In this document: positions 1 through 64,000 of the stretch, in pieces | How the letters are laid out: every line of letters starts with the position of its first letter | How positions within the stretch are numbered: position 1 is the stretch's first letter | NCBI RefSeq assembly: GCF_022458895.1 | Contig: NZ_JAINFL010000002.1 | Location: 186,001-250,000 of the forward strand | Direction of reading: 5' to 3' | Length of the DNA: 64,000 bases | Origin: Roseihalotalea indica | GTDB taxonomy: Bacteria; Bacteroidota; Bacteroidia; Cytophagales; Cyclobacteriaceae | Position numbers and translations under genes: made by a program | The notes under the pieces: generated by a model | Told to the model about the DNA's origin: nothing | The model's input: the letters and a program-made list of their open reading frames with translations, nothing else | The model's database searches: none

Positions 1-786
1 ATGATCCGAGTCCAGGGTAGCAATCAGAGTCAGCAAGTTAGCCTGGTTAGGTGACGATGAGAGTTGATCTACCACCAGGTTGATAAGCTCGGTTTTGTAA
101 TGATCAGACTCTACTGTTTTAATGGCACTGAGATAAGAGTCTACATTTCCGGCATCGGCCAATAGTACCTGATGGTGTTCTTTGAAGATTTCGGTACGGT
201 AGTGGTCCGAGTTAATGGTATTTCCCACTGCTTCAATGACTTCAGTAATATCCTGCTGAGGAATGGAGCGGTCTAGTAACAGTTTGAAATAAAGGGTGCG
301 GGCGTGGTCGCTGGTAAGGTTGGAAATTTCCTTTAGAACTCCCTGCGTTCCGGCTTGCTCATAAAAGCGGGCTACCCGCGATTCTGCTCCCAGGCCAGTG
401 TTACGTACCAGTTCGGAGAGTAAATCAGCAAACCACGCTTTAGCCTCGCTGTTGTATTCGGTAGTGCGCCCATCTTTACGATAGCGATAGTCTAGTTGGT
501 CTCCGTCTGGCTCAATGCGCAGCTCCTGATCGGTGCCCGGCGTCTTTTCTTCTACCTCCAGGTAGCCGCCCGGGGAAACCGAGGCAATACTTCGGTCATC
601 CTCACTAAGAGTAAATTCGCCTTCGTAATGAATGGTAAGTTTCTTGCGCCCATCTTCAAAGACCATTTTTCGATCGCCATTATTATCCTGAATAGAAATG
701 GACTGGGCCGATAGCTGTGGGCTTAGTAAAAGCCCCGTCATAAAGACGATGATAAAATAACGTGCCTGGAATAAACTCATGGCCAT
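1..786 (-). CDS. Exported helical-repeat protein, 3' end cut off by window edge
   Basis: An open minus-strand frame runs from an ATG at 786 (or 780, in frame) off the left edge without a stop, giving at least 260 residues. A hydrophobic N-terminus ending in LLLSPQLSAQ looks like a signal peptide. About 90 residues of short beta-type sequence follow (DDRSIASVSPGGYLEVEEK), then a helical part with repeated SDHYRTE / SDHYKTE / DSDH units about 33 residues apart. Similar SDxYxxE repeats occur, from memory, in the C-terminal parts of Bacteroidota BlaR1/M56-type proteins and related exported proteins. No enzymatic motif is visible. The function is unknown; a periplasmic protein-binding repeat domain is a guess. 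Confidence 0.75.
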   Translation of the reverse strand, partial: MAMSLFQARYFIIVFMTGLLLSPQLSAQSISIQDNNGDRKMVFEDGRKKLTIHYEGEFTLSEDDRSIASVSPGGYLEVEEKTPGTDQELRIEPDGDQLDYRYRKDGRTTEYNSEAKAWFADLLSELVRNTGLGAESRVARFYEQAGTQGVLKEISNLTSDHARTLYFKLLLDRSIPQQDITEVIEAVGNTINSDHYRTEIFKEHHQVLLADAGNVDSYLSAIKTVESDHYKTELINLVVDQLSSSPNQANLLTLIATLDSDH

Positions 787-1091
787 TGGGTTAGAAGTGT
801 GGGTAAAGTAGTGATTGTCTATCTAAGGTACACAAAAGCACAGAGTTATCCATCCTTTGGAAAGAAAAGCGCCTGTGTAAATCGGAGGGGGTTATTAGAA
901 AAGCAAGCTGGCTGGTATATTGTCGTAATTACCCCTGCATATTGTCGGTTTTCCCCAGTGTCAGAGATATTCAGGGTACGTATACTTGTATGAAAGTTCA
1001 TGAACACCTCTGTGGAGCAGAAACCACATTAAAAAACGGGCAGTACCGAAAAGCCACACAAGTAAGGACCCAATCTAAATCATCAGCAACT

Positions 1092-1601
1092 ATGGCAACT
1101 ATGCAAAAAATCATCTCCAATTTATGGTTCGATCAACAGGCCGAAGACGCCGTAAAATTTTATACTTCTGTTTTCGAAAACTCGAGAATAGTAAAAACTG
1201 CCTACTACGGCAATGAAGGCCAGGAGGCTCACGGCATGCCCGAGGGCACCGTTATGACGATAGAATTTGAACTGGAAGGACAAACCTTTTTAGCGCTGAA
1301 TGGCGGACCCCATTTTCAATTTAACGAAGCCATTTCTTTTATCATCAACTGCGATACTCAGGAGGAAATAGACTATTACTGGAACAAACTCTCGGAAGGA
1401 GGAGATGAAAAAGCCCAGATGTGCGGCTGGCTAAAAGACCAGTATGGCCTTTCCTGGCAGGTTGTTCCCCGCACCTTAGATGATATGATGACTGATGAAG
1501 ATAAAGAAAAATCAGCCCGGGTGATGAAGGCTATGCTTCAGATGAAAAAGCTAGACCTGGAAACGCTGAAGCAAGCTTATGAAGGGCCAGTGACGGCATA
1601 A
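1092..1601 (+). CDS. VOC-family (PhnB-like) protein
   Basis: About 169 residues matching the PhnB/3-demethylubiquinone methyltransferase-like branch of the vicinal-oxygen-chelate fold. It opens with QKIISNLWFDQQAEDAVKFY, continues with GTVMTIEFELEGQTFLALNGGP and FNEAISFIINCDTQEEID, and has the family's late motif GWLKDQYGLSWQVVP. The frame is open upstream to about 942, but that part has no family similarity, so ATG 1092 (MATMQK) or ATG 1101 is the likely start. Members of this branch are mostly uncharacterised cytosolic dimers and the substrate cannot be inferred. A hairpin terminator follows, so it is probably monocistronic. Confidence 0.88.
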   Translation: MATMQKIISNLWFDQQAEDAVKFYTSVFENSRIVKTAYYGNEGQEAHGMPEGTVMTIEFELEGQTFLALNGGPHFQFNEAISFIINCDTQEEIDYYWNKLSEGGDEKAQMCGWLKDQYGLSWQVVPRTLDDMMTDEDKEKSARVMKAMLQMKKLDLETLKQAYEGPVTA

Positions 1602-1633
1602 CCTAATGCCTTCATTCCACAGCAGAAAGCTAA

Positions 1634-1675
1634 GGCAGGCTGCTCCGGTAACTCAACCAGTGCTGCCTGCTTTTT
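1634..1675 (+). terminator. Rho-independent terminator after the VOC gene
   Basis: GCAGGC at 1635-1640 pairs with GCCTGC at 1665-1670. The stem extends inward by GC/GC across one T-T mismatch, and five T residues follow at 1671-1675. It lies about 30 bp after the VOC stop codon. Confidence 0.7.
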
Positions 1676-1756
1676 GCTGCTGGTAATAAGATTTATACAT
1701 CCAGGGAAACTAGTTTCCCAATACGTTCTTCATCACTTTTCTTTGCTTTCAAGTTT

Positions 1757-4369
1757 TTATTCATCTCGAAGCGAATGTACGGGATTCATCGAAGCCGCCC
1801 GGAAGGCCTGAAGGCTTACACTAAATCCGGCAATCAGGATAGCGGCGATTCCGGCAATCACGAAAATGTCTATGCGAATAGGAACGCGATAAGCAAAATC
1901 CTGTAAGAACTGATCAGCAGCATAATATACCAACGGGCAGGCAACCAGAAAGGCCAGCAGTACCAATAAGGCAAAATTCCGGGACAGTAACACGATAATC
2001 TGTAATACCGAAGCCCCCAGCACTTTGCGCACTCCCACTTCCTTGCGTCGTTGCCGAGTAGCGAAGGCCGCCAGCCCTAACAGACCCAGCGAAGCTAAGA
2101 CTACCGCTATGCCGGCAAACAACGTGGCGGTTAGCCCTAAGCGCTCTTGTGCCCGGTACATGGTATCAAATTTTTCATCCAGAAAATGGTAGGTGAAAGG
2201 CTCAAATGGCTCAAGCGACTCATAGACTTCTTCCAGCACTTGCAAGCCTTCTATAGTACGCCCCGGTTGCAGCCGGACGGCAATTTCGCCGTAGTAATAT
2301 TCATCGCCCGGATAATAATAGTGGACCATCGGCTGAATACGTTGTTGAAGAGACTCGTAATGATAGTCCCGCACGACTCCCACTACCGGAAAACGAACGC
2401 CCTCACTATTGACTACATATTTGTCCTGAACATCCTGCCAGCCCAGCTCCCGCATGGCGCTTTCGTTAATAATAATTGCGCTGCTATCCGAATATAACTC
2501 TCCGGAAAAGGTACGCCCGCTAACCAAGTCCATCCCCAACGTTTCAAAATAATTATCCCCTACTGTCGTCTGGCGGAGGTTTACGGGTTGCTGATTAGGC
2601 GATTCGCTGTCATAAAAGTCTGTGTAATTATAGCGGTATTGTCCGGGCATGCGGTCGGCAAAGGTTATGGCACTGATCACACTTTCATTGTTCAGACGGT
2701 TGATCATGGTTTGAATAGCTGACTTGGCTTGATCTTCACTCTGAAAATCGTAATTCTCATACCAGAGCGAGAAAGCCACCACATTCTTCTGATCAAACTT
2801 CAAATCCTGGGATTTCATAAAATGAATCTGCCGCCAGATGATCAGTGTTCCGGCAATCAGCAAAATGGAAACAGCGTATTGCACAACAATTAACCCGTGT
2901 TGAAAAAGTCTTCCCGACAAGCGGTGTTTTCCCTGGCCCTTCAGCGAAGTCACCGGCTTTTGCCGGGAGACAAATAACGCCGGATAAGCTCCGGCCAGCA
3001 GCCCGGTGAGTAAGCCCAACCCCAGCAGCATACCGAGCAAGGGTAGATTTTGCCAGTAGCGGAACGTCAATGCTGCATCAAAATAATTGTTGAACCACGG
3101 AAGCGCAATGTGGACTAGCAAAATGCCCATGAGCAATGCCAATCCGCAGGTCACCAACGACTCAGTCAGAAACTGTACAATCAACTGACTGCGCAGCGAA
3201 CCAAGCGCCTTCCGCACTCCAATTTCTCGCATACGCAGCAGCGAGCGGGCCGTTGCCAGGTTGGTAAAGTTGATGCTGGCAATCAGGAGGATTATTACCG
3301 CAATGATGCTAAGCAGCACCATAATGGCTCGATTGTCGGTTTCATAAGCGCGCAGTTCAGCCAAGGGCAATAACATCATCTCTACTTCATCCAAATGGTT
3401 ACCCACGAAGTGCCGGTTTTTAAAATCTATGAGTTTTTCAGCCAATGAAGGGAACGCTGCTTGCTCGGTCAATTTGATATAGCCGACCATAAAAGTATTG
3501 TCCCACCCTCCGCTTTGATTCATTGCTAGCCATTCGGGGGTATTAGTCCAGGGAAGTAATGCTGTAAACTGTAAAGATGAGTACTCAGGCGGGTCGGGAA
3601 GCACTGCCCCTACTACAAACCGCTGTTCACTATTGATTACCTCCAGTGTCTTGCCCACTGCTTCTTCCCGGCCAAATAGCTTGCTGGCGACCGACTCCGT
3701 TAAAGCAATGTGGTTAGCAGTGGTCAGCGTCTGCCGTAGGTCACCAGATAACAGCCCGAAATCGAACACATCAACGAAGCCGGAATCTACGTAGTGCACC
3801 AGAGGGTTCACCACTTGGTCCTGATAACGTAGGCGAATGTGATTAGGAGCAAAAAAGCGAGTGCCGCTGACTACTTCGGGCATTTCTTCTATCAGGGTGG
3901 GAACGGCCGGTGGGCGGGTTTGTAGATAAGAAGCTTCTCCTCCATTTTTGGTAGTACTTTCCCCAATCCGGTACACCTGCTGGTGCTGGGGATGAAAGGT
4001 GTCAAACGAACGCTCGTAGCGCACAATCAAAAACAGTACTATGGCTGCCGTGATGCCAGTGGCGAGCCCGAAAATATTCAGCAGTGCGTAGCTCTTATGG
4101 CGCCACAAACTGCGAAAACTAACTTTCAGGTAGTTGCGAAACATAGGCGGTTGAATTAGGATGGAGTAAGAATGAACGGGACGGATAATAGTAGGATGAA
4201 ACAGCAACAAAACATCGCGCACGTATTTCCATTTGGCTTGGCGGATGCCTGCCTGCCGTAATCGCTCATCGTAAAGCTCCTCCAGGTCTCCTTGCAGGTC
4301 TTCGTAGTAAGCCGGGTGGCAGTACCAGTGAAAGAAATGACGTGCCCAGCGCGGAGGTGAGGGTTTCAT
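1757..4369 (-). CDS. FtsX/MacB-like permease with N-terminal prefix domain
   Basis: 870 residues. Residues 5-63 form a soluble prefix (PPRWAR, invariant Cys17, DLQGDLEELYDE) of the type NCBI calls permease prefix domain 2. The permease core starts at Met76 with one membrane helix and a MacB-type periplasmic domain. Three helices follow around the FtsX motif NFTNLATARS..REIGVRKALG and AGAYPALFVS, then a fifth helix and a second periplasmic domain. It ends with three helices carrying GLLGLAAFATRQRRKEVGVR and the terminal MNPVHSLRDE. This is the duplicated four-plus-four helix plan of the array. It has no ATPase domain, and no ATPase gene adjoins it. It begins 11 bp after a PadR gene and is presumably co-transcribed. 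Substrate unknown; mechanotransmission as in MacB is possible. Confidence 0.9.
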   Translation of the reverse strand: MKPSPPRWARHFFHWYCHPAYYEDLQGDLEELYDERLRQAGIRQAKWKYVRDVLLLFHPTIIRPVHSYSILIQPPMFRNYLKVSFRSLWRHKSYALLNIFGLATGITAAIVLFLIVRYERSFDTFHPQHQQVYRIGESTTKNGGEASYLQTRPPAVPTLIEEMPEVVSGTRFFAPNHIRLRYQDQVVNPLVHYVDSGFVDVFDFGLLSGDLRQTLTTANHIALTESVASKLFGREEAVGKTLEVINSEQRFVVGAVLPDPPEYSSLQFTALLPWTNTPEWLAMNQSGGWDNTFMVGYIKLTEQAAFPSLAEKLIDFKNRHFVGNHLDEVEMMLLPLAELRAYETDNRAIMVLLSIIAVIILLIASINFTNLATARSLLRMREIGVRKALGSLRSQLIVQFLTESLVTCGLALLMGILLVHIALPWFNNYFDAALTFRYWQNLPLLGMLLGLGLLTGLLAGAYPALFVSRQKPVTSLKGQGKHRLSGRLFQHGLIVVQYAVSILLIAGTLIIWRQIHFMKSQDLKFDQKNVVAFSLWYENYDFQSEDQAKSAIQTMINRLNNESVISAITFADRMPGQYRYNYTDFYDSESPNQQPVNLRQTTVGDNYFETLGMDLVSGRTFSGELYSDSSAIIINESAMRELGWQDVQDKYVVNSEGVRFPVVGVVRDYHYESLQQRIQPMVHYYYPGDEYYYGEIAVRLQPGRTIEGLQVLEEVYESLEPFEPFTYHFLDEKFDTMYRAQERLGLTATLFAGIAVVLASLGLLGLAAFATRQRRKEVGVRKVLGASVLQIIVLLSRNFALLVLLAFLVACPLVYYAADQFLQDFAYRVPIRIDIFVIAGIAAILIAGFSVSLQAFRAASMNPVHSLRDE

Positions 4370-4380
4370 AGTGATATCAG

Positions 4381-4710
4381 TTAAAAGTCGAAAGCAACTT
4401 TGGGTATAGACTGCCAGAGTTGCAAACGCGCGTCTTTTACTTCGGTCAGGGCCTGTTTGCCGTAGGGGGTCACGGTGAAGTAGCGTTTGCGTTTGCCGCC
4501 CCGCACCTGCGTGGCTTCTCCCAGCCTGGATTTGAGAAACCCTTTGTCTTCCATTCTTCTCAGAGCCGATTGAAGAGCCCCCACGCTCACCGACCGGTCC
4601 ATTCGGGTTTCAATTTCCTGCTTAATGGCTACTCCATAGGCCTCGTCAAACAATACCGCTACCGTTAGCAGTACAATCTCTTCAAACTCACCTAGCTGAA
4701 TTTTTGCCAT
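4381..4710 (-). CDS. PadR-family transcriptional regulator
   Basis: 109 residues with the PadR winged-helix fold: LGEFEEIVLLTVAVLFDEAYGVAI, VSVGALQSALRRMEDKGFL (recognition region), then the wing RGGKRKRYFTVTPYGKQAL. It is the first gene of a two-gene minus-strand operon with the prefix-bearing permease. PadR proteins usually repress their own operon and are released by a ligand. Here the ligand is unknown and the adjacent permease is the obvious target. This copy differs from the other two PadR genes in the window in lacking the tandem-palindrome/-24/-12 promoter. Confidence 0.93.
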   Translation of the reverse strand: MAKIQLGEFEEIVLLTVAVLFDEAYGVAIKQEIETRMDRSVSVGALQSALRRMEDKGFLKSRLGEATQVRGGKRKRYFTVTPYGKQALTEVKDARLQLWQSIPKVAFDF

Positions 4711-4712
4711 CG

Positions 4713-4754
4713 CAAATATATTTTTCCTAAATGTAGTTTTTATAAATATAAACT
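4713..4754 (-). promoter_or_regulatory. Candidate PadR promoter and operator
   Basis: On the minus strand the sequence 4720-4713 reads TATATTTG, an exact match to the Bacteroidota -7 consensus TAnnTTTG. It ends two bases before the PadR ATG, so a transcript from it would be nearly leaderless. Just upstream, 4735-4754 (AGTTTTTATAAATATAAACT) is a 20-bp imperfect palindrome with 16 of 20 positions symmetric, a plausible site for a PadR dimer. No convincing -33 element was found. The operator role is inference. Confidence 0.35.
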
Positions 4755-4760
4755 CCTAAA

Positions 4761-5473
4761 AATTATTATAGGTGAGGATAAATAAGGTGGTTAAAAATGC
4801 ACGGAATGAAGTTAAATCGGCTGAAAAGGTCGGTGAAGTTGTGCCTTATGTAAAGCTCCTCCGCACGAAGGAACTTTACTAAGGACTTTCCAGATCAATA
4901 ATTTAGATATTTTACCAAGCAGTAGCGTTCTGATTTACAGTGGTTTGTCTGCAAAAAAATAGAGTGCCAACAATGATGGCAGTGTGTTCTGCGCAAAACC
5001 GGGTTACTCTGCAGGTATAATTATTTGTAATGATCGTCTTCAAGACTTATAAAAAATATTTTAGTGATATCAGAATATAGTAGGTAAAACGGCCTACACA
5101 TTAAGCGCTGATTAGAGCGAGATAAAAATCTCATTAAAATTTTCTTGGGCCGAAAAAGGGTACTCCCAGCTTCTACCATATTCCTGAAGGGGCCACCCTG
5201 CATAGTTCTGATGATAAAGAGATTAAAATTCTATTAAAATTGACTCTGGAGTTATCTGGAATTGCCTAAACCTCGTTATAAACAAAACTAAGGATGATAA
5301 GAGAGGAACAAAACTATATTCATGTGTGCTAAATCAATACTCTGCTTTTCTTTTTCATAATACTGATTTAGCAATAGTAACTACTGATATGAACATGCCT
5401 GTTATACGACTAAAATTCTCAGTTCTTAGCCAGTTAAATGTTAAAGTAAAAATGTAAGATAGAAGGTTTGCGT
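4761..5473. other. AT-rich intergenic region without a supportable gene
   Basis: About 700 bp between divergent PadR and response-regulator genes. Short minus-strand frames exist but have no family features. Two related AT-rich stretches (ATCTCATTAAAATTTTC near 5128 and TTCTATTAAAATTGAC near 5229) could be regulator sites, but this is weak. AGAAGG at 5461-5466 is a possible ribosome-binding site for the response regulator. Confidence 0.5.
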
Positions 5474-6157
5474 ATGAAGGTATTACTGATTGAGGATGAG
5501 CAAGGGGTCGCTTCACTAATAGAAAAAAGCCTAAGCGAATATGGGCACGCAACGCATATGGTTGATCAGGGCAAGGCGGGGCTTGGCCAAGTAAAAGATG
5601 GGGGGTATGATGTAGTCATTCTGGATATTATGCTGCCTGACATGTCGGGATGGGATGTTTGCCGCGAAATAAGAGGGTTTGACCCACACACTCCTATTTT
5701 AATGCTTACTGCCCTCAATAGTTTGGAGCACATTGTGCAGGGGCTAGAAATGGGTGCCGATGACTATCTGGCTAAACCCTTCCGCATTCGGGAACTGGTA
5801 GCGCGACTGCATGCCCTGCACCGGCGAAGTGGCATTCCGAGCTTACAAGATGAGTTATTACAATACGAAGACCTGACCATAAACCTGCGCGAACAAACCG
5901 TAAAGCGAGCGGATAATCTTATAAAGCTAACATCCAAAGAGTTTCTTATGCTGGTGTATTTTATGCAAAACCCCCGGCGGGTGCTTTCCCGCACCAACAT
6001 TCTGGAAAACGTATGGGGTATTGATTTTGACCTTGAAACCAATGTGGTGGACGTTTTCGTCAACTACCTGCGTAATAAAATCGACAAACCGTATAATGAA
6101 AAGCTGATTCACACGGTGTTTGGTATGGGTTACGTGCTCAAAAAAGACGAAGGATGA
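5474..6157 (+). CDS. OmpR-type response regulator
   Basis: 228 residues. The receiver domain spans roughly residues 1-115, with acidic pair Glu7-Asp8, phospho-acceptor Asp51 in VVILDIMLPD, the LMLTAL switch and Lys in DDYLAKPF. A C-terminal winged helix (residues 130-228) carries KLTSKEFLMLVYFMQNPRRV and ends VFGMGYVLKKDEG. The start is ATG 5474, since the frame's earlier TTG codon lacks support and AGAAGG precedes this ATG. The stop overlaps the kinase ATG by four bases, so the two are translationally coupled. The layout resembles CusR/CopR metal or envelope-stress regulators, but the signal is unknown. Confidence 0.95.
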   Translation: MKVLLIEDEQGVASLIEKSLSEYGHATHMVDQGKAGLGQVKDGGYDVVILDIMLPDMSGWDVCREIRGFDPHTPILMLTALNSLEHIVQGLEMGADDYLAKPFRIRELVARLHALHRRSGIPSLQDELLQYEDLTINLREQTVKRADNLIKLTSKEFLMLVYFMQNPRRVLSRTNILENVWGIDFDLETNVVDVFVNYLRNKIDKPYNEKLIHTVFGMGYVLKKDEG

Positions 6158-7536
6158 AAATTAAAAACAAGCTGGCGCTGATGTACACCATGCTAACATT
6201 AACCCTGCTGACCATTCTTTGTGTGTCTATTTACTACCGGTTTGAGCGTTTTACTCAGGAAGACTTTTTTCAGCGAATCAGACAGCGAGCCATAGTAGCG
6301 GCAAAGTTTCATTTGGAAAAGGACAATCTAAGTACTTCTATTTACGATGAAATCATTGTTGAGCACCTGCACATTCTTCCTGAAGAAGAGGAGTACATCT
6401 TTCGGGTAGAGGAAAGTAGTATTGCCTCAATCCGCGATTCTCTGTCGGTTCCCGAATCTTTTTTGACCAACCTGAACCAGAACAGCATGGCCTATTACCG
6501 CAGTGAGAACAAGCGGAGCTGGGTGGGAATTTACTATCATGATAACGAAGGCGACTTTGTGGTGCTGATTTCTGCGCTGGATGAGCCGGGTATTCTTAAA
6601 CTCGATAGGTTGCGTACCATTCTGGTGAGTGGGGTTTTGCTGAGTGCCCTGCTGGTATTTATCATTGGCCGTTGGTTTGCCGGCCTCATGCTTATGCCCA
6701 TGAGCAAAATCACCAAACACGCTAAACGTATTAAAGCTCACAACCTACACCTGAGGGTGCCGGAACCCGATCAGAATGATGAACTGAAAGAGTTGAGTGT
6801 AACGTTTAATGAAATGCTGGCCAGCCTGGAGATGACCTTCAACATTCATCAGAATTTTATTAATAACGCATCTCATGAGCTAAGGACTCCCCTCACTACG
6901 ATTTTAGGAGAAAGTGAGTTCGCATTATCCAGGTTGCGAACGGCCGATGAATACGAACAAATTATTAAAAATATTAATAAGGCAGCATTAAGGCTTGAAA
7001 TACTCACCGGCGACTTACTCCAACTCAACCATTCGTATACGAAGCTTTCACCAGAATTCTTTGACACTTTTTATCTGGATGAAGTTGTTCGCAGCTTGCT
7101 GGCAAACGACGAGAAGTACCAGGGACAGCTTCTGCATTTTCATAATCAGTCAAAAAAAGAAAAGGTGTTTATTAAAGCGAACCAGCAGCTCATTCATATT
7201 GCTCTGAAAAACATTCTGGATAATGCCCTCAAGTTTTCTGATCAGCGGGCAGTAGAAATTACTCTTTCAAATCCCGGCAATACGGTTATGCTTGAGGTTT
7301 CGGATCAGGGAGTGGGAATTCCCACCCGAGAATTAACCTACGTGACTCAGCCTCTGTACCGGGGCTCTAATGTGAAGTCGTATACTGGTTTTGGCATAGG
7401 TCTTTCGCTAACAGAAAATATTATTAAACTGCACGGCGGCCAATTAAAAATTAGATCAGAGCAGGGCAAGGGCACAAATGTTTTGGTGCTTATGCCGTTT
7501 CACCAAAATTCTAATGAACTTCTAATAAGTTCTTAA
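6154..7536 (+). CDS. Sensor histidine kinase
   Basis: 460 residues. First membrane helix about 7-28, an extracytoplasmic sensor region about 30-153, second helix about 155-178, then a HAMP linker. The H-box is ASHELRTPLT with His241, followed by the N-box NILDNALKFS, G1 DQGVGIP and G2 GFGIGLSL. The order and length match CusS/BaeS-like kinases. It is coupled to the preceding response regulator by an ATGA overlap. The sensor domain shows no recognisable ligand motif. Confidence 0.95.
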   Translation: MKIKNKLALMYTMLTLTLLTILCVSIYYRFERFTQEDFFQRIRQRAIVAAKFHLEKDNLSTSIYDEIIVEHLHILPEEEEYIFRVEESSIASIRDSLSVPESFLTNLNQNSMAYYRSENKRSWVGIYYHDNEGDFVVLISALDEPGILKLDRLRTILVSGVLLSALLVFIIGRWFAGLMLMPMSKITKHAKRIKAHNLHLRVPEPDQNDELKELSVTFNEMLASLEMTFNIHQNFINNASHELRTPLTTILGESEFALSRLRTADEYEQIIKNINKAALRLEILTGDLLQLNHSYTKLSPEFFDTFYLDEVVRSLLANDEKYQGQLLHFHNQSKKEKVFIKANQQLIHIALKNILDNALKFSDQRAVEITLSNPGNTVMLEVSDQGVGIPTRELTYVTQPLYRGSNVKSYTGFGIGLSLTENIIKLHGGQLKIRSEQGKGTNVLVLMPFHQNSNELLISS

Positions 7537-7735
7537 CTTCATCTTTATACACCCACCGTTTGACATACTGTGATGGCTCAGTGCTGGGTATCGGGTTACC
7601 GGGTACGTCAGATCACAGAAGTTTTTTAGCAGCGCCAGTCTTTTTATGAAGAACTACACTGTGCCTTAACCGGGCCAGCGGAGGAAAGGCTGTGCCAAAA
7701 AATCATTTTATCAAAAACACTGGAATATACAGGTC

Positions 7736-8563
7736 ATGAAAATTATCGCTGTACCAACCGATTTTAGTTTCCAGACTCTCCGAGTGATGCAGTCGGCTTT
7801 ACAACTGTTTCCGAATGAGACCATTCACTTTCTTCTTTTCTCGATATCGGAATTACCCACCGATACTCAGGACCTGCTGTTCCTTCCCTCTCAGAAAGAG
7901 CAGTTTACGATTGAGATCAGGGAGAACTTCGGAAAAGGCATTAACCTGCTAAAAAAGGCGCACAGCTACCAGATAGAGCAGGTAGTATACGACCATTTTT
8001 GGGGGAGCTTATCGGGTGTTATCCGGCAGCTTAGCAGTAATCATTCTATTGATCTTCTACTACTACCTCAGTCAGAAGACTCAAAAAAGTACGATGAGCA
8101 GGCGCGGGAGCTTATTCAGGCTTGTCCTTGCCCCTTATTATTCATACCCGACACCTTTACGAGTAAGTATCCATCTAAAGTAGGGTGGATCGTTCAGGAT
8201 GATTTTAATGCAAACGTTTATCTACAGGCATCACAGTCGTTGTTCTTCGACGAAACGGTAGAAACCTTGTTCATGACTGCCGTCAGCGGGCAGAATCATA
8301 ACGCGTTAAAGGAGCATATGTGGCGTTTACTAGACCTGCACGCCGCTTCTCCTAAACTGTCGTTTGCCTTTAACCGGCAGGCAAAAAGTACACGGGATTT
8401 TCTTGAAACAACACTTAGCCATCAGGTAGACCTGCTATTGCTTCAGCAGAGGCGGCGAAATTTATCCTTTAAGAAGAAAGATATGCTGATTGAGGAAATC
8501 TCGCTACTGAGCCCGGTGCCCGTGCTGATCTTTCCGCATAATCATTTTATAAAAGCTGCCTGA
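7736..8563 (+). CDS. Universal stress protein (tandem domains)
   Basis: 275 residues of Bacteroidota-type tandem UspA folds. The first half begins MKIIAVPTDFSFQTLRVMQS and ends each alpha/beta unit as expected (IDLLLLPQ, CPCPLLFIPDT). The second half is more diverged and ends VDLLLLQQ... SPVPVLIFPHN. The ATP-loop GxxGxxxxG is not evident in either half, so nucleotide binding is doubtful. It lies between the two-component system and a bestrophin-like channel in the same direction; a shared stress role is inference. Confidence 0.85.
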   Translation: MKIIAVPTDFSFQTLRVMQSALQLFPNETIHFLLFSISELPTDTQDLLFLPSQKEQFTIEIRENFGKGINLLKKAHSYQIEQVVYDHFWGSLSGVIRQLSSNHSIDLLLLPQSEDSKKYDEQARELIQACPCPLLFIPDTFTSKYPSKVGWIVQDDFNANVYLQASQSLFFDETVETLFMTAVSGQNHNALKEHMWRLLDLHAASPKLSFAFNRQAKSTRDFLETTLSHQVDLLLLQQRRRNLSFKKKDMLIEEISLLSPVPVLIFPHNHFIKAA

Positions 8564-8664
8564 TCATCAAGCACTATGGGTAGCGCATATTCATTACAAT
8601 GTATTTTTTCCATACCACCCAGCCGAAATGTTTCAGCGGCTGAGGCAACTAACTATTAATAAAC

Positions 8665-9624
8665 ATGATTGTATCTCGCAATATTAAGTGGAGGCATGTC
8701 TTCTACTATACCTGGAGGAGTATGCTGTACTTCTTCCTGCTTTCCCTGACGGTCTATATTTTGCACATTGAGTTCGACGTCAAACAGTTATCTATTCCGT
8801 TCAATGCAGTGGCTACTCTAAGTACCGCGCTGGCCATTTACCTGGGTTTTAAAAATAATAATGCTTATGATCGCTGGTGGGAGGCTCGTAAAATCTGGGG
8901 GTTGCTGGTGAATTACAGCCGCGCCTGGGGAAGGCAAGCACTTACCCTGCCCGTTCTGCCGATGGGGGGAACTGAATTTGAGCTGCGGGCCTGGCAGAAA
9001 AAGGTTATTTATCGCCACATTGCCTTTGTGCATGCATTGCGGGTTTTCCTGCGGAAGAAGCACGACTACAACCAAAACGGTGTAGTAGAACTCATTGAAG
9101 AGAGTAACCGCTTTGAAGACATCCGGGATTTTCTCTCTCCGGAAGAATTTGAAGAAGCCAGAACCAAGCGAAACCCTCCCAATTATCTGTTGCTATTACA
9201 GAGTGATGATTTGCGAGAAGCATACAAACAGGGCTGGTTGTCTGATTATCGATTTACCCAACTAGAAGCCACATTAACCGAGTTTAACAACCACCAGGGA
9301 CGCAGCGAGCGTATCAAAAATACTCCGCTGCCGCGGGCATACAGCTTCTATTCACGGGTGTTTGTATTCCTGCACGGCACCCTGGTTCCGCTGGCTTTTA
9401 TTGAAGACCTGGGCTGGCTTAATATTCCACTTTCCCTGATCATCAACTTTGTGTTTCTGGCACTAGACCAGATCGGAGAGCGTACCGAAGACCCATTTGA
9501 AAATCGTATGGAAGATACACCCCTTACCAACATCAGTGTGACTATTGAAGAGAACCTGAAAGAAATGTACGGTGATAACCGCCTGCCCAAAAAACCGGAA
9601 CCTATGGAAGGAGTTGTCTTTTAA
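8665..9624 (+). CDS. Bestrophin-like ion channel protein
   Basis: 319 residues of the bacterial bestrophin (YneE-type) family. The first helix is WRSMLYFFLLSLTVYILHI, and the family's pore-region signature FKNNNAYDRWWEARKIWG follows. The conserved late part LVPLAFIEDLGWLNIPLSLI and LDQIGERTEDPFENRMEDTP is typical. Bacterial bestrophins characterised so far are pentameric, cation-selective or anion channels of the inner membrane. The gene is downstream of the stress-protein gene with a 100-bp gap. Confidence 0.92.
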   Translation: MIVSRNIKWRHVFYYTWRSMLYFFLLSLTVYILHIEFDVKQLSIPFNAVATLSTALAIYLGFKNNNAYDRWWEARKIWGLLVNYSRAWGRQALTLPVLPMGGTEFELRAWQKKVIYRHIAFVHALRVFLRKKHDYNQNGVVELIEESNRFEDIRDFLSPEEFEEARTKRNPPNYLLLLQSDDLREAYKQGWLSDYRFTQLEATLTEFNNHQGRSERIKNTPLPRAYSFYSRVFVFLHGTLVPLAFIEDLGWLNIPLSLIINFVFLALDQIGERTEDPFENRMEDTPLTNISVTIEENLKEMYGDNRLPKKPEPMEGVVF

Positions 9625-9682
9625 GCAGTAGTCTAAGTACGGTCCTAAACAGTTGATTCTATATTCTGAAAGAGGCCATTGT

Positions 9683-11170
9683 TTAGCTGGTAACAGAAGT
9701 GATCGTGGCTTTTCCTTCCTTCAAAAATAATCGCTGGTTCACACAGGCTGGTATATCCTGCGAGTAATGCGAAACATAGATTAGCGTTTTATCAAAATGT
9801 CGGCAGATAGCATCTACCATTGTCGTAAACCTTTGAGTCTGTTGGGCATCCAGCCCCTGGCAGGGTTCATCCAGTAGTAAAACGGGTGGGTTCTTCACCA
9901 GTGCCCGCGCCAATAGTATCAGCCGTTGCTCACTAAGTGGGAGGTCAGCCAGCGACTCATTGCTATGGTGTGTAAGATGGAAAATATCCAGCCAGCGGGT
10001 TACGGTTGCTTTTTGTTCATCGGAAAGATGTTTATTACCAACCATCGTATCGGTAAGGCCAGAAGCTATCGCATTGAAACAAGACAGGCTCCGGTTGAAG
10101 TACAAGTGAAGTTCGGGCGAGATGTAGCCAATTCGCCGTTTAATATCCCAGATACTTTCTCCGGTGCCTCGCCGCTGATCAAATAAATGAATGGTATTGG
10201 CATACGCTTGCAGATTGTCGCCGTAAATCAGGCTTAGCAATGTTGATTTCCCGGCACCGTTGGGTCCGGAAAGTGCCCATTTGTCGCCCCGGTTTACCTG
10301 CCAGTTCACGCCATCCAGAATGGTTCTTTCACCATAGCGCACAGAGACATCCTGCATCCTTACGGCAATCTCAAACGACTCATCGGGCACTATCGGCATT
10401 GTTTCCAGCACTTCCTGCTTTAACCAGCTTTCGGTTATGGGAGATTCTTGCTGTATTTGCGGTCGCTGTAAAAAAGAAGCTCGGGAAGCCAGGTGAGCCA
10501 GATGCCCTGCCTGTAATTCTATCACGTGGGTAATCTGTTCAGGGATTTCGGTGGGCGCGGTGATCAGAATGATAGTGATCTCTTGCTTAATCAGCTGATT
10601 GATGATTTCGTGCAGAATTTCCCGGGCTTCCTGATCCAAGCCTACAAACGGATTATCCAGTATCAGCACTTTCGGTTCTTGCAATAAGGCTTTGGCTAGT
10701 TGAAACCGCTTATTTTCCCCATTGGAAAGCTGAATTAGCCTGGCCTGACGCAAGTATGTTATTTGTAGTAAGGCCAGCACCTTTTCTATGGCTTCATCAA
10801 CCGGTTTATCCCTACCAGCTTTTAAAAAATGCTCTTTTAAAGCTTCTTCTACTACCGGAAAATCTTCTGAACTCAAGCTCTCAAAGCGCGCCTGGTAGTA
10901 TGTGGCCGAGGCATCCGTACGGTTTCTATACGTATGCTGCTGATCTACCATCACTATCCTGGCATTGGGCGATAAATGATTGAGCACGCTGCCGGAAGAG
11001 ATTGAATAATGATTTTGAATTGCTTTCGCCAACGTGGTTTTGCCACTGCCTGCTGGCCCGGTAATGGCCCAGGCTTCTCTCTCGCCAATTGTAAAGCTTA
11101 TATCGTGTAAAACTACCTTTGATCCAATCTTAACTTCTATATTTTTAGCTTCTATCAGTGGGGTTAGCAT
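9683..11170 (-). CDS. Two-cassette ABC ATPase (ModF-like)
   Basis: 495 residues with two ATP-binding cassettes and no membrane part. Cassette 1: Walker A GPAGSGKT, signature LSNGENKR, Walker B VLILDNP. Cassette 2: Walker A GPNGAGKS, degenerate signature LPLSEQRL, Walker B VLLLDEP, and a switch His in IYVSHY. The domain plan matches E. coli ModF, whose exact role is unclear; it is not a drug-export type. It is the only ABC ATPase in the window, is not next to any permease, and its sequence gives no reason to see it as their partner. It is divergent to the lyase gene. Confidence 0.85.
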   Translation of the reverse strand: MLTPLIEAKNIEVKIGSKVVLHDISFTIGEREAWAITGPAGSGKTTLAKAIQNHYSISSGSVLNHLSPNARIVMVDQQHTYRNRTDASATYYQARFESLSSEDFPVVEEALKEHFLKAGRDKPVDEAIEKVLALLQITYLRQARLIQLSNGENKRFQLAKALLQEPKVLILDNPFVGLDQEAREILHEIINQLIKQEITIILITAPTEIPEQITHVIELQAGHLAHLASRASFLQRPQIQQESPITESWLKQEVLETMPIVPDESFEIAVRMQDVSVRYGERTILDGVNWQVNRGDKWALSGPNGAGKSTLLSLIYGDNLQAYANTIHLFDQRRGTGESIWDIKRRIGYISPELHLYFNRSLSCFNAIASGLTDTMVGNKHLSDEQKATVTRWLDIFHLTHHSNESLADLPLSEQRLILLARALVKNPPVLLLDEPCQGLDAQQTQRFTTMVDAICRHFDKTLIYVSHYSQDIPACVNQRLFLKEGKATITSVTS

Positions 11171-11257
11171 AATAACATTATGTGTAAGGTTTCACTTCTT
11201 CGAGATTGCGAGCGGTTTTTTAGTACATTTAAAAAGCAGAATCCCGAAAAACATCCT

Positions 11258-13381
11258 ATGAAATCAACAACCTGTCTGCTCATCTGTGTTAGTTTTCTTT
11301 TTATACAATCAGCGGTCTATGGCCAGGAAAATGATATCCAAATCATTAAATCCCGCCTGATCGATGATGCAGTTAACCAGTTAGGGTTTACCTCGAGAAC
11401 CGAAAGATACCACATTTCTGATTTCAGCAAAGCGGAAGAATACCTTCGGCAGATGAAGCCCAATGGAAGCTGGGCCGACGTAAATTATCAGGATAAAGAT
11501 AATGACTGGTCTCCTCTAACCCATCTGGACCGGCTGGTAGTCATGGCTATTAACTATGTAAAAGATACCTCAGCTTTGTATCAGGATGGCACTTTGCTAG
11601 AAGGACTGGAAAGGGGACTGACATACTGGTACCAGATAAACCCTATCTGCGATAACTGGTATAAGAATGTGATTGGGAAACAGTTCTACTTCAATATCCT
11701 CGGCCTGCTGCTGCAAGACAAAATAGATAATATCCTCCACACAAAGATTGTGAATGATTTGACAGAAGCTCCATCTATGACTGGCTCTAACCGGACGCTG
11801 GTAGCCATATCGACCTTGTTTCGAGGGGTGTTGGAAGATAATACTGAGAGAGTTCAGTCGGGAGTAAATGGAGTGACCGATCAGGTCGTTATCACCGATG
11901 ACGAAGGCATTCAGCGGGACTACAGTTTTCATCAACATGGGCATTTTATTTACAATGGTAACTATGGCTCGGATTATTTGCGGGAGTCGTTGTGGCTGGG
12001 GGCGATGGTGCACGGAACCCGGTTTGCGTATACCCCTGAGCAGATTCAAATTCTACGAAACTATTACCTGAAAGGCTCACGATGGATGCTGCGAGGCGGA
12101 CTGATGGATTATAATGTACGGGGCCGGCAGGTAGGCCGCTTAGAAGGGTTTCAATTGAGAGGCCATAAGTTACTACAGCAGCTCGATCACTTCATGATCG
12201 TAGACCCTGAATATCGCGCAATATATCAAGCGTCAAAGCAGGCGGTTGAGCAGGAGAATCCTCAGGATATTTCGGGGAATAAACATTTCTGGCGATCCGA
12301 TTACACCGTCCACCACCGGGACGGCTATTTCACGTCGGTGAAAATGTGCTCCAACCGCACGACCGGCATAGAACTGGATATGAACTCGGAAAATAAGCTG
12401 GGCTACTGGCTGCCGTATGGCCTAACCTACCTCTACCGGCGAGGCGATGAATATCTGGGGGTTTTTCCGGTATGGGATTGGGCTCGGCTGCCCGGAGTCA
12501 CCAGCCCCCATGTGGAAATAGTCAGGAAAGGAGCCTTTACGCAGTCTGCCGAGTTTGTGGGTGGCGTCAGTGACAGTACGTATGGTATCTCGGCTATGGA
12601 TTATTCTCAGGAAAAGACTCAGGCTAAAAAAGCCTGGTTTTGGTTTGATGACGAATGGGTTGCTCTGGGAGCTGGTATTACCTCCAGCCATCAGGCAGCG
12701 ATCGTGACCGGAGTAAACCAAACGCTTATGAAAAGCGACGTAGTAGTAGATGGAGTTCCGTTTGAGGAAGGAAGTAAAACGTTAACCAATCCCCATTGGG
12801 TATGGCACGACAGTGTCGGATATGTATTTCCGGGAAGTGAATCGGTCAGAATTAAAGCGGAGCCGCAGAGCGGAAACCTGCAACGTATCTACGGATTGGG
12901 AAAAGACACAGTATATACCGAGGACGTTTTTTCTTTATGGTTTGACCACGGCAAGAAACCTCGCAGTGATGCTTATGAATATATTGTAGTCCCAGCCACC
13001 GATACTGCAGCCTTGTCTGCTTACCAGGAAAACCCACCGGTAACCATTTTATCTAACAGTGCCGAAGTTCAGGCCGTATCCCACCAGAAGCTACAGCTTA
13101 CAGGGATGGCGTTTTATCAGGCCGGAGAACTGATGATAAGCGATGAGCTAACCGTAATTGCCGCCGACCCGGTGCTGATCATGGTGGATTTGAACAAAGA
13201 AGTAATCACAGTGAGTGACCCTACAACCCGACTACAGAAAACGCATATCATACTAACCAAAACTGATGGTCAGCGCCAGCGTATTCCGGTTGAGTTTCCT
13301 ACCGGCGATTATGCCGGAAGCAGTGTAAAAATAAGCGGCATATTTGATCCGATATATGTGCAAAAGACCTCGGGTGAATAA
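11258..13381 (+). CDS. Polysaccharide lyase family 8 (hyaluronate/chondroitin-lyase type)
   Basis: 707 residues from ATG 11258, chosen because a signal peptide follows directly (TTCLLICVSFLFIQSAVYGQ). The N-terminal alpha/alpha toroid has NWYKNVIGKQFYFNILGLLL, the catalytic-Asn region TGSNRT (Asn178) and the hallmark SFHQHGHFIYNGNYG with catalytic His227 and Tyr232. The C-terminal half is the beta-sandwich region of PL8 enzymes. These cleave uronic-acid polysaccharides such as hyaluronate, chondroitin or xanthan by beta-elimination; the substrate is not determined here. A Tat-exported oxidoreductase follows, consistent with saccharide use. Confidence 0.9.
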   Translation: MKSTTCLLICVSFLFIQSAVYGQENDIQIIKSRLIDDAVNQLGFTSRTERYHISDFSKAEEYLRQMKPNGSWADVNYQDKDNDWSPLTHLDRLVVMAINYVKDTSALYQDGTLLEGLERGLTYWYQINPICDNWYKNVIGKQFYFNILGLLLQDKIDNILHTKIVNDLTEAPSMTGSNRTLVAISTLFRGVLEDNTERVQSGVNGVTDQVVITDDEGIQRDYSFHQHGHFIYNGNYGSDYLRESLWLGAMVHGTRFAYTPEQIQILRNYYLKGSRWMLRGGLMDYNVRGRQVGRLEGFQLRGHKLLQQLDHFMIVDPEYRAIYQASKQAVEQENPQDISGNKHFWRSDYTVHHRDGYFTSVKMCSNRTTGIELDMNSENKLGYWLPYGLTYLYRRGDEYLGVFPVWDWARLPGVTSPHVEIVRKGAFTQSAEFVGGVSDSTYGISAMDYSQEKTQAKKAWFWFDDEWVALGAGITSSHQAAIVTGVNQTLMKSDVVVDGVPFEEGSKTLTNPHWVWHDSVGYVFPGSESVRIKAEPQSGNLQRIYGLGKDTVYTEDVFSLWFDHGKKPRSDAYEYIVVPATDTAALSAYQENPPVTILSNSAEVQAVSHQKLQLTGMAFYQAGELMISDELTVIAADPVLIMVDLNKEVITVSDPTTRLQKTHIILTKTDGQRQRIPVEFPTGDYAGSSVKISGIFDPIYVQKTSGE

Positions 13382-13708
13382 AGTTGGTAGATTAATAGAG
13401 GTTATTCCGATCATTATGTAAGCAGCAATTTTCTATCCCAAGTCTTATCTGACCGGGCAGGTAAGCGTTACCGGAGGCAGTCAGCAGGAGGTTGTGCAGG
13501 GGATCTGCCACCCGCTTCCTGGTATGTCATTGAAAGAAATCAGAATAATGTCTAATCGGAAAACAGTTTTCTGGTATTACCTGATTTGCAACGTGCATGA
13601 TTTTAAAGTAATCAGTAGGTTTCTATAGCCTGAGAAATGGTTTTTACAGGTAGGTTTTGTAACTTATAAACCTGACAACCATCATACATACTCAACAACA
13701 CCTAATAC
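13382..13708. other. Intergenic gap with decayed GC-rich palindrome
   Basis: No gene seen. Around 13474-13530 the sequence GGAGGCAGTCAGCAGGAGG followed by CCACCCGCTTCCTGG resembles a decayed copy of the GC-rich palindrome family found elsewhere in the window. TAGGTTTTG at 13651-13659 is close to the Bacteroidota -7 element but its spacing is unproven. Confidence 0.4.
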
Positions 13709-15040
13709 ATGACTTCTTCTCGAAGAAATTTTCTTTCGCAGTTAGGAGCAGGAACCGCCGCTACCTTTGCTGCACCTGCTATACTGAGTGCTCAACCTCG
13801 CCCTACCCTGGCTCCCAGCGATCAGGTGAACATTGCCGTAGTGGGAGTAAACAATATTGGCTGGGCCAATCTACGCTCTCATCTGCAAGTGCCCGGAGTC
13901 AACTGTATTGCACTTTGCGATGTGGACCAGCGCGTGCTAGACAAGCGGGTGAGTGGCGTGGAAGAAATCACCGGTACCCGCCCCAAAACCTACACCGACT
14001 TTCGTAAACTCTACGAACACCCCGACCTGGATGCCGTGATTCTGGGTACTCCCGACCACTGGCATACCCTACAAACCATCTACGCTTGCGAGGCCGGACT
14101 GGATGTATATGTGGAAAAGCCTCTGGCTAACTCCATTGAAGAATGCCAGGTGATTGCTCAGGCAGTCAAAAAGCACAACCGCATTGTGCAGGTAGGACAA
14201 CAACAGCGCAGCAGCGAGCACTGGCAAACTGCTATGAAGCTAGTGCGGGATGGAAAACTGGGGCGGGTCAACTTTGTACGGGCCTGGAATCACAGCGGTC
14301 CCTCACGTATTGTGCAACCCAAACCTGATCAGGCCCCACCCCCGGAAGTGGATTATAAGATGTGGCTGGGTCCGGCTCCCGAGCGGCCGTTTAACGAAAA
14401 CCGCTTCCACGGCTCCTTCCGCTGGTATTGGGACTATGCCGGAGGTAAAATGACCGACTGGGGCGTGCACCTGATCGATATGGTACTCATGGGCATGGAT
14501 GCGACCGCTCCGAAATCCGTGATGGCCTCAGGTGGCAAACTGGCGGCTCCCGGCAGCGATATGGAAACTCCCGACACTATGAGTGCCGCCTATGAATTTG
14601 ATGACTTTGTGATGGTCTGGGAGCATAACATGATCAACCCCAAAGGACCCTATGATAAGGATCACGGTATTGAGTTTGTCGGTGAACAGGGGCGGATGAT
14701 CATCGACCGCCGCGGCTGGGAAATTATGCCGGTCACGGAGTGGGGAGAAGACGGACGCGAACACTACATCATGGAAAAAATGCCCTACCAGTCCCGGCAG
14801 GGAGACCCGCGGACGCAGCACGCGCATAACTTTGTGGAAAGCATCAAATCCCGGCAGCAACCTATTTGCCCAATTGAGATTGGTAGCCACGTGGCGGTAG
14901 TCGCTCATTTGGGAAACATTGCCTATCGCCTCGGCCGGAAAGTCTACTGGGATGCCGATGCCTACACATTCAAGGATGATACGGAGGCACAGGACATGGT
15001 GCAGTCTGAGTACCACAATGGCTGGAAACTGTCGGTGTAG
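13709..15040 (+). CDS. Tat-exported Gfo/Idh/MocA-family oxidoreductase
   Basis: 443 residues. The N-terminus SSRRNFLSQLGAGTAATF is a twin-arginine signal. A Rossmann domain follows (VNIAVVGVNNIGWANL, DVDQRVLDKR) with the family's VEKPLANS lysine motif. The C-terminal domain has the active-site region GGKMTDWGVHLIDM. The nucleotide-binding loop is VGVNNIG, a variant of GxGxxG. Such exported members are common next to polysaccharide genes in Bacteroidota and Planctomycetota; the sugar substrate is unknown. Confidence 0.93.
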   Translation: MTSSRRNFLSQLGAGTAATFAAPAILSAQPRPTLAPSDQVNIAVVGVNNIGWANLRSHLQVPGVNCIALCDVDQRVLDKRVSGVEEITGTRPKTYTDFRKLYEHPDLDAVILGTPDHWHTLQTIYACEAGLDVYVEKPLANSIEECQVIAQAVKKHNRIVQVGQQQRSSEHWQTAMKLVRDGKLGRVNFVRAWNHSGPSRIVQPKPDQAPPPEVDYKMWLGPAPERPFNENRFHGSFRWYWDYAGGKMTDWGVHLIDMVLMGMDATAPKSVMASGGKLAAPGSDMETPDTMSAAYEFDDFVMVWEHNMINPKGPYDKDHGIEFVGEQGRMIIDRRGWEIMPVTEWGEDGREHYIMEKMPYQSRQGDPRTQHAHNFVESIKSRQQPICPIEIGSHVAVVAHLGNIAYRLGRKVYWDADAYTFKDDTEAQDMVQSEYHNGWKLSV

Positions 15041-15091
15041 CGAAGTGATCTCAGCAATTGCTAAAAAATAATATATTGAAAATTAAACCCT

Positions 15092-15451
15092 ATGAAAACT
15101 AATGTCATTTTCACTTTACTAACCCTGAGTAGCTTATTGACGGTTGCGAGTTGTAGCAGCAGCCAGCAGTTCCAGACCAAGCAGGAGTATAAATTAGACC
15201 GGGTTGTCTACGATATAGATGATGATCAGATTAGGGACGTATTGAAAGCCCGGAAGACTGAAACTGCTTTTAAAAGAGGTCAATCACTGGATATAAAAAC
15301 ATTTGAGAAAGAACGAAAGCGAATTGAACGGGTGGTGAAGCAGGAAGTAGATCCGGCGTTTGACAAAAAATATATCACCTTCCAAATTGATACAACCCTG
15401 GCAGATCAGCGCTATTCAATAGAAACTACTGTTAGAAGAAATAAACAATAA
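15092..15451 (+). CDS. Small lipoprotein, unknown function
   Basis: 119 residues with a lipoprotein signal (LTVASC lipobox, Cys about residue 21) and a highly charged remainder (KRGQSLDIKTFEKERKRIER). No family recognised. The mature part alternates acidic and basic residues and ends QRYSIETTVRRNK, possibly one small alpha/beta domain. It sits 50 bp after the oxidoreductase and before a strong terminator, so it probably ends that transcript. Confidence 0.7.
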   Translation: MKTNVIFTLLTLSSLLTVASCSSSQQFQTKQEYKLDRVVYDIDDDQIRDVLKARKTETAFKRGQSLDIKTFEKERKRIERVVKQEVDPAFDKKYITFQIDTTLADQRYSIETTVRRNKQ

Positions 15452-15497
15452 TGGCTGGAAGTTGCCAGTACAAACCCGGTATGCTCAAATCACGGGT

Positions 15498-15533
15498 GCC
15501 CGCTTCGGCCTTATCTGGCTGAGCGGGTTTTTT
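15498..15533 (+). terminator. Strong Rho-independent terminator
   Basis: CCCGCT (15499-15504) pairs with AGCGGG (15522-15527), with an inner GCC/GGC, followed by six T residues at 15528-15533. It separates the lipoprotein transcript from the first permease promoter, whose first palindrome begins five bases later. Confidence 0.88.
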
Positions 15534-15537
15534 ATTG

Positions 15538-15641
15538 TGTTCGCAATCGAACACCTTTGCCCGCCAGCGCACACTGAACTATTTTGGCCTTCTTGCAAAT
15601 TTTTGAAAATCAACTATTTATGAAGTGGCATGTATCTTGAA
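15538..15641 (+). promoter_or_regulatory. Tandem palindromic activator sites plus -24/-12-like promoter (P1)
   Basis: Site 1 TGTTCG-CAAT-CGAACA (15538-15553) is a perfect palindrome, extending to 7-bp arms. Site 2 TGCCCG-CCAG-CGCACA (15558-15573) is centred exactly 20 bp downstream. A sigma-54-like element TGGCATG-TATC-TTGAA lies at 15626-15641, with its GG 62 bp from the site 2 centre. The permease ATG is 47 bp after the -12. One of five promoters with this layout in the window. Activator identity is inference. Confidence 0.7.
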
Positions 15642-15687
15642 AACCGGAAAACAGTAAGAGACTCTTCACCACCGGACTGCTTGTATC

Positions 15688-18099
15688 ATGCTCAAAAATT
15701 ACTTCACCATTGCGCTGCGCAGCCTGACCAAATACAAAGGCTATTCCGCCATCAACCTGCTGGGCCTTACTGTAGGGATCACCACCTGTATCCTGATTTA
15801 CCTGTACATTCAGCACGAACTGAGTTACGACCAGTTTCATGAACAGGCCGACCGGATTTATCGCATCGATAATACCTACCATGCCGATGGCATACTCTCT
15901 TACCCAACCGTGGCCTCAGCCATGGCCGTGGGGGCGAAGGAAACGATCCCCGCCGTAGAAGAAGCCGTTCGCCTGTCGCGCTTTGGTGGAAACGGTATTA
16001 TTGTGCGGATTGAAGATGATTTCTACAAAGAGGAAGATGTATTCGTCGCTGATCCGTCTTTTTTCCGGATATTTTCATTCTCCCTGCTTGAGGGAGTGGC
16101 TACAACGGCTCTTACCGAGCCCTTCTCGGTGATGCTGACTGAAGAACTTGCTCAAAAATATTTTGGCAAAACGGATGTTGTCGGGCAATCTATTCAATTT
16201 GCCAATGATCAGGATCATACATATAGGGTAACCGGCGTAGTGGCTAATCCGCCCAGCAATAGCCATTTTACCTTCTCAATGCTGGTATCTATGGCAACGC
16301 TGGCATCGCTCAACCCTGACCTGGATTTTGACGCTACCTGGAACAATGACGGCTACTATACTTACCTGCTGGTGAAAGAAGGCACGAAGCCCACCGCACT
16401 AACCGCCCAGCTTAATGTGCTGAATCAGGAACACCATACCCCCCGAGATTTAGAACGCGAGAGCTCACTTACGGCCCTAACCGACATTCACCTGCACTCT
16501 AATTTACTGAATGAGTTGATGCCCAACGGCAGCATGACGCAGGTGTATGTCTTTGTGGCTATTGCGCTGTTTGTGCTGTTCATCGCCGTAATCAACTACA
16601 TGAACCTGGCCACCGCTCGCTCTGCCCGACGGGCGAAAGAAGTGGGCTTACGTAAAACACTCGGAGCGGAGCGTCGGCAGTTAATCAGTCAGTTTTTGAG
16701 TGAGTCAGTGCTACTGGTGCTGGTAGCCACATTGGTCTCCCTGTTATTGGCTCAGGCCCTGCTACCTACCTTTAATAACCTGTCTGGCAAAGCACTAACG
16801 ATGGATTTAACCAGTAATTTCGAGCTGTGGGCCGGACTATTGTTGATTATTCTGTTTACCGGCATCGTATCTGGTAGTTATCCGGCTTTGTTCTTATCCG
16901 GCTTTAAACCGGCCGAAGTGCTCAAAGGTAAACTGGCGGTAGGCATGAACAGCTCACCCTGGCTGCGCAAAGGGTTGGTCGTATTCCAATTCACAGTTTC
17001 TATTATCCTCATTATCGGTGCCTGGACGGTGTACAACCAGATCGATTATCTTCAGAACAAAGATCTTGGATTTCAGAAAGAGCATATTGTAGTAGTGCAG
17101 AATACGGGTAATGCTGTATCTGCTCAGCTCAATACCTTTAAGCGGGAACTGGCGGTTCATCAGGGGATTTTATCTACCACGGCTTCGCTCAGTGTGCCGG
17201 GTGGTTTGCGGCCGATTGTGCCGGTAAAAACCGATCAAATGGGAGAAGATGAAAGTACTAACATGGCCGCTATCAACATCGATTTCGAGTATCTGAAAAC
17301 GATGGGCATTGATGTGGAAGCCGGTCGCGATTTTGATCCTCGTTTTACTACTGATTCTACGGAAGCTATTATTATTAACCACCGGGCCATTCAGGAACTA
17401 GAGCTGATCGGAGAGCCGGTAGGGCAAACCGTACGCATTAATCTGGCCTTTCCGGAAGAAGATTACCAGGAAAAGCAGATCATCGGAGTGGTGGATGATA
17501 TTAATTTTGAGCCATTGTACCGATCTACGGCAGGAGCGCTTTTCGCTCCGCTTTTACCGATATACAACTACATTTTCATAAGAATCGCCCCGGAAAACCG
17601 GGAAGAAACGCTACGCCACATCGAGGATACGTGGACGGCTTTTGCCCCCGATCAGCCTTTTGAGTTCTCATTTCTGGATGATGATCTGAACCAACTCTAC
17701 CGCTCCGAGGAGAAACTAAGTTCTATCGTGACTTACTTTTCAATATTGGCTGTCATTATTGCCTGTATGGGCCTGTTCGGTCTGGCCTCGTTTGCTACCG
17801 ACCAGCGACGCAAAGAAATTGGCATTCGCAAAGTGCTGGGTTCTTCCAATGCCAGTATTATCCGTTTGTTCTTTAAAGAATACCTACAGATCATCGCGAT
17901 AGCAAACCTGATTGCCTGGCCCGCTGCTTATTTTCTGGCCCGAGCCTATATGGATAACTTCGTTTTCAGTACGCAAATTCAATGGTTCATCTTTGTGGTA
18001 GCCGGCGTATTGGTATTGGCCGTTGCTCTGATCACCGTAGGCACCAAAGCCATCCGCGCTGCCATGGCTAACCCAGTAAAATCTTTGAGAAGCGAATAA
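15688..18099 (+). CDS. FtsX/MacB-like permease, no prefix domain
   Basis: 803 residues. It begins directly with the core: MLKNYFTIALRSLTKYKGYS, first helix about 20-43, first periplasmic domain about 45-285. Three helices follow with NYMNLATARSARRAKEVGLR, SGSYPALFLSGF and the fifth helix GLVVFQFTVSIILIIGAW. The second periplasmic domain is followed by three helices with GLFGLASFATDQRRKEIGIR, ending ANPVKSLRSE. No ATPase is fused or adjacent, so it may work with a distant one or have a non-transport role. It is the first gene of the plus-strand array and is led by promoter P1. Confidence 0.92.
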   Translation: MLKNYFTIALRSLTKYKGYSAINLLGLTVGITTCILIYLYIQHELSYDQFHEQADRIYRIDNTYHADGILSYPTVASAMAVGAKETIPAVEEAVRLSRFGGNGIIVRIEDDFYKEEDVFVADPSFFRIFSFSLLEGVATTALTEPFSVMLTEELAQKYFGKTDVVGQSIQFANDQDHTYRVTGVVANPPSNSHFTFSMLVSMATLASLNPDLDFDATWNNDGYYTYLLVKEGTKPTALTAQLNVLNQEHHTPRDLERESSLTALTDIHLHSNLLNELMPNGSMTQVYVFVAIALFVLFIAVINYMNLATARSARRAKEVGLRKTLGAERRQLISQFLSESVLLVLVATLVSLLLAQALLPTFNNLSGKALTMDLTSNFELWAGLLLIILFTGIVSGSYPALFLSGFKPAEVLKGKLAVGMNSSPWLRKGLVVFQFTVSIILIIGAWTVYNQIDYLQNKDLGFQKEHIVVVQNTGNAVSAQLNTFKRELAVHQGILSTTASLSVPGGLRPIVPVKTDQMGEDESTNMAAINIDFEYLKTMGIDVEAGRDFDPRFTTDSTEAIIINHRAIQELELIGEPVGQTVRINLAFPEEDYQEKQIIGVVDDINFEPLYRSTAGALFAPLLPIYNYIFIRIAPENREETLRHIEDTWTAFAPDQPFEFSFLDDDLNQLYRSEEKLSSIVTYFSILAVIIACMGLFGLASFATDQRRKEIGIRKVLGSSNASIIRLFFKEYLQIIAIANLIAWPAAYFLARAYMDNFVFSTQIQWFIFVVAGVLVLAVALITVGTKAIRAAMANPVKSLRSE

Positions 18100-18103
18100 A
18101 AAA

Positions 18104-18178
18104 CAATGTACAATTAGCGATGAACAATGTGCAATTAATCTACTGTACAATGTTCATTGCACATTGCTAATTGAATTA
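18104..18178. repeat. Intergenic nested inverted repeat (family A)
   Basis: CAATTAGC (18111-18118) pairs with GCTAATTG (18166-18173), and inside it AATGTGCAAT (18126-18135) pairs with ATTGCACATT (18156-18165). The repeat ends directly at the next start codon. A related copy lies at 38139-38188. Its role (terminator, processing site or REP-like repeat) is unknown. Confidence 0.75.
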
Positions 18179-18181
18179 AAT

Positions 18182-20575
18182 ATGTTTAAAAACTACTTTG
18201 CTATTGCTCTGCGGAATTTCTGGAAGCAGAAGACGTATACGCTGCTGAATATCAGTGGGCTGGCTATTGCGCTGGCTACGGCGACGCTGGCACTGCTATT
18301 TATTCAGCACGAATTTAGTTACGATGGCTGGATTCCGAATGAAAATAACATTTACCGGGTATACCGGCAGTGGGAGCCGGGTGGTGGTACGTCTTATACT
18401 CCCTATCTGCTGGCCGAAACGCTGCGCGAAGAATTTCCGGAAATCCAGAGTGCCGTGTATGCTACTGAATATACCGAGTTGATGGTCAGCACCGCAGAAG
18501 AACGGGAAGGCATGTACATTAGCATGGCTTCGGTAGACAGTTCTTTTCTGGAGGTAATGCCTCTCCCGCTAAAATACGGTGATCCCGCTACCGCGCTGCA
18601 AAATCCTCATTCCATGATTCTCAGCGATGATATTGCGCAGCAACTATACGGTGACCAAAACCCAGTAGGCGAAGTGCTGCGAGAGAACAACGAGACCGAC
18701 TACCTGATTACTGGGGTGTTTGCTCCTTTTGAAGGGAATACGCATTTTGATGTGGATATGGTGGGTAGGGATACCGCCAGCTTCTTTAGTACCTGGACGG
18801 GTAACAGTCCGGCTACCTATGTGGCGCTAAACCCTAACACTGACGTGGCCGCGCTGGAAAAAAAGATTACCGAATCAATCAATCCCCGGCTGCAAAAAGA
18901 ACTGGAAAGTTTTGGGGCCAGTTGGGACGAGTTTCCCGAGTGGAAGCTTCAGCCCATCCGCGATGCTCATTTAAATACGGTGGCCCGTATTGGTGGTCCT
19001 TTCTCCGAAGGAAGAGGAGATATGCGGCATGTGTACATCATCGGAGTGGTAGGGTTGCTGATGCTGGTGATTGCCAGTATCAACTACATGAATCTGGCTA
19101 CCGCTCAAGCTGCCCGTCGGGCCCGGGAAGTAGGCGTGCGGAAGGTCAATGGAGCTACGCGCTCTCAACTCGTCTTCCAGTTTTTAGCCGAAGCCATGCT
19201 CCAATGTCTGTTGGCACTGCCCATCGCCATCCTGTTAGCCGAACTGGCTTTGCCGGTCTTTGAGCAAATCACCAACCGGGAACTGCTGCTGGACGTCGCT
19301 GCTTTGAGCCGTATTCTTCCATTACTGGTAGCGGTAGTGTTGGGGTTAGGCGCGCTTTCCGGAAGTTACCCGGCCTTTTTTCTGGCGGCCTATCGCCCTA
19401 CCGAAGTCCTGAAAGGAAAGTGGTTGCGTCGCGACCGGGGTAAAATGCTGCGGCAGGGTATGGTTGTGGTGCAATTTGCCGGAGCGATGGTAGCCGCGGT
19501 AGTGATGACATTTATTTACCAACAGGTACAATATATGCAGAAGCAGGAGTTGGGCTTTCAGTCGGAACAGGTGATGGTGGTTCGGGCCAATACGCAACAG
19601 ACCTACGAGAAGATACAATCGCTACGTTCCCAGTTGTTGCAAAATAGTCACGTTCAGGCTATGACGGCTACCTCCAGCCTGCCGGGCACGGGGCAGCCAG
19701 ATTATGCATTAAAAATTGGTGGCGTAGAGCAGGATAAGTTCGTGAATATCTATTTCACGGATAATGATTTTGCGCCAGCCTTGGATTTGGAAGTTACAGA
19801 AGGACGGTTTCTCCAACCTTCCGACACTACTCCCAATACGTTTGTGGTGAATGAAGCTTTCATCAAAGAATACAATATTGAAAACCCAATTGGGCATGCA
19901 CTCAGCTTTAGTGGGGGTAATGGCGAAAGCACAGGAACTATCATTGGTGTAGTGAAAGACTTTAATTACCGGAGCCTGATCCGCGAGATTGAACCACTGG
20001 CATTTTCCGGAGCTATTCCTCAAATGCGGGGTGGTTGGACCAACATGGCTGCCATTCGTCTGTCTACCACCGATTTGCAAAGTACTATTGCCGACGTGGA
20101 GAAGTTCTGGCAGCAAATTGAACCGGCGCATCCCATTCGCTACTCCTTCCTGGATGATGATTTTTCTCAACTATACGCCGATCAGGAACGGCTAGGACAG
20201 ACCTTGCTGTGGGCCACCATTCTCACGTTGTTTGTAGCCTTACTGGGGCTGTTTGGCCTGGCTTCCTATATGGCCGAGCAACGGACCAAAGAAATTGGCG
20301 TACGCAAAGTGCTGGGCGCTACGGTGCAGCAAATCACCACGCTACTCAGTATGGATTTTCTGAAGATTGTGCTGATTGCCGGAGTGATCGCTACCCCTAT
20401 TGCCTTCTGGCTGGCGCAGCAGTGGCTGACTGATTTTGCCTATCGAACGCCCATCACTGCTCTGCCCTTTCTGCTTGCTATCGTTAGCGCGGTAGTTATT
20501 GCCGTCATCACCGTGGGAAGTCGAGCCATTGGTGCCGCCCGGGCAAATCCGGCAGAAAGCCTAAAAAGCGAATGA
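18182..20575 (+). CDS. FtsX/MacB-like permease, no prefix domain
   Basis: 797 residues from ATG 18182; the frame extends to a TTG at 18164, but that lies inside a repeat. It has the plan of its neighbours: MFKNYFAIALRNFWKQKTYT, one helix, a periplasmic domain, then NYMNLATAQAARRAREVGVR, SGSYPAFFLAAY, a fifth helix with the unusual run FAGAMVAAVVMTF, a second periplasmic domain, GLFGLASYMAEQRTKEIGVR and terminal ANPAESLKSE. It follows the 15688 permease by 82 bp filled by an inverted repeat and is probably in the same P1 transcript. Confidence 0.92.
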   Translation: MFKNYFAIALRNFWKQKTYTLLNISGLAIALATATLALLFIQHEFSYDGWIPNENNIYRVYRQWEPGGGTSYTPYLLAETLREEFPEIQSAVYATEYTELMVSTAEEREGMYISMASVDSSFLEVMPLPLKYGDPATALQNPHSMILSDDIAQQLYGDQNPVGEVLRENNETDYLITGVFAPFEGNTHFDVDMVGRDTASFFSTWTGNSPATYVALNPNTDVAALEKKITESINPRLQKELESFGASWDEFPEWKLQPIRDAHLNTVARIGGPFSEGRGDMRHVYIIGVVGLLMLVIASINYMNLATAQAARRAREVGVRKVNGATRSQLVFQFLAEAMLQCLLALPIAILLAELALPVFEQITNRELLLDVAALSRILPLLVAVVLGLGALSGSYPAFFLAAYRPTEVLKGKWLRRDRGKMLRQGMVVVQFAGAMVAAVVMTFIYQQVQYMQKQELGFQSEQVMVVRANTQQTYEKIQSLRSQLLQNSHVQAMTATSSLPGTGQPDYALKIGGVEQDKFVNIYFTDNDFAPALDLEVTEGRFLQPSDTTPNTFVVNEAFIKEYNIENPIGHALSFSGGNGESTGTIIGVVKDFNYRSLIREIEPLAFSGAIPQMRGGWTNMAAIRLSTTDLQSTIADVEKFWQQIEPAHPIRYSFLDDDFSQLYADQERLGQTLLWATILTLFVALLGLFGLASYMAEQRTKEIGVRKVLGATVQQITTLLSMDFLKIVLIAGVIATPIAFWLAQQWLTDFAYRTPITALPFLLAIVSAVVIAVITVGSRAIGAARANPAESLKSE

Positions 20576-20578
20576 TGA

Positions 20579-21070
20579 GGGGTAAAAGGTAAAGGGTTGA
20601 GGGTGAATGGCAAGGAGCGAGACTGAAGTTTTGATAAAATATTGAAAGCCATGGGTAAGAAGGTTGATCGGTTTGAGGAATTGGAGGTTTGGCAGGAGAG
20701 TACGGAGCTAGCTGTTACTTTGTATAAACATTTAAAAAATTGTAAGGATTTTGGTATGAGGGATCAAATGCAGCGAGCTGCGGTATCTATTGCCTCTAAT
20801 ATTGCTGAAGGCTTTGATCGGCAGTCGCAAAAGGAATTTATACAATTTCTGTATATCGCCCGCGGTTCCTGCGCCGAAGTGAGAACTCAACTGCATATAG
20901 CTGCCAAGGTAGGCATTCTTCAATCAACAGAAGCGTAAACCTTGAAAGAGCAAACCCGCAAAATATCAGCCATGCTATACAACCTGATCCAGTACCGCAA
21001 AAAATTCACCTAACTAACCATTAGCCCTATAATTCACCTTTTACCCTGTACCGTCAACCCTTCTACCCTT
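20579..21070 (+). mobile_element. IVS-like element: inverted ends around a four-helix-bundle gene
   Basis: The two ends are complementary in blocks. GGGTA (20580-20584), AAGGGTTGA (20592-20600) and GGTGAAT (20602-20608) match ATTCACC (21032-21038), TCAACCCTT (21054-21062) and TACCC (21064-21068), with about 15 extra bases on the right. Known 23S rRNA intervening sequences also carry this protein family within a base-paired stem. Here the unit sits between two permease genes, not in rRNA. Mobility is inference. Confidence 0.5.
20651..21013 (+). pseudogene. Four-helix-bundle (23S rRNA IVP-type) gene with in-frame stop
   Basis: From ATG 20651 the frame encodes a typical member: FEELEVWQESTELAVTLYK, then RDQMQRAAVSIASNIAEGFD and FIQFLYIARGSCAEVRTQL. 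A TAA at 20936-20938 stops it after 95 residues. The same frame then continues with LKEQTRKISAMLYNLIQYRK and reaches a second stop at 21011-21013, giving the usual family length of about 120. The missing part is the fourth helix. A single base change such as TAC/TAT (Tyr) to TAA would explain it. A truncated product could still be made, so loss of function is likely but not proven. Confidence 0.85.
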
Positions 21071-21076
21071 AAAACT

Positions 21077-23524
21077 ATGTTAAAAAACTACCTCATTACC
21101 ACCCTGCGGAATTTTCGGCGCAATACCGTTAATACGGTTATTAATGTATCGGGGCTTACATTGAGCCTGGCTTGCTGTATTGTGATCTACGCATTTGTCA
21201 AGCATGAGTACAGCTTTGATCACTGGCATGAGAAAGCCGATCGTACCTTTCGGGTTGTTTCGGAGTATCAGAGTAATGGTGGTACAGACTACAATGGGTA
21301 TGTCTCTTATCCGGTGGCCGAAGCTTTGCGCCAGGAGTTTGCCGATATGGAAACAGCTACCCGGGTGATTATGGGGCAGGATGAGGTCGTTAAAATACAG
21401 GAGGGAAGCAGTGCCCCTAAACTATTTCAGGAGGAGGATGCAGTGTATACTGATGAGTTTTTCCTCAAAACCTTTGACTATCAGTTACTGGCTGCCCAGT
21501 CGGATAATCTGCTGAGCACTCCGGAGGAAGTTGTACTGACCCGGGAGCTGGCAGATAAATTTTATGGCAATTCTTTTCGTGGAAAATACGAAGAGCTGCT
21601 AGGTAAAACGCTGATGATCAGCCAACGTCCTTATCAGATCACCGGAGTACTGGAAGATCCGCCCCGCAATACCAGTGTTACCTTCCACATGCTGCTGCCG
21701 CTCAAAGACTACGAAAAGCGAAATGAGTGGCTTCAGAACTGGGACAATACCAGCTCTGACTGGTCTACGTTTGTTACCTTACCGGAAGGGCAGTCGCCGG
21801 CACAGTTTGAAGAGCGATTAGCCATCATTCCTGAAAAATACTTTAAGGGAGAAGATGCTAGTCGCCACACTTATCTGCTGCAACCTTTGCCCGAGGTGCA
21901 TACCGATGAGCAGTATGGCGGCACCAACTATCCGGCTCCGGCTATTCTGATTGTTGCCTTTGTTACTATGGGCATCATTGTGCTACTGACCGCTTGTATC
22001 AATTTCATTAATCTGGCTACGGCTCAGTCGGTGAAACGAGCCAAAGAGATTGGCATTCGCAAGGCCCTGGGTAGCCTGAAGTGGCAACTGATGCTGCAAT
22101 TCATGAGTGAGACTTTCCTGCTATCGTTAATAGCCTCAGTGCTGGCCTATGCTATCGCTCGGGAGTTTGTGCAGGTTTTTAACCAATATCTTTCAGTAGT
22201 GATTGATTATGGGTTGACACTAGACATGAGCGTTCTCTATTTTCTGGTCGGCCTCATACTGGTAGTAACATGTATGGCAGGCTATTATCCGGCCCGCGTG
22301 CTGTCTGGCTTTCGCCCGGTAGAAGCCCTAAAACAGTCTATCAACGCTAAACAGGCAGGGTTTGCTGGAAAATTCTCTTTGCGTAAAACGCTGGTGGTTA
22401 CTCAGTTTGTAATCTCACAGCTACTTATTATCGGAACTATTATAGTAGCCAGCCAGATGCGTTACGTGCGAGAGCGCGATTTGGGCTTTGCTACCGACGA
22501 TGTAGCAGTTCTTTTTGTGCCCGGGGGTGATGTACAGGGGCGAGAAACATTTCGTAACAAGCTAACGGCTCAGGCGGCTATTAGCGAAGTGAGCTTTAAT
22601 ACTGGCCCGCCCATGTCTAGCGGAAACAACTGGACCGATATTTATAATCCGGCTCAGGGAGAAGAAAGCCGCTTTGGCATTAACCAGAAGCGGGTAGATC
22701 CTCAGTATCTGTCTACCTTCGAGATTGAACTACTAGCCGGGAGGAACCTCCGGGAAGAAGATGAAGTATTAGCCGAAGACTCTACCAATGAGTACAATGT
22801 GCTGATCAATGAAAAGGCTATGCGTCAATTAGGCTTTGCCAGCCCAGCAGAGGCGTTAGACCAAATGATGTATACCTATGGCCAGAGAAAAGCAAAAGTT
22901 GTGGGAGTGATAGAAGACTTTATCAATGCACCGCTTCAAGAAGAAATTTATCCCTGCATGCTGCACAGCCGGGGTACATATGTCTGGATGGCTTCCATAA
23001 AGCTGACAACTCCCCAACCTGTGCATGAGTTGACTTTTATGAAGGAGGCCTGGCAGGAAATCTTTCCCGATCATTTCTACAATGCCATGACCTTAGATGA
23101 GTACTTCAGGTACGGTGCTTTTTACGTGATTGAAGACCTGATGTACCAGGGCTTTCGGCTTTTTGCTTTTATTGCCATTGCCATTGGGTGTATGGGCTTA
23201 TACGGTCTCATCTCGTATCTGGCGCTACAAAGGCGTAAGGAAATCGGCGTTCGCAAAACATTAGGAGCTTCCATACAGCAGATTCTTTACCTGTTTTCCA
23301 AAGAGTTTACCTGGCTGGTGCTGCTGGCATTTATCATAGCTGCCCCTGTAGGGTATTTTGCCATGCAGGCCTGGCTGGAAACTTTCGTAGATAAAATACC
23401 GATCACCCCGATTTATTTCGCCCTGGCTTTTCTGGTATCTATCCTGATTACGCTGGTGACGGTGGGCTACAAATCCCTTCATGCCGCATTGGCTAATCCG
23501 GTGGAATCTTTGCGGAATGAGTAA
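21077..23524 (+). CDS. FtsX/MacB-like permease, no prefix domain
   Basis: 815 residues starting MLKNYLITTLRNFRRNTVNT. The first helix region has two adjacent Cys (SLACCIVIYAF). A long first periplasmic domain is followed by NFINLATAQSVKRAKEIGIR, the variant AGYYPARVLSGF, a fifth helix TQFVISQLLIIGTIIV, a second periplasmic domain, GLYGLISYLALQRRKEIGVR and ANPVESLRNE. The GLYGLISY variant and the VISQLLIIGTI helix are shared with the 35502 permease, so these two form a subgroup. It is the third permease of the first array block, separated from the second by the IVS-like element. Confidence 0.92.
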   Translation: MLKNYLITTLRNFRRNTVNTVINVSGLTLSLACCIVIYAFVKHEYSFDHWHEKADRTFRVVSEYQSNGGTDYNGYVSYPVAEALRQEFADMETATRVIMGQDEVVKIQEGSSAPKLFQEEDAVYTDEFFLKTFDYQLLAAQSDNLLSTPEEVVLTRELADKFYGNSFRGKYEELLGKTLMISQRPYQITGVLEDPPRNTSVTFHMLLPLKDYEKRNEWLQNWDNTSSDWSTFVTLPEGQSPAQFEERLAIIPEKYFKGEDASRHTYLLQPLPEVHTDEQYGGTNYPAPAILIVAFVTMGIIVLLTACINFINLATAQSVKRAKEIGIRKALGSLKWQLMLQFMSETFLLSLIASVLAYAIAREFVQVFNQYLSVVIDYGLTLDMSVLYFLVGLILVVTCMAGYYPARVLSGFRPVEALKQSINAKQAGFAGKFSLRKTLVVTQFVISQLLIIGTIIVASQMRYVRERDLGFATDDVAVLFVPGGDVQGRETFRNKLTAQAAISEVSFNTGPPMSSGNNWTDIYNPAQGEESRFGINQKRVDPQYLSTFEIELLAGRNLREEDEVLAEDSTNEYNVLINEKAMRQLGFASPAEALDQMMYTYGQRKAKVVGVIEDFINAPLQEEIYPCMLHSRGTYVWMASIKLTTPQPVHELTFMKEAWQEIFPDHFYNAMTLDEYFRYGAFYVIEDLMYQGFRLFAFIAIAIGCMGLYGLISYLALQRRKEIGVRKTLGASIQQILYLFSKEFTWLVLLAFIIAAPVGYFAMQAWLETFVDKIPITPIYFALAFLVSILITLVTVGYKSLHAALANPVESLRNE

Positions 23525-23563
23525 GTGAAGAGGAGGTTTCTCTTAAAGACGTACCAAAGAAGT

Positions 23564-23604
23564 GGTTGGCAGGAGGCGGGTCCCTCCACAGCCTCCCGCC
23601 AACC
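23564..23604. repeat. GC-rich intergenic palindrome
   Basis: Arms of 14 bp, GGTTGGCAGGAGGC (23564-23577) and GCCTCCCGCCAACC (23591-23604), with one mismatch and a 13-base loop. It lies between convergent permease and MOSC genes and could fold in both transcripts. It belongs to a loose family with copies near 13475, 25849, 47453 and 59768. Confidence 0.85.
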
Positions 23605-23658
23605 GCCTACCCTAACGCTTACCTACCCGATCAGATAATACTTTCAATAGAATATTGT

Positions 23659-24468
23659 TCATTCTATCACATTCACTGGCTGGCCCACATGGAGCTTGCC
23701 AAGTTTCCTGGGAATGAGGTTAACCCCAAACGTTACCGCTCCGGCGGCATTTTTCCGATAAGTTGACAGGGTGCGCAAGGGTTCCTGCTGCTCGTCTTTC
23801 TTCTGTAATACCGGATCAACCGTAGTAAATACGCAACGTTTGCAGTGCTCATTTACTTCAAACTCACAATCGCCAATGCGAATATACTTCCAGTCATCTT
23901 CCTGATAAGGCTTTCCTCCTTTGATAATAATATTCGGACGAAACCGGTTCATCAGCACCGGGCGATCCAGCCGGGTGTTCAGCTCATGCAATGATTCTTC
24001 TGAAATCAGGTGAATCGGAGAGGTATCTGCATAACTGACTCGGTCACCTTCCAGCCCACCGTATTTCGATAGCATTTCAACACCTTCTTCTCCAAGCATA
24101 ATTAGCTCACACGCAATTCCCAGATAACCCGATAGCCAGTCCGATACATTCTTCCCTAGCGGGAGTCCTTTCACGTTTCGTTTAAATAACCTGACATCTA
24201 TTTCTTGCCTCGGAGCTGGCTCAGAGGAAAGTTTATATACCGAGATTTCGGAAGCTTTAAGCAGCAGGGTTCCCGCCTCTATATCTACCGAGATACCCAG
24301 TAATCGAGGATACTCCCGCCCAGTGATAACCTCCCGGTTTGCATTAACTACCGCCCAACGCCGGTCTAGCCTGAGGCCAGTCCTTAGAACTGCGCTTTCT
24401 TGCAATGAAACTCCTGCTAACGATTTCACAGGATAAACCATAATTTTTGTGATACTTACAGCGCACAT
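23659..24468 (-). CDS. MOSC-domain protein (YcbX/mARC-like)
   Basis: 269 residues from ATG 24468, which places the conserved MOSC_N opening (ITKIMVYPVKSLAG) at the N-terminus; the frame runs further upstream without similarity. After the beta-barrel domain (DRRWAVVNANREVITGREYP) the MOSC part shows PIHLISEESLHELN, NRFRPNIIIKG and CKRCVFTTVDP, which holds the cysteine expected to ligate molybdenum cofactor. Relatives reduce N-hydroxylated compounds or carry sulfur. No [2Fe-2S] ferredoxin domain is fused at the C-terminus, unlike E. coli YcbX. It points against the permease array and may be an older resident. Confidence 0.9.
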   Translation of the reverse strand: MCAVSITKIMVYPVKSLAGVSLQESAVLRTGLRLDRRWAVVNANREVITGREYPRLLGISVDIEAGTLLLKASEISVYKLSSEPAPRQEIDVRLFKRNVKGLPLGKNVSDWLSGYLGIACELIMLGEEGVEMLSKYGGLEGDRVSYADTSPIHLISEESLHELNTRLDRPVLMNRFRPNIIIKGGKPYQEDDWKYIRIGDCEFEVNEHCKRCVFTTVDPVLQKKDEQQEPLRTLSTYRKNAAGAVTFGVNLIPRKLGKLHVGQPVNVIE

Positions 24469-25047
24469 GGTATTAATAGTTAGGTTACACCAGGTAGTGA
24501 TTGGTCTTGGCCAAGATAAGTACAAAACCTAAGTCTGACCAATGAAATTATCACTGATGGTTCTTGAAAAATCGTGTAGGCTTATGAGGTAATCTCCTTT
24601 ATTTCAGTACTTAGCACCTACTTTTTCATAGGTACCTTACATAGGTGATTTTATTAAAAAAAATTTAAGTTCATGTTTCAAAATGAGGTTGAACACTTAT
24701 CTCATATAGCATAAGAAAGCTTCTTACCCACCTTTGATAACAGCAGATACTATTTCTTGAAAACATCTTACTAGAAAGGGCTTTTGCCTATTAGTTGAAG
24801 TAGCATAAGTTCAGCCTGATAACATGCTCCTCTTACCTTTGTATCACAACCTTATTGCTTTAGGAATATTCAAAACTCACGAGGCTTAAAAGTACATTCT
24901 CACCCAGGTTAAGATCCAGATTCTTATCGGAGAAACGTGAAGTTTTGCTTTCAGACGATATTCATTTTGCTAAACGCTGATCCATAAAAAAAGCTTTCGC
25001 TTATAGCGGAAGCCTTGGCATTATTCACCCTCATTCATTGGCGCTCT
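24469..25047. other. AT-rich intergenic region
   Basis: No supportable gene in about 580 bp. Apart from the DUF4469 terminator at its right end, the sequence is AT-rich and shows no palindrome longer than about 8 bp. It should include the MOSC promoter, but no clear TAnnTTTG/-33 pair was identified. Confidence 0.5.
24985..25013 (-). terminator. Rho-independent terminator of the DUF4469 gene
   Basis: Read on the minus strand, GCTTCCGCT and AGCGAAAGC form a 9-bp stem with one mismatch and an ATA loop, followed by seven T. It lies about 35 bp after the stop of the DUF4469 gene. Confidence 0.85.
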
Positions 25048-25737
25048 TTACTCTACTGCCAGCAGTGTATCTAGCTGCCCGGTACGCACCTCTCCACCTT
25101 GTGTTTTAGCTTTTACCTGTAAAGTGTAAGTTCCTGTAACCAGGATGTCAGGTAAGCCAACATAAATTCGCTTACTTCCTTTATCAATGTATTCATTCAC
25201 ACGAGCAACCTTCCCTGCTTTATTGATCAGAAACACTCCCTGCTCTACATCCTGATGATCAAACGTTAGCTTATCGCCAAAAATACGAGCTGATTTACCG
25301 GGAGTAAGCTTCTCATTATTAGTGCCACTCACTACATCCTCTACCAGTGAAATTTGCGGACTCGGATTATTGGCTGCTACCTTCCGTAGAGTTATCCTCT
25401 TGATAGCTTCTCGTAGTACTTTGCTAGATGTAAACTTTAATCGTAGTTCGTGCTTTTCCGGATTAAATGTTTCTTGAATGTTGTGAAACACCCCGCGCAT
25501 ATTGGGACTCACGTAAAACAGTTCGGTTTTGACACCATAACCCTCTTCCATAAATTCACACACTATATTCTTCTCAGCATGAAAAACCGCTAAAATATCA
25601 GCCTCAGAAAGCCGGTTATTATCTTTTAAAATACTCGCGACAATATCCGCCCGGGTTTTGGTGCCATTGGTAATGACGACGCCCCTAAAATCATTAGGGT
25701 CGGTGGTTAGTGGATTGTCTGCCAGATAGTAATCCAT
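25048..25737 (-). CDS. HU-like DNA-binding / DUF4469 protein
   Basis: 229 residues from ATG 25737. The frame extends upstream with a hydrophobic stretch that has no place in the family. The N-terminal half matches the Bacteroidota HU-like domain (LADNPLTTDPNDFRGVV, TRADIVASIL, then FYVSPNMRGVF), and the C-terminal half is a DUF4469-type beta domain (LTPGKSARIFGDKLTF, GTYTLQVKAKTQGG). Relatives are abundant in Bacteroidetes, and their N-terminal fold suggests DNA binding or nucleoid association. The role here is not known. It is a single gene flanked by a terminator and, upstream, by a 160-bp inverted-repeat element. Confidence 0.85.
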   Translation of the reverse strand: MDYYLADNPLTTDPNDFRGVVITNGTKTRADIVASILKDNNRLSEADILAVFHAEKNIVCEFMEEGYGVKTELFYVSPNMRGVFHNIQETFNPEKHELRLKFTSSKVLREAIKRITLRKVAANNPSPQISLVEDVVSGTNNEKLTPGKSARIFGDKLTFDHQDVEQGVFLINKAGKVARVNEYIDKGSKRIYVGLPDILVTGTYTLQVKAKTQGGEVRTGQLDTLLAVE

Positions 25738-25848
25738 TTCTATAGTATTAGGTAAGAAATTAAATGAAAGTAAAATTATCGGTAAAAACAGCTTAGATGT
25801 CGAGCGGAAATTCAGAAAATAGTACAAGGGTAAGGGAAAATGCAGAAC

Positions 25849-26008
25849 GGAGGTAGGAGGCGGTTATCAGGTGGCAGTAGGCGACTGGCAGATTAGGGGC
25901 TAAAAGATCGCAAAACGCTAACGATCAACTTTAGCCAAAGAGGATTAGGTTACCTCACTATTCACAAGCCTGCTAATAGCCACCTGTCAACAATCGCCTC
26001 CCCCCTCC
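25849..26008. repeat. 160-bp MITE-like inverted-repeat element
   Basis: The left end (GGAGGTAGGAGGCG at 25849-25862, CAGGTGGC at 25868-25875) pairs with the right end (GCCACCTG at 25979-25986, CGCCTCCCCCCTCC at 25995-26008). Inside, GGCTAAA-a-GATCG (25898-25910) pairs with CGATC-aac-TTTAGCC (25922-25936). No coding capacity. It ends five bases before the tandem activator sites of P2. Confidence 0.7.
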
Positions 26009-26013
26009 TTCCC

Positions 26014-26107
26014 TGTCCATTCCCGTACATCAATTGCTCGTTCCCGAACACAATAATCTACGAAAAGCCTCTTAAAAGAAGCTCTGAGGCTTGGCAAAGG
26101 GTTTGTT
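26014..26107 (+). promoter_or_regulatory. Tandem palindromic activator sites plus -24/-12-like promoter (P2)
   Basis: Site 1 TGTCCA-TTCC-CGTACA (26014-26029) and site 2 TGCTCG-TTCC-CGAACA (26035-26050), centres 21 bp apart. The sigma-54-like element TGGCAAA-GGGT-TTGTT is at 26092-26107, its GG 51 bp from site 2. The PadR ATG follows at 26136. Confidence 0.65.
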
Positions 26108-26135
26108 CTACGTAATATGAATTAATTACCTGACT

Positions 26136-26474
26136 ATGCGAAAGACCTACATCGGTGAACTGGAAGAGGTAGTGCTGCTAACCGTAGCTCTGCTCTACGA
26201 CGAAGCCTACGGGGTGGCAATCACCCGGGAGATCAAAGCTCAGACAGGGCGCAGTATCAGCATCAGTGCCATACATGCTACGCTGCACCGGCTATCAGAA
26301 AAGGGCTTTGTCAACTCCCGGCTCGGAGGGGCCACGGCTGAGCGGGGTGGCCGCCGCAAACGCTTCTTCACCGTAACCCCGGCCGGCAGCCGTATGCTGC
26401 ACGACATCCAGCAGACTCGCGATCAGTTGTGGCAACAGATACCGGCGCAGGCACTACAATGGAAGATGGAGTAA
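26136..26474 (+). CDS. PadR-family transcriptional regulator
   Basis: 112 residues: LEEVVLLTVALLYDEAYGVA, ISISAIHATLHRLSEKGFVN and wing RGGRRKRFFTVTPAGSRML. It heads an operon with a FecR-like fragment gene and three prefix-bearing permeases. It is closely related to the PadR at 35158 (shared VNSxxGxATAERGGRRKR), less so to the one at 4381. Its promoter is the sigma-54-like P2, so it may be both activated from P2 and a repressor of the same operon; this is inference. Confidence 0.94.
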   Translation: MRKTYIGELEEVVLLTVALLYDEAYGVAITREIKAQTGRSISISAIHATLHRLSEKGFVNSRLGGATAERGGRRKRFFTVTPAGSRMLHDIQQTRDQLWQQIPAQALQWKME

Positions 26475-26488
26475 GCCGGGATCACTAT

Positions 26489-26725
26489 ATGGAAGAAGAC
26501 TTTGCTTTAGACGATGATTTCTGTCGCTGGGTGTTGCATCCCGATGCTGCTTCGGAAACCTTCTGGGGCGACTGGCTCGTCCAACACCCGCATCAGCAGG
26601 AAGCCGTAGGCGAGGCTCGAGAACTGGTTTGTTGGCTGAGCCGGATGGATGGATCAGCTCCTATGTCGATATCCGAGAAAAAGAGTTCTTACCAACGCTT
26701 TTTGAAGAAACTTGATGAGAAATAA
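26489..26725 (+). CDS. Small FecR-N-like protein
   Basis: 78 residues from ATG 26489, 14 bp after the PadR stop; an in-frame ATG at 26459 overlapping padR is an alternative. The sequence DDDFCRWVLHPDAASETFWG and WLVQHPHQQEAVGEARELV resembles the cytosolic N-terminal domain of FecR anti-sigma factors. It stops before any membrane helix or FecR periplasmic domain. It could be a free sigma-binding or PadR-linked adaptor, or a remnant. It is followed 43 bp later by a permease. Family assignment is moderate. Confidence 0.65.
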   Translation: MEEDFALDDDFCRWVLHPDAASETFWGDWLVQHPHQQEAVGEARELVCWLSRMDGSAPMSISEKKSSYQRFLKKLDEK

Positions 26726-26768
26726 CGCCTCAATGGCACCTCAGAACTACCCTGTTAATTAACCCCAC

Positions 26769-29345
26769 ATGGATCAGAATCATCCAAACCCTATCCCCCC
26801 TCGTTGGGCTGACCAACTGTTAGAGGGCTTCTGTGCTCCGCACCTGCTGGAAGAGGTGCAGGGCGACTTGCATGAGATGTATGGGGAGTGGGTGACAGAG
26901 CACGGAGTGCGGAAGGCGAAGTGGTTGTATGTGGTGCACACGATTAAATTTTTCAGACCTTTTACTATGAGAAAAAAGCTTATACTCCCGACGAATACCC
27001 TGGACATGCTTAAGAACTACCTCATCATTGCCTGGCGTAATCTGCTCATCCACCGCCTCTATTCCTTCCTGAATATTACCGGGCTGGCGGTGGGGCTGGC
27101 CTGTGGGATTCTTCTCCTGCTATGGATAAAGCATGAGTTTAGCTATGATAAATTCCACCAGAATCTATCCAGTATCCACCTGATGATGAAAAATGAGATG
27201 CTGGGTGGGCAAATTCGCACGGGCGATGCCACTCCGGCACCGCTGGCCGCTACTCTGCGCGACCAGCTACCGGAAATCAGGTATGCCGCGTGTACGGGGG
27301 CCGGCGGACAAAAATTATTCAGCCTGGGCGAGAAAAGTGAATATGCTTCGGGCATCTACGCCGAACCAGACTTTTTCAACATCATGACGTACCCGGCAGT
27401 CAGCGGAGATCCGGCAGCTGCCTTGCGTGACCTGGGGTCATTAGTCATCACTGAAAGCACGGCCCGGAACTGGTTTGATGAGGCAGATCCGATTGGCAAG
27501 ATGGTGCGCCTGAACAATACCCATGATTTTCAGGTGGCAGCGGTGATCCGCGATGTTCCGTCTAACAGCACTCTCCACTTTGAGGTGGTGCTTCCTTTCC
27601 AACTGTACGAGCAGGAGAACAAGCCTAAATGGGATAACTACTCTTTTATGACGTGGGTCCTGCTTCAGCCGAATACCGACTTGGAAGCACTGGCTGGCAA
27701 AGTAAAAGATCTACTCACACCTAAACTGGATGAAGAAGTCCCGGATTTATTTGCTTACCCTTTGGCAGATATGCACCTGTTCAGTTCCTTCAAAAATGGC
27801 AAGCCGGATGGTGGAAAAATTGAGATGGTAACGATGTTGGGTTTTCTATGTTTTTTTATCGTATTGATTGCCTGTATCAACTTCATGAATCTGGCTACGG
27901 CCCGATCCGAGCGGCGCGCCCGGGAAGTAGGGGTAAGAAAGGTGATGGGGGCCCTGCGCTGGCTTATTATTGGGCAGTTTCTGAGCGAGGCATTGATCAT
28001 AACCTTCCTGGGACTAGCCCTGAGCATACTGCTGGTCAACCTGGGGTTACCTGCCTTCAATCAGCTGGCCGGACTAAGTTTGAGCCTGGATTTTTCCAAC
28101 TGGCAGATCTGGTCTATGCTGTTGGGGCTTGGCTTGATCACCGGACTGGTAGCGGGCAGTTATCCGGCTTTCTTTCTGAGCGCATTCCAACCCGTGCGGG
28201 TATTGAAAGGAGTGATTGCCACCGGAAAAAAGGTGGCGTGGCTGAGAAAAGGGTTAGTCACCTTTCAGTTCTTTATTTCTATCTTTTTCATCATCACCAC
28301 CATTGTTATCTACCAGCAACTGGACTACATCCAACACCGTCCGCTGGGGTATGAGCAGGAGAATCTGATTGAAATTCCGGCTCAAGGGGATATGGGCCAG
28401 CGGTACGAGGTAGTAAAGCATGATCTGCTGCAACTTCCCGGGGTAAGCAGCGTATCGGCAGGAACAGATAATCTATTACGAATGGGTGGCGGCATTACCG
28501 GCTTCCAATGGCCCGGCAAGACCCCTGAGCAGGATTTCAACATCACCGTCACCTGGGTGCATTACGACTGGGTGGAGACCGCCGGACTGAGTATGGCAGA
28601 AGGACGGGATTTTAGCCCTGAATTTGGTAGTGATTCATTGGCCTGCCTGCTTAACGAAGCCGCGGTAAAACAGATGCAACTGAAAGAGCCAATAGGCACA
28701 GTAGTCGGGGGTAACAGCGCCGTGATCGGGGTGGTAAAAGATTTTGTCTACAACAATCCAAATTCAGCACCTCACCCGATGGTCGCCTTCCTTGGCAAAC
28801 AGGGGTTGAGTCACTTCTTCGTGCGCTTTCAGAACGATCAGGATTGGCGGCAGCGCCTGGCGCAGATCGAGCAGGTCGTCAAAACGCATAATCCTGACTA
28901 CCCCTTTGAATTCCACTTCACCAAAGACGAATATCAGCGTAGCTTTGATGAGATGCGCGCCGGTGGCCATATGACGACCCTTTTCAGTGGGCTGGCAATA
29001 TTTATCGCCTGTTTGGGCCTAGTGGGTCTTTCGGCCTTTGTAGCTGAACAGCGGAAGAAGGAAATCGGTATCCGAAAGGTGCTGGGTGCTACCGTATCGC
29101 ACGTCAGCTTCTCGCTCTCCCGCGATTTCTTTCAGCCAGTAGCCTGGGCTTTCATTCTGGCTGCCCCTGTTGCCGGATGGGCCATGCAGCAGATGCTGGA
29201 TGGAGCCGACTATCGTATTGAACTTTCGTGGTGGATATTTGCCCTGGCGGGAGTGCTGGCTTTGATAATTGCTATGCTGACGGTGGGTTTCCAGAGCGTG
29301 AAAGCCGCCTTGGCTAATCCGGTAGACAGCTTGCGTAACGAATAA
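26769..29345 (+). CDS. FtsX/MacB-like permease with prefix domain
   Basis: 858 residues. Prefix about 10-68: PPRWADQLLEGFCAP with invariant Cys22, EEVQGDLHEMYGEW, KAKWLYVVHTIKFFRPF. The core starts near Met89 (MLKNYLIIAWRNLLIHRLYS), with NFMNLATARSERRAREVGVR, AGSYPAFFLSAF, fifth helix FQFFISIFFIITTIVIY, second periplasmic domain, GLVGLSAFVAEQRKKEIGIR and terminal ANPVDSLRNE. Third gene after PadR and the FecR-like gene. Its prefix aligns with those of the next two permeases, and the linked ends suggest the block grew by duplication. Confidence 0.92.
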   Translation: MDQNHPNPIPPRWADQLLEGFCAPHLLEEVQGDLHEMYGEWVTEHGVRKAKWLYVVHTIKFFRPFTMRKKLILPTNTLDMLKNYLIIAWRNLLIHRLYSFLNITGLAVGLACGILLLLWIKHEFSYDKFHQNLSSIHLMMKNEMLGGQIRTGDATPAPLAATLRDQLPEIRYAACTGAGGQKLFSLGEKSEYASGIYAEPDFFNIMTYPAVSGDPAAALRDLGSLVITESTARNWFDEADPIGKMVRLNNTHDFQVAAVIRDVPSNSTLHFEVVLPFQLYEQENKPKWDNYSFMTWVLLQPNTDLEALAGKVKDLLTPKLDEEVPDLFAYPLADMHLFSSFKNGKPDGGKIEMVTMLGFLCFFIVLIACINFMNLATARSERRAREVGVRKVMGALRWLIIGQFLSEALIITFLGLALSILLVNLGLPAFNQLAGLSLSLDFSNWQIWSMLLGLGLITGLVAGSYPAFFLSAFQPVRVLKGVIATGKKVAWLRKGLVTFQFFISIFFIITTIVIYQQLDYIQHRPLGYEQENLIEIPAQGDMGQRYEVVKHDLLQLPGVSSVSAGTDNLLRMGGGITGFQWPGKTPEQDFNITVTWVHYDWVETAGLSMAEGRDFSPEFGSDSLACLLNEAAVKQMQLKEPIGTVVGGNSAVIGVVKDFVYNNPNSAPHPMVAFLGKQGLSHFFVRFQNDQDWRQRLAQIEQVVKTHNPDYPFEFHFTKDEYQRSFDEMRAGGHMTTLFSGLAIFIACLGLVGLSAFVAEQRKKEIGIRKVLGATVSHVSFSLSRDFFQPVAWAFILAAPVAGWAMQQMLDGADYRIELSWWIFALAGVLALIIAMLTVGFQSVKAALANPVDSLRNE

Positions 29346-29349
29346 CTCT

Positions 29350-29420
29350 AGTGAGTAATGATTGATGAATAATGAAGAATCAATCTAGCTCATCAATCAT
29401 TACTCATTCGTCATGAACCA
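29350..29420. repeat. Intergenic inverted repeat (family B)
   Basis: Perfect 16-bp arms, GAGTAATGATTGATGA (29353-29368) and TCATCAATCATTACTC (29390-29405), with a 21-base loop. No T tract follows on the plus strand, so it is not a standard terminator. Copies follow the next two permeases. Confidence 0.85.
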
Positions 29421-29423
29421 TTA

Positions 29424-32129
29424 ATGATAATGCCAAAGAATCATCATCCCACGGAACGCCGGCCGCCCCGCTGGGCCAACCGCTTGCTGGAAAGCTTCTG
29501 TGCGTCGCGCTTGCTGGAAGAGGTGCAGGGCGACTTGTATGAATTGTACGGAGAATGGGCAGAGGAATATGGAGAGCGAAAAGCAAGGTGGTTATATGCG
29601 TGGCATACAATTAAATTTTTCAGACTCTTTGCGCTAAAGAGAAGAACAGATATTCACCTTCTAAACCAACTGGCTATGATCAAGAATTATCTAAAAGTAG
29701 GCATCCGCAACATTTTCAAGTATAAAGTCTTCTCGTTCATTAATGTGTTCGGGCTGGCCGTAGCCATGTCGGTCTGTATGCTCATCATTCTGATGCTGGC
29801 CGACCAGAAAAGCTACGATCAGTTTCATGCTAAGAAGGACCGAACGTATCGCATACTTTCTAAAATAAAGGAGTCAGCGGTACCTAACGCCACCAGTCCT
29901 TTTCCCTTAGCCGATATTATGCGGGAAGATTACCCCATTGTAGAGGCTGCTACGCACCTGATTCCAAATGTTGGTGGTGATGTTACGTATGGGCAGAAAA
30001 CTGTAGAGATGCGAGGTTTTTTTGCCGATGCGTCTTTCTTTGAGGTATTTGACTTTGCACTGGAGGAAGGTGATGCGCAGGAAGCGCTGGCCAGCCCTAA
30101 CACCATGGTCATCAGTCAGGAACTGGCCCGGCAGTTATTCGGTGAGGAGGAAGCCGTAGGGAAACGGGTAGAGTATGTGGATAGAGAACTGCGATTACTG
30201 AAACTTGATTTCGGTAGTGATCCGGGACATGCGCCGGTAGAATGGGGTAGTTTTACGATTACCGGAGTAATCAATCCTGATAAATACAAATCACATATAC
30301 GCTTTGAGATGCTGGTTTCAGCCGCGTCGCTGCCCATCTTATACCGACAGGAAAAAAAGGCGGATTTCTCCGACAACTGGCGACAGTACTCGCATAGCTA
30401 CACCTACCTGGTTCTGAAGCCGGATGTTTCTGAGCAACAGCTAACCACTGCCCTCGATAATCTGGTAGCACAAAAGTACAGAGAGTTTGAAGAGCTCAAA
30501 GGCATACAAATGATTCCCCAGAACCTGACGGCTATTAATCCGGGGAAGTTTGCCGGCAACCCGATCAGCCTTCACCTACCGATAGAAGCGTATTACTTCT
30601 TAGGATTTCTGGCCCTGGTCATTATGTTCTCGGCCTGCCTGAACTACACCAACCTGTCTATTGCCCGAGCCCTTACCCGCGCCCGGGAGATTGGAGTACG
30701 CAAGGTGACCGGAGCCAAACGGCGCGATCTGATCTTTCAGTTTCTGAGCGAATCGGTACTAACCGTGTTATTCGCTCTCATGCTAGCCTACCTGCTGCTC
30801 ATGGGGGTGAAGCCCGCTTTTATGGAGCTTTGGGCTAATAAGTACCTGAATTTCGATCTTCAGGGAAATGGACTGGTTTATCTGGGCTTCCTGGGCCTGG
30901 CACTAATTATCGGACTGATGGCCGGCACCTACCCGGCGATGTATTTATCCCGCTACTCGCCTACCAAAGTGCTTAAGAATTTTAGCAGTGAGAAAGTCAG
31001 TAAGCAGGGGATGCGGAAGTTTCTTAGCACGTTTCAGTTTGTGGTTTCCCTGTTTTTCATAATCACTTCGCTGCTGATCTATCATCAGTTTCGCCATTAC
31101 CTGGATTTTGAGTATGGATTTGCCTCAGAAAACCTGATGAATATTCCTACCCAGGGAAACGATTACCAGAAGTTGAAGACTGAGTTCAGCACCCTCCCGG
31201 GGGTAGTGGCTGTTTCGGCCAGCGCCTACATTCCGGCCACGGCCATGTCGAACGGGACCATCGGGGTAAGAAAAGCTGATAGCGAAGATGAGTGGGTATC
31301 ATTTGAGCATATGAGTGTAGATTCATCTTTCGTATCCAACTTCGGACTTAGCCTGGTAGCTGGCAGAAATCTCCCTATGGATAGAGGCGGCAGCCCGGCA
31401 ATTTTGGTGAACGAAGCAGCCGCTCGGGCATTGGGATATCAGCATCCGTCGGAAGCCATTGGGGCATTGCTGAAAACGGGAATTTACACTGAACCCGCCG
31501 AGGTGGTGGGGGTAATGAAAGACTTTAAGTTTCAGACTCCAGTGATGGAGGATGGCATTGGCCCGCTATTATTCCGATACGAACCGGAGCGCTTTAGTTA
31601 TCTGAATGTGAAGATTGCTTCCGCTGATATAGCCAGCACTCTGGCGGCACTGGAAACCCGGTGGAAGAACATAGATCCAGTGCATTCCTTCAACTACTAT
31701 TTCTTTGACGATCAACTCGTGCAGGTAAACCAGTGGCTGGGCGACCTGGTCTCTGTCATCAGTTTTATTGCTTTCCTCGCCATCGTGATTGCCTGTTTGG
31801 GCATGCTGGGCATTGCTACGTATACCGCCGAGAGGAAAACGAAGGAGGTAGGTATCCGCAAGGTGCTGGGAGCCGCGGAGCTAAGCATTGCCTTACTGTT
31901 GTCCCGTGGTTTTCTAGCCACTCTGGCTATTGCCGTAGCCATTGGTGCCCCGATCAGCTATTTTATCAATCAGCTTTGGCTGCAAAATTTCCCGAATCGA
32001 GTACACTTTGGCTGGAGCACTATCCTGCTGGGTTCCACACTGCTACTGGTTTTGGGGTTGCTCACCATCGGATCACAAACCATTCGGGCGGCCCGGCAAA
32101 ACCCAGTAGATACACTACGAACAGAATAA
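29424..32129 (+). CDS. FtsX/MacB-like permease with prefix domain
   Basis: 901 residues from ATG 29424 (29430 also possible). Prefix: PPRWANRLLESFCASRLLEE with Cys26, VQGDLYELYGEWAEEYGERK. Core: MIKNYLKVGIRNIFKYKVFS. It has the FtsX variant NYTNLSIARALTRAREIGVR, AGTYPAMYLSRY, fifth helix FQFVVSLFFIITSLLIY and GMLGIATYTAERKTKEVGIR, ending QNPVDTLRTE. NLSIARA, MLGxATYTAER and QNPVDTLR are shared only with the 32214 permease, its close paralogue. The first about 60 core residues are nearly identical between the two, while the periplasmic domains differ strongly. Confidence 0.92.
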   Translation: MIMPKNHHPTERRPPRWANRLLESFCASRLLEEVQGDLYELYGEWAEEYGERKARWLYAWHTIKFFRLFALKRRTDIHLLNQLAMIKNYLKVGIRNIFKYKVFSFINVFGLAVAMSVCMLIILMLADQKSYDQFHAKKDRTYRILSKIKESAVPNATSPFPLADIMREDYPIVEAATHLIPNVGGDVTYGQKTVEMRGFFADASFFEVFDFALEEGDAQEALASPNTMVISQELARQLFGEEEAVGKRVEYVDRELRLLKLDFGSDPGHAPVEWGSFTITGVINPDKYKSHIRFEMLVSAASLPILYRQEKKADFSDNWRQYSHSYTYLVLKPDVSEQQLTTALDNLVAQKYREFEELKGIQMIPQNLTAINPGKFAGNPISLHLPIEAYYFLGFLALVIMFSACLNYTNLSIARALTRAREIGVRKVTGAKRRDLIFQFLSESVLTVLFALMLAYLLLMGVKPAFMELWANKYLNFDLQGNGLVYLGFLGLALIIGLMAGTYPAMYLSRYSPTKVLKNFSSEKVSKQGMRKFLSTFQFVVSLFFIITSLLIYHQFRHYLDFEYGFASENLMNIPTQGNDYQKLKTEFSTLPGVVAVSASAYIPATAMSNGTIGVRKADSEDEWVSFEHMSVDSSFVSNFGLSLVAGRNLPMDRGGSPAILVNEAAARALGYQHPSEAIGALLKTGIYTEPAEVVGVMKDFKFQTPVMEDGIGPLLFRYEPERFSYLNVKIASADIASTLAALETRWKNIDPVHSFNYYFFDDQLVQVNQWLGDLVSVISFIAFLAIVIACLGMLGIATYTAERKTKEVGIRKVLGAAELSIALLLSRGFLATLAIAVAIGAPISYFINQLWLQNFPNRVHFGWSTILLGSTLLLVLGLLTIGSQTIRAARQNPVDTLRTE

Positions 32130-32134
32130 CTTTA

Positions 32135-32208
32135 ATGAATGATGGTTGATGACTAATGAGGAGTAAATCTAGCTCATCAATCATCACCCATCCGTCATGA
32201 ATCATTAA
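32135..32208. repeat. Intergenic inverted repeat (family B)
   Basis: Imperfect arms TTAATGAATGATGGTTGATGA and TCATCAATCATCACCC...CATGAATCATTAA around a TCTAGC centre. It resembles the repeat at 29350, including the shared AATCTAGCTCATCAATCAT core, and ends at the next start region. Confidence 0.75.
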
Positions 32209-32213
32209 TAAAG

Positions 32214-34892
32214 ATGTCAAAGCAAGACCATGCTCTGGATCGCCAGCCACCGGAAGGCCGGCCGCCCCGCTGGGCTGACAGGCTTTTAGAAAGCTTCTGT
32301 GATCCGCTCTTGCTGGAAGAGGTGCAGGGAGATTTGCAGGAGCTGTACGGAGAATGGGCAGAGGAATATGGAGAGCGAAAAGCAAGGTGGTTATATGCGT
32401 GGCATGTGCTTAAATTTTTCAGACTCTTTGCGCTAAAGAGAAGAACAGGTATTCACCTTCTAAACCAACTGGCTATGATCAAGAATTATCTAAAAGTAGG
32501 CATCCGAAACATTTTCAAGTATAAAGTTTTCTCCTTCATCAATGTGTTCGGGCTGGCCGTGGCCATGTCCGTTTGTATGCTGATTATCCTGATGCTGGCT
32601 GACCAAAAAAGCTACGATCAGTTTCATACGAAGAAAGACCGGATCTACCGTGTCATTTCTGAGCCGAAAGATACCAAGGCTAATTATGCAACCACACCCG
32701 TTCCCCTCGCCAATACGCTCAACAGCGATTACCCGATTATTGAAACTTCAACCTTTCTGATTCAGGGTATTAATGGAGAGGCGGTCTACGATCAGAAGCT
32801 GGCGGAGATGCAGGGGTACTTTGCCGATTCATTCTTCTTCAGTGTGTTTAGTTTTGCGCTGGAAAAGGGGAACTACGGCACCGCTCTCAGTTCGCCCAAC
32901 GCAATGGTGATTACTCATAAACTTGCCGAACAGCTCTTTCCGGACGAAGATCCGATAGGCAAATCCGTAGAATTTACCGACCGGGGACAACCTACACCGG
33001 TACCCTGGGGGCAGTTCACCGTTACTGGCGTGATTGCTGACAAGGACTATAAATCTCATTTAGAATTTGATGTGCTGGTCTCGGCGGCTTCGCTGCCTTT
33101 ACTGTATGCCGAAGAGAAAATGGCTGATCTTACCGACAACTGGTCGAGCTATTCCAGTGCCTATACGTATGCCTTACTGTACCCGGAACACACCAAGGAA
33201 GATTTAGATGCGCTGCTAGTCCCGCTGGCAGCGCAAAAGATTGCACTGCTTGAAGAACACGAAGGTTTTCGGCTCAGCGCGCAGCCGCTCACCGGCATTA
33301 CGCCCGGTCCTATTCTATCCAATCCTACCCGTATCAGTCTGCCCATGATGGTGTATTATATATTGGCCGGTTTGGCCCTAGTGATTATGTTCTCCGCCTG
33401 CCTTAACTACACCAATTTATCCATCGCTCGCGCCCTGACCCGGGCCAAAGAAATTGGAGTGCGGAAGGTGACCGGAGCCCGAAGAAAAGACCTGATGTAT
33501 CAGTTTCTGAGCGAATCCATGATCACGGCATTACTGGCACTGGGATTGGCCCTGCTGCTGCTGGTAGCACTAAAACCCGCGTTCATGAGTCTTTGGATCA
33601 ATCAACACCTGCATTTTGACTTACAGGAAAATGGATGGGTGTATCTACTTTTTCTAGGTTTTGCGCTGATCATTGGCTTCGTTGCCGGGGTTTATCCGGC
33701 CTTACATTTATCCACCTACCGTCCGATTAAGGTGCTTAAGAACCTGGAAAGTATGCAGGCCGGGAAGCTAGGCATGCGGAAAGTATTAAGTAGTTCGCAG
33801 TTTATCATCTCCCTGTTTTTTATCGTCACTTCGCTGTTGATATACAAGCAGTTCAAGCATTATATGGCCTTCGACTACGGGTTCACTTCGGAAGGTATGA
33901 TCAACGTTTCCTTGCAGGGGAATAATTATCAGTTGGTAGCCAATGAATTAAATTCCGTGGCGGGAGTAGCAGATGTTTCCGCCAGTAAATATCTTCCGGC
34001 CACAGGTTATAACGACGGGGCTGATTTGCGGAAAGCGGGTAGCGAAGATGAATACACGTATTTTATCACGCTACCGGTGGATGAGCACTTTCTGGAGAAC
34101 CTGGAAATTGATGTAATCGCCGGAAGAAATCTGCCCGAAGCAGACTCAGGCCTAAATCCTATGATCGTTGTTAATGAGGCAGCGGTCAAAGCCTTAGGTT
34201 ACGAGCATCCCGACGATATGCTGGGGTTGGTACTTGATTCCAAGTGGGGCGAAGAGGACCTGGAAGTTGTTGGGGTCGTCAAAGATTTCCGGGTAGATAT
34301 ACCTATCAACCGGAACGAAACGCGCCCCATGCTGCTGGCAAATCAGCCAGATGCGTTTAAGTATGCCAACGTAAAAATTGCTTCCGGCGATCTGATTGGT
34401 ACGCTGGATAAATTGAAGGAAGCTTGGAAGGAAATTGATCCGGTTCACCCATTTGAGTACGAGTTTTACGATCAGCAGCTAGCCTCCATGCATCAATCCA
34501 TCCTTGATATTGTAGCTATCGTAGGTTTCATTGCTTTTCTAGCCATCACCATCGCCTGCCTGGGCATGCTGGGTATGGCTACTTATACGGCCGAAAGGCG
34601 GCTCAAAGAAGTAGGTATCCGCAAAGTGCTGGGCGCAGAAAACCTCAGTGTGGCTCTTTTGCTTTCCAGATCGTTTCTGAAAATTCTCTTCATCTCCATT
34701 GGGATTGCCGCACCCCTCAGTTATTTTCTCAATAATTTCTGGCTGCAATACCTCCCCAACCGCGTTGATTTCGGGTTGAGTACAGTCCTGTTGGGCTCGT
34801 TTCTCTTGTTGGCGCTAGGCTGCCTTACTATTGGGTCTCAAACCCTTAGAGCTGCCCGGCAAAACCCGGTAGACACCTTACGGAATGAATAA
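32214..34892 (+). CDS. FtsX/MacB-like permease with prefix domain
   Basis: 892 residues. Prefix: PPRWADRLLESFCDPLLLEE with Cys29, VQGDLQELYGEWAEEYGERK. Core MIKNYLKVGIRNIFKYKVFS, NYTNLSIARALTRAKEIGVR, AGVYPALHLSTY, fifth helix SQFIISLFFIVTSLLIY, GMLGMATYTAERRLKEVGIR and terminal QNPVDTLRNE. It is the paralogue of the 29424 permease. Within the prefix/first-helix segment the DNA is almost unchanged between copies (for example 60 identical bases ending in GCGTGGCAT). This implies a recent duplication or gene conversion confined to that part. Last gene of the P2 block. Confidence 0.92.
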   Translation: MSKQDHALDRQPPEGRPPRWADRLLESFCDPLLLEEVQGDLQELYGEWAEEYGERKARWLYAWHVLKFFRLFALKRRTGIHLLNQLAMIKNYLKVGIRNIFKYKVFSFINVFGLAVAMSVCMLIILMLADQKSYDQFHTKKDRIYRVISEPKDTKANYATTPVPLANTLNSDYPIIETSTFLIQGINGEAVYDQKLAEMQGYFADSFFFSVFSFALEKGNYGTALSSPNAMVITHKLAEQLFPDEDPIGKSVEFTDRGQPTPVPWGQFTVTGVIADKDYKSHLEFDVLVSAASLPLLYAEEKMADLTDNWSSYSSAYTYALLYPEHTKEDLDALLVPLAAQKIALLEEHEGFRLSAQPLTGITPGPILSNPTRISLPMMVYYILAGLALVIMFSACLNYTNLSIARALTRAKEIGVRKVTGARRKDLMYQFLSESMITALLALGLALLLLVALKPAFMSLWINQHLHFDLQENGWVYLLFLGFALIIGFVAGVYPALHLSTYRPIKVLKNLESMQAGKLGMRKVLSSSQFIISLFFIVTSLLIYKQFKHYMAFDYGFTSEGMINVSLQGNNYQLVANELNSVAGVADVSASKYLPATGYNDGADLRKAGSEDEYTYFITLPVDEHFLENLEIDVIAGRNLPEADSGLNPMIVVNEAAVKALGYEHPDDMLGLVLDSKWGEEDLEVVGVVKDFRVDIPINRNETRPMLLANQPDAFKYANVKIASGDLIGTLDKLKEAWKEIDPVHPFEYEFYDQQLASMHQSILDIVAIVGFIAFLAITIACLGMLGMATYTAERRLKEVGIRKVLGAENLSVALLLSRSFLKILFISIGIAAPLSYFLNNFWLQYLPNRVDFGLSTVLLGSFLLLALGCLTIGSQTLRAARQNPVDTLRNE

Positions 34893-34894
34893 CT

Positions 34895-34972
34895 TTAATG
34901 ATTGATGAGTAATGATTAATGCCCTGTTCAATTTCATTACTCATCAGTCATCTATCATTATTCACTATCTTA
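34895..34972. repeat. Intergenic inverted repeat (family B)
   Basis: GATGAGTAATGA (34904-34915) pairs perfectly with TCATTACTCATC (34934-34945), with flanking ATGATTGATG/CATCTATCAT. Third copy of the family in this block. It marks the end of the P2 operon just before the P3 activator sites. Confidence 0.8.
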
Positions 34973-34975
34973 GAC

Positions 34976-35092
34976 TGTTCCAAATCGGATACTTGTTGTT
35001 CGTTCCCGTACAAAAACTATTAACTCTTTTCTGCTAAAATCCACCTTCATTTGCGCTGTAAGCAGTTTTTGAGTTTTGGCAAAGCATTTGTT
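34976..35092 (+). promoter_or_regulatory. Tandem palindromic activator sites plus -24/-12-like promoter (P3)
   Basis: Site 1 TGTTCC-AAAT-CGGATA (34976-34991) is weak; site 2 TGTTCG-TTCC-CGTACA (34997-35012) is strong; centres 21 bp apart. The element TGGCAAA-GCAT-TTGTT is at 35077-35092, GG 74 bp from site 2. The N4 TTCC and the TGGCAAA...TTGTT element closely match P2, so the two promoters are probably duplicates. Confidence 0.65.
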
Positions 35093-35157
35093 ATACCGAA
35101 ATAGAAGTAATAGCTACTCCCTACTTCTAAGATAATAAATTCTTAAAACTACACCCT

Positions 35158-35499
35158 ATGAGAAGAAGCGATTTAGGCGAATTTGAGGAGGTCGTTTTAC
35201 TCTCGGTAGCCGTTTTGACACCCCAGGCCTACAGCGTAGCCATTGCCGAAGCTCTGGAAGAAGAAACCGGCCGCACCATCACCACCGGAGCCGTGCATGC
35301 TGCCCTGCAACGGTTAGAGAAAAAAGGCTTTGTCAACTCCCAGATGGGCGAGGCTACCGCCGAACGAGGCGGCCGCCGCAAACGCCTCTTCACGGTGACC
35401 ATCGCGGGCAGCCGGATGCTGCATGAGGTTCAGGCGGTCCGTAACCGACTGTGGGACCGAATTGCACCCCAAGGCTTGCCCCAAATTAACCTGACTTAG
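35158..35499 (+). CDS. PadR-family transcriptional regulator
   Basis: 113 residues: RRSDLGEFEEVVLLSVAVLT, TTGAVHAALQRLEKKGFVNS and wing RGGRRKRLFTVTIAGSRML. The stop is two bases before the next permease ATG, so expression is tightly coupled. Closest relative in the window is the PadR at 26136. The leader is about 60 bases. Expected to bind the operator of its own operon, but no palindrome like the one upstream of the 4381 gene was found here. Confidence 0.94.
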   Translation: MRRSDLGEFEEVVLLSVAVLTPQAYSVAIAEALEEETGRTITTGAVHAALQRLEKKGFVNSQMGEATAERGGRRKRLFTVTIAGSRMLHEVQAVRNRLWDRIAPQGLPQINLT

Positions 35500-35501
35500 C
35501 C

Positions 35502-38132
35502 ATGCCTGCTCAAGATCATAAACCCACTGCACCTCCGGCCTGGATAGATAGCTTACTGGAATGGTTCTGCGCACCCGAACTCTTGGAAGAAGTACTGGGT
35601 GATTTGCACGAACGCTACTATCTCAGAGTGAAGAAAGAAGGGGAGCAGGAAGCCCGTAAAAGTTACTGGCGGGAGGTTTTAGCGTACATGCGCTATTCTA
35701 TCTTCAAAGGCGAATCATCTCAGCACAACCATCCAATTTTTACCAGTATGTTACAAAATCACTTCAATATTGCCAGACGCAATGTCTACCGGAATAAGGC
35801 TTATTCATTGATTAATGTCCTGGGCCTGGCGCTGGGAATTACCTGTGCTATCCTGATATTTACGCTGGTTAAGTATCATTTGAGTTTTGATACTTTCCAT
35901 GCAAAAAAAGATCAGATTTATCGGGTTACTACTGAATTTCACCAGGAAGAAATAAGTAGAGAAGCTAATGTTCCACAACCCATGGGGAAAGCCCTTCGCG
36001 AAGACTATACTTTTGCTGAAAAAATAGCCATGGTATATAGTGATTCGGATTGGCTGGTCTCTGTCCCCTCCGCTGAAGGTGATAAGAAATTTAAGGAAAC
36101 TATCGCTTTTGCTGAGCCAGAATTTTTTGACATCCTGGATTTCCCCTTAATACGAGGTGATAAGAGTACCATCTTAACCGAACCCAATACGGCGATTATT
36201 ACCGAGCGGACTGCAGAGAAACTTTTCGGAGATCAAAACCCGATAGATCAAATAATCCGCATACAAAATAAGTTGGATTTCAGAATTACCGGAGTTCTGC
36301 AGGATTTGCCAGTCAACACTGATCGTCGGGACGAAATTTATTTATCGTATAGCAATCTGAAAGATTACAATGCGTGGTTGGCCGGTGACAGTTGGACAGG
36401 GGTATCAGGAGGGATGCATTGTTTTGTTCTGCTAAAACCGGATGTGCTGCCTTCCGATGTGAATAAAGCTTTTCCCGAACTGTCTAAAAAATATTACAAT
36501 GAACGAAACGCCGAGATATTTCAATTTAAACTTCAGCATATTTCGGATATCCACTTCAATCCTGAGCTAGGAGGCTATCTTGCCAAGAAGAACCTGTGGG
36601 CGCTGTCTCTGATTGGCCTGTTTCTGATCATTACGGCCTGCGTGAATTTCATCAACCTGGCTACTGCCCAGGCACTTCGTCGGGCTAAAGAAATTGGGGT
36701 CAGGAAGGTGCTGGGAAGTAACCGGAAGCAGCTCTTCTGGCAGTTTATAGCCGAAACATCGCTAATCACAATATTGGGAATGGCATTGGCGTGTGTGCTG
36801 GCTCAGTTGGCCCTACCCTATTTAAATCAACTTTTAGACATTCAGCTTCAGATCAATATCTTCCAGGATGTTTACCTGCTGACCTTTCTGCCCATTTTGC
36901 TGCTGATCGTGATCTTACTTTCCGGCTCCTATCCCGGTTTGATTATGGCGGGTTTCCAGCCGGTGCTAGCCTTGAAGGGTAAACTATCCCAAAAACATGT
37001 AGGCGGTTTCTCATTGAGAAGAGGATTGGTAGTCACTCAGTTTGTAATCTCTCAATTGCTCATCATCGGTACCATTGTAATTGCGAGCCAGATGCGTTAC
37101 TCCCGGCAAGCGGATATGGGTTTCACGAAAGATGCTGTGGTGATGCTTCCCGTACCTGAAAGGGAGAAACCAACGTTAAGTGCACTTAACTCCGAGATTT
37201 CCCGGATTGCCAGCGTAGAAAAAATAACTTTTTGCAGTCGCGCCCCAGCATCCCAGGGTTGGGCCAGTGTGACCGTACGTTTCGGTTCACGCACGGAAGA
37301 CGAAAACTTCGATATTACCGTGAAAGCCGGTGACGATCAGTACGTTCCCACCTTTGACTTACAACTCATTGCCGGACGTAATCTATACCCTTCCGATACG
37401 GTCCGGGAATTTCTGATCAATGAGACGGCGGTGAAAAAGTTTGGTGAGAACTCTCCTCAGAGTGTGATCGGCGAAAAAATGCGGATTGGTCTCAGCAACA
37501 GCGAAGGCATTATTGTAGGTGTAGTAAAAGATTTTCATAATGCTTCTTTCCACGAGACCATTGCCCCGCTTTGTATTACCACCTCAAACGATTGGTATTC
37601 CAGTTGTGCGGTAAAAGTCAATCCGGCCAATCTACAATCTACCCTCATGGCTCTGGAAACGACCTGGAAGGAAGTCTTTCCGAACCATGTTTTTGAGTAC
37701 AGTTTCCTGGATGAGCAGATTGCCCGGTTTTATGAAACGGACACTATGATCTTCCAGCTGATTCAGGCGTTTGCCAGTATAGCTATTATCATCGGTTGTC
37801 TGGGCCTGTACGGATTAATATCTTTTATGGCGGCTCAGAAAACCAAAGAGGTAGGGGTGCGGAAAGTATTGGGTGCCAGTTTGCCAAGTATTCTATGGCT
37901 GTTTGGTCAAGAATTTACCCGTCTGGTGGTTCTGGCTTTTGTCATAGCGGCTCCGTTAGCCTGGTGGGTCATGCAAAGCTGGCTGGAAAACTTCACATAT
38001 CGGATCGAGATCGGGGCGGGCATTTTTGTCTTAGCCATAGCCGCTACTTTCCTGGTAGCGATGATCACCGTAAGCTGGCAATCGATCAAAGCGGCTTTAG
38101 CCAACCCGGTAGACTCGCTGCGAAACGAATAA
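35502..38132 (+). CDS. FtsX/MacB-like permease with prefix domain
   Basis: 876 residues. Prefix: PPAWIDSLLEWFCAPELLEE with Cys23, VLGDLHERYYLRVKKEGEQE, then YWREVLAYMRYS. Core MLQNHFNIARRNVYRNKAYS, NFINLATAQALRRAKEIGVR, SGSYPGLIMAGF, fifth helix TQFVISQLLIIGTIVI, GLYGLISFMAAQKTKEVGVR and ANPVDSLRNE. The prefix is the VLGDLHERY type shared with the next gene, whereas the core is closest to the prefix-less 21077 permease (GLYGLIS, VISQLLIIGTI). This suggests prefix and core have been reassorted. Confidence 0.92.
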   Translation: MPAQDHKPTAPPAWIDSLLEWFCAPELLEEVLGDLHERYYLRVKKEGEQEARKSYWREVLAYMRYSIFKGESSQHNHPIFTSMLQNHFNIARRNVYRNKAYSLINVLGLALGITCAILIFTLVKYHLSFDTFHAKKDQIYRVTTEFHQEEISREANVPQPMGKALREDYTFAEKIAMVYSDSDWLVSVPSAEGDKKFKETIAFAEPEFFDILDFPLIRGDKSTILTEPNTAIITERTAEKLFGDQNPIDQIIRIQNKLDFRITGVLQDLPVNTDRRDEIYLSYSNLKDYNAWLAGDSWTGVSGGMHCFVLLKPDVLPSDVNKAFPELSKKYYNERNAEIFQFKLQHISDIHFNPELGGYLAKKNLWALSLIGLFLIITACVNFINLATAQALRRAKEIGVRKVLGSNRKQLFWQFIAETSLITILGMALACVLAQLALPYLNQLLDIQLQINIFQDVYLLTFLPILLLIVILLSGSYPGLIMAGFQPVLALKGKLSQKHVGGFSLRRGLVVTQFVISQLLIIGTIVIASQMRYSRQADMGFTKDAVVMLPVPEREKPTLSALNSEISRIASVEKITFCSRAPASQGWASVTVRFGSRTEDENFDITVKAGDDQYVPTFDLQLIAGRNLYPSDTVREFLINETAVKKFGENSPQSVIGEKMRIGLSNSEGIIVGVVKDFHNASFHETIAPLCITTSNDWYSSCAVKVNPANLQSTLMALETTWKEVFPNHVFEYSFLDEQIARFYETDTMIFQLIQAFASIAIIIGCLGLYGLISFMAAQKTKEVGVRKVLGASLPSILWLFGQEFTRLVVLAFVIAAPLAWWVMQSWLENFTYRIEIGAGIFVLAIAATFLVAMITVSWQSIKAALANPVDSLRNE

Positions 38133-38138
38133 CTTAGA

Positions 38139-38188
38139 CAATGTGCAATGAACAGTGAGCAGTTAACTGCACATTACTAATTGAGTTA
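38139..38188. repeat. Intergenic inverted repeat (family A)
   Basis: AATGTGCA (38140-38147) pairs with TGCACATT (38168-38175). The right end CTAATTGAGTTAAAT runs into the next ATG, as in the copy before the 18182 permease (CTAATTGAATTAAAT). Confidence 0.75.
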
Positions 38189-38191
38189 AAT

Positions 38192-40789
38192 ATGTCCAAG
38201 AAATACCTTCCCCCTCGTTGGCCGGACAAACTGTTGGAGAGGCTCTGTGCACCCGAATTTTTGGAAGAAGTGCTGGGCGATCTGCATGAGCGCTATTCTC
38301 TGAAAGTACAAAGAGTAGGCGAAACCAAAGCTCGCAAACAATACTGGCGGGAAGTGCTGGCGTATCTGCGGCCTTCTGTCTTTAAACGACAATCATCTTA
38401 CCGTAATAAACCTATCCGTACGACTATGCTGAAAAATTATATCATAATTGCTTTCCGAAACTTAATCCGGCAAAAGGGCTATAGCTTACTGAACATAACC
38501 GGCCTCTCGCTGGGGCTGGCGTGCACCTTTCTGATTACCCTGTGGATTCAGGATGAAATGAATTACGATGGGTTTCACGAGAGTGGCGATCGCCTCTATC
38601 GAGTGATGCGCCATGTATACTCCGGCGAGCATATTAATACTGCTGAGGGGGTAACCTGGAATATTGCCTCCACTCTTCAGGAGGAATACCCGGAGGTGCA
38701 GAATGTAGCGGTGACCTACCCGACCAACCTGGTGATTAATAGCGGGGGAAACTCGCTACGAGAACAGGGACTGTACGCTACTCCCGCTTTCTTTACCATG
38801 TTTACCTGGCACCTGATTCAGGGCGAGCCGGAAGAAGTCTTGAGCGAGCCGACATCCGTAGCCATTTCAGTTTCGCTGGCAAAAAAGTATTTTGGTGATG
38901 ACTGGCGTACGCAGGCGATAGGTGGAACGATTCACGACGATGTAAATGGGCGGGGTGATTTCAGGGTAAGCGGAGTTTTTGAGGACGTTCCCCACCAGTC
39001 ATCCTTACAGTTCGATTTTGTGCTTCCTATGGAGGTGTACGTAAAGCGCAACGATTGGCTCTTTAACTGGAACAACAGTGGGGTTCGTATTTATACCCGC
39101 CTGCACGAAGGCGCTGATGGAGCGGCTCTGAGTGCGAAAATCTTCAATATGCAGAACCAGCATATTGAAGATTTCCGCAGCGACCTCTTTCTTCAGCCCT
39201 ATACCGATCAGCATCTGTACTCCAGCTTTCAGGATGGTGTGCTTACGGGAGGAAGAATTGAATACGTGCGAATGTTTGCCATCGTGGCTTTGGTGATCAT
39301 TGTGATTGCATGTATCAATTTTATGAACCTGGCTACGGCTCGCTCCATGCGCCGCTCCAAAGAAGTAGGCGTCCGTAAGGCTATCGGAGCTGGAAAAAGA
39401 ACACTGGTGAGCCAGTTTATGGGCGAGTCTTTCCTACTAGTATTTATGAGTTTTGTTCTGGCAATAGGGCTCGTCTTACTGGCGCTACCATTCTTCAATG
39501 CACTTACCGAAAAAGAGATCATTCTGGCTAACGTAAGCGCAAGCACGCTAATGCTTTTTGCTGGTATAGGTGTTCTGGTTGCCCTGTTGGCCGGTATTTA
39601 TCCAGCCTTCTACTTATCGTCTTTTGATGCGGTTCGCATTCTTCGGGGCACCTTTCGGCTGGGTAGCCAGGGCTCTCAGTTACGGCAGGGCTTGGTGGTA
39701 TTTCAGTTTGCTGTTTCTATACTGCTAATTGGCGGCACCATCATCATCTACCAGCAGATGGATTATATCCAATCCAAGAATCTGGGGCTGAGCCGGGAAA
39801 ATGTGGTTTATATGCCGTTGGAAGGACCTCTCCGAGAAAATTTCGCCACGATTAAAGAGGAGCTTCGTCGGCAACCGGGTATTGCTGCGGTTACATCATT
39901 GAGTGAGAACCCGCTGGATGTAGGCTCCAATACCCATTCGGTTTCCTGGCGGGGAAAAGACCCGGATAGCCAGGTTTCCATGACTATCTTAATGGCCGAC
40001 TTTGATTTTCTGGAGGTGATGAAAATGAATCTGGTGGAAGGAAGAGATTTTTCCCCTCAGTTCGGATCAGACACCTTTAATTGTATCATTAATCAAAAGG
40101 CGAAGGAAGCGATGAATTTTGACGAGCCAGTAGGAGAGGAATTAAGCTTCTGGGGCAGTACCGGCAATATTGTGGGCGTGGTTGAAGATTTCCATATGGC
40201 GTCCCTGTACACCGAGATCGAACCGATGATTATTCAACTTCGCCCAAGATCAACCGGGATAGTTTTCCTGCGAACCGAGCCGGGCCGTGCTCAGGAAGCC
40301 GTAGCCGGTCTTCAGGAAATTGCCCAGCAGTTTAATCCCGAATATCCGTTTGAGTATCACTTTCTTGATGAGAGCTTCCGGCAGACCTACCGTAGTGAGA
40401 TGGTGGTAGGGACGCTGGCTACTTACTTCACGGCTTTTGCTTTATTCATTGCCTGTCTGGGGCTGTTTGGCCTGGCGGCTTACGCAGCGGAGCGTCGTAC
40501 CAAGGAGATCGGCATTCGCAAAGTGTTAGGCGCTACGGTTACCAATATTGTGGGGTTGTTGAGTCAGGATTTTCTAAAGCTGGTCGTAATAGGGTCTCTG
40601 ATTTCGGTACCGATTGCCTGGTACGTGATGCATCAATGGTTGCAGAACTTTGCCTACAGCATAGAGATTAGCGGATGGGTCTTTGCCCTGGCTGGCTTGC
40701 TCGCACTTATAGTTGCGCTGCTGACGGTCAGCTTTCAGTCCATTAAAGCCGCCGTGGCCAACCCGGTAGACAGCCTGAGAAGCGAATAA
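38192..40789 (+). CDS. FtsX/MacB-like permease with prefix domain
   Basis: 865 residues. The short leader puts the prefix at the very start: PPRWPDKLLERLCAPEFLEE with Cys19, VLGDLHERYSLKV, YWREVLAYLRPS. Core MLKNYIIIAFRNLIRQKGYS, NFMNLATARSMRRSKEVGVR, AGIYPAFYLSSF, fifth helix FQFAVSILLIGGTIIIY, GLFGLAAYAAERRTKEIGIR and ANPVDSLRSE. Second and last permease of the P3 block. A 277-bp gap without palindromic sites or terminator-like structure follows. Confidence 0.92.
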   Translation: MSKKYLPPRWPDKLLERLCAPEFLEEVLGDLHERYSLKVQRVGETKARKQYWREVLAYLRPSVFKRQSSYRNKPIRTTMLKNYIIIAFRNLIRQKGYSLLNITGLSLGLACTFLITLWIQDEMNYDGFHESGDRLYRVMRHVYSGEHINTAEGVTWNIASTLQEEYPEVQNVAVTYPTNLVINSGGNSLREQGLYATPAFFTMFTWHLIQGEPEEVLSEPTSVAISVSLAKKYFGDDWRTQAIGGTIHDDVNGRGDFRVSGVFEDVPHQSSLQFDFVLPMEVYVKRNDWLFNWNNSGVRIYTRLHEGADGAALSAKIFNMQNQHIEDFRSDLFLQPYTDQHLYSSFQDGVLTGGRIEYVRMFAIVALVIIVIACINFMNLATARSMRRSKEVGVRKAIGAGKRTLVSQFMGESFLLVFMSFVLAIGLVLLALPFFNALTEKEIILANVSASTLMLFAGIGVLVALLAGIYPAFYLSSFDAVRILRGTFRLGSQGSQLRQGLVVFQFAVSILLIGGTIIIYQQMDYIQSKNLGLSRENVVYMPLEGPLRENFATIKEELRRQPGIAAVTSLSENPLDVGSNTHSVSWRGKDPDSQVSMTILMADFDFLEVMKMNLVEGRDFSPQFGSDTFNCIINQKAKEAMNFDEPVGEELSFWGSTGNIVGVVEDFHMASLYTEIEPMIIQLRPRSTGIVFLRTEPGRAQEAVAGLQEIAQQFNPEYPFEYHFLDESFRQTYRSEMVVGTLATYFTAFALFIACLGLFGLAAYAAERRTKEIGIRKVLGATVTNIVGLLSQDFLKLVVIGSLISVPIAWYVMHQWLQNFAYSIEISGWVFALAGLLALIVALLTVSFQSIKAAVANPVDSLRSE

Positions 40790-41066
40790 GGTTCTAATCA
40801 GTGAACCAAGATAATTTTTCTGCACCTTCTGCCGATAAATAACTAAGAAATAAAGATGAAAATGGTATATTGAGCAAAGCATGTGTGGGTGTTATCTTCA
40901 TGCATGTTGGCTCATCTCAAACTAGAAAATAGGGAAAAAGCAGATTGGTTAAGCGCTTGCTCTAATTGCCAATCGGATGCATAACTATTTGCAGTGTGTA
41001 TCAAAATGCTGCCCCCTGTAACTTTTGCTATTTTCTGAAGTGTCCCTCACTAAACCTAACTTGGCC

Positions 41067-43466
41067 ATGATCAAAAACTATCTCACTACTGCCCTGAGAA
41101 CCCTATTGAAATACAAGGGGTACTCTGCCCTTAATATTGTGGGACTTGCCATTGGCATTGCGTCTTTTTTGCTTATTTCCCTCTACGTGTACCATGAATT
41201 AAGCTACGACCGGTACCACGAAAATGCGGATAACATTTACCGGATTGTGGAAAACCTGCGAACGGAGAATGAGATACTTTTTCAGTCTACCAGCTCGCCG
41301 CCCATGGGGCCTACCTTTGCTCGAGAGTTTCCGGAAGTAAAAGGGTTTGTTCGGTTCAATGAATTCTGGCAGACCCTGGTGCAGAAAGATGACACGAAGT
41401 TTTACGAAGAGAAATGTTTCCTGGCCGACTCCAGCGTTTTCAATATTTTTTCTTTCCCTATGCTTGAGGGTGATCCTCAAACGGCCCTGACCGAGCCGCA
41501 TACGGTGGTGCTTACCGAAACTACGGCTCAAAAATATTTTGACGACCAAGATCCCATGGGTCAGTCGCTGTTAATAAGGGGGGAGAATTACACCGTAACC
41601 GGAGTTATGAAGGATGTGCCGGAAAACTCTCACTTCACGGTTAACATGTTGCTTTCGTTTATCACGTTTAGCAGTGAAAACCGGCGAGCCGAGGAAGAAG
41701 CCTGGTTCTGGAATGGCTTTCACACCTATTTACTACTGGAGCCGGGAGAAAATCAGGCGAAGAATCTCCAGGCAAAGATTCCGGATTTTATCAACAAATA
41801 CATGCCTAACGATGATAAATCGGGTATGTACTACGAGGACTTGCCTCTACAACCGCTCACCAGCATTTATCTGGAAGTGCCCCGCTCGTGGGAAAATGGA
41901 GAGCGAGGCAGCAAAAGCAATATTCTTATTCTGTCAATCATCGCCCTCTTCATTCTGGCTATTGCCTGTTTTAATTACGTGAATCTGGCTACAGCTCGCT
42001 CATCACGAAGAATGAAGGAAGTTGGGTTGCGCAAAGTACTCGGAGCTGAAAGAGCGGCGCTAATCAGGCAATTTTTGGGCGAGTCTATCCTGGTGAGCTT
42101 TGTCTCTATGCTGTTGGGGTTACTTATTGCAGTAGTGGCTTTGCCTTTATTTAATAATATGCTGGAAACGTCGCTGGGCTATGGGCTGCTAAGTAATGTC
42201 TACGTCTGGGCCGGGTTACTTGGGCTTACCTTGCTGCTGGGAGTGCTGGCGGGTGGCTATCCGGCTTTTCTGGTTTCTGGCTTCCATCCATTATCAATTT
42301 TTAAGAATGCTCCCCGTTCAATGTATGGCAATAACTGGCTGAGGAAAATGCTGGTTTCTGGTCAGTTCGTTATTTCCATTACCCTCATTGCAGGCACGCT
42401 GCTGGTGTTTGATCAGTTAGACCTGATACAACATATGAATCTGGGTTTCGATAAGGAAGAGACACTCACGCTCTGGTACAATGGTAACCAGGAGATACGT
42501 GAGCACCTGGATGCCATTAAAAATGAGATGAAAGAAGTTCCGGGGGTGCAGGCCGTAGCGGCTTCGTCTTCTGTACCCGGTGGCGGAACCAACAATCTGT
42601 TTTCGCTCATTGAGATAGCAGATGGCTCTATGTCACCCACCAATATTAACACCTACCGGGTTGACTATGATTTTATCCCCAATTACGGCATTAAGGTGTT
42701 GGCGGGACGAAACTTTTCCCGCGATTTTCCGGCGGACGATACCACGGCTTTTATCATCAATGAAGCCGCAGTGAAAAACCTGGGTTTTACTTCTCCGGAA
42801 GCGGCCGTGGGCCGAAAAGTAGATCAGCAGGGTAAGAAAGGAACCATTGTAGGGGTAGTGCAGGATTTCAACTATAAATCGCTGCACTACGCAGTAGAGC
42901 CGCTGATCATCCACATGAATAGTAACTGGTACAATGTGCTTTCTATCAAGATACAATCCGATGATATTCCGGAAGTGGTGAGTCAGTTGGATGACAAATG
43001 GATGACCCTGGCGTCGGGGTTGCCCTTCAATTATTCTTTCTTAGATCAGGACTACGACAAGCTTTACAATGCGGAAACTCAATTAAGCAAGGTAGTTACC
43101 ATCTTTAGTTCGCTGGCTATTTTTGTGGCTTGTCTGGGTTTGTTAGGTCTCACTTCCTTTTCGGTGCAAAGAAGGTTTAAAGAAATTGGTATCCGAAAGG
43201 TGCTGGGCGCTTCGGTTCGAAGTGTGGTCGTGTTAATCGCCAACGAATTTATCAAGCTGATCATCATCGCGCTGTTCATTGCCATTCCCATCACCTATTA
43301 CGTGATCAACCTGTGGCTGGAGAATTTCACCAATCGCATCTCCATCAACCCGCTGACTTTTGCGCTGGCGGGCCTGGGCACATTGGTTATTGCTTGGCTT
43401 ACTGTTAGTTATTTGTCTATCAAAGCCGCTCAGTCTAATCCGGTGGATTCTCTGAGAAATGAATAA
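41067..43466 (+). CDS. FtsX/MacB-like permease, no prefix domain
   Basis: 799 residues from ATG 41067 (MIKNYLTTALRTLLKYKGYS); the open frame reaches a TTG at 41025 without family similarity. Features: NYVNLATARSSRRMKEVGLR, AGGYPAFLVSGF, fifth helix GQFVISITLIAGTLLVF, GLLGLTSFSVQRRFKEIGIR and SNPVDSLRNE. This is the last gene of the array. The tandem-palindrome promoter is absent from its upstream region, so it either reads through from P3 or has another promoter. Confidence 0.92.
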   Translation: MIKNYLTTALRTLLKYKGYSALNIVGLAIGIASFLLISLYVYHELSYDRYHENADNIYRIVENLRTENEILFQSTSSPPMGPTFAREFPEVKGFVRFNEFWQTLVQKDDTKFYEEKCFLADSSVFNIFSFPMLEGDPQTALTEPHTVVLTETTAQKYFDDQDPMGQSLLIRGENYTVTGVMKDVPENSHFTVNMLLSFITFSSENRRAEEEAWFWNGFHTYLLLEPGENQAKNLQAKIPDFINKYMPNDDKSGMYYEDLPLQPLTSIYLEVPRSWENGERGSKSNILILSIIALFILAIACFNYVNLATARSSRRMKEVGLRKVLGAERAALIRQFLGESILVSFVSMLLGLLIAVVALPLFNNMLETSLGYGLLSNVYVWAGLLGLTLLLGVLAGGYPAFLVSGFHPLSIFKNAPRSMYGNNWLRKMLVSGQFVISITLIAGTLLVFDQLDLIQHMNLGFDKEETLTLWYNGNQEIREHLDAIKNEMKEVPGVQAVAASSSVPGGGTNNLFSLIEIADGSMSPTNINTYRVDYDFIPNYGIKVLAGRNFSRDFPADDTTAFIINEAAVKNLGFTSPEAAVGRKVDQQGKKGTIVGVVQDFNYKSLHYAVEPLIIHMNSNWYNVLSIKIQSDDIPEVVSQLDDKWMTLASGLPFNYSFLDQDYDKLYNAETQLSKVVTIFSSLAIFVACLGLLGLTSFSVQRRFKEIGIRKVLGASVRSVVVLIANEFIKLIIIALFIAIPITYYVINLWLENFTNRISINPLTFALAGLGTLVIAWLTVSYLSIKAAQSNPVDSLRNE

Positions 43467-44361
43467 ATAACAGGTTGAAACTCTACAGTTGTAGTTGGGC
43501 TCTTGCTTTTTAGTATTCAGGAAGTTTCGAGTTAAACTTGCTCAAAATACACACTGAGGTTATTGAAATATTCACTAGAAGGGCTTTTAGCTGATCATTA
43601 GTAATCTACCTCTTCAAAAGGGCAGGTATCGGCATACCTGCCTTATGGTAACAAAGTACCATCCATACAGTAGGTAAAATACCTGTCTTTGGGTATTTCT
43701 TTATGACTTGTTTATAGTAACCTTTGTATTGTCCGGCCATGAAAAGTCAATATCCGATGATCAGGAAATCAGTGATCTTTCATAATTAATCTATCCCATT
43801 CTATTTAATGAGAATTGACAGCTTGGAGGGGCGCTTCTCATCGCCAGCCTTTTCGGTTAGAAAAAACTTAAATCCGAATGGGTACAATCTCTTAAATCAG
43901 TTAACCCAAAATAATTATGATAAGGATAAAGGATACCTAAAACCAAAATGCAAGTCCTGATGAGATATCTTTGGAATACCTGCCGATTTTCCGGAGAATG
44001 AAGATAACGTTATTAGTGCTGGTAGTGCCCAGGCAAGTTCAGTAACCTGAAGCCTTGAGTCCTCAGAAACTATACTCAACATTATTTTATTTACTGGGAT
44101 AACCAATGCAAATGATCAGGGTTGCATCATCCCGTTTACATATTCTCCTCAATAATTTCTTGAGGAGTTAAAGGCCCCCTTCCGGCTTTTCACTCCCCCT
44201 TCTTTCTTCCCAGGCATTAGCCCGGTTATCTCAGAACCGCAAATCATATCTCGGCACAGGAAGTTAAAAGCGGCGCTATTTGCAACTCATTCTATCATAG
44301 TCTACAATTTTCCTTAATAACTACTAAGCTACCTTCTCTCAATCAAGCAAAATAATTAGTT
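43467..44361. other. Long intergenic region with perfect hairpins
   Basis: No supportable gene in 895 bp. A perfect 9-bp palindrome GGCAGGTAT-CGGC-ATACCTGCC lies at 43621-43642. AAATACC/GGTATTT near 43677-43700 and CTCCTCAA/TTGAGGAG at 44145-44167 also fold. None is followed by a long T tract. Reading frames in the region are short and featureless. A small RNA cannot be excluded. Confidence 0.5.
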
Positions 44362-45897
44362 ATGAAACCCAAGCACCTACCTAATACATCGAATAGCGTT
44401 GCTCATCCCAAAACCTTGTCTGGCTGGGCATACCCTCTGAAAGTATTATCAGAGTATAAGCCTGTCTTTTTAACAATGGGTTTCAGTATGTTGGCCGTTG
44501 TGTGGCTATGCAACCCTGTTTTCTCCCAAGGTGGTGAAAGATATCCCCCTAAACTCGTACTAGACTTCCCTTTATTGGATTTGCCGTATCAAAGCTATGC
44601 GATTCATGTACAATCTCTAAAGCGTTCAGGGAATGATATAAGGAATTTCATTGCTTCATATGAGACGCCTTCCATGCAGCAATCACTGGCAATTACCAAA
44701 GATCTTCATGCCACAAACTATTATGTCAACAATGTATTGTGGAACCAATGGGTTGAACCGGTAACTCGCAGGAAGAAATTTTGGAACCGGGTGGGCGCAA
44801 ATACAACCGCTGGAGTAATTGACTACATGCTGGGGTATCACTTGTTGCTGCTCGGACCCGCGTGGCTGCATGAAGAATGGCATAGAAACGGACTAGCCCT
44901 TCAGAAGGTTGCTTCTCATGATGATATATATAACATGTTTACCGGAGAACTCAGAAGCTCATCGGTCTCTCACGTGGCAGATGAAGATCTGATCCGGTTT
45001 AAGTCAGAAGATCCTCAGGCGATGGTCAGAACGTATGCATCGGGTATAGAGTCATCCTATCAACTGCTGAGGGCCATGCAAAAAGACAACTTTTTTAATC
45101 ATACCGACTACCCCAGTATTCTCATGAACATTCTGCTGACCCAGCAGGCTGTGGGGTATGTGAATCAAATCCGTAGCAGTAACTTTGATGCTTCCATTGA
45201 CCGAATGAATGAGGTAGACCCTGAGATAAAAACAAGAGACTTTGTTGGGTGGGATTTTTCGGCTTGGGTATATGATCTATTTAGGCCTGAAGAACCTTAT
45301 ACTGAGAGAGGAGTACACCCCAATGGCATAGGAATAGACCGGTATATTAAAAAGGCAATCCTGACCACAGAAGAGCGTTCTTATCTGGAATTGATGGGAG
45401 CCTATCAGTATGCTAATTTTGTTTCTCCTTTTATGTTGGGTATCAACAGTATTCGGCTCAACGAAGATGTGAATTTTAACTTTGCCTTCCGGCATTATCT
45501 CAATTCATTCGGCCACGATCTGAGCCTGGATGTTTTCTTAAATAGTAAGCGTTACTCTTGGCTGCTTAGCCTGCATGCTTATCAGAATAAAGATAATTTC
45601 TTTCCGGGAATAGAAATTCAAAATCCAACTTTAAGTCTGAAAGCAGGAAATACGCTGATCCCCATTCAGGCTACTGCTATGTTGTGGGCACAGCCCCGAG
45701 ATCAAAGTTTCTTTACGTCAGAGGGTAGGCTGGGCGGCCTAATGAAAATCAGAACTACAATTCCCTTTGGCAAAAGCGCCTGGAGTGCTTATGGTGAGGC
45801 AGAAGGGAAGTCCAAGGGCTGGGTAGCGGGCAATCCTTTTCTTCATGAAAACGCGAGTTTTCGTACTGGCCTGGTGCTAACCCTGCAACACAAATAA
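44362..45897 (+). CDS. Exported/membrane protein with HEEWH motif, unknown family
   Basis: 511 residues. A hydrophobic segment at about 34-56 (FLTMGFSMLAVVWLCNPVFS) is preceded by 33 mostly polar residues, an unusually long leader for a signal peptide; an inner-membrane anchor is the alternative. A second short hydrophobic stretch (MLGYHLLLLGPAW) runs straight into HEEWHRNG (His170, Glu171, His174), which fits the zinc-protease signature HExxH. The C-terminal third has alternating beta-type strands, ending RTGLVLTLQHK, like a small outer-membrane barrel. No family recognised. It stands alone between two long gene-free stretches. Confidence 0.75.
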   Translation: MKPKHLPNTSNSVAHPKTLSGWAYPLKVLSEYKPVFLTMGFSMLAVVWLCNPVFSQGGERYPPKLVLDFPLLDLPYQSYAIHVQSLKRSGNDIRNFIASYETPSMQQSLAITKDLHATNYYVNNVLWNQWVEPVTRRKKFWNRVGANTTAGVIDYMLGYHLLLLGPAWLHEEWHRNGLALQKVASHDDIYNMFTGELRSSSVSHVADEDLIRFKSEDPQAMVRTYASGIESSYQLLRAMQKDNFFNHTDYPSILMNILLTQQAVGYVNQIRSSNFDASIDRMNEVDPEIKTRDFVGWDFSAWVYDLFRPEEPYTERGVHPNGIGIDRYIKKAILTTEERSYLELMGAYQYANFVSPFMLGINSIRLNEDVNFNFAFRHYLNSFGHDLSLDVFLNSKRYSWLLSLHAYQNKDNFFPGIEIQNPTLSLKAGNTLIPIQATAMLWAQPRDQSFFTSEGRLGGLMKIRTTIPFGKSAWSAYGEAEGKSKGWVAGNPFLHENASFRTGLVLTLQHK

Positions 45898-46533
45898 TTT
45901 GCCTGATTGGCTCCCAATATCAATAGGAGCTTACCCTGTGCCAGATAGCAAAAATACCGTCGGTAAGGTAGTCTAAACACCCAGCTTCCGGTATTTTCCA
46001 AAATGGTTTTCTACTGAAATTTGCTTCATACTAAAGAAAACAACCCTAACACTTCCTAACGGAAAGCACGATTAACCCTAAAAAAATGATAACACAATCT
46101 ATCAACAAAACCATCATCGGATTTTCCTGAAGAATCTTATGTAATTCCGACCGGTTCAGCCACCCTGGCTTTGGGGAGACCTTTAACCCTGATTAGCGAG
46201 TGTCTAGAATGCCCTAGGGTAACGCTGTCTGGGAAAATCAGGGCAGGTGCCCCAATACTATTCCGATGATGAATTGGAACCTCTTTACTTTTTTAAAGAG
46301 CCAACCCTGGGCAAAGACTGCTCCAGTTACTATACCAACAAGTGCGTGTAGAGCAAGCTTGTTGGTATTTTCATATAAAATTGAATTTCAAAAAATAATT
46401 AACAATCCCTAACCTCATTCTTAACATTATTTAACAAATCCGTCGAATTTTTCAATACCACCACCCTGTTCTATAGATGAATGAAAAGATAGAGGAAGAA
46501 GGAAAGAAGTTGGATCATTAACGATAGAATACT
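45898..46533. other. Intergenic region without a gene
   Basis: About 636 bp. AAAATACCG near 45949 and CGGTATTTT near 45990 form an inverted repeat with a loop of about 33 bases, possibly ending the preceding transcript. The 150 bp before the plug gene are AT-rich and should contain its promoter. Nothing else is visible. Confidence 0.45.
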
Positions 46534-47001
46534 ATGAAAGCCTATAAAAAATATATTCTTGGTTTGATGCTGCTAATGGTTACTCTGGCCAGCGGAGCGT
46601 TTGCCAAGCCGAAGAAAGCCAGTGGGGTTTATAACCCTACACAACTGAAAGAAACGTACAAGGTAGACCTGCGCGACATTTCAATGTCGGCGCCGTATGC
46701 TGACCACATTCTGGTGATGGATGAGTTGCCTCCGGTGGCAACCAACAACGTGCTGGACGCTATACAAGGCCGGGTACCGGGAGTATGGGTAACCCGCTAC
46801 GGCTGGAACAGCTATGCGTTTATTCGCGGCTACCGCAGCCCACTGTATGTGATTGACGGTATGCCCGTGGATGTAAGTGCCGTGAATATGATCAGCCCAT
46901 TTGATGTAGCTACCATTGAGGTACATAAAGGACTGGCTCCGGTGATGTACGGTGGAAGAGGAGGAAACGGAGCCATTGTAATTAATACAAAGCGAGGATA
47001 G
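46534..47001 (+). CDS. Stand-alone SusC/RagA-type TonB plug domain protein
   Basis: 155 residues: signal peptide (YILGLMLLMVTLASGAFAKP), then a complete SusC-type plug, VLDAIQGRVPGVWV, FIRGYRSPLYVIDGMPVDV and the end motif VMYGGRGGNGAIVINTKRG. The protein stops exactly where the beta-barrel of a TonB-dependent receptor would begin, and a strong terminator follows, so this is not simply a broken receptor cut by the window. The mature protein of about 130 residues would be periplasmic. It might regulate or occupy a barrel encoded elsewhere, or be a domesticated fragment. TonB-box not identified. Confidence 0.85.
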   Translation: MKAYKKYILGLMLLMVTLASGAFAKPKKASGVYNPTQLKETYKVDLRDISMSAPYADHILVMDELPPVATNNVLDAIQGRVPGVWVTRYGWNSYAFIRGYRSPLYVIDGMPVDVSAVNMISPFDVATIEVHKGLAPVMYGGRGGNGAIVINTKRG

Positions 47002-47076
47002 TACAAGGGTGAAGTTGAAGTAAGCAGAGGTTACCCGGCGGGGAATATTCCCCAATGGGTGCCACTGTGGGGAGCG

Positions 47077-47114
47077 ATAGGCAGCGACCTTTCTGGGAGC
47101 TGCCTATTTTTTTA
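47077..47114 (+). terminator. Strong Rho-independent terminator after the plug gene
   Basis: ATAGGCAGC (47077-47085) and GCTGCCTAT (47099-47107) form a perfect 9-bp stem, followed by seven T. Confidence 0.92.
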
Positions 47115-47123
47115 TCTTCTTAT

Positions 47124-47381
47124 CTAGAATTTGGTCTGCCTGCGCTTAAATTCATTAAAAAACTGTCGCTTGCGGGCATGGTACCAGATAGCCAGCAGTA
47201 CTGAAGCAGTAGCGATCACCACAGTAGCGCCAATGACTATGGAATTACTGGTATCGGCAAAGAAATAGACCATTAAAAAGCCCACCAGCAGAAGCAAGGA
47301 GATAATCATGCCCCGGATAGAATGCTGGCGAAACCGTTGGCGTAATTCTTCATCGGTAAATTCAGTGAGTTTTTGCTTCAT
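47124..47381 (-). CDS. Small two-helix membrane protein
   Basis: 85 residues. A charged N-terminus (TEFTDEELRQRFRQHSIR) is followed by two hydrophobic helices (about 24-42 and 47-65) and a basic tail (ARKRQFFNEFKRRQTKF). This layout is common in small Bacteroidota membrane proteins of unknown role. Divergent from the ATP-grasp operon and convergent with the plug gene. Confidence 0.7.
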   Translation of the reverse strand: MKQKLTEFTDEELRQRFRQHSIRGMIISLLLLVGFLMVYFFADTSNSIVIGATVVIATASVLLAIWYHARKRQFFNEFKRRQTKF

Positions 47382-47758
47382 ATCTCAACAAATGACTTTC
47401 CGGCAATTTTGTTTGTTAGCCTTTTAAACGTTGGGTGACGATTTGGTAATCGGTTGGCCGTAGGCGGTCAGAAGTGCTAACGTTTACTGCCTACAGCCAA
47501 CTGCCAACATTTCTATTCTGCCCAGCTCATCAACATGTTTCTAATATAACCCCAGCCTGCTTATAAAGCCCAATTTACCATCTCCTAAACTTTATTCCCA
47601 CAACAACTGGCGAACTTTCCTGGTTAAGAGAAAAGACTCCATTCAGAAACAGGATTCAATGCTGTAATTTTATCAGCTCAAGTAAGAAAATATCCTAATA
47701 ATATTTTGCTACTACGGGTTTCTTCTTACTTTACCGTTTGTTACGTAATGCCAGACCC
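47382..47758. other. Intergenic region with GC-rich palindrome
   Basis: GTTGGCCGTAGGCGGT (47453-47468) is largely complementary to ACTGCCTACAGCCAAC (47486-47501). It is a member of the GC-rich palindrome family. No gene or clear promoter otherwise. Confidence 0.5.
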
Positions 47759-49345
47759 ATGGATAAACTACCTGACCTAGCCTCTCTATTCAAAACATAT
47801 CCGCAGGATAAGAATTTTTTGGATGAGGTTTTTGATGATGAAGGAAATATTCGCCCTCAGTACCGAGGGGTATTTGAACACTTCTCTAAACTCCCGCTAC
47901 CTGATTTTCGTGATCTTTACGATTATGCCAAAAAATCGTCTTTTGATCAGGGCATCACATTTAATGTGTATTCAGATAAATCGCAGGGCGTGGAGCGTAT
48001 CTTTCCATTTGACCTGTTCCCAAGAATTATTCTGCCCGATGAGTGGAATAAACTACAGCAAGGGCTGATCCAGCGGAATCGGGCGCTGAATATGTTCCTG
48101 AAGGATATATACAATGAGAAAAAAATTCTTAAAGATAAAGTTGTTCCTAAAGAGCTGATATTCTCCTCTAAAAACTACTGCAAGGCCATGATGGATAACG
48201 TGCCTTACGGTGGAATCTATGTACATATCTCCGGCACCGATGTAATTCGCCATAAAGATGGTGAGTTTTATGTGCTGGAAGATAACCTGCGCTGCCCATC
48301 AGGAGTGAGTTATGTGCTTTCTAACCGCATGGCTACCAAGCGCATCTTACCCAACTTATTTTTTAAAAGCCAGGTGCAGCCCGTGGTTAATTATCCGGAA
48401 GCTTTGCTGGATGTACTTAAAAGTATTGCCCCACCCGGTGCCGATCAGCCGCTGTGTGTATTGCTCACTCCCGGGGTTTACAACTCAGCCTACTACGAGC
48501 ATTCTTTTCTGGCTCTGCAAATGGGTATTCAACTGGTTGAGCCTCGCGATCTGTTTGTGGATAATAATTTCCTTTATATGAAGACCATCCACGGCCCCAA
48601 AAAAGTGGATGTGGTCTACCGTCGCGTTGATGATGACTTTCTCGACCCATTAGTTTTCCGTCCTGACTCGGTACTGGGAGTACCCGGTATTATCCATGCC
48701 TTCCGGGAAGGAAACGTAAGCCTGGCCAATGCTCCGGGCACCGGTGTTGCCGACGACAAAGCCGTTTATACCTATGTGCCCGACATTATCCGGTATTACC
48801 TGAGCGAAGAGCCATTGCTCAATAACGTGCATACCTACCGTTGTGAGAAAGACGATGACTTTCAGTACGTGCTGGAGCACCTGCATGAACTGGTGGTGAA
48901 GCCGGTTGATGAATCGGGTGGTTATGGGATATTTATTGGTAACAAAGCTACCCGGCAGGAGCTGGAAGACTTTAAAGAGGTTATTAAAAGCGACCGCCGC
49001 AAATACATCGGGCAGCCTACTATGGCCTTATCAGTGCATACTACCTTTATTGAGGAGGATGATCAGTTTGAACCCCGCCATATTGACCTCCGAACGTTTG
49101 CCCTTACCGGGCACGAAATGGAGTATGTATGCCAAGGGGGCTTAACGCGGGTGGCTCTGCGCCGGGGAAACCTGGTGGTGAACTCTTCGCAGGGCGGAGG
49201 GTCTAAAGATACTTGGGTGCTACAGGAGTCTTCTGAAGCAGCCGATCAACAACAAAAAGATCAGGCGCAGACATCTTCTGGTGACCAGCTGATTCAGGAG
49301 CAAACCATGGGTGGTTTAACCCAACGGCAGGCTCAGGGCAATTAA
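47759..49345 (+). CDS. Circularly permuted ATP-grasp type 2 protein
   Basis: 528 residues from ATG 47759; an upstream in-frame TTG exists. Family features (DUF404/DUF407 type): FNVYSDKSQGVERIFPFDLF, PRIILPDEW, GTDVIRHKDGEFYVLEDNLR, CPSGVSYVLSNR, and late ATP-grasp elements VVKPVDESGGYGIFIG and ARHIDLRTF-like RHIDLRTFALTG. These enzymes are expected to form an amide or peptide bond using ATP. It begins a three-gene set with alpha-E and transglutaminase-like proteins, a linkage known across bacteria and proposed to make a peptide-like product. The Gln-rich tail is unusual but short. Confidence 0.95.
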   Translation: MDKLPDLASLFKTYPQDKNFLDEVFDDEGNIRPQYRGVFEHFSKLPLPDFRDLYDYAKKSSFDQGITFNVYSDKSQGVERIFPFDLFPRIILPDEWNKLQQGLIQRNRALNMFLKDIYNEKKILKDKVVPKELIFSSKNYCKAMMDNVPYGGIYVHISGTDVIRHKDGEFYVLEDNLRCPSGVSYVLSNRMATKRILPNLFFKSQVQPVVNYPEALLDVLKSIAPPGADQPLCVLLTPGVYNSAYYEHSFLALQMGIQLVEPRDLFVDNNFLYMKTIHGPKKVDVVYRRVDDDFLDPLVFRPDSVLGVPGIIHAFREGNVSLANAPGTGVADDKAVYTYVPDIIRYYLSEEPLLNNVHTYRCEKDDDFQYVLEHLHELVVKPVDESGGYGIFIGNKATRQELEDFKEVIKSDRRKYIGQPTMALSVHTTFIEEDDQFEPRHIDLRTFALTGHEMEYVCQGGLTRVALRRGNLVVNSSQGGGSKDTWVLQESSEAADQQQKDQAQTSSGDQLIQEQTMGGLTQRQAQGN

Positions 49346-49376
49346 TTAACATGAAACTACCTAAACCGCTTTTACT

Positions 49377-50327
49377 ATGATGCTTTCCCGAACAGCCAAC
49401 AGTCTTTTCTGGATCGGGCGATACTGCGAACGTATCGGTCATCTGGCTCGCTATATTTCCGCGCAGTACCTGTCTTCTTCTGATATGCCAACATCTCTTG
49501 ATAAAAAAGTAGTGTTGGAATCGTTGCTGTTTACTACCCGGGCGAGTAACGCCTTTCATGAACATGGCGCTTCTCTGTCAGATAATGAAGTAATTGCTTT
49601 TCTGACTATTGACGAAAACTACCCATATTCTATTAAAAACTATATTAGTATGATGCGGGAAAATGCCCGGGGAGTACGTAATAATATTTCAACAGATGTG
49701 TGGGAGGCTACTAACCGCTTTTACCATACCACGAACGGATTCTCCCAGCAGGAGATGGCTAAGAAAGGCCCGTATGATTTCTGTAAGCATTGCATCGATA
49801 ATACCAGTATCATTAAAGGCGTAGTTGATAATACTTTGTTACGGAATTACGCTTGGTCGCTGATATATACCGGTATTCATTTGGAACGCTCTATGCAGAT
49901 CGTACAGATACTATTGGCTAAACTAGAAGACATTCGCAGAGGCCCCGACTCTGACGCTGACCCAGCTATTAATAGTTATCATTGGGCCACCTTGCTACGG
50001 TCAGCCGGGGGGTTGGATATGAGCCGGCATTACTACGGAACCCACCCTACCCGTGAATTGGTCACCGATTTTTTTATCCTTAATCGGAAGTTTCCAAAAT
50101 CTATTCTTTATAATTTAGAAAAACTACGGCACCATTTAAAAATTATCAGCAACGGCCAACCTATGACACCCGATTCCGTAGAGTTTAAAGTTGGAAAATT
50201 GGCCTCCCATATCCAGTATTTAACAGTGAATGAAATTTTGGAACAGGGAGAGACTTTTTTAGAAGATTTGGAAAAGGAGTTATACACGGTGGGCGCTAAC
50301 CTAGAGCGTCAATATTTTATTTCTTAA
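49377..50327 (+). CDS. Alpha-E domain protein
   Basis: 316 residues of the all-helical alpha-E family: MLSRTANSLFWIGRYCERIG at the N-terminus, MRENARGVRNNISTDVWEAT in the middle and LKIISNGQPMTPDS near the end. It lies 31 bp after the ATP-grasp gene and 3 bp before the transglutaminase gene. The family has no known activity and always occurs with the ATP-grasp partner, probably as a complex subunit. Confidence 0.94.
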   Translation: MMLSRTANSLFWIGRYCERIGHLARYISAQYLSSSDMPTSLDKKVVLESLLFTTRASNAFHEHGASLSDNEVIAFLTIDENYPYSIKNYISMMRENARGVRNNISTDVWEATNRFYHTTNGFSQQEMAKKGPYDFCKHCIDNTSIIKGVVDNTLLRNYAWSLIYTGIHLERSMQIVQILLAKLEDIRRGPDSDADPAINSYHWATLLRSAGGLDMSRHYYGTHPTRELVTDFFILNRKFPKSILYNLEKLRHHLKIISNGQPMTPDSVEFKVGKLASHIQYLTVNEILEQGETFLEDLEKELYTVGANLERQYFIS

Positions 50328-50330
50328 TAT

Positions 50331-51182
50331 ATGGTGACGTATCGTATTCGCTACGAGGCTGAGAATCATTACCAGCATGTAGTTCAGGAGGCGTTGTTTG
50401 AGTTTTTAGTGTTGCCATGCGAAGATGATACTCAGACAATAGATGATGTAGTGGCAGAAAACTCTCTAAATCGCCCTACATTTCGCGCCCGTAATCCCTT
50501 CGGTTATGATGCTATCTGCTTCCGGGTAGCTGAGCCTTTTTCTAATCTGGGGTTTGTAGCCTCCTGCACCGTTAAAAAGCAAACCGAAAACTTACTGCAT
50601 ACGGTATTGGACAGTCTACCTTTGGAAGAGGAGCAGCAGTTGCTTTGCTCTGAGACTTTTCTGGTAGATCATTACCTTCATATTATGCCTTCTCTGCTCA
50701 CTAAATTGCCCAGTGACCAGATTCCTGCCACGCTGCTGTACCAGCACGATCAACCTCTGTTTAGCTACGTTACTTCATTAAATCAGGCCATTTATGGTAT
50801 GATGGAGTACAAGCCGGGGGCTACTACGTTTCGTACAACGGCGGCCGAGGTAATGGCTGCTCCTAAAGGGGTTTGCCAGGATTATACCCACCTGATGTTG
50901 GGTATTTTACGGCATCAGCAGCTCCCCTGCCGCTATGTATCAGGCTATATTAATCAGGGGCAGCAACTAATGGGGGCCACTCAAACGCATGCCTGGTTAG
51001 AGGTCTTCATTCCTAACATGGGCTGGGTAGGTTTTGATCCTACTAACAACCTACTGGCTGATCACCACCATATTAAAATTGCCGATGGGCTTGATTATCA
51101 GGATTGCAGTCCGCTCAAAGGGCATATTCGCCCGGGTGTAATAAATCGCACCGACCATATCGTACATGTGGTTGAACAGTAA
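50331..51182 (+). CDS. Transglutaminase-like cysteine protease family protein
   Basis: 283 residues. An N-terminal bacterial transglutaminase-associated beta domain (TYRIRYEAENHYQHVVQEAL) precedes the core with Cys182 in APKGVCQDYTHLML, His220 in TQTHAWLEVFIP and Asp236 in GWVGFDPTNN, so the triad is intact. Cytosolic (no signal peptide). Third gene of the cassette; it may process or cross-link the peptide product of the ATP-grasp enzyme. Confidence 0.94.
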   Translation: MVTYRIRYEAENHYQHVVQEALFEFLVLPCEDDTQTIDDVVAENSLNRPTFRARNPFGYDAICFRVAEPFSNLGFVASCTVKKQTENLLHTVLDSLPLEEEQQLLCSETFLVDHYLHIMPSLLTKLPSDQIPATLLYQHDQPLFSYVTSLNQAIYGMMEYKPGATTFRTTAAEVMAAPKGVCQDYTHLMLGILRHQQLPCRYVSGYINQGQQLMGATQTHAWLEVFIPNMGWVGFDPTNNLLADHHHIKIADGLDYQDCSPLKGHIRPGVINRTDHIVHVVEQ

Positions 51183-51218
51183 AAGGTTGCAGAATTAAAG
51201 AAGCATTAGGAATGATGT

Positions 51219-51239
51219 GCCTACAGATATAGGCTTTTT
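51219..51239 (+). terminator. Possible terminator after the transglutaminase gene
   Basis: GCCTA-cagata-TAGGC (51219-51234) followed by TTTTTA. The stem is only 5 bp. It overlaps the end of the convergent antiporter gene. Confidence 0.5.
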
Positions 51240-52494
51240 AGATAACACCCTCGTCATCACCTCCTTCATTTTCTCCGGTAGTTGGTCTCTGCCGTTTATA
51301 CCACTTGGCAGTAGCCGAGGCCGTGATGCCGTGAATGAGGGTGGAACCAAAAATAATGGCACTGGCAACAGTCCACAAGAACTCGTTTTCTAGTCTTTCC
51401 TGGGTGTAAAATACGTAAAACATAGAAGTAACCCCAATCGGACCCAGCCAGCCTACAACCGCAATGTCAGTCCAGTCAAATCCTTTCAGCAGGGGTTTCA
51501 TTACCAGAAATGAAGGCGGCCTTCTGAATACTAAAATAAGCACTACCAGAACCAACAAAATCCACCCCTGCTCGGCCCAGAGGTCAAACGGGACGATCAG
51601 CCCGAAAAGGAAGAAAATGGGTATTACAAAAATGCGCTCCATAGTCTCCTGTATCTTTTCATCTTTTAAATCATACTTATTACTGATGAAGCGGTTAAAC
51701 ACTAGCCCGGCTGCAAACACGCCAATAATGCTATTAACATTAATCAACTGGAAGCTTCCGATGATCAGAAAAGAGAGGGCTAACGAGGAGGCCAATAGTG
51801 ACTTTTCGGTCATTAGGTTTTTCTGATAGGCGGCATTAGTCATCTTTCCGGCTCCGTATCCCACGAGCATGCCCAAACCGATGCCGCCTACCGTTTCCCA
51901 CAGAAAAGAGTGAAGAATCCACTCCTGCCAGGGCTGTTCTTTTCCCATTAGCAAAAGTAGTGGTAACATTACTAGGGGAAATGCCAGCCCATCATTAGCC
52001 CCTGATTCAAACGAGAGAGTGTTTCTTATTTTCTCAGATAAGTGCTTCTTGGCAAAGTTGCCGGAAACAATAGAAGAGGCAATCACCGGGTCAGTAGGGG
52101 TAATGATAGCCCCGGCCAGCGCCGCCAAGGGAAAGTCAATGGAAAAAAGCAGCCAGAAAATGACGGTGCTATGAAACCACATAGTCAGCATACCCCCCAC
52201 GACGGTAATGATCTGATTGCGCCGGTGTTTTAACAAAGAAAGTGGCGGCAGGCGCAGGGCAGTAGACATCAGTGCCATGGCAATGGTAAACCGGGTAGCA
52301 ATGAGCATGATCTGAGGTTTTTCGCCCCAATCATCCATATCCAAGACATCCAGCACAAAAGGCCCCAGCAAAACACCTGCGCCCACCGCTATCAACGGTT
52401 CGGACAGCGGCCATTGATGTATTCTGGCAAAAACAGATCCTAAAACTAATAAGATAAAAGATATAACACTGATGGTGATGTTAAGGTCTTCCAC
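51238..52494 (-). CDS. Cation:proton antiporter (CPA1/NhaP type)
   Basis: 418 residues with about 12 hydrophobic helices. Diagnostic motifs are TPTDPVIASSIV and SFESGANDGLAFPL, the latter containing the Asn-Asp pair that marks electroneutral CPA1 exchangers. A short polar C-terminus (RQRPTTGENEGGDDEG) lacks a regulatory RCK domain. Likely exchanges Na+ or K+ for H+ at the inner membrane. Single gene, upstream of it a lipoprotein gene in the same direction. Confidence 0.93.
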   Translation of the reverse strand: MEDLNITISVISFILLVLGSVFARIHQWPLSEPLIAVGAGVLLGPFVLDVLDMDDWGEKPQIMLIATRFTIAMALMSTALRLPPLSLLKHRRNQIITVVGGMLTMWFHSTVIFWLLFSIDFPLAALAGAIITPTDPVIASSIVSGNFAKKHLSEKIRNTLSFESGANDGLAFPLVMLPLLLLMGKEQPWQEWILHSFLWETVGGIGLGMLVGYGAGKMTNAAYQKNLMTEKSLLASSLALSFLIIGSFQLINVNSIIGVFAAGLVFNRFISNKYDLKDEKIQETMERIFVIPIFFLFGLIVPFDLWAEQGWILLVLVVLILVFRRPPSFLVMKPLLKGFDWTDIAVVGWLGPIGVTSMFYVFYTQERLENEFLWTVASAIIFGSTLIHGITASATAKWYKRQRPTTGENEGGDDEGVI

Positions 52495-52529
52495 TATCTT
52501 TTTTCTGCGGTTTAGGTTAAAAAATGGTT

Positions 52530-52985
52530 TTACTCAATCGGAACCTGAGTGTCTTTCAGGTAGTATTGCTCCCCGTCTTTCTCAACTTCAATTGTCATGT
52601 GCACATTTGGGTCCAAAGCCCAGTCGGGAATATTCCCTTCCACATTACTGACCAGGGTAAAATTATCTGTTGGGTCAAACTTTTGAGGTTTCCCGTTAAT
52701 ATACAAGTTCTCGTGTTTGGTTAAGTAAATCACATCAATGATCACCGAAGAGTCTATGGGCGTGCGGCTTACCGAGACCATTTCAGCAAAAGCAGCTGCA
52801 CCGTTGCTGTTATAGTTCTGGATGATGCTACCGTTGAGAACGTACGATTCATTACCAATAGTAATTGTATCGGTAGCATCGGCAATAGGGGTGGTAATGA
52901 TCTCGCCTTCATCATCCTGACAACTACTGATGCTAACCAAAGCAATACCGCAAAAGATGAGCACACAAAAATAGTTCATCTGCAT
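52530..52985 (-). CDS. Lipoprotein, unknown function
   Basis: 151 residues (ATG 52985 or 52979). Signal peptide with lipobox SISSC, then an acidic linker DDEGEI. The mature part has beta-type sequence (TITIGNESYVLNGSIIQNYN, IIDVIYLTKHENLYING) and no known motif. 35 bp upstream of the antiporter gene in the same direction, so possibly co-transcribed. Confidence 0.75.
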   Translation of the reverse strand: MQMNYFCVLIFCGIALVSISSCQDDEGEIITTPIADATDTITIGNESYVLNGSIIQNYNSNGAAAFAEMVSVSRTPIDSSVIIDVIYLTKHENLYINGKPQKFDPTDNFTLVSNVEGNIPDWALDPNVHMTIEVEKDGEQYYLKDTQVPIE

Positions 52986-53163
52986 TTCAGGTCAGTTTGG
53001 TAGACTATTTTCTAATTAAAAGTCATTTAGCAGGTATAAAGTTATTCAGCAAATAGCCGATATAACACTAAAATGCGTAATTTTTACAATTGTTTGGGAG
53101 TCAGCTCTTACAATTACTCGTAATTTATGGCGATAAAAGAATCAATATCTAAAACAATCGACC

Positions 53164-54288
53164 TTGAACCTTCTCAAAACGCCCCTTTCATTACTGTGCT
53201 TCATACTACTATTCTGCGGTATGAACTTTCAGCATAACCTATCGGTAGTTAAACCCCTAACCCAGGATAGCATTCTTTACTATGGCCGCCCCTATTTTCT
53301 GCTTGAAGGAAGCCGTATTCCCGACTCGCTGAAGGAAAATCCTTACGATCGTCTGCCCGCCTCCTATCAGGAAAAAGTGAGAGAACCAGTATGGAATTTA
53401 TCCAAATCATCTGCGGGTTTGTCAGTAAGATTCCTATCCAATTCCAGCAGCATCAGTGCGAAATGGACGCTACTGAACAATAGCACCATGAACCACATGG
53501 CCGAGACGGGCATTAAAGGTATTGACCTTTATTTTAAAAACCAGGGGCAGTGGCAGTACGTGAATACGGCCCGACCATCGGACAAAGAAAATACCGCCTT
53601 ATTGGTAGAGAATATGGCTCCTGAGATGCGAGAGTACAAAATGTATCTCCCTCTGTACGATGGCGTTACCCAACTGGAAGTAGGCATAGATTCCGGAAGT
53701 GTCATACAAAAGCCTGCGGCTGACCCCAAGCTACCGATTATATTTTATGGCACCAGCATTACCCAAGGGGGCTGCGCTTCTCGACCGGGCATGGCACATA
53801 CCAATATCATTTCCCGAAGGCTGGATACCGATGTAATCAACCTGGGGTTTAGCGGAAACGGCAAGATGGAAACTCCCATTGGGGAGCTGATGGCCGCGAC
53901 AGAAGCCCGGTTTTATGTAATTGACTGTTTGCCTAACATGAAGCCGGATGAAGTAAGCGAGCACACCGTACCGCTAGTAGAACTCATTCGGGCTAAACGC
54001 CCCAATACCCCTATTGTGCTGGTAGAGAACCTGGTCTATGAAAGTGCTTACCTAAACCAGGAACTGCATGATTTGGTCAACCGAAAGAATGCCGCCCTCA
54101 AAGAAGCCTATGAGCAATTGAAGGCAAGCGGAGTGCATAATATTTTCTATATAGGCCATGAGAATGCTCTAGGCAAAGATCATGAAGGCACGGTAGACGG
54201 TGTTCATTTCACCGACCTGGGTTTTAGCCGCTTCGCCGATCACCTGCTCAATCATTTTGAACAGTTTAAGTTGATAGAGAAGATATAA
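53164..54288 (+). CDS. Exported SGNH/GDSL hydrolase with GxDLY domain
   Basis: 374 residues if started at TTG 53164. That start alone gives a signal peptide (TPLSLLCFILLFCGM), since the next ATG at 53221 begins after it and no upstream in-frame ATG precedes a stop. The N-terminal beta domain contains GIDLY (119-123), the namesake of the GxDLY family. The SGNH domain has block I FYGTSITQGG (Ser198), GFSGNGKME (block II Gly) and DGVHFTDLG (Asp345, His348). Relatives deacetylate or hydrolyse esters on glycans. Single gene. Confidence 0.9.
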   Translation: MNLLKTPLSLLCFILLFCGMNFQHNLSVVKPLTQDSILYYGRPYFLLEGSRIPDSLKENPYDRLPASYQEKVREPVWNLSKSSAGLSVRFLSNSSSISAKWTLLNNSTMNHMAETGIKGIDLYFKNQGQWQYVNTARPSDKENTALLVENMAPEMREYKMYLPLYDGVTQLEVGIDSGSVIQKPAADPKLPIIFYGTSITQGGCASRPGMAHTNIISRRLDTDVINLGFSGNGKMETPIGELMAATEARFYVIDCLPNMKPDEVSEHTVPLVELIRAKRPNTPIVLVENLVYESAYLNQELHDLVNRKNAALKEAYEQLKASGVHNIFYIGHENALGKDHEGTVDGVHFTDLGFSRFADHLLNHFEQFKLIEKI

Positions 54289-54412
54289 TGACATTATCAA
54301 AAAGTCATATTGCTTATCTATATCTACGCGATTTTGTAGTTGGTGCCAATAACTTTCAGAAGTTTATATCTTTCTAAAAAAATTAACTGCAATAGCTTTT
54401 AATAAGAAATGT

Positions 54413-55510
54413 ATGCAAGATATACAGATCAAAAGAATTTGGTTTTTTCTATTATTAATTACGAATTGCTTTTACGCTTGCGAAAACGTTTCACAAAGCA
54501 CTTTGCCATCAGCTCGTGGCGCTTCGGGGGAAATAATTCTAGTAATGGATTCAATTGGTTGGGAAAGCAGCCTAGGTGATGAGCTTAGATCTACTTTTAT
54601 GAAGGCTATTCCTGGGCTGCCTCAAAGTGAGCCCTATTTTGATTTGCGTTATGTAAGCCCATCTAAATTGAACTCGGTGCTGAAAAGCGCCAAACTAATG
54701 ATTTTCGTTACCACTCTTGATAATCAAGCGGCTGAAGGAAAAATGATGCAAACTTTTTTTTCTGAGAGCTCTATCAAGAGAATTCAACAAGAGCCTAATC
54801 TCCATATGTATTTAAAAGAAGATGAATATGCTCAAGGGCAGGAAGTACTTTATCTATTTGGAAAAACGGAAGAGGGGTTGATAGATTATGTTCAAAAAAA
54901 TCGTGAAAGAATTCGTCAGCATTACCTAGAAATCACCCTTAAGAATATTACTCAAAATATTTACAAAAGCAAAGAGCAACATTCTTTGAGCCAGCAACTT
55001 TTGAAAAATTACGGATTCTCTATCCGCGTTCCTTACGGTTACGAACTAGTGCCCTTAGGTGATACCGTTGAAAATTTTGTATGGCTACGGCAACTGGGAG
55101 ATATTGATAAAAGTATTGTTATTACTTTTAAGGATTACACTTCTGAACAAGCTTTTAATCCTACGAATATACTGGCTTTTCGCGAGAATCAACTTGGTAA
55201 ATACATTGCTGATGATCCTGAAATTCGAATGACTCTACAAGATGAAGTCCCTGTTCTCTTTGATTCTTTATCATTTGAAAACAGGTTTGCCGTTGAAGCC
55301 AGAGGGTTATGGCGAATGAGCACTATCTCTATGGGAGGCGGATTTTTGAGTTATACCTTTGTTGATGAAAGACTAAATCGCCTTTATTACATTGAGGGAT
55401 TTGTTTACAGACCAGGAGGAAAAAAGCGTTTTCATATGCGTGAGATAGAAGCAATATTACATACCTTTCGACTTTCTGGTGAAGAGGCTGCTCATGGTAA
55501 AAACAGTTAG
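54413..55510 (+). CDS. DUF4837-type lipoprotein
   Basis: 365 residues. Lipoprotein-like N-terminus (FFLLLITNCFYAC, Cys about 23). The rest matches Bacteroidota DUF4837: SGEIILVMDSIGWESSLGDE, YVSPSKLNSVLKSAKLMIFV, YGFSIRVPYGYEL, NRLYYIEGFVYRPGGKKR. Codon use is more AT-rich than its neighbours. The function of this family is unknown; localisation to the periplasmic face of a membrane is likely. Confidence 0.88.
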   Translation: MQDIQIKRIWFFLLLITNCFYACENVSQSTLPSARGASGEIILVMDSIGWESSLGDELRSTFMKAIPGLPQSEPYFDLRYVSPSKLNSVLKSAKLMIFVTTLDNQAAEGKMMQTFFSESSIKRIQQEPNLHMYLKEDEYAQGQEVLYLFGKTEEGLIDYVQKNRERIRQHYLEITLKNITQNIYKSKEQHSLSQQLLKNYGFSIRVPYGYELVPLGDTVENFVWLRQLGDIDKSIVITFKDYTSEQAFNPTNILAFRENQLGKYIADDPEIRMTLQDEVPVLFDSLSFENRFAVEARGLWRMSTISMGGGFLSYTFVDERLNRLYYIEGFVYRPGGKKRFHMREIEAILHTFRLSGEEAAHGKNS

Positions 55511-55690
55511 AGTCAAGGGTGAAAGTCAGATCAGTATGGCATCAAGGCAAAAGGGCAGTTCCTAGATGCGGATGCAGACTTTGACTCAAACGCTTAAGCC
55601 GGCCGATGCAATTCCACTCAGTTAGACATATAAGATGTCTTCTTCCACAATGTGAAATTTAAAAAGAATTGAGGTTAGTATGTAATTTCA

Positions 55691-58051
55691 TCACTCATCC
55701 TTCAGGCACTGAGCGGGGTTTATCTTCGCTGCTTTTATGGTCTGAAAACCGACGCTCAGCCAGGCAATGAGTAGGGCGATGACCCCGGCTCCGGCAAAAT
55801 ACCATACTTGCAGATCGATACTAAAGGCAAAACGCTGCAACCAGGCCTGAGCCGCAAAATAGCTGATGGGCAACGCAATGGTAATAGCAATCAGCACCAT
55901 TTTGGTGAAATCACCGGACAAAAGATAGACAATGCCGGTATTGCTGGCCCCTAGAATCTTGCGGATACCGATTTCTTTCAGTCGTCGTTCGGCAGTGAAG
56001 GCGGCCAACCCGAATAGCCCGAGGCAGGAGATGAGAATTGCCAGTGCGGCGAAGTACTTGGAGAGGGTAGAAACCCGTTGTTCGGCGGCATAAAGAGCCT
56101 GATAATCATCATCCAGAAACTGATAATCGAAGGCATAACCCGGGTTATAGGACTGATAAAAGTCCCGGATGCGATCCAGCGTCTCGGGCAGACGATTCGC
56201 TTCTACCTTGGCAATCATGGTAGTGGCATCGCCTTCAGCCAGTTTCATAAAAGCCGGGGCTACCTGCTCGTGCAGCGAGTTGTAATGAAAGTCTTTTACT
56301 ACTCCCACAATTTGCCGGTCCTGCCCCCACAAATTAATGGTTTGCCCAATCGGGTCCTCCAGGCCCATTACCTTCATGGCAGCTTCGTTGAAGATAATGC
56401 CAGTGGAATCTGACGCGAAATCTCTAGAGAACGACCTTCCGGCGTCCATTTCCATACCCAAGGTTTCAATGAGGCCGTAGTTCACGGTAATATTCTGAAA
56501 ACGAACAATGGCATCCGGATCTTTTCCCGGCCACGATACTCCCGTAGTAAAAGCAGTAGCTCCCACCAGATTCTGACGCATGCTGGCTGCGCTCACCACG
56601 CCGGGTATTTCCTGTAGCTCAGACAGGAATGTTTCCATGCTCTCTACTACTTTTCCTTCAGCCGGAAAATGAATAATATTATCCCGGTCGTAGCCCAGGT
56701 TTTTAGACTGTACAAATGAGATCTGCTGATATACGATCAGGACAGCCACGATTAAAACCACCGACAGGGTAAACTGAAAAACTACCAGCCCTTTACGTGC
56801 CCATAGCTCGCCTACCGAACTATTAAACTTACCTTTCAGCACGGCAATCGGGTTAAAACCTGATAGGTACAAAGCCGGATAACTACCCGCCAGCAGTCCG
56901 GTCAGGAAGGTAATACCCAGCACGGAAGCCACCAGGGGTATATCTAAGCCTAAAGTCAATTGCTTGCCAGTGATTTGATTGAACTGAGGAAGCAACAATG
57001 TAACGAGAATCATCGCGGTAAGCAGCGAGAGGGCAGCCATCATGGTAGATTCGCCCAGATATTGAAAAATCAGTGTGGAACGACGTGCGCCAATCGCTTT
57101 CTTAATCCCTACTTCTTTAATCCGCCGCGAGGCTTTAGCCGTAGACAGATTCATGAAGTTGATGCAGGCAATCACCAGAATGAATATGGCAATGATAGAA
57201 AACAGGCGCACGTAAGCAATACGTCCGCCGACCAGCACACCGTTGGTATAATCTCCGTATAGGTATCGGTCAGAATAAAGTTTGAGAAAAAGCGTGATGT
57301 TAGAGTTTTCATCCTTGGTTTGCATGAAGCCCGCGAGCTTCTTGTCTAACTGATCAGTCTTTGTTCCCTCTTTTAACAATACATCAGTGATAGCGTAGTA
57401 ATTACCCCAATTAGCATTTTCAATAAGGTCATCCTGGAAATAGTCGAACGACAACAGAAAATCGAAGGGCTCGGAAGTTTGGTCGGGTACATTCTCAAAA
57501 ATGCCCGTTACAATGACTTCTTTGGTAAACACATACGCCTGCCACTCCAGGGTTTTCCCTACGACATTCTCAGTGGTGTTGAAGAGGTTCATCGCCATTT
57601 CTTCGGAGAGCACAATAGAACTTTTATCAGCCAGTACCTGCTGCGGATCGCCCTGCAACAGCTTGAAAGAATAGAGCGAGAAAAAATCTTTGCTCACGAA
57701 TTGCCCCTGGGCATCAATATGCAGTTCGTTGGCAGAAAGGGAAAACTCCTCAATGCCCGATGAGCTTACAACGTACTCGATCTCCGGCATTTCCTGCTCT
57801 AAAGCCTCTCCAAGAAGTCCGGTTGTGTAAGGCATGGTTGTAATCTGGTCGGCTTCAGCATGGTTCGCCATCACCCGGTATAACCGGTCGTTATTCTGGT
57901 GGAAAGCATCTATCGCTAGTTCATCGTTTACCCACAGATAAATGAGCAATGCACAGGCCAGCCCGGACGACAGCCCGATGAGGTTAATAAAGAACGTGCT
58001 TTTAAACCGCTGAAAATTACGGTAGATGAGTAGGAGACCATGTCGGAACAT
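55691..58051 (-). CDS. FtsX/MacB-like permease, no prefix domain
   Basis: 786 residues: MFRHGLLLIYRNFQRFKSTF, first helix, periplasmic domain, NFMNLSTAKASRRIKEVGIK, AGSYPALYLSGF, fifth helix FQFTLSVVLIVAVLIVY, second periplasmic domain, GLFGLAAFTAERRLKEIGIR and the unusual end INPAQCLKDE. Far from the array and on the opposite strand, yet led by the same promoter architecture (P4). Monocistronic as far as visible. Confidence 0.92.
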   Translation of the reverse strand: MFRHGLLLIYRNFQRFKSTFFINLIGLSSGLACALLIYLWVNDELAIDAFHQNNDRLYRVMANHAEADQITTMPYTTGLLGEALEQEMPEIEYVVSSSGIEEFSLSANELHIDAQGQFVSKDFFSLYSFKLLQGDPQQVLADKSSIVLSEEMAMNLFNTTENVVGKTLEWQAYVFTKEVIVTGIFENVPDQTSEPFDFLLSFDYFQDDLIENANWGNYYAITDVLLKEGTKTDQLDKKLAGFMQTKDENSNITLFLKLYSDRYLYGDYTNGVLVGGRIAYVRLFSIIAIFILVIACINFMNLSTAKASRRIKEVGIKKAIGARRSTLIFQYLGESTMMAALSLLTAMILVTLLLPQFNQITGKQLTLGLDIPLVASVLGITFLTGLLAGSYPALYLSGFNPIAVLKGKFNSSVGELWARKGLVVFQFTLSVVLIVAVLIVYQQISFVQSKNLGYDRDNIIHFPAEGKVVESMETFLSELQEIPGVVSAASMRQNLVGATAFTTGVSWPGKDPDAIVRFQNITVNYGLIETLGMEMDAGRSFSRDFASDSTGIIFNEAAMKVMGLEDPIGQTINLWGQDRQIVGVVKDFHYNSLHEQVAPAFMKLAEGDATTMIAKVEANRLPETLDRIRDFYQSYNPGYAFDYQFLDDDYQALYAAEQRVSTLSKYFAALAILISCLGLFGLAAFTAERRLKEIGIRKILGASNTGIVYLLSGDFTKMVLIAITIALPISYFAAQAWLQRFAFSIDLQVWYFAGAGVIALLIAWLSVGFQTIKAAKINPAQCLKDE

Positions 58052-58092
58052 ACGCGGGAAGGTAAATTATATAATAATACACTTGTGCCAGG

Positions 58093-58196
58093 TTCAATCC
58101 TTATGCCATTGATTAAAGTTGCTCTGAGAGCTTCTGGGGGCCTGCTTATTATTGATTGACTGTTCGCGTACGATCATGATTGTGCGAATACGGACA
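58093..58196 (-). promoter_or_regulatory. Tandem palindromic activator sites plus -24/-12-like promoter (P4)
   Basis: In plus-strand reading, the distal site TGTGCG-AATA-CGGACA is at 58181-58196 and the proximal site TGTTCG-CGTA-CGATCA at 58161-58176, centres 20 bp apart. On the minus strand TGGCATA-AGGA-TTGAA occupies 58108-58093, its GG 62 bp from the proximal centre. The permease ATG (58051) follows after 41 bp. Confidence 0.7.
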
Positions 58197-58395
58197 ACCA
58201 TAAAGATGCTTTTTGATTGATTCGAAAGGCTTATTTGCAGGATGATTTTAAAAACACATTGCCAGAAAGGATTGTTGTTTTTTTCAGTTGGCATTGGTTA
58301 TAATAAGGTGATTTTTATTTCCCTTTCACCCTGATTTCCCTCTTTGCTTTTTTTACCAGCAAATTTTTTCCAGAACGAGGTTTCGAGTTTAGGAT

Positions 58396-58920
58396 ATGAA
58401 CGAAAGTACTCAGGTTGCCCTTTTAAAAGAGCGAGCTCCTCGTGCATTAGACTATGTTTATGAGGCATATGCAGCTTCCTTATACGGTATTATTTACCGG
58501 GTTGTGGGAGAAGAAGGCGTAGCTGAAGAATTATTGAAGGATACTTTTGTTACGATATGGGAGAAAATAGATGCCTATGACTCCCAAAAATATAGATTTT
58601 TCACCTGGATAATGCAGATTGCAAGAAACCAGGCTATGGATTATCTTCGTTCTAAAAAGGACACTCAGTCTGGCGAAGCCGATTTGGTTCTTAGCAACGG
58701 GCCCACAATTGAGATGCTGCTAAAAAAGCACGACCGGCCATTACAGAATTTGCTGGACAACTTACCGCCAGAACAGGGAGAAGTAATCAAACTGGTATAC
58801 TTTGCCGGATATTCGCAGATAGAAGCGGCTAAAAAATTGAATATTTCGTTAGAAACTATCAAAACCAGGTTACGTTCTGCACTGATAAAGCTTCGAGAAC
58901 TTTTACATTTTTCGCTTTGA
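58396..58920 (+). CDS. ECF-type RNA polymerase sigma factor (SigK-like)
   Basis: 174 residues. Region 2: LDYVYEAYAASLYGIIYRVV, RFFTWIMQIARNQAMDYLRS. Region 4: LPPEQGEVIKLVYFAGYSQI, AAKKLNISLETIKTRLRSAL. The YSQxEAAxxLNISLETIKTR pattern is of the SigK/RskA group. The anti-sigma gene overlaps its stop codon. Divergent to the 55691 permease with 344 bp between. Confidence 0.93.
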   Translation: MNESTQVALLKERAPRALDYVYEAYAASLYGIIYRVVGEEGVAEELLKDTFVTIWEKIDAYDSQKYRFFTWIMQIARNQAMDYLRSKKDTQSGEADLVLSNGPTIEMLLKKHDRPLQNLLDNLPPEQGEVIKLVYFAGYSQIEAAKKLNISLETIKTRLRSALIKLRELLHFSL

Positions 58921-59699
58921 AAGTAGATGATTACATAGCGTCAGGCGTACTAGAGCAATATGTATTGGGAGACTTAACTGCTACTGAAGCCAACGAGGTA
59001 GCAAGAATGGCATCGCTATACCCCGAAGTGCGTCAGGAAATAACACTAATAGAAGATACGCAGCAGGCCATCACCGAAAACCTGGCTATAAAGCCGCCCC
59101 TTCGCGTGAGAGAATCGATCCTGGCTACCATCTCAGGCTCAGAAGAAAAAGATGCTGATGAGAAGCCCTCTCTTACTAAAAAGAATAAAAAAATACATTA
59201 TCTGCGATATGGCGTAGCAGCTTCTTTTACCCTAAAACTGGTAGCTATGGCCGTGGCAGCTCATTTCTGGATACAATGGCAACGGGCCGACGACCGGTTT
59301 GCACGGCTACAGGAGCGTTATGAAAACCTCGAACAGGAATCGCAGCAGATTACCAAGGCTCTGTTTGCCGTAAGTGACCCGGACTTTCAGACGATAGTAC
59401 TTAAAAGTCAGGGGACAGACACTAACAACCGGGCACTGGTATATTGGAATGAAAAAACGTTGGAGATATATATAAACCCTAACAACCTTCCCAAGAATAA
59501 CAACGATCAACAGTACCAGCTTTGGGGCATGGTAAATGGCAACCCACAAAGCTTAGGGACCTTTGATGTATCCGGTACATCTTCTCTACCTCAGATAATC
59601 ACGATGCAGGGCGTAGACAACCTTTCATCCTTTGCTATCACCTTAGAACCCGATGGTGGAAGCACCTCACCGAGCCCTCAATCTCCAATATACCAGTGA
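58917..59699 (+). CDS. RskA-type anti-sigma factor
   Basis: 260 residues starting with TTG at 58917, which overlaps the sigma stop (TTGA); no in-frame ATG is near. The cytosolic ASD-like part has VLEQYVLGDLTATEANEVAR. One membrane helix (about 100-122) is followed by a coiled segment (RFARLQERYENLEQESQQ) and the RskA_C domain (YQLWGMVNGNPQSLGTFDV, FAITLEPDGGSTSPS). It should hold the preceding sigma factor at the membrane until released by proteolysis. Confidence 0.92.
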   Translation: MKVDDYIASGVLEQYVLGDLTATEANEVARMASLYPEVRQEITLIEDTQQAITENLAIKPPLRVRESILATISGSEEKDADEKPSLTKKNKKIHYLRYGVAASFTLKLVAMAVAAHFWIQWQRADDRFARLQERYENLEQESQQITKALFAVSDPDFQTIVLKSQGTDTNNRALVYWNEKTLEIYINPNNLPKNNNDQQYQLWGMVNGNPQSLGTFDVSGTSSLPQIITMQGVDNLSSFAITLEPDGGSTSPSPQSPIYQ

Positions 59700-59767
59700 T
59701 ACAGTCGCGTGTATTCCGATTATCAAGTAAGAAGCAATTTGCCGTCGAAGTTTTAATAAGTGTTATC

Positions 59768-59818
59768 GGAGGCAGTTAGCGGGAGGCCGGGCTCGCACGC
59801 CTCCCGCTGACTGCCCCC
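59768..59818. repeat. GC-rich intergenic palindrome
   Basis: Arms of 20 bp, GGAGGCAGTTAGCGGGAGGC (59768-59787) and its near-complement at 59799-59818, with two mismatches and an 11-base loop. No T tract. It follows the anti-sigma gene. Confidence 0.88.
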
Positions 59819-59961
59819 TGTTTCCTAGCAATACTATAACTACCATTTAGGCTGAAGCGAAGTAAATTCTCAAACCGTCATTTCGGGATTTCCGTGGTGT
59901 TACGAAGCTCACTTTTGGTGTGTTCTTCTGCAATACTTTTCATTTTGATGAGGCACTAAAG

Positions 59962-60065
59962 TGTACGATCACGTACACTTCTGCCCATTAGCGTACAACC
60001 CTTTTGATAAAAATCCCTCTAAAACGACCACTGGCGCATTTTTTGTCTCTGGCACGCCGGTTGAA
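59962..60065 (+). promoter_or_regulatory. Tandem palindromic activator sites plus -24/-12-like promoter (P5)
   Basis: Site 1 TGTACG-ATCA-CGTACA (59962-59977) is perfect, with arms extending to 9 bp. Site 2 TGCCCA-TTAG-CGTACA (59982-59997) is centred 20 bp downstream. TGGCACG-CCGG-TTGAA follows at 60050-60065, the best -24 match of the five, GG 62 bp from site 2. The next ATG is 60110. Confidence 0.7.
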
Positions 60066-60109
60066 CTATACCAGGCATCTGATTTCGCAACACTTTAACC
60101 GTTTATCTC

Positions 60110-60877
60110 ATGCGACTACTTTTCATACCCGCCTTACTTTTAGCCTGTGTTTCGTTCAGCTACGCTCAGCAGCGTGTCGATGCCCGCGACATTATCCAGC
60201 AGATTAATCAGGGAGAAGCCGTGTCTTACGAAAATGTGGAGATTGTGGGAGACCTTGACCTGACCAATCTTGATAACCGTCGTCAGACTGAATCTTCTAA
60301 AGGATGGTTCGGCAATAGCAACGATACCTATGAAAGCACAGTGGAAAATTCGATCAGCTTTGTTAACTGCACTTTTTTGGATGATGTGATTGCGTACTAC
60401 CACGAAGATGATGATGAAGACACCTTCATTGCCCACTTTGAAGGTGATGCAATATTCCGCAAGTGTACCTTCCGCCAGGCGAGCGAGTTTAAGTATTCTG
60501 AATTCTCCGAAGATGCCGATTTCTCCGGTTCGGTCTTTGAAGAAGAAGCTAATTTTAAGTACGCTGAGTTTTCAGAAGCTCCCACCTTTGCCAGCACGGT
60601 GTTCGAAGACGACGCTAATTTCAAGTATGCTGAGTTTCCGGAAGAGACAAACTTCACCGCGGCTGTTTTTGATGAAGAGGCCAATTTCAAATATGCTGAA
60701 TTTCCACAAGGTGCCTCTTTTGAAGAATCCGTTTTCAACGACTTGGCAAACTTCAAGTATGCCAAATTCCGCACTCCGCTTAACATGCAGAACGTATCCT
60801 TCAACGGAGATGAAGACTTTAAATACACCAAAGTAGATGGACGTAATTTCACCTCTTATCTGCTGAATAACCGGTAA
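60110..60877 (+). CDS. Exported pentapeptide-type repeat protein
   Basis: 255 residues with a signal peptide (LLFIPALLLACVSFSYAQ). From about residue 115 it has tandem 22-residue units built on ANFKYAEF..., Phe spaced 5 and 6 residues apart, as in the Pentapeptide_3-type repeat (right-handed beta helix). At least five units are seen, very acidic between Phe positions. It is the only non-permease gene under the tandem-palindrome promoter, so its envelope role may relate to the permeases. Function otherwise unknown. Confidence 0.88.
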   Translation: MRLLFIPALLLACVSFSYAQQRVDARDIIQQINQGEAVSYENVEIVGDLDLTNLDNRRQTESSKGWFGNSNDTYESTVENSISFVNCTFLDDVIAYYHEDDDEDTFIAHFEGDAIFRKCTFRQASEFKYSEFSEDADFSGSVFEEEANFKYAEFSEAPTFASTVFEDDANFKYAEFPEETNFTAAVFDEEANFKYAEFPQGASFEESVFNDLANFKYAKFRTPLNMQNVSFNGDEDFKYTKVDGRNFTSYLLNNR

Positions 60878-60965
60878 AAATATGGGCCATTTCAGGTGCA
60901 TAGTAAGGGCCACCCAGTTTATACGCCACTCATTTTTTCAGGTGACTGGCTATGACTGCAAAAGC

Positions 60966-61448
60966 ATGAATACGCTGAAAATTAATTTTAGCGTATTCGT
61001 GTTCATGGCGGCGGCTCTTTTATACCAGAGTGCTTACGCCCAACCTAAGAACACCATTGATTCTGCGCCTCAGATTTTAAAAATCCTGAAGGAGCATCAG
61101 TTTTCCGAAACTGGTGTAGCTTTGGCCGCTCAAGAGGGTATCATCCGGGTGGATGCCTTCCTATCCGTAGCCGCCATAAAAGCCCAGGAAAACGGAATAC
61201 TGGCTATCACTACGCTAGTTGACCCATCTGAATTACATAGTCCGGGGGCTATTGTATTTCTGCTGGCGGGTTGGGCATTTCTCGTTATCTCTCTGATAGG
61301 GTTTATTAAGGGGCTCAATACCATTTATCAGAAAATCAGGATTGACCCTTTGCTCAAATACTTTACACTGATTGCTTCTGTAGCATGTTGCCTGATAGCC
61401 GCATATCTTCTTTACTGGAATATTGGCCTGACTCTCGGAAGTTATTGA
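60966..61448 (+). CDS. Exported membrane protein, unknown
   Basis: 160 residues from ATG 60966, chosen because a signal peptide follows (FSVFVFMAAALLYQSAYAQP); the open frame starts earlier at 60882. A helix-rich periplasmic part (QILKILKEHQFSETGVALAA) precedes two membrane helices (GAIVFLLAGWAFLVISLIGF and LIASVACCLIAAYLLYWNIG). No family recognised. 89 bp after the pentapeptide-type gene and possibly in its transcript. Confidence 0.7.
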   Translation: MNTLKINFSVFVFMAAALLYQSAYAQPKNTIDSAPQILKILKEHQFSETGVALAAQEGIIRVDAFLSVAAIKAQENGILAITTLVDPSELHSPGAIVFLLAGWAFLVISLIGFIKGLNTIYQKIRIDPLLKYFTLIASVACCLIAAYLLYWNIGLTLGSY

Positions 61449-61474
61449 AAAGAGCAATAAGTGATTATTCTACT

Positions 61475-61552
61475 TTTGCGCTGGCTACCGTCAGTGTACA
61501 TTCCATAAAGTCTGCATTAGCCAACCCTACCTGTTCGCTTCGTCGCGAATAA
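61475..61552 (+). pseudogene. Decayed C-terminal tail of an FtsX-like permease
   Basis: The frame reads FALATVSVHSIKSALANP, then TCSLRRE and TAA. This corresponds to the end of the array permeases, for example FALAG...LLTVSFQSIKAAVANPVDSLRSE at the 38192 gene, with an internal deletion between FALA and TVS. No start codon or upstream permease sequence was found. It lies between two small membrane-protein genes. Confidence 0.8.
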
Positions 61553-61581
61553 TTGGTAACTTGGTAGGAAAGTATTGCCTA

Positions 61582-62070
61582 GTGAGAATATCAAAGAAAA
61601 CCATCATCAGAGAACTGCTATGGATGAGTGGTTTACTACTAGTTAGCCTATCCATCGCATGGCTAATGGTCAGATCCTGGCCCACCGATACGCTCGACAT
61701 TCAACTACACGATACCTATTTTATATTTCCGGCTGACCCGGTTTATATTGGATTATGGTTCTGGTGCTTTATGTTGCTGATCAAGTATATGGTTCAGGGA
61801 TTAATCGCACTAGCCAGATTACATATTGTATCCGCATTCGTTGTGGCGCTTATTCTATTGTATGGTTTACTGGTAGCATTGTTTGGTACAGTCATTTCAT
61901 ATTCTTATCTGAATGACTCTTCTGAGATGTTTTATGAGCCGCTTCGGCAGGTAGATCAATTTGCCTTTACCTTTTATTCCACTGTTTCGGTGGGGCTGTT
62001 GGTTATAATAATCATAGTAGTCCAGGAAATAATAAATAAAATCAGGCCCCTGTCCTTGTCCAATCATTAA
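61582..62070 (+). CDS. Four-helix membrane protein with LHDTYF motif
   Basis: About 163 residues. The start is uncertain: GTG 61582 chosen; ATG 61624 and an upstream TTG at 61561 are alternatives. Four hydrophobic helices; between the first two is TLDIQLHDTYFIFPADPVYI. The HDTYF string recalls a helix motif of heme-copper oxidase subunit I, and similar small proteins occur in Bacteroidota, but no metal-ligand set is visible. Function unknown. Confidence 0.65.
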   Translation: MRISKKTIIRELLWMSGLLLVSLSIAWLMVRSWPTDTLDIQLHDTYFIFPADPVYIGLWFWCFMLLIKYMVQGLIALARLHIVSAFVVALILLYGLLVALFGTVISYSYLNDSSEMFYEPLRQVDQFAFTFYSTVSVGLLVIIIIVVQEIINKIRPLSLSNH

Positions 62071-62154
62071 GACTTGCGTTATTTAGTAAGCATAGAAATT
62101 GACAAGTAACGCACCACTAAATCAGGCTGGTATTCGCTGGTCATTTTGATAAGT

Positions 62155-62748
62155 ATGAGAGACATTAACCGGGTATGCGTCTACTGCGCTTCCAGTGCCA
62201 AAGTAGACCAGAAATATTTTGATGCTACCGAAAAGCTGGGCATTGAACTGGTGAACAACAAGGTAGAAGTGGTATACGGCGGCGGGGCCGTCGGACTGAT
62301 GGGAAAGCTGGCGGACACGGTGCTGGAACATGGCGGGGAGGTCATCGGCATTATGCCGCAGTTTATGCGAGACATAGAGCTTCACCATAAGAAAGTGGCC
62401 CGCTTCCATATTGTGGGCGATATGCACGAACGCAAAAAACGCTTTCTGGATGGTGCCGATGGGCTGATTGCCCTACCCGGCGGCTGCGGCACGCTGGAGG
62501 AACTACTGGAAGCACTCACCCTAAAACGTTTGGGGTTATATACCGGGGCCATTGTCGTTCTAAATACGGATGGTTACTACGACCCGCTGCAAACCATGCT
62601 GGAGCGCAGTATTGAAGAGCAGTTTATGGGCGAAGAGCACCGGCAAATGTGGACGTTTGTAAAAGAACCCGAAGAAGTAATGGAGGCTCTGCGGCAGGCA
62701 CCACCCTGGAGTAAAGAAGCCATTCGCTTTGCTACTTTCCGGAAGTAA
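62155..62748 (+). CDS. LOG-family Rossmann protein (TIGR00730 type)
   Basis: 197 residues from ATG 62155. NRVCVYCASSAKVDQKYFDA, YGGGAVGLMGKLADTVLEHG, the MHERK catalytic-Arg region and LPGGCGTLEELLEALTLKRL fit the PGGxGTxxE signature of cytokinin-nucleoside 5'-monophosphate phosphoribohydrolases (LOG). These release base from AMP-type nucleotides; in bacteria they act in purine salvage. Cytosolic, single gene. Confidence 0.95.
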   Translation: MRDINRVCVYCASSAKVDQKYFDATEKLGIELVNNKVEVVYGGGAVGLMGKLADTVLEHGGEVIGIMPQFMRDIELHHKKVARFHIVGDMHERKKRFLDGADGLIALPGGCGTLEELLEALTLKRLGLYTGAIVVLNTDGYYDPLQTMLERSIEEQFMGEEHRQMWTFVKEPEEVMEALRQAPPWSKEAIRFATFRK

Positions 62749-62808
62749 TTAGTGACGCACACTATCTTATCATCTTGTTATCAATCATACGACAACCTGC
62801 AAAAATTT

Positions 62809-63627
62809 ATGAATCTCTTCCCTGATCCGGCGTCCTCACTCTGGATTCGCCTTGTTCTTCCGGTCCTGTTGATAACTCAAAGTGCGTTGGCCCAGGTACT
62901 GGTAGTACAGGATGAAATGCCCCAGATAGAAGTGCTGTCTGATTTTTTGCAAAATACCGGAAAGCTAAAAGTAGACGTGGTGGATCAGGCGCATCTGCCA
63001 GATGATATGTCGAGCTACCAGGCAGTGATCGGGTTTATTCATGGTGAGCTGAAAGTTGCTGCTGAAAAGGCCATCATTGCGTATACGGAAGCCGGCGGGC
63101 GGTATGTTTGTCTTCATCATTCCATCAGCAGTGGTAAAGCTAAAAATGAGTTCTATTTTGATTTTCTGGGAATACAGCTTGATCATCCCGAGTCTTCATC
63201 GAAACCGGTAAAACCGGGAGAAGGGTATGGCTGGTTTCACGATGATGAAAATGGTATTACCTATACGCTCGTCAACCTAAATCCTCATCATTACATTACC
63301 AATCATCATATAGAATGGAGTACACCGGTAGCCTATACCTCTTCTGACGAGCCAGCTGTGGAACGTGAGTATCCGGCTATTGCCCTTCAAAAAACTGAGG
63401 TATACATGAACCACAAGTTTACCGATGGGCGAGAAAAGACGGTGCTATGTGGTGTCAAATATTCTGACCCGCGCAATGGCGAGCTTTTTATGCAGGATCG
63501 CGGGGTATGGTGGAAACATTATGGCGAAGGTTTAATATTCTATCTCATGCCCGGCCATGCTTCATCCGATTATGAAAACCCTAACATCGCGCAGATGGTC
63601 TTGAATGCCATTAACTGGCAACCCTAA
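62809..63627 (+). CDS. Exported ThuA-like protein
   Basis: 272 residues from ATG 62809, where a signal peptide follows (IRLVLPVLLITQSALAQ); a GTG at 62752 is in frame but adds no family sequence. ThuA-like glutamine-amidotransferase fold: LVVQDEMPQIEVLSDFL, YTEAGGRYVCLHHSISS, late HKFTDGREKTVLCGVKYSDP and GLIFYLMPGHASSDYENPNI. Such proteins accompany trehalose or other sugar genes. The next gene is a DeoR-type regulator. Confidence 0.88.
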   Translation: MNLFPDPASSLWIRLVLPVLLITQSALAQVLVVQDEMPQIEVLSDFLQNTGKLKVDVVDQAHLPDDMSSYQAVIGFIHGELKVAAEKAIIAYTEAGGRYVCLHHSISSGKAKNEFYFDFLGIQLDHPESSSKPVKPGEGYGWFHDDENGITYTLVNLNPHHYITNHHIEWSTPVAYTSSDEPAVEREYPAIALQKTEVYMNHKFTDGREKTVLCGVKYSDPRNGELFMQDRGVWWKHYGEGLIFYLMPGHASSDYENPNIAQMVLNAINWQP

Positions 63628-63657
63628 TCTTTCTAACATTCACTCCTTTTCTCCCTC

Positions 63658-64000
63658 ATGCTTAAACAAGAACGCTTCTTATACATTCTTCAGCAGTTGG
63701 AGCGACATCAGAAAGTAACACCTCCGGAGTTGAGTGAAGCCCTGGGTATATCCGAAGTTACTATCCGCCGCGACCTGACCGAACTGGATGCCTTAGGAAA
63801 AATTCAGAAAGTGCACGGTGGAGCCATACCCATTACCGGCCGCGCCGCCTCTTTTCAGCAACGGCAATCTATTCATGCCCCAGCCAAAAAGATTATTGCT
63901 GAAAAAGCCAAAACGCTGATTCAACCCGACCAGATACTGATGATTGACGGGGGAACAACCAACCTCTACCTGGTACAACAACTGCCATTAGATCTTCGGG
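63658..64000 (+). CDS. DeoR/GlpR-type transcriptional regulator, 3' end cut off
   Basis: 114 residues seen. N-terminal helix-turn-helix: RFLYILQQLERHQKVTPPEL, LGISEVTIRRDLTELDALGK and IQKVHGGAIP, the classic DeoR signature. The sugar-phosphate-binding domain begins with MIDGGTTNLYLVQQLP. It probably represses a nearby sugar-use operon. Confidence 0.93.
   Translation, partial: MLKQERFLYILQQLERHQKVTPPELSEALGISEVTIRRDLTELDALGKIQKVHGGAIPITGRAASFQQRQSIHAPAKKIIAEKAKTLIQPDQILMIDGGTTNLYLVQQLPLDLR

What the first reader, a model, noticed from the sequence alone, without database searches (positions are those of the whole stretch)
15538..60065. Five promoters share tandem palindromes plus a sigma-54-like core: an unrecognised permease regulon
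At 15538, 26014, 34976, 58161 and 59962 there are pairs of sites of form TGnnCr-N4-CGnACA (ten sites; eight agree well, two are weak), each pair 20-21 bp apart. Every pair is followed by TGGCA-N6-TTG in the correct direction and, within about 70 bp, by a start codon. Four of the five downstream units are FtsX-like permease genes or PadR-permease operons. Paired palindromes upstream of -24/-12 elements are the standard arrangement for hexameric sigma-54 activators, so I infer one NtrC-family activator controls most of the permease array. No such gene is in the window.
Basis: partly seen in the sequence, partly recalled or inferred. Interest (0 to 1): 0.88.

Follow-up and report, generated by a model that had tools for sequence, protein, structure and literature searches.

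The report
Sigma-54 regulon for membrane permease arrays
Five promoters in this bacterial DNA carry a paired regulatory site and a matching sigma-54 promoter core, and the same arrangement recurs in other bacteria near one conserved two-component activator gene and membrane-permease genes, so the pattern is real and looks like one undescribed control circuit.

Summary
The paired palindromes are real and the sigma-54 reading holds, with one correction. A TGTNCG-N4-CGNACA scan ranks exactly the five reported pairs first (18-19 of 20 positions; next unrelated pair 14). The window holds eight TGGCA-N6-TTG cores on both strands; five sit 52, 41, 64, 52 and 52 bp from the five pairs. Pair 4 was misassigned: its core is on the minus strand and faces permease 55691-58051, not the ECF sigma gene. 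Four of five targets are then permease units. The strict tandem occurs in at least 118 genome stretches from several phyla, with cores at helically phased distances. In 41 of 118 an NtrC-type receiver-GAFTGA-Fis gene lies within 1.5 kb; in loci inspected a kinase adjoins it and HlyD-ATPase-FtsX genes diverge. Its orthologs are the best candidate activator, though not every tandem genome shows a clear one. No genome is held for the window, so its own copy was not seen. A sigma-54 link to FtsX permeases was predicted in 2025 (PMC12316311); my searches found no report of this site with its activator. Nothing here is experimental.

The parts
15538..15573 (+). pair 1: tandem TGTNCG-N4-CGNACA sites, pitch 20
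   Evidence: 19 of 20 fixed positions
15626..15639 (+). sigma-54-like core TGGCATGTATCTTG, 52 bp after pair 1
15688..18099 (+). FtsX/MacB-core permease, target of pair 1; permease 18164-20575 begins 65 bp later and 21077-23524 further on
   Evidence: Pfam MacB_PCD and FtsX; shared transcription inferred from spacing
26014..26050 (+). pair 2, pitch 21
   Evidence: 18 of 20
26092..26105 (+). core TGGCAAAGGGTTTG, 41 bp after pair 2
26136..34892 (+). PadR gene 26136-26474 and three permeases 26769-29345, 29424-32129, 32214-34892
   Evidence: Pfam; no own tandem or strong core in the 300 bp before the later permeases; operon inferred
34976..35012 (+). pair 3, pitch 21
   Evidence: 18 of 20
35077..35090 (+). 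core TGGCAAAGCATTTG, 64 bp after pair 3
   Evidence: best core score in the window
35158..43466 (+). PadR gene 35158-35499 and three permeases 35502-38132, 38192-40789, 41025-43466
   Evidence: Pfam; operon inferred
58161..58196 (-). pair 4, pitch 20
   Evidence: 19 of 20
55691..58051 (-). FtsX/MacB-core permease, target of pair 4
   Evidence: Pfam
59962..59997 (+). pair 5, pitch 20
   Evidence: 18 of 20
60050..60063 (+). core TGGCACGCCGGTTG, 52 bp after pair 5
60110..61448 (+). target of pair 5: pentapeptide-repeat protein 60110-60877 and a 188-aa ORF without Pfam match 60882-61448; not a permease
   Evidence: Pfam; operon inferred

Best explanation
The five pairs are upstream activating sites of sigma-54 promoters. 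An NtrC-family response regulator (receiver, GAFTGA AAA+ domain, Fis-type HTH), phosphorylated by a neighbouring histidine kinase, binds as dimers to the two palindromes, which lie two helical turns apart on one face of the DNA. From a phased distance of about 41-75 bp it contacts sigma-54 RNA polymerase at TGGCA-N6-TTG and opens the promoter. In relatives its gene often lies beside a tandem that faces an HlyD adaptor, an ATPase and FtsX permeases, so the regulon is an on-demand export system for envelope cargo. In the window it should switch on four permease units and a pentapeptide-repeat operon. Shown here: sites, cores, phasing, gene neighbourhood, co-occurrence. Inferred: binding, phosphorylation, sigma-54 dependence, export function, and that the window's genome holds the same activator.
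For: Five of the window's eight TGGCA-N6-TTG cores lie at 52, 41, 64, 52 and 52 bp from the five tandems. Around those tandems 46 of 56 TGGC[AC]-N6-TTG cores found within 400 bp on either side lie at 40-79 bp. With a matrix built from these cores, the best core of 86 of 119 distinct tandems scores 5 or more in phase (offsets bunch at 51-55, 62-66, 73-75, three at 43-44). On 65 tandems from eight genomes it scores 8 or more in 54 of 65, 50 in phase, against 61 of 1300 random positions, 9 in phase; some training tandems recur there. Activator ORFs over 250 bits lie within 1.5 kb of the tandem in 41 of 118 loci, 10 of which built the model. Five genomes picked by an unrelated protein all carry a pitch-20 tandem (16-20 of 20) upstream of the ortholog. 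Across 198 Bacteroidota genomes, 22 of 52 with an ortholog at E below 1e-150 hold a pitch-21 tandem with at most 2 mismatches, against 2 of 146 without; the threshold was noted before one search was answered. Sigma-54 is in 12 of 12 genomes checked.
Against: 30 of 52 Bacteroidota genomes with the ortholog show no pitch-21 tandem at 2 mismatches. Of 18 best orthologs in tandem-bearing genomes 7 have none within about 1.5 kb, including the Spirosoma one. G015 (Porphyromonas levii) has strict tandems (L006, L067) but its best match scores only 460 bits and its N-terminus looks like the second paralog group; G225 has a tandem and no match at E 1e-125. In L259/L271 the tandem by the ortholog scores 16 with no phased core. 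The -12 part in the window is TTGA or TTGT, not the commoner TTGC. Pair 5 serves no permease, and PadR-permease operon 4710-1757 has no tandem. 33 of 119 tandems in the first set have no phased core at 5 or more. At 3 mismatches G016 had 1 real and 2 control hits. Kinship was not corrected for in the association test, and G001, chosen for its tandem, is in it.
Confidence: 0.85

Rival explanations
1. Sigma-54 promoters, but driven by a different NtrC-family paralog, with the neighbouring ortholog merely one more target or a bystander.
For: Genomes carry many paralogs, some orthologs lack a nearby tandem, and G015 has tandems but no clear ortholog.
Against: None of the 12 lower-ranked loci L137-L148 carries a tandem of 17 or more within its roughly 1.5-kb flanks, while an activator ORF of this type is within 1.5 kb in 41 of 118 tandem loci and the ortholog co-occurs with the tandem.
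Confidence: 0.09
2. The palindromes are operators of another regulator, for example PadR or another repressor, and the nearby sigma-54-like cores are coincidental or serve a separate system.
For: Two of five window units, and a number in relatives, begin with a PadR gene.
Against: Helical phasing between tandem and core; units without PadR, and activator-HlyD intergenic regions, carry the same tandem; one PadR operon in the window lacks it.
Confidence: 0.04
3. Chance or compositional artefact.
For: Two of ten sites are weak (8 of 10).
Against: 0 pairs at 16 or more in 100 simulations against 5 in the window; across 12 genomes the pattern gives 1-13 hits a genome and the same pattern read backwards 0-2, with G016 the one genome where the control (2) exceeds the real count (1).
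Confidence: 0.01

Closest known systems
PrsK/PrsR of the PEP-CTERM/exosortase system (PMC1569441, passages read)
   Same: NtrC-like response regulator plus histidine kinase, an upstream motif and a sigma-54 motif 32-92 nucleotides further on, found by comparative genomics; PrsR (TIGR02915) is the best NCBIfam match of the two activators scanned
   Different: The two activators score 383 and 375 bits against a cut-off of 502.6; that motif was first seen as TTTACA; targets are PEP-CTERM proteins, not permeases
Predicted sigma-54 promoters before COG0577 FtsX permeases (PMC12316311, passages read)
   Same: Predicted sigma-54 control of this permease family in Bacteroidia, Gammaproteobacteria and Opitutia
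   Different: Its text holds no 'tandem', 'UAS' or 'upstream activ'; in the passages read no activator is assigned to these promoters
MacAB-type transporters and the MacB superfamily
   Same: HlyD adaptor, ATPase, MacB_PCD and FtsX domains; an OEP outer-membrane protein nearby in L263
   Different: Window permeases carry no ATPase domain; two of them match the MacB NCBIfam model far below its cut-off
ADOP duplicated orphan permeases with PadR regulators (TIGR03434, TIGR03433)
   Same: Orphan permeases, some with PadR genes and a permease prefix domain (NF038404 over its cut-off for 26769-29345)
   Different: Two window permeases score 336 and 262 against a cut-off of 622.3; one PadR 36 against 101.8
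Sigma-54 promoters in Flavobacterium psychrophilum (PMC9723704, passages read)
   Same: -24/-12 promoters with mapped starts in a Bacteroidota member, one confirmed by mutagenesis; protein-quality, envelope-stress and gliding genes
   Different: Term 'permease' absent from its text; activators not assigned to promoters

Membership tests
sigma-54-dependent promoter with upstream activating site | -24/-12 core TGGCA-N6-TTG(C) with fixed spacing | tested here: met
   Five of five with exact TGGCA-N6-TTG, pair 4 on the minus strand; the base after TTG is A or T in the window
sigma-54-dependent promoter with upstream activating site | activator sites on a consistent face of the helix relative to the core | tested here: met
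   Offsets bunch about one turn apart
sigma-54-dependent promoter with upstream activating site | transcription lost without RpoN; start about 12 bp after the -12 element | not testable with these tools
   Needs RNA work; Sigma54_DBD present in 12 of 12 other genomes
NtrC-family activator regulon | activator with receiver, GAFTGA sigma-54 domain and Fis-type HTH | tested here: met
   Pfam Response_reg, Sigma54_activat and HTH_8 in three candidate activators (L105, L043, L264); the window's own copy not seen
NtrC-family activator regulon | activator binds the sites | not testable with these tools
   Only adjacency and co-occurrence
PrsR (TIGR02915) | score over the curated cut-off 502.6 | tested here: not met
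   383.1 and 375.1 bits for L264 and L105
ADOP permease (TIGR03434) | score over the curated cut-off 622.3 | tested here: not met
   336 and 261.6 bits for two of the window's eleven permeases; the other nine not tested
MacB transporter | own ATPase domain fused to the permease | tested here: not met
   Eleven window permeases show MacB_PCD and FtsX only

The most novel reading that the evidence does not exclude
One conserved two-component system, found in several phyla, commands a modular exporter: an HlyD adaptor and ATPase encoded beside the activator serve many interchangeable orphan FtsX permeases, all induced together through the same tandem site, so the permease array is one inducible export machine with a varied set of membrane parts.
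Probability: 0.35. Interest if true: 0.82.

Novelty: new member of a known kind. Interest (0 to 1): 0.64.

Why it matters
Orphan FtsX permeases are numerous in some Bacteroidota (28 and 33 copies annotated 'of unknown function' in two Dyadobacter genomes, PMC11573002, one passage read). A defined site and a candidate activator turn their role into a testable circuit: delete one activator gene and read which permeases fall silent. The motif also gives a regulon scan for any genome, and the same tandem in Pseudomonadota and other phyla suggests an old or widely shared envelope response.

Tried and rejected
Assigning pair 4 to the ECF sigma gene: rejected, no TGGCA-N6-TTG there; the minus-strand core fits. 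Treating the five closest sampled genomes as lacking the system because the pitch-21 pattern gave 0 of 5: rejected, they carry pitch-20 tandems. Looking for a sixth promoter before the PadR-permease operon 4710-1757: a TGGCA-like core lies at 4969 on the minus strand, without TTG at the right place and without tandem. Placing the window taxonomically: its ATP-grasp protein is at best 62% identical to anything in 200 genomes of the Larkinella family, so no close kinship is claimed. Nine of ten allowed paper searches found no report of this site with its activator; most subscription journals are not held. No structure was predicted and no protein-database search was run. Names for HlyD, ATPase, kinase, activator, permease and PadR in script tallies come from models built on L105, alignment A1 and window sequences, confirmed by Pfam only in the cases.
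Full report
Observation. The window is 64 kb of about 46% GC. I scored every 16-mer against TGTNCG-N4-CGNACA. Eight sites reach 9 of 10 and all eight lie in the five reported pairs; the five pairs score 18-19 of 20; the rows at 15-17 share a site with them and the best unrelated pair scores 14. A dinucleotide simulation gave no pair at 16 or more (pitch 20-21, each site at least 8) in 100 runs, and about one single site at 9 or more per run. Pitch is 20 bp for pairs 1, 4 and 5 and 21 bp for pairs 2 and 3.

Cores. TGGCA-N6-TTG occurs eight times in the window counting both strands. Five of the eight lie at 52, 41, 64, 52 and 52 bp from pairs 1 to 5. Four of five targets are then permease units; the fifth is a pentapeptide-repeat gene. 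If neighbouring genes are co-transcribed, the four permease promoters could serve up to ten of eleven permease genes; the eleventh, 1757-4369 with its PadR gene, has no tandem.

Recurrence. Uniform random sequence would give about 0.2 by my own arithmetic. Before any matrix was built, 46 of the 56 TGGC[AC]-N6-TTG cores found within 400 bp of these tandems lay at 40-79 bp, 28 of them at 50-59. A matrix built from the cores at 40-100 bp then gave, for 86 of 119 distinct tandems, a best core scoring 5 or more in phase, bunched at 51-55, 62-66 and 73-75 bp with three at 43-44; this second count uses its own training loci. That bunching one helical turn apart is what an activator that must face the polymerase would leave. 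On 65 tandems from eight genomes (G001-G005, G007, G008, G014; regions fetched around 65 of the 75 sites that one search counted there) 54 cores scored 8 or more, 50 in phase, against 61 of 1300 random positions with 9 in phase; these genomes were chosen because they hold a strict tandem, and some training tandems recur among the 65.

Targets. I called a unit a permease system if one of its first three ORFs matched my FtsX, HlyD or ATPase models and the first began within 700 bp. Of the 86 in-phase tandems in the first set 69 qualify, 8 lead into other genes, 9 have no gene in reach within the locus; of the 55 in the second set the numbers are 39, 11 and 5. Other genes beside tandems include DUF3244-like small proteins (one of three over the Pfam cut-off) and AraC-type regulators.

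Activator. Twelve of 118 loci showed a GAFTGA-like ORF at first; ten of these proteins gave alignment A1, with receiver, sigma-54 and Fis HTH domains in the two scanned by Pfam and, in most of the ten, a further ORF of about 450 aa behind (a histidine kinase in L105) and an HlyD-ATPase-FtsX set diverging. With a model of A1, 47 of 118 loci hold an activator ORF over 250 bits and 41 of 118 hold it within 1.5 kb of the tandem, the ten included; loci were not thinned for kinship. In 18 tandem-bearing genomes most have one clear best ortholog; G014 has two close ones (642 and 572 bits) and G015 only a 460-bit match that resembles the second paralog group. Of the 18 best loci 10 have the tandem directly upstream, one has it about 1.4 kb away, 7 have none within the fetched flanks; 0 of 12 lower-ranked loci have one at 17 or more. 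Five of those ten are the very tandems that brought the genome in, so five are independent. The stronger check is: five genomes chosen by an unrelated protein all carry a pitch-20 tandem, 16-20 of 20, upstream of the ortholog; pattern searches agree (0 of 5 genomes at pitch 21; 5 of 5 at pitch 20 with at most 3 mismatches). In four of these five the genes run activator-kinase, tandem, HlyD, ATPase, and then three or more permeases; the fifth, L271, differs and its tandem has no phased core. In L266 the best-scoring core is at 78 bp, with a nearly equal one about 53 bp away.

Co-occurrence. In 198 Bacteroidota genomes 24 hold a pitch-21 tandem with at most 2 mismatches (the reversed pattern: 1 of 198); 22 of those are among the 52 with an ortholog at E below 1e-150, 2 among the 146 without; one of these two, G388, has a weaker hit 6 kb from its site, the other, G225, none at E 1e-125. 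In 20 of the 23 tandem genomes with a hit the nearest tandem lies within 20 kb of it. Fisher p is 6e-13 but ignores kinship, G001 was in the sample although chosen for its tandem, and one search scored only eight candidates per genome. Thirty of 52 ortholog genomes have no such tandem; of 29 new ortholog loci fetched, 17 carry a tandem at 17 or more of 20 and 15 of these a phased core, so the motif drifts.

Known work. PMC12316311 predicted sigma-54 promoters for COG0577 permeases and calls this the first evidence (passages). PMC1569441 is the model for this kind of discovery: PrsK/PrsR with an upstream motif and a sigma-54 motif (passages). The two activators scanned match PrsR best but below its cut-off. 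I found no paper with this tandem and this activator in the searches named under Tried and rejected.

Bold reading. In four relatives one HlyD and one ATPase gene sit beside the activator and a run of permeases; all eleven permeases in the window lack an ATPase domain. That fits a shared adaptor and ATPase, but ATPase genes of the same type also occur beside other tandems (L198, L263, L272), so the sharing is a guess.

Limits. No genome is held for the window, so the window's own activator is inferred. All evidence is sequence comparison. Names in tallies rest on simple models.

Noticed in passing
58396-59699: ECF sigma factor and RskA-like anti-sigma gene pair; they lie on the far side of pair 4, where no TGGCA-N6-TTG core was found.
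   Followed up: partly
20642-20938: A 23S rRNA-intervening-sequence family protein ORF sits between permease genes 18164-20575 and 21077-23524.
   Followed up: no
1757-4710, minus strand: A PadR-permease operon without the tandem, with a TGGCA-like core at 4969 that lacks the TTG.
   Followed up: partly
L182, L188, L225: Small DUF3244-like proteins of 124-136 aa behind or close beside the tandem in three genomes (one of three over the Pfam cut-off).
   Followed up: partly
L264, L265-L270: Runs of permease genes with one HlyD and one ATPase gene beside the activator; possible shared ATPase.
   Followed up: partly
L258-L262 against L123-L128: Pitch between the palindromes is 20 bp in one lineage and 21 bp in another; the window has both.
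   Followed up: partly
L169, L215, L219: A variant tandem in which the first palindrome ends in ACG instead of ACA and the second begins with CGT instead of TGT.
   Followed up: no
L006, L067 (G015): Porphyromonas levii has strict tandems with strong cores at 44 bp, yet its best activator match resembles another paralog group.
   Followed up: partly
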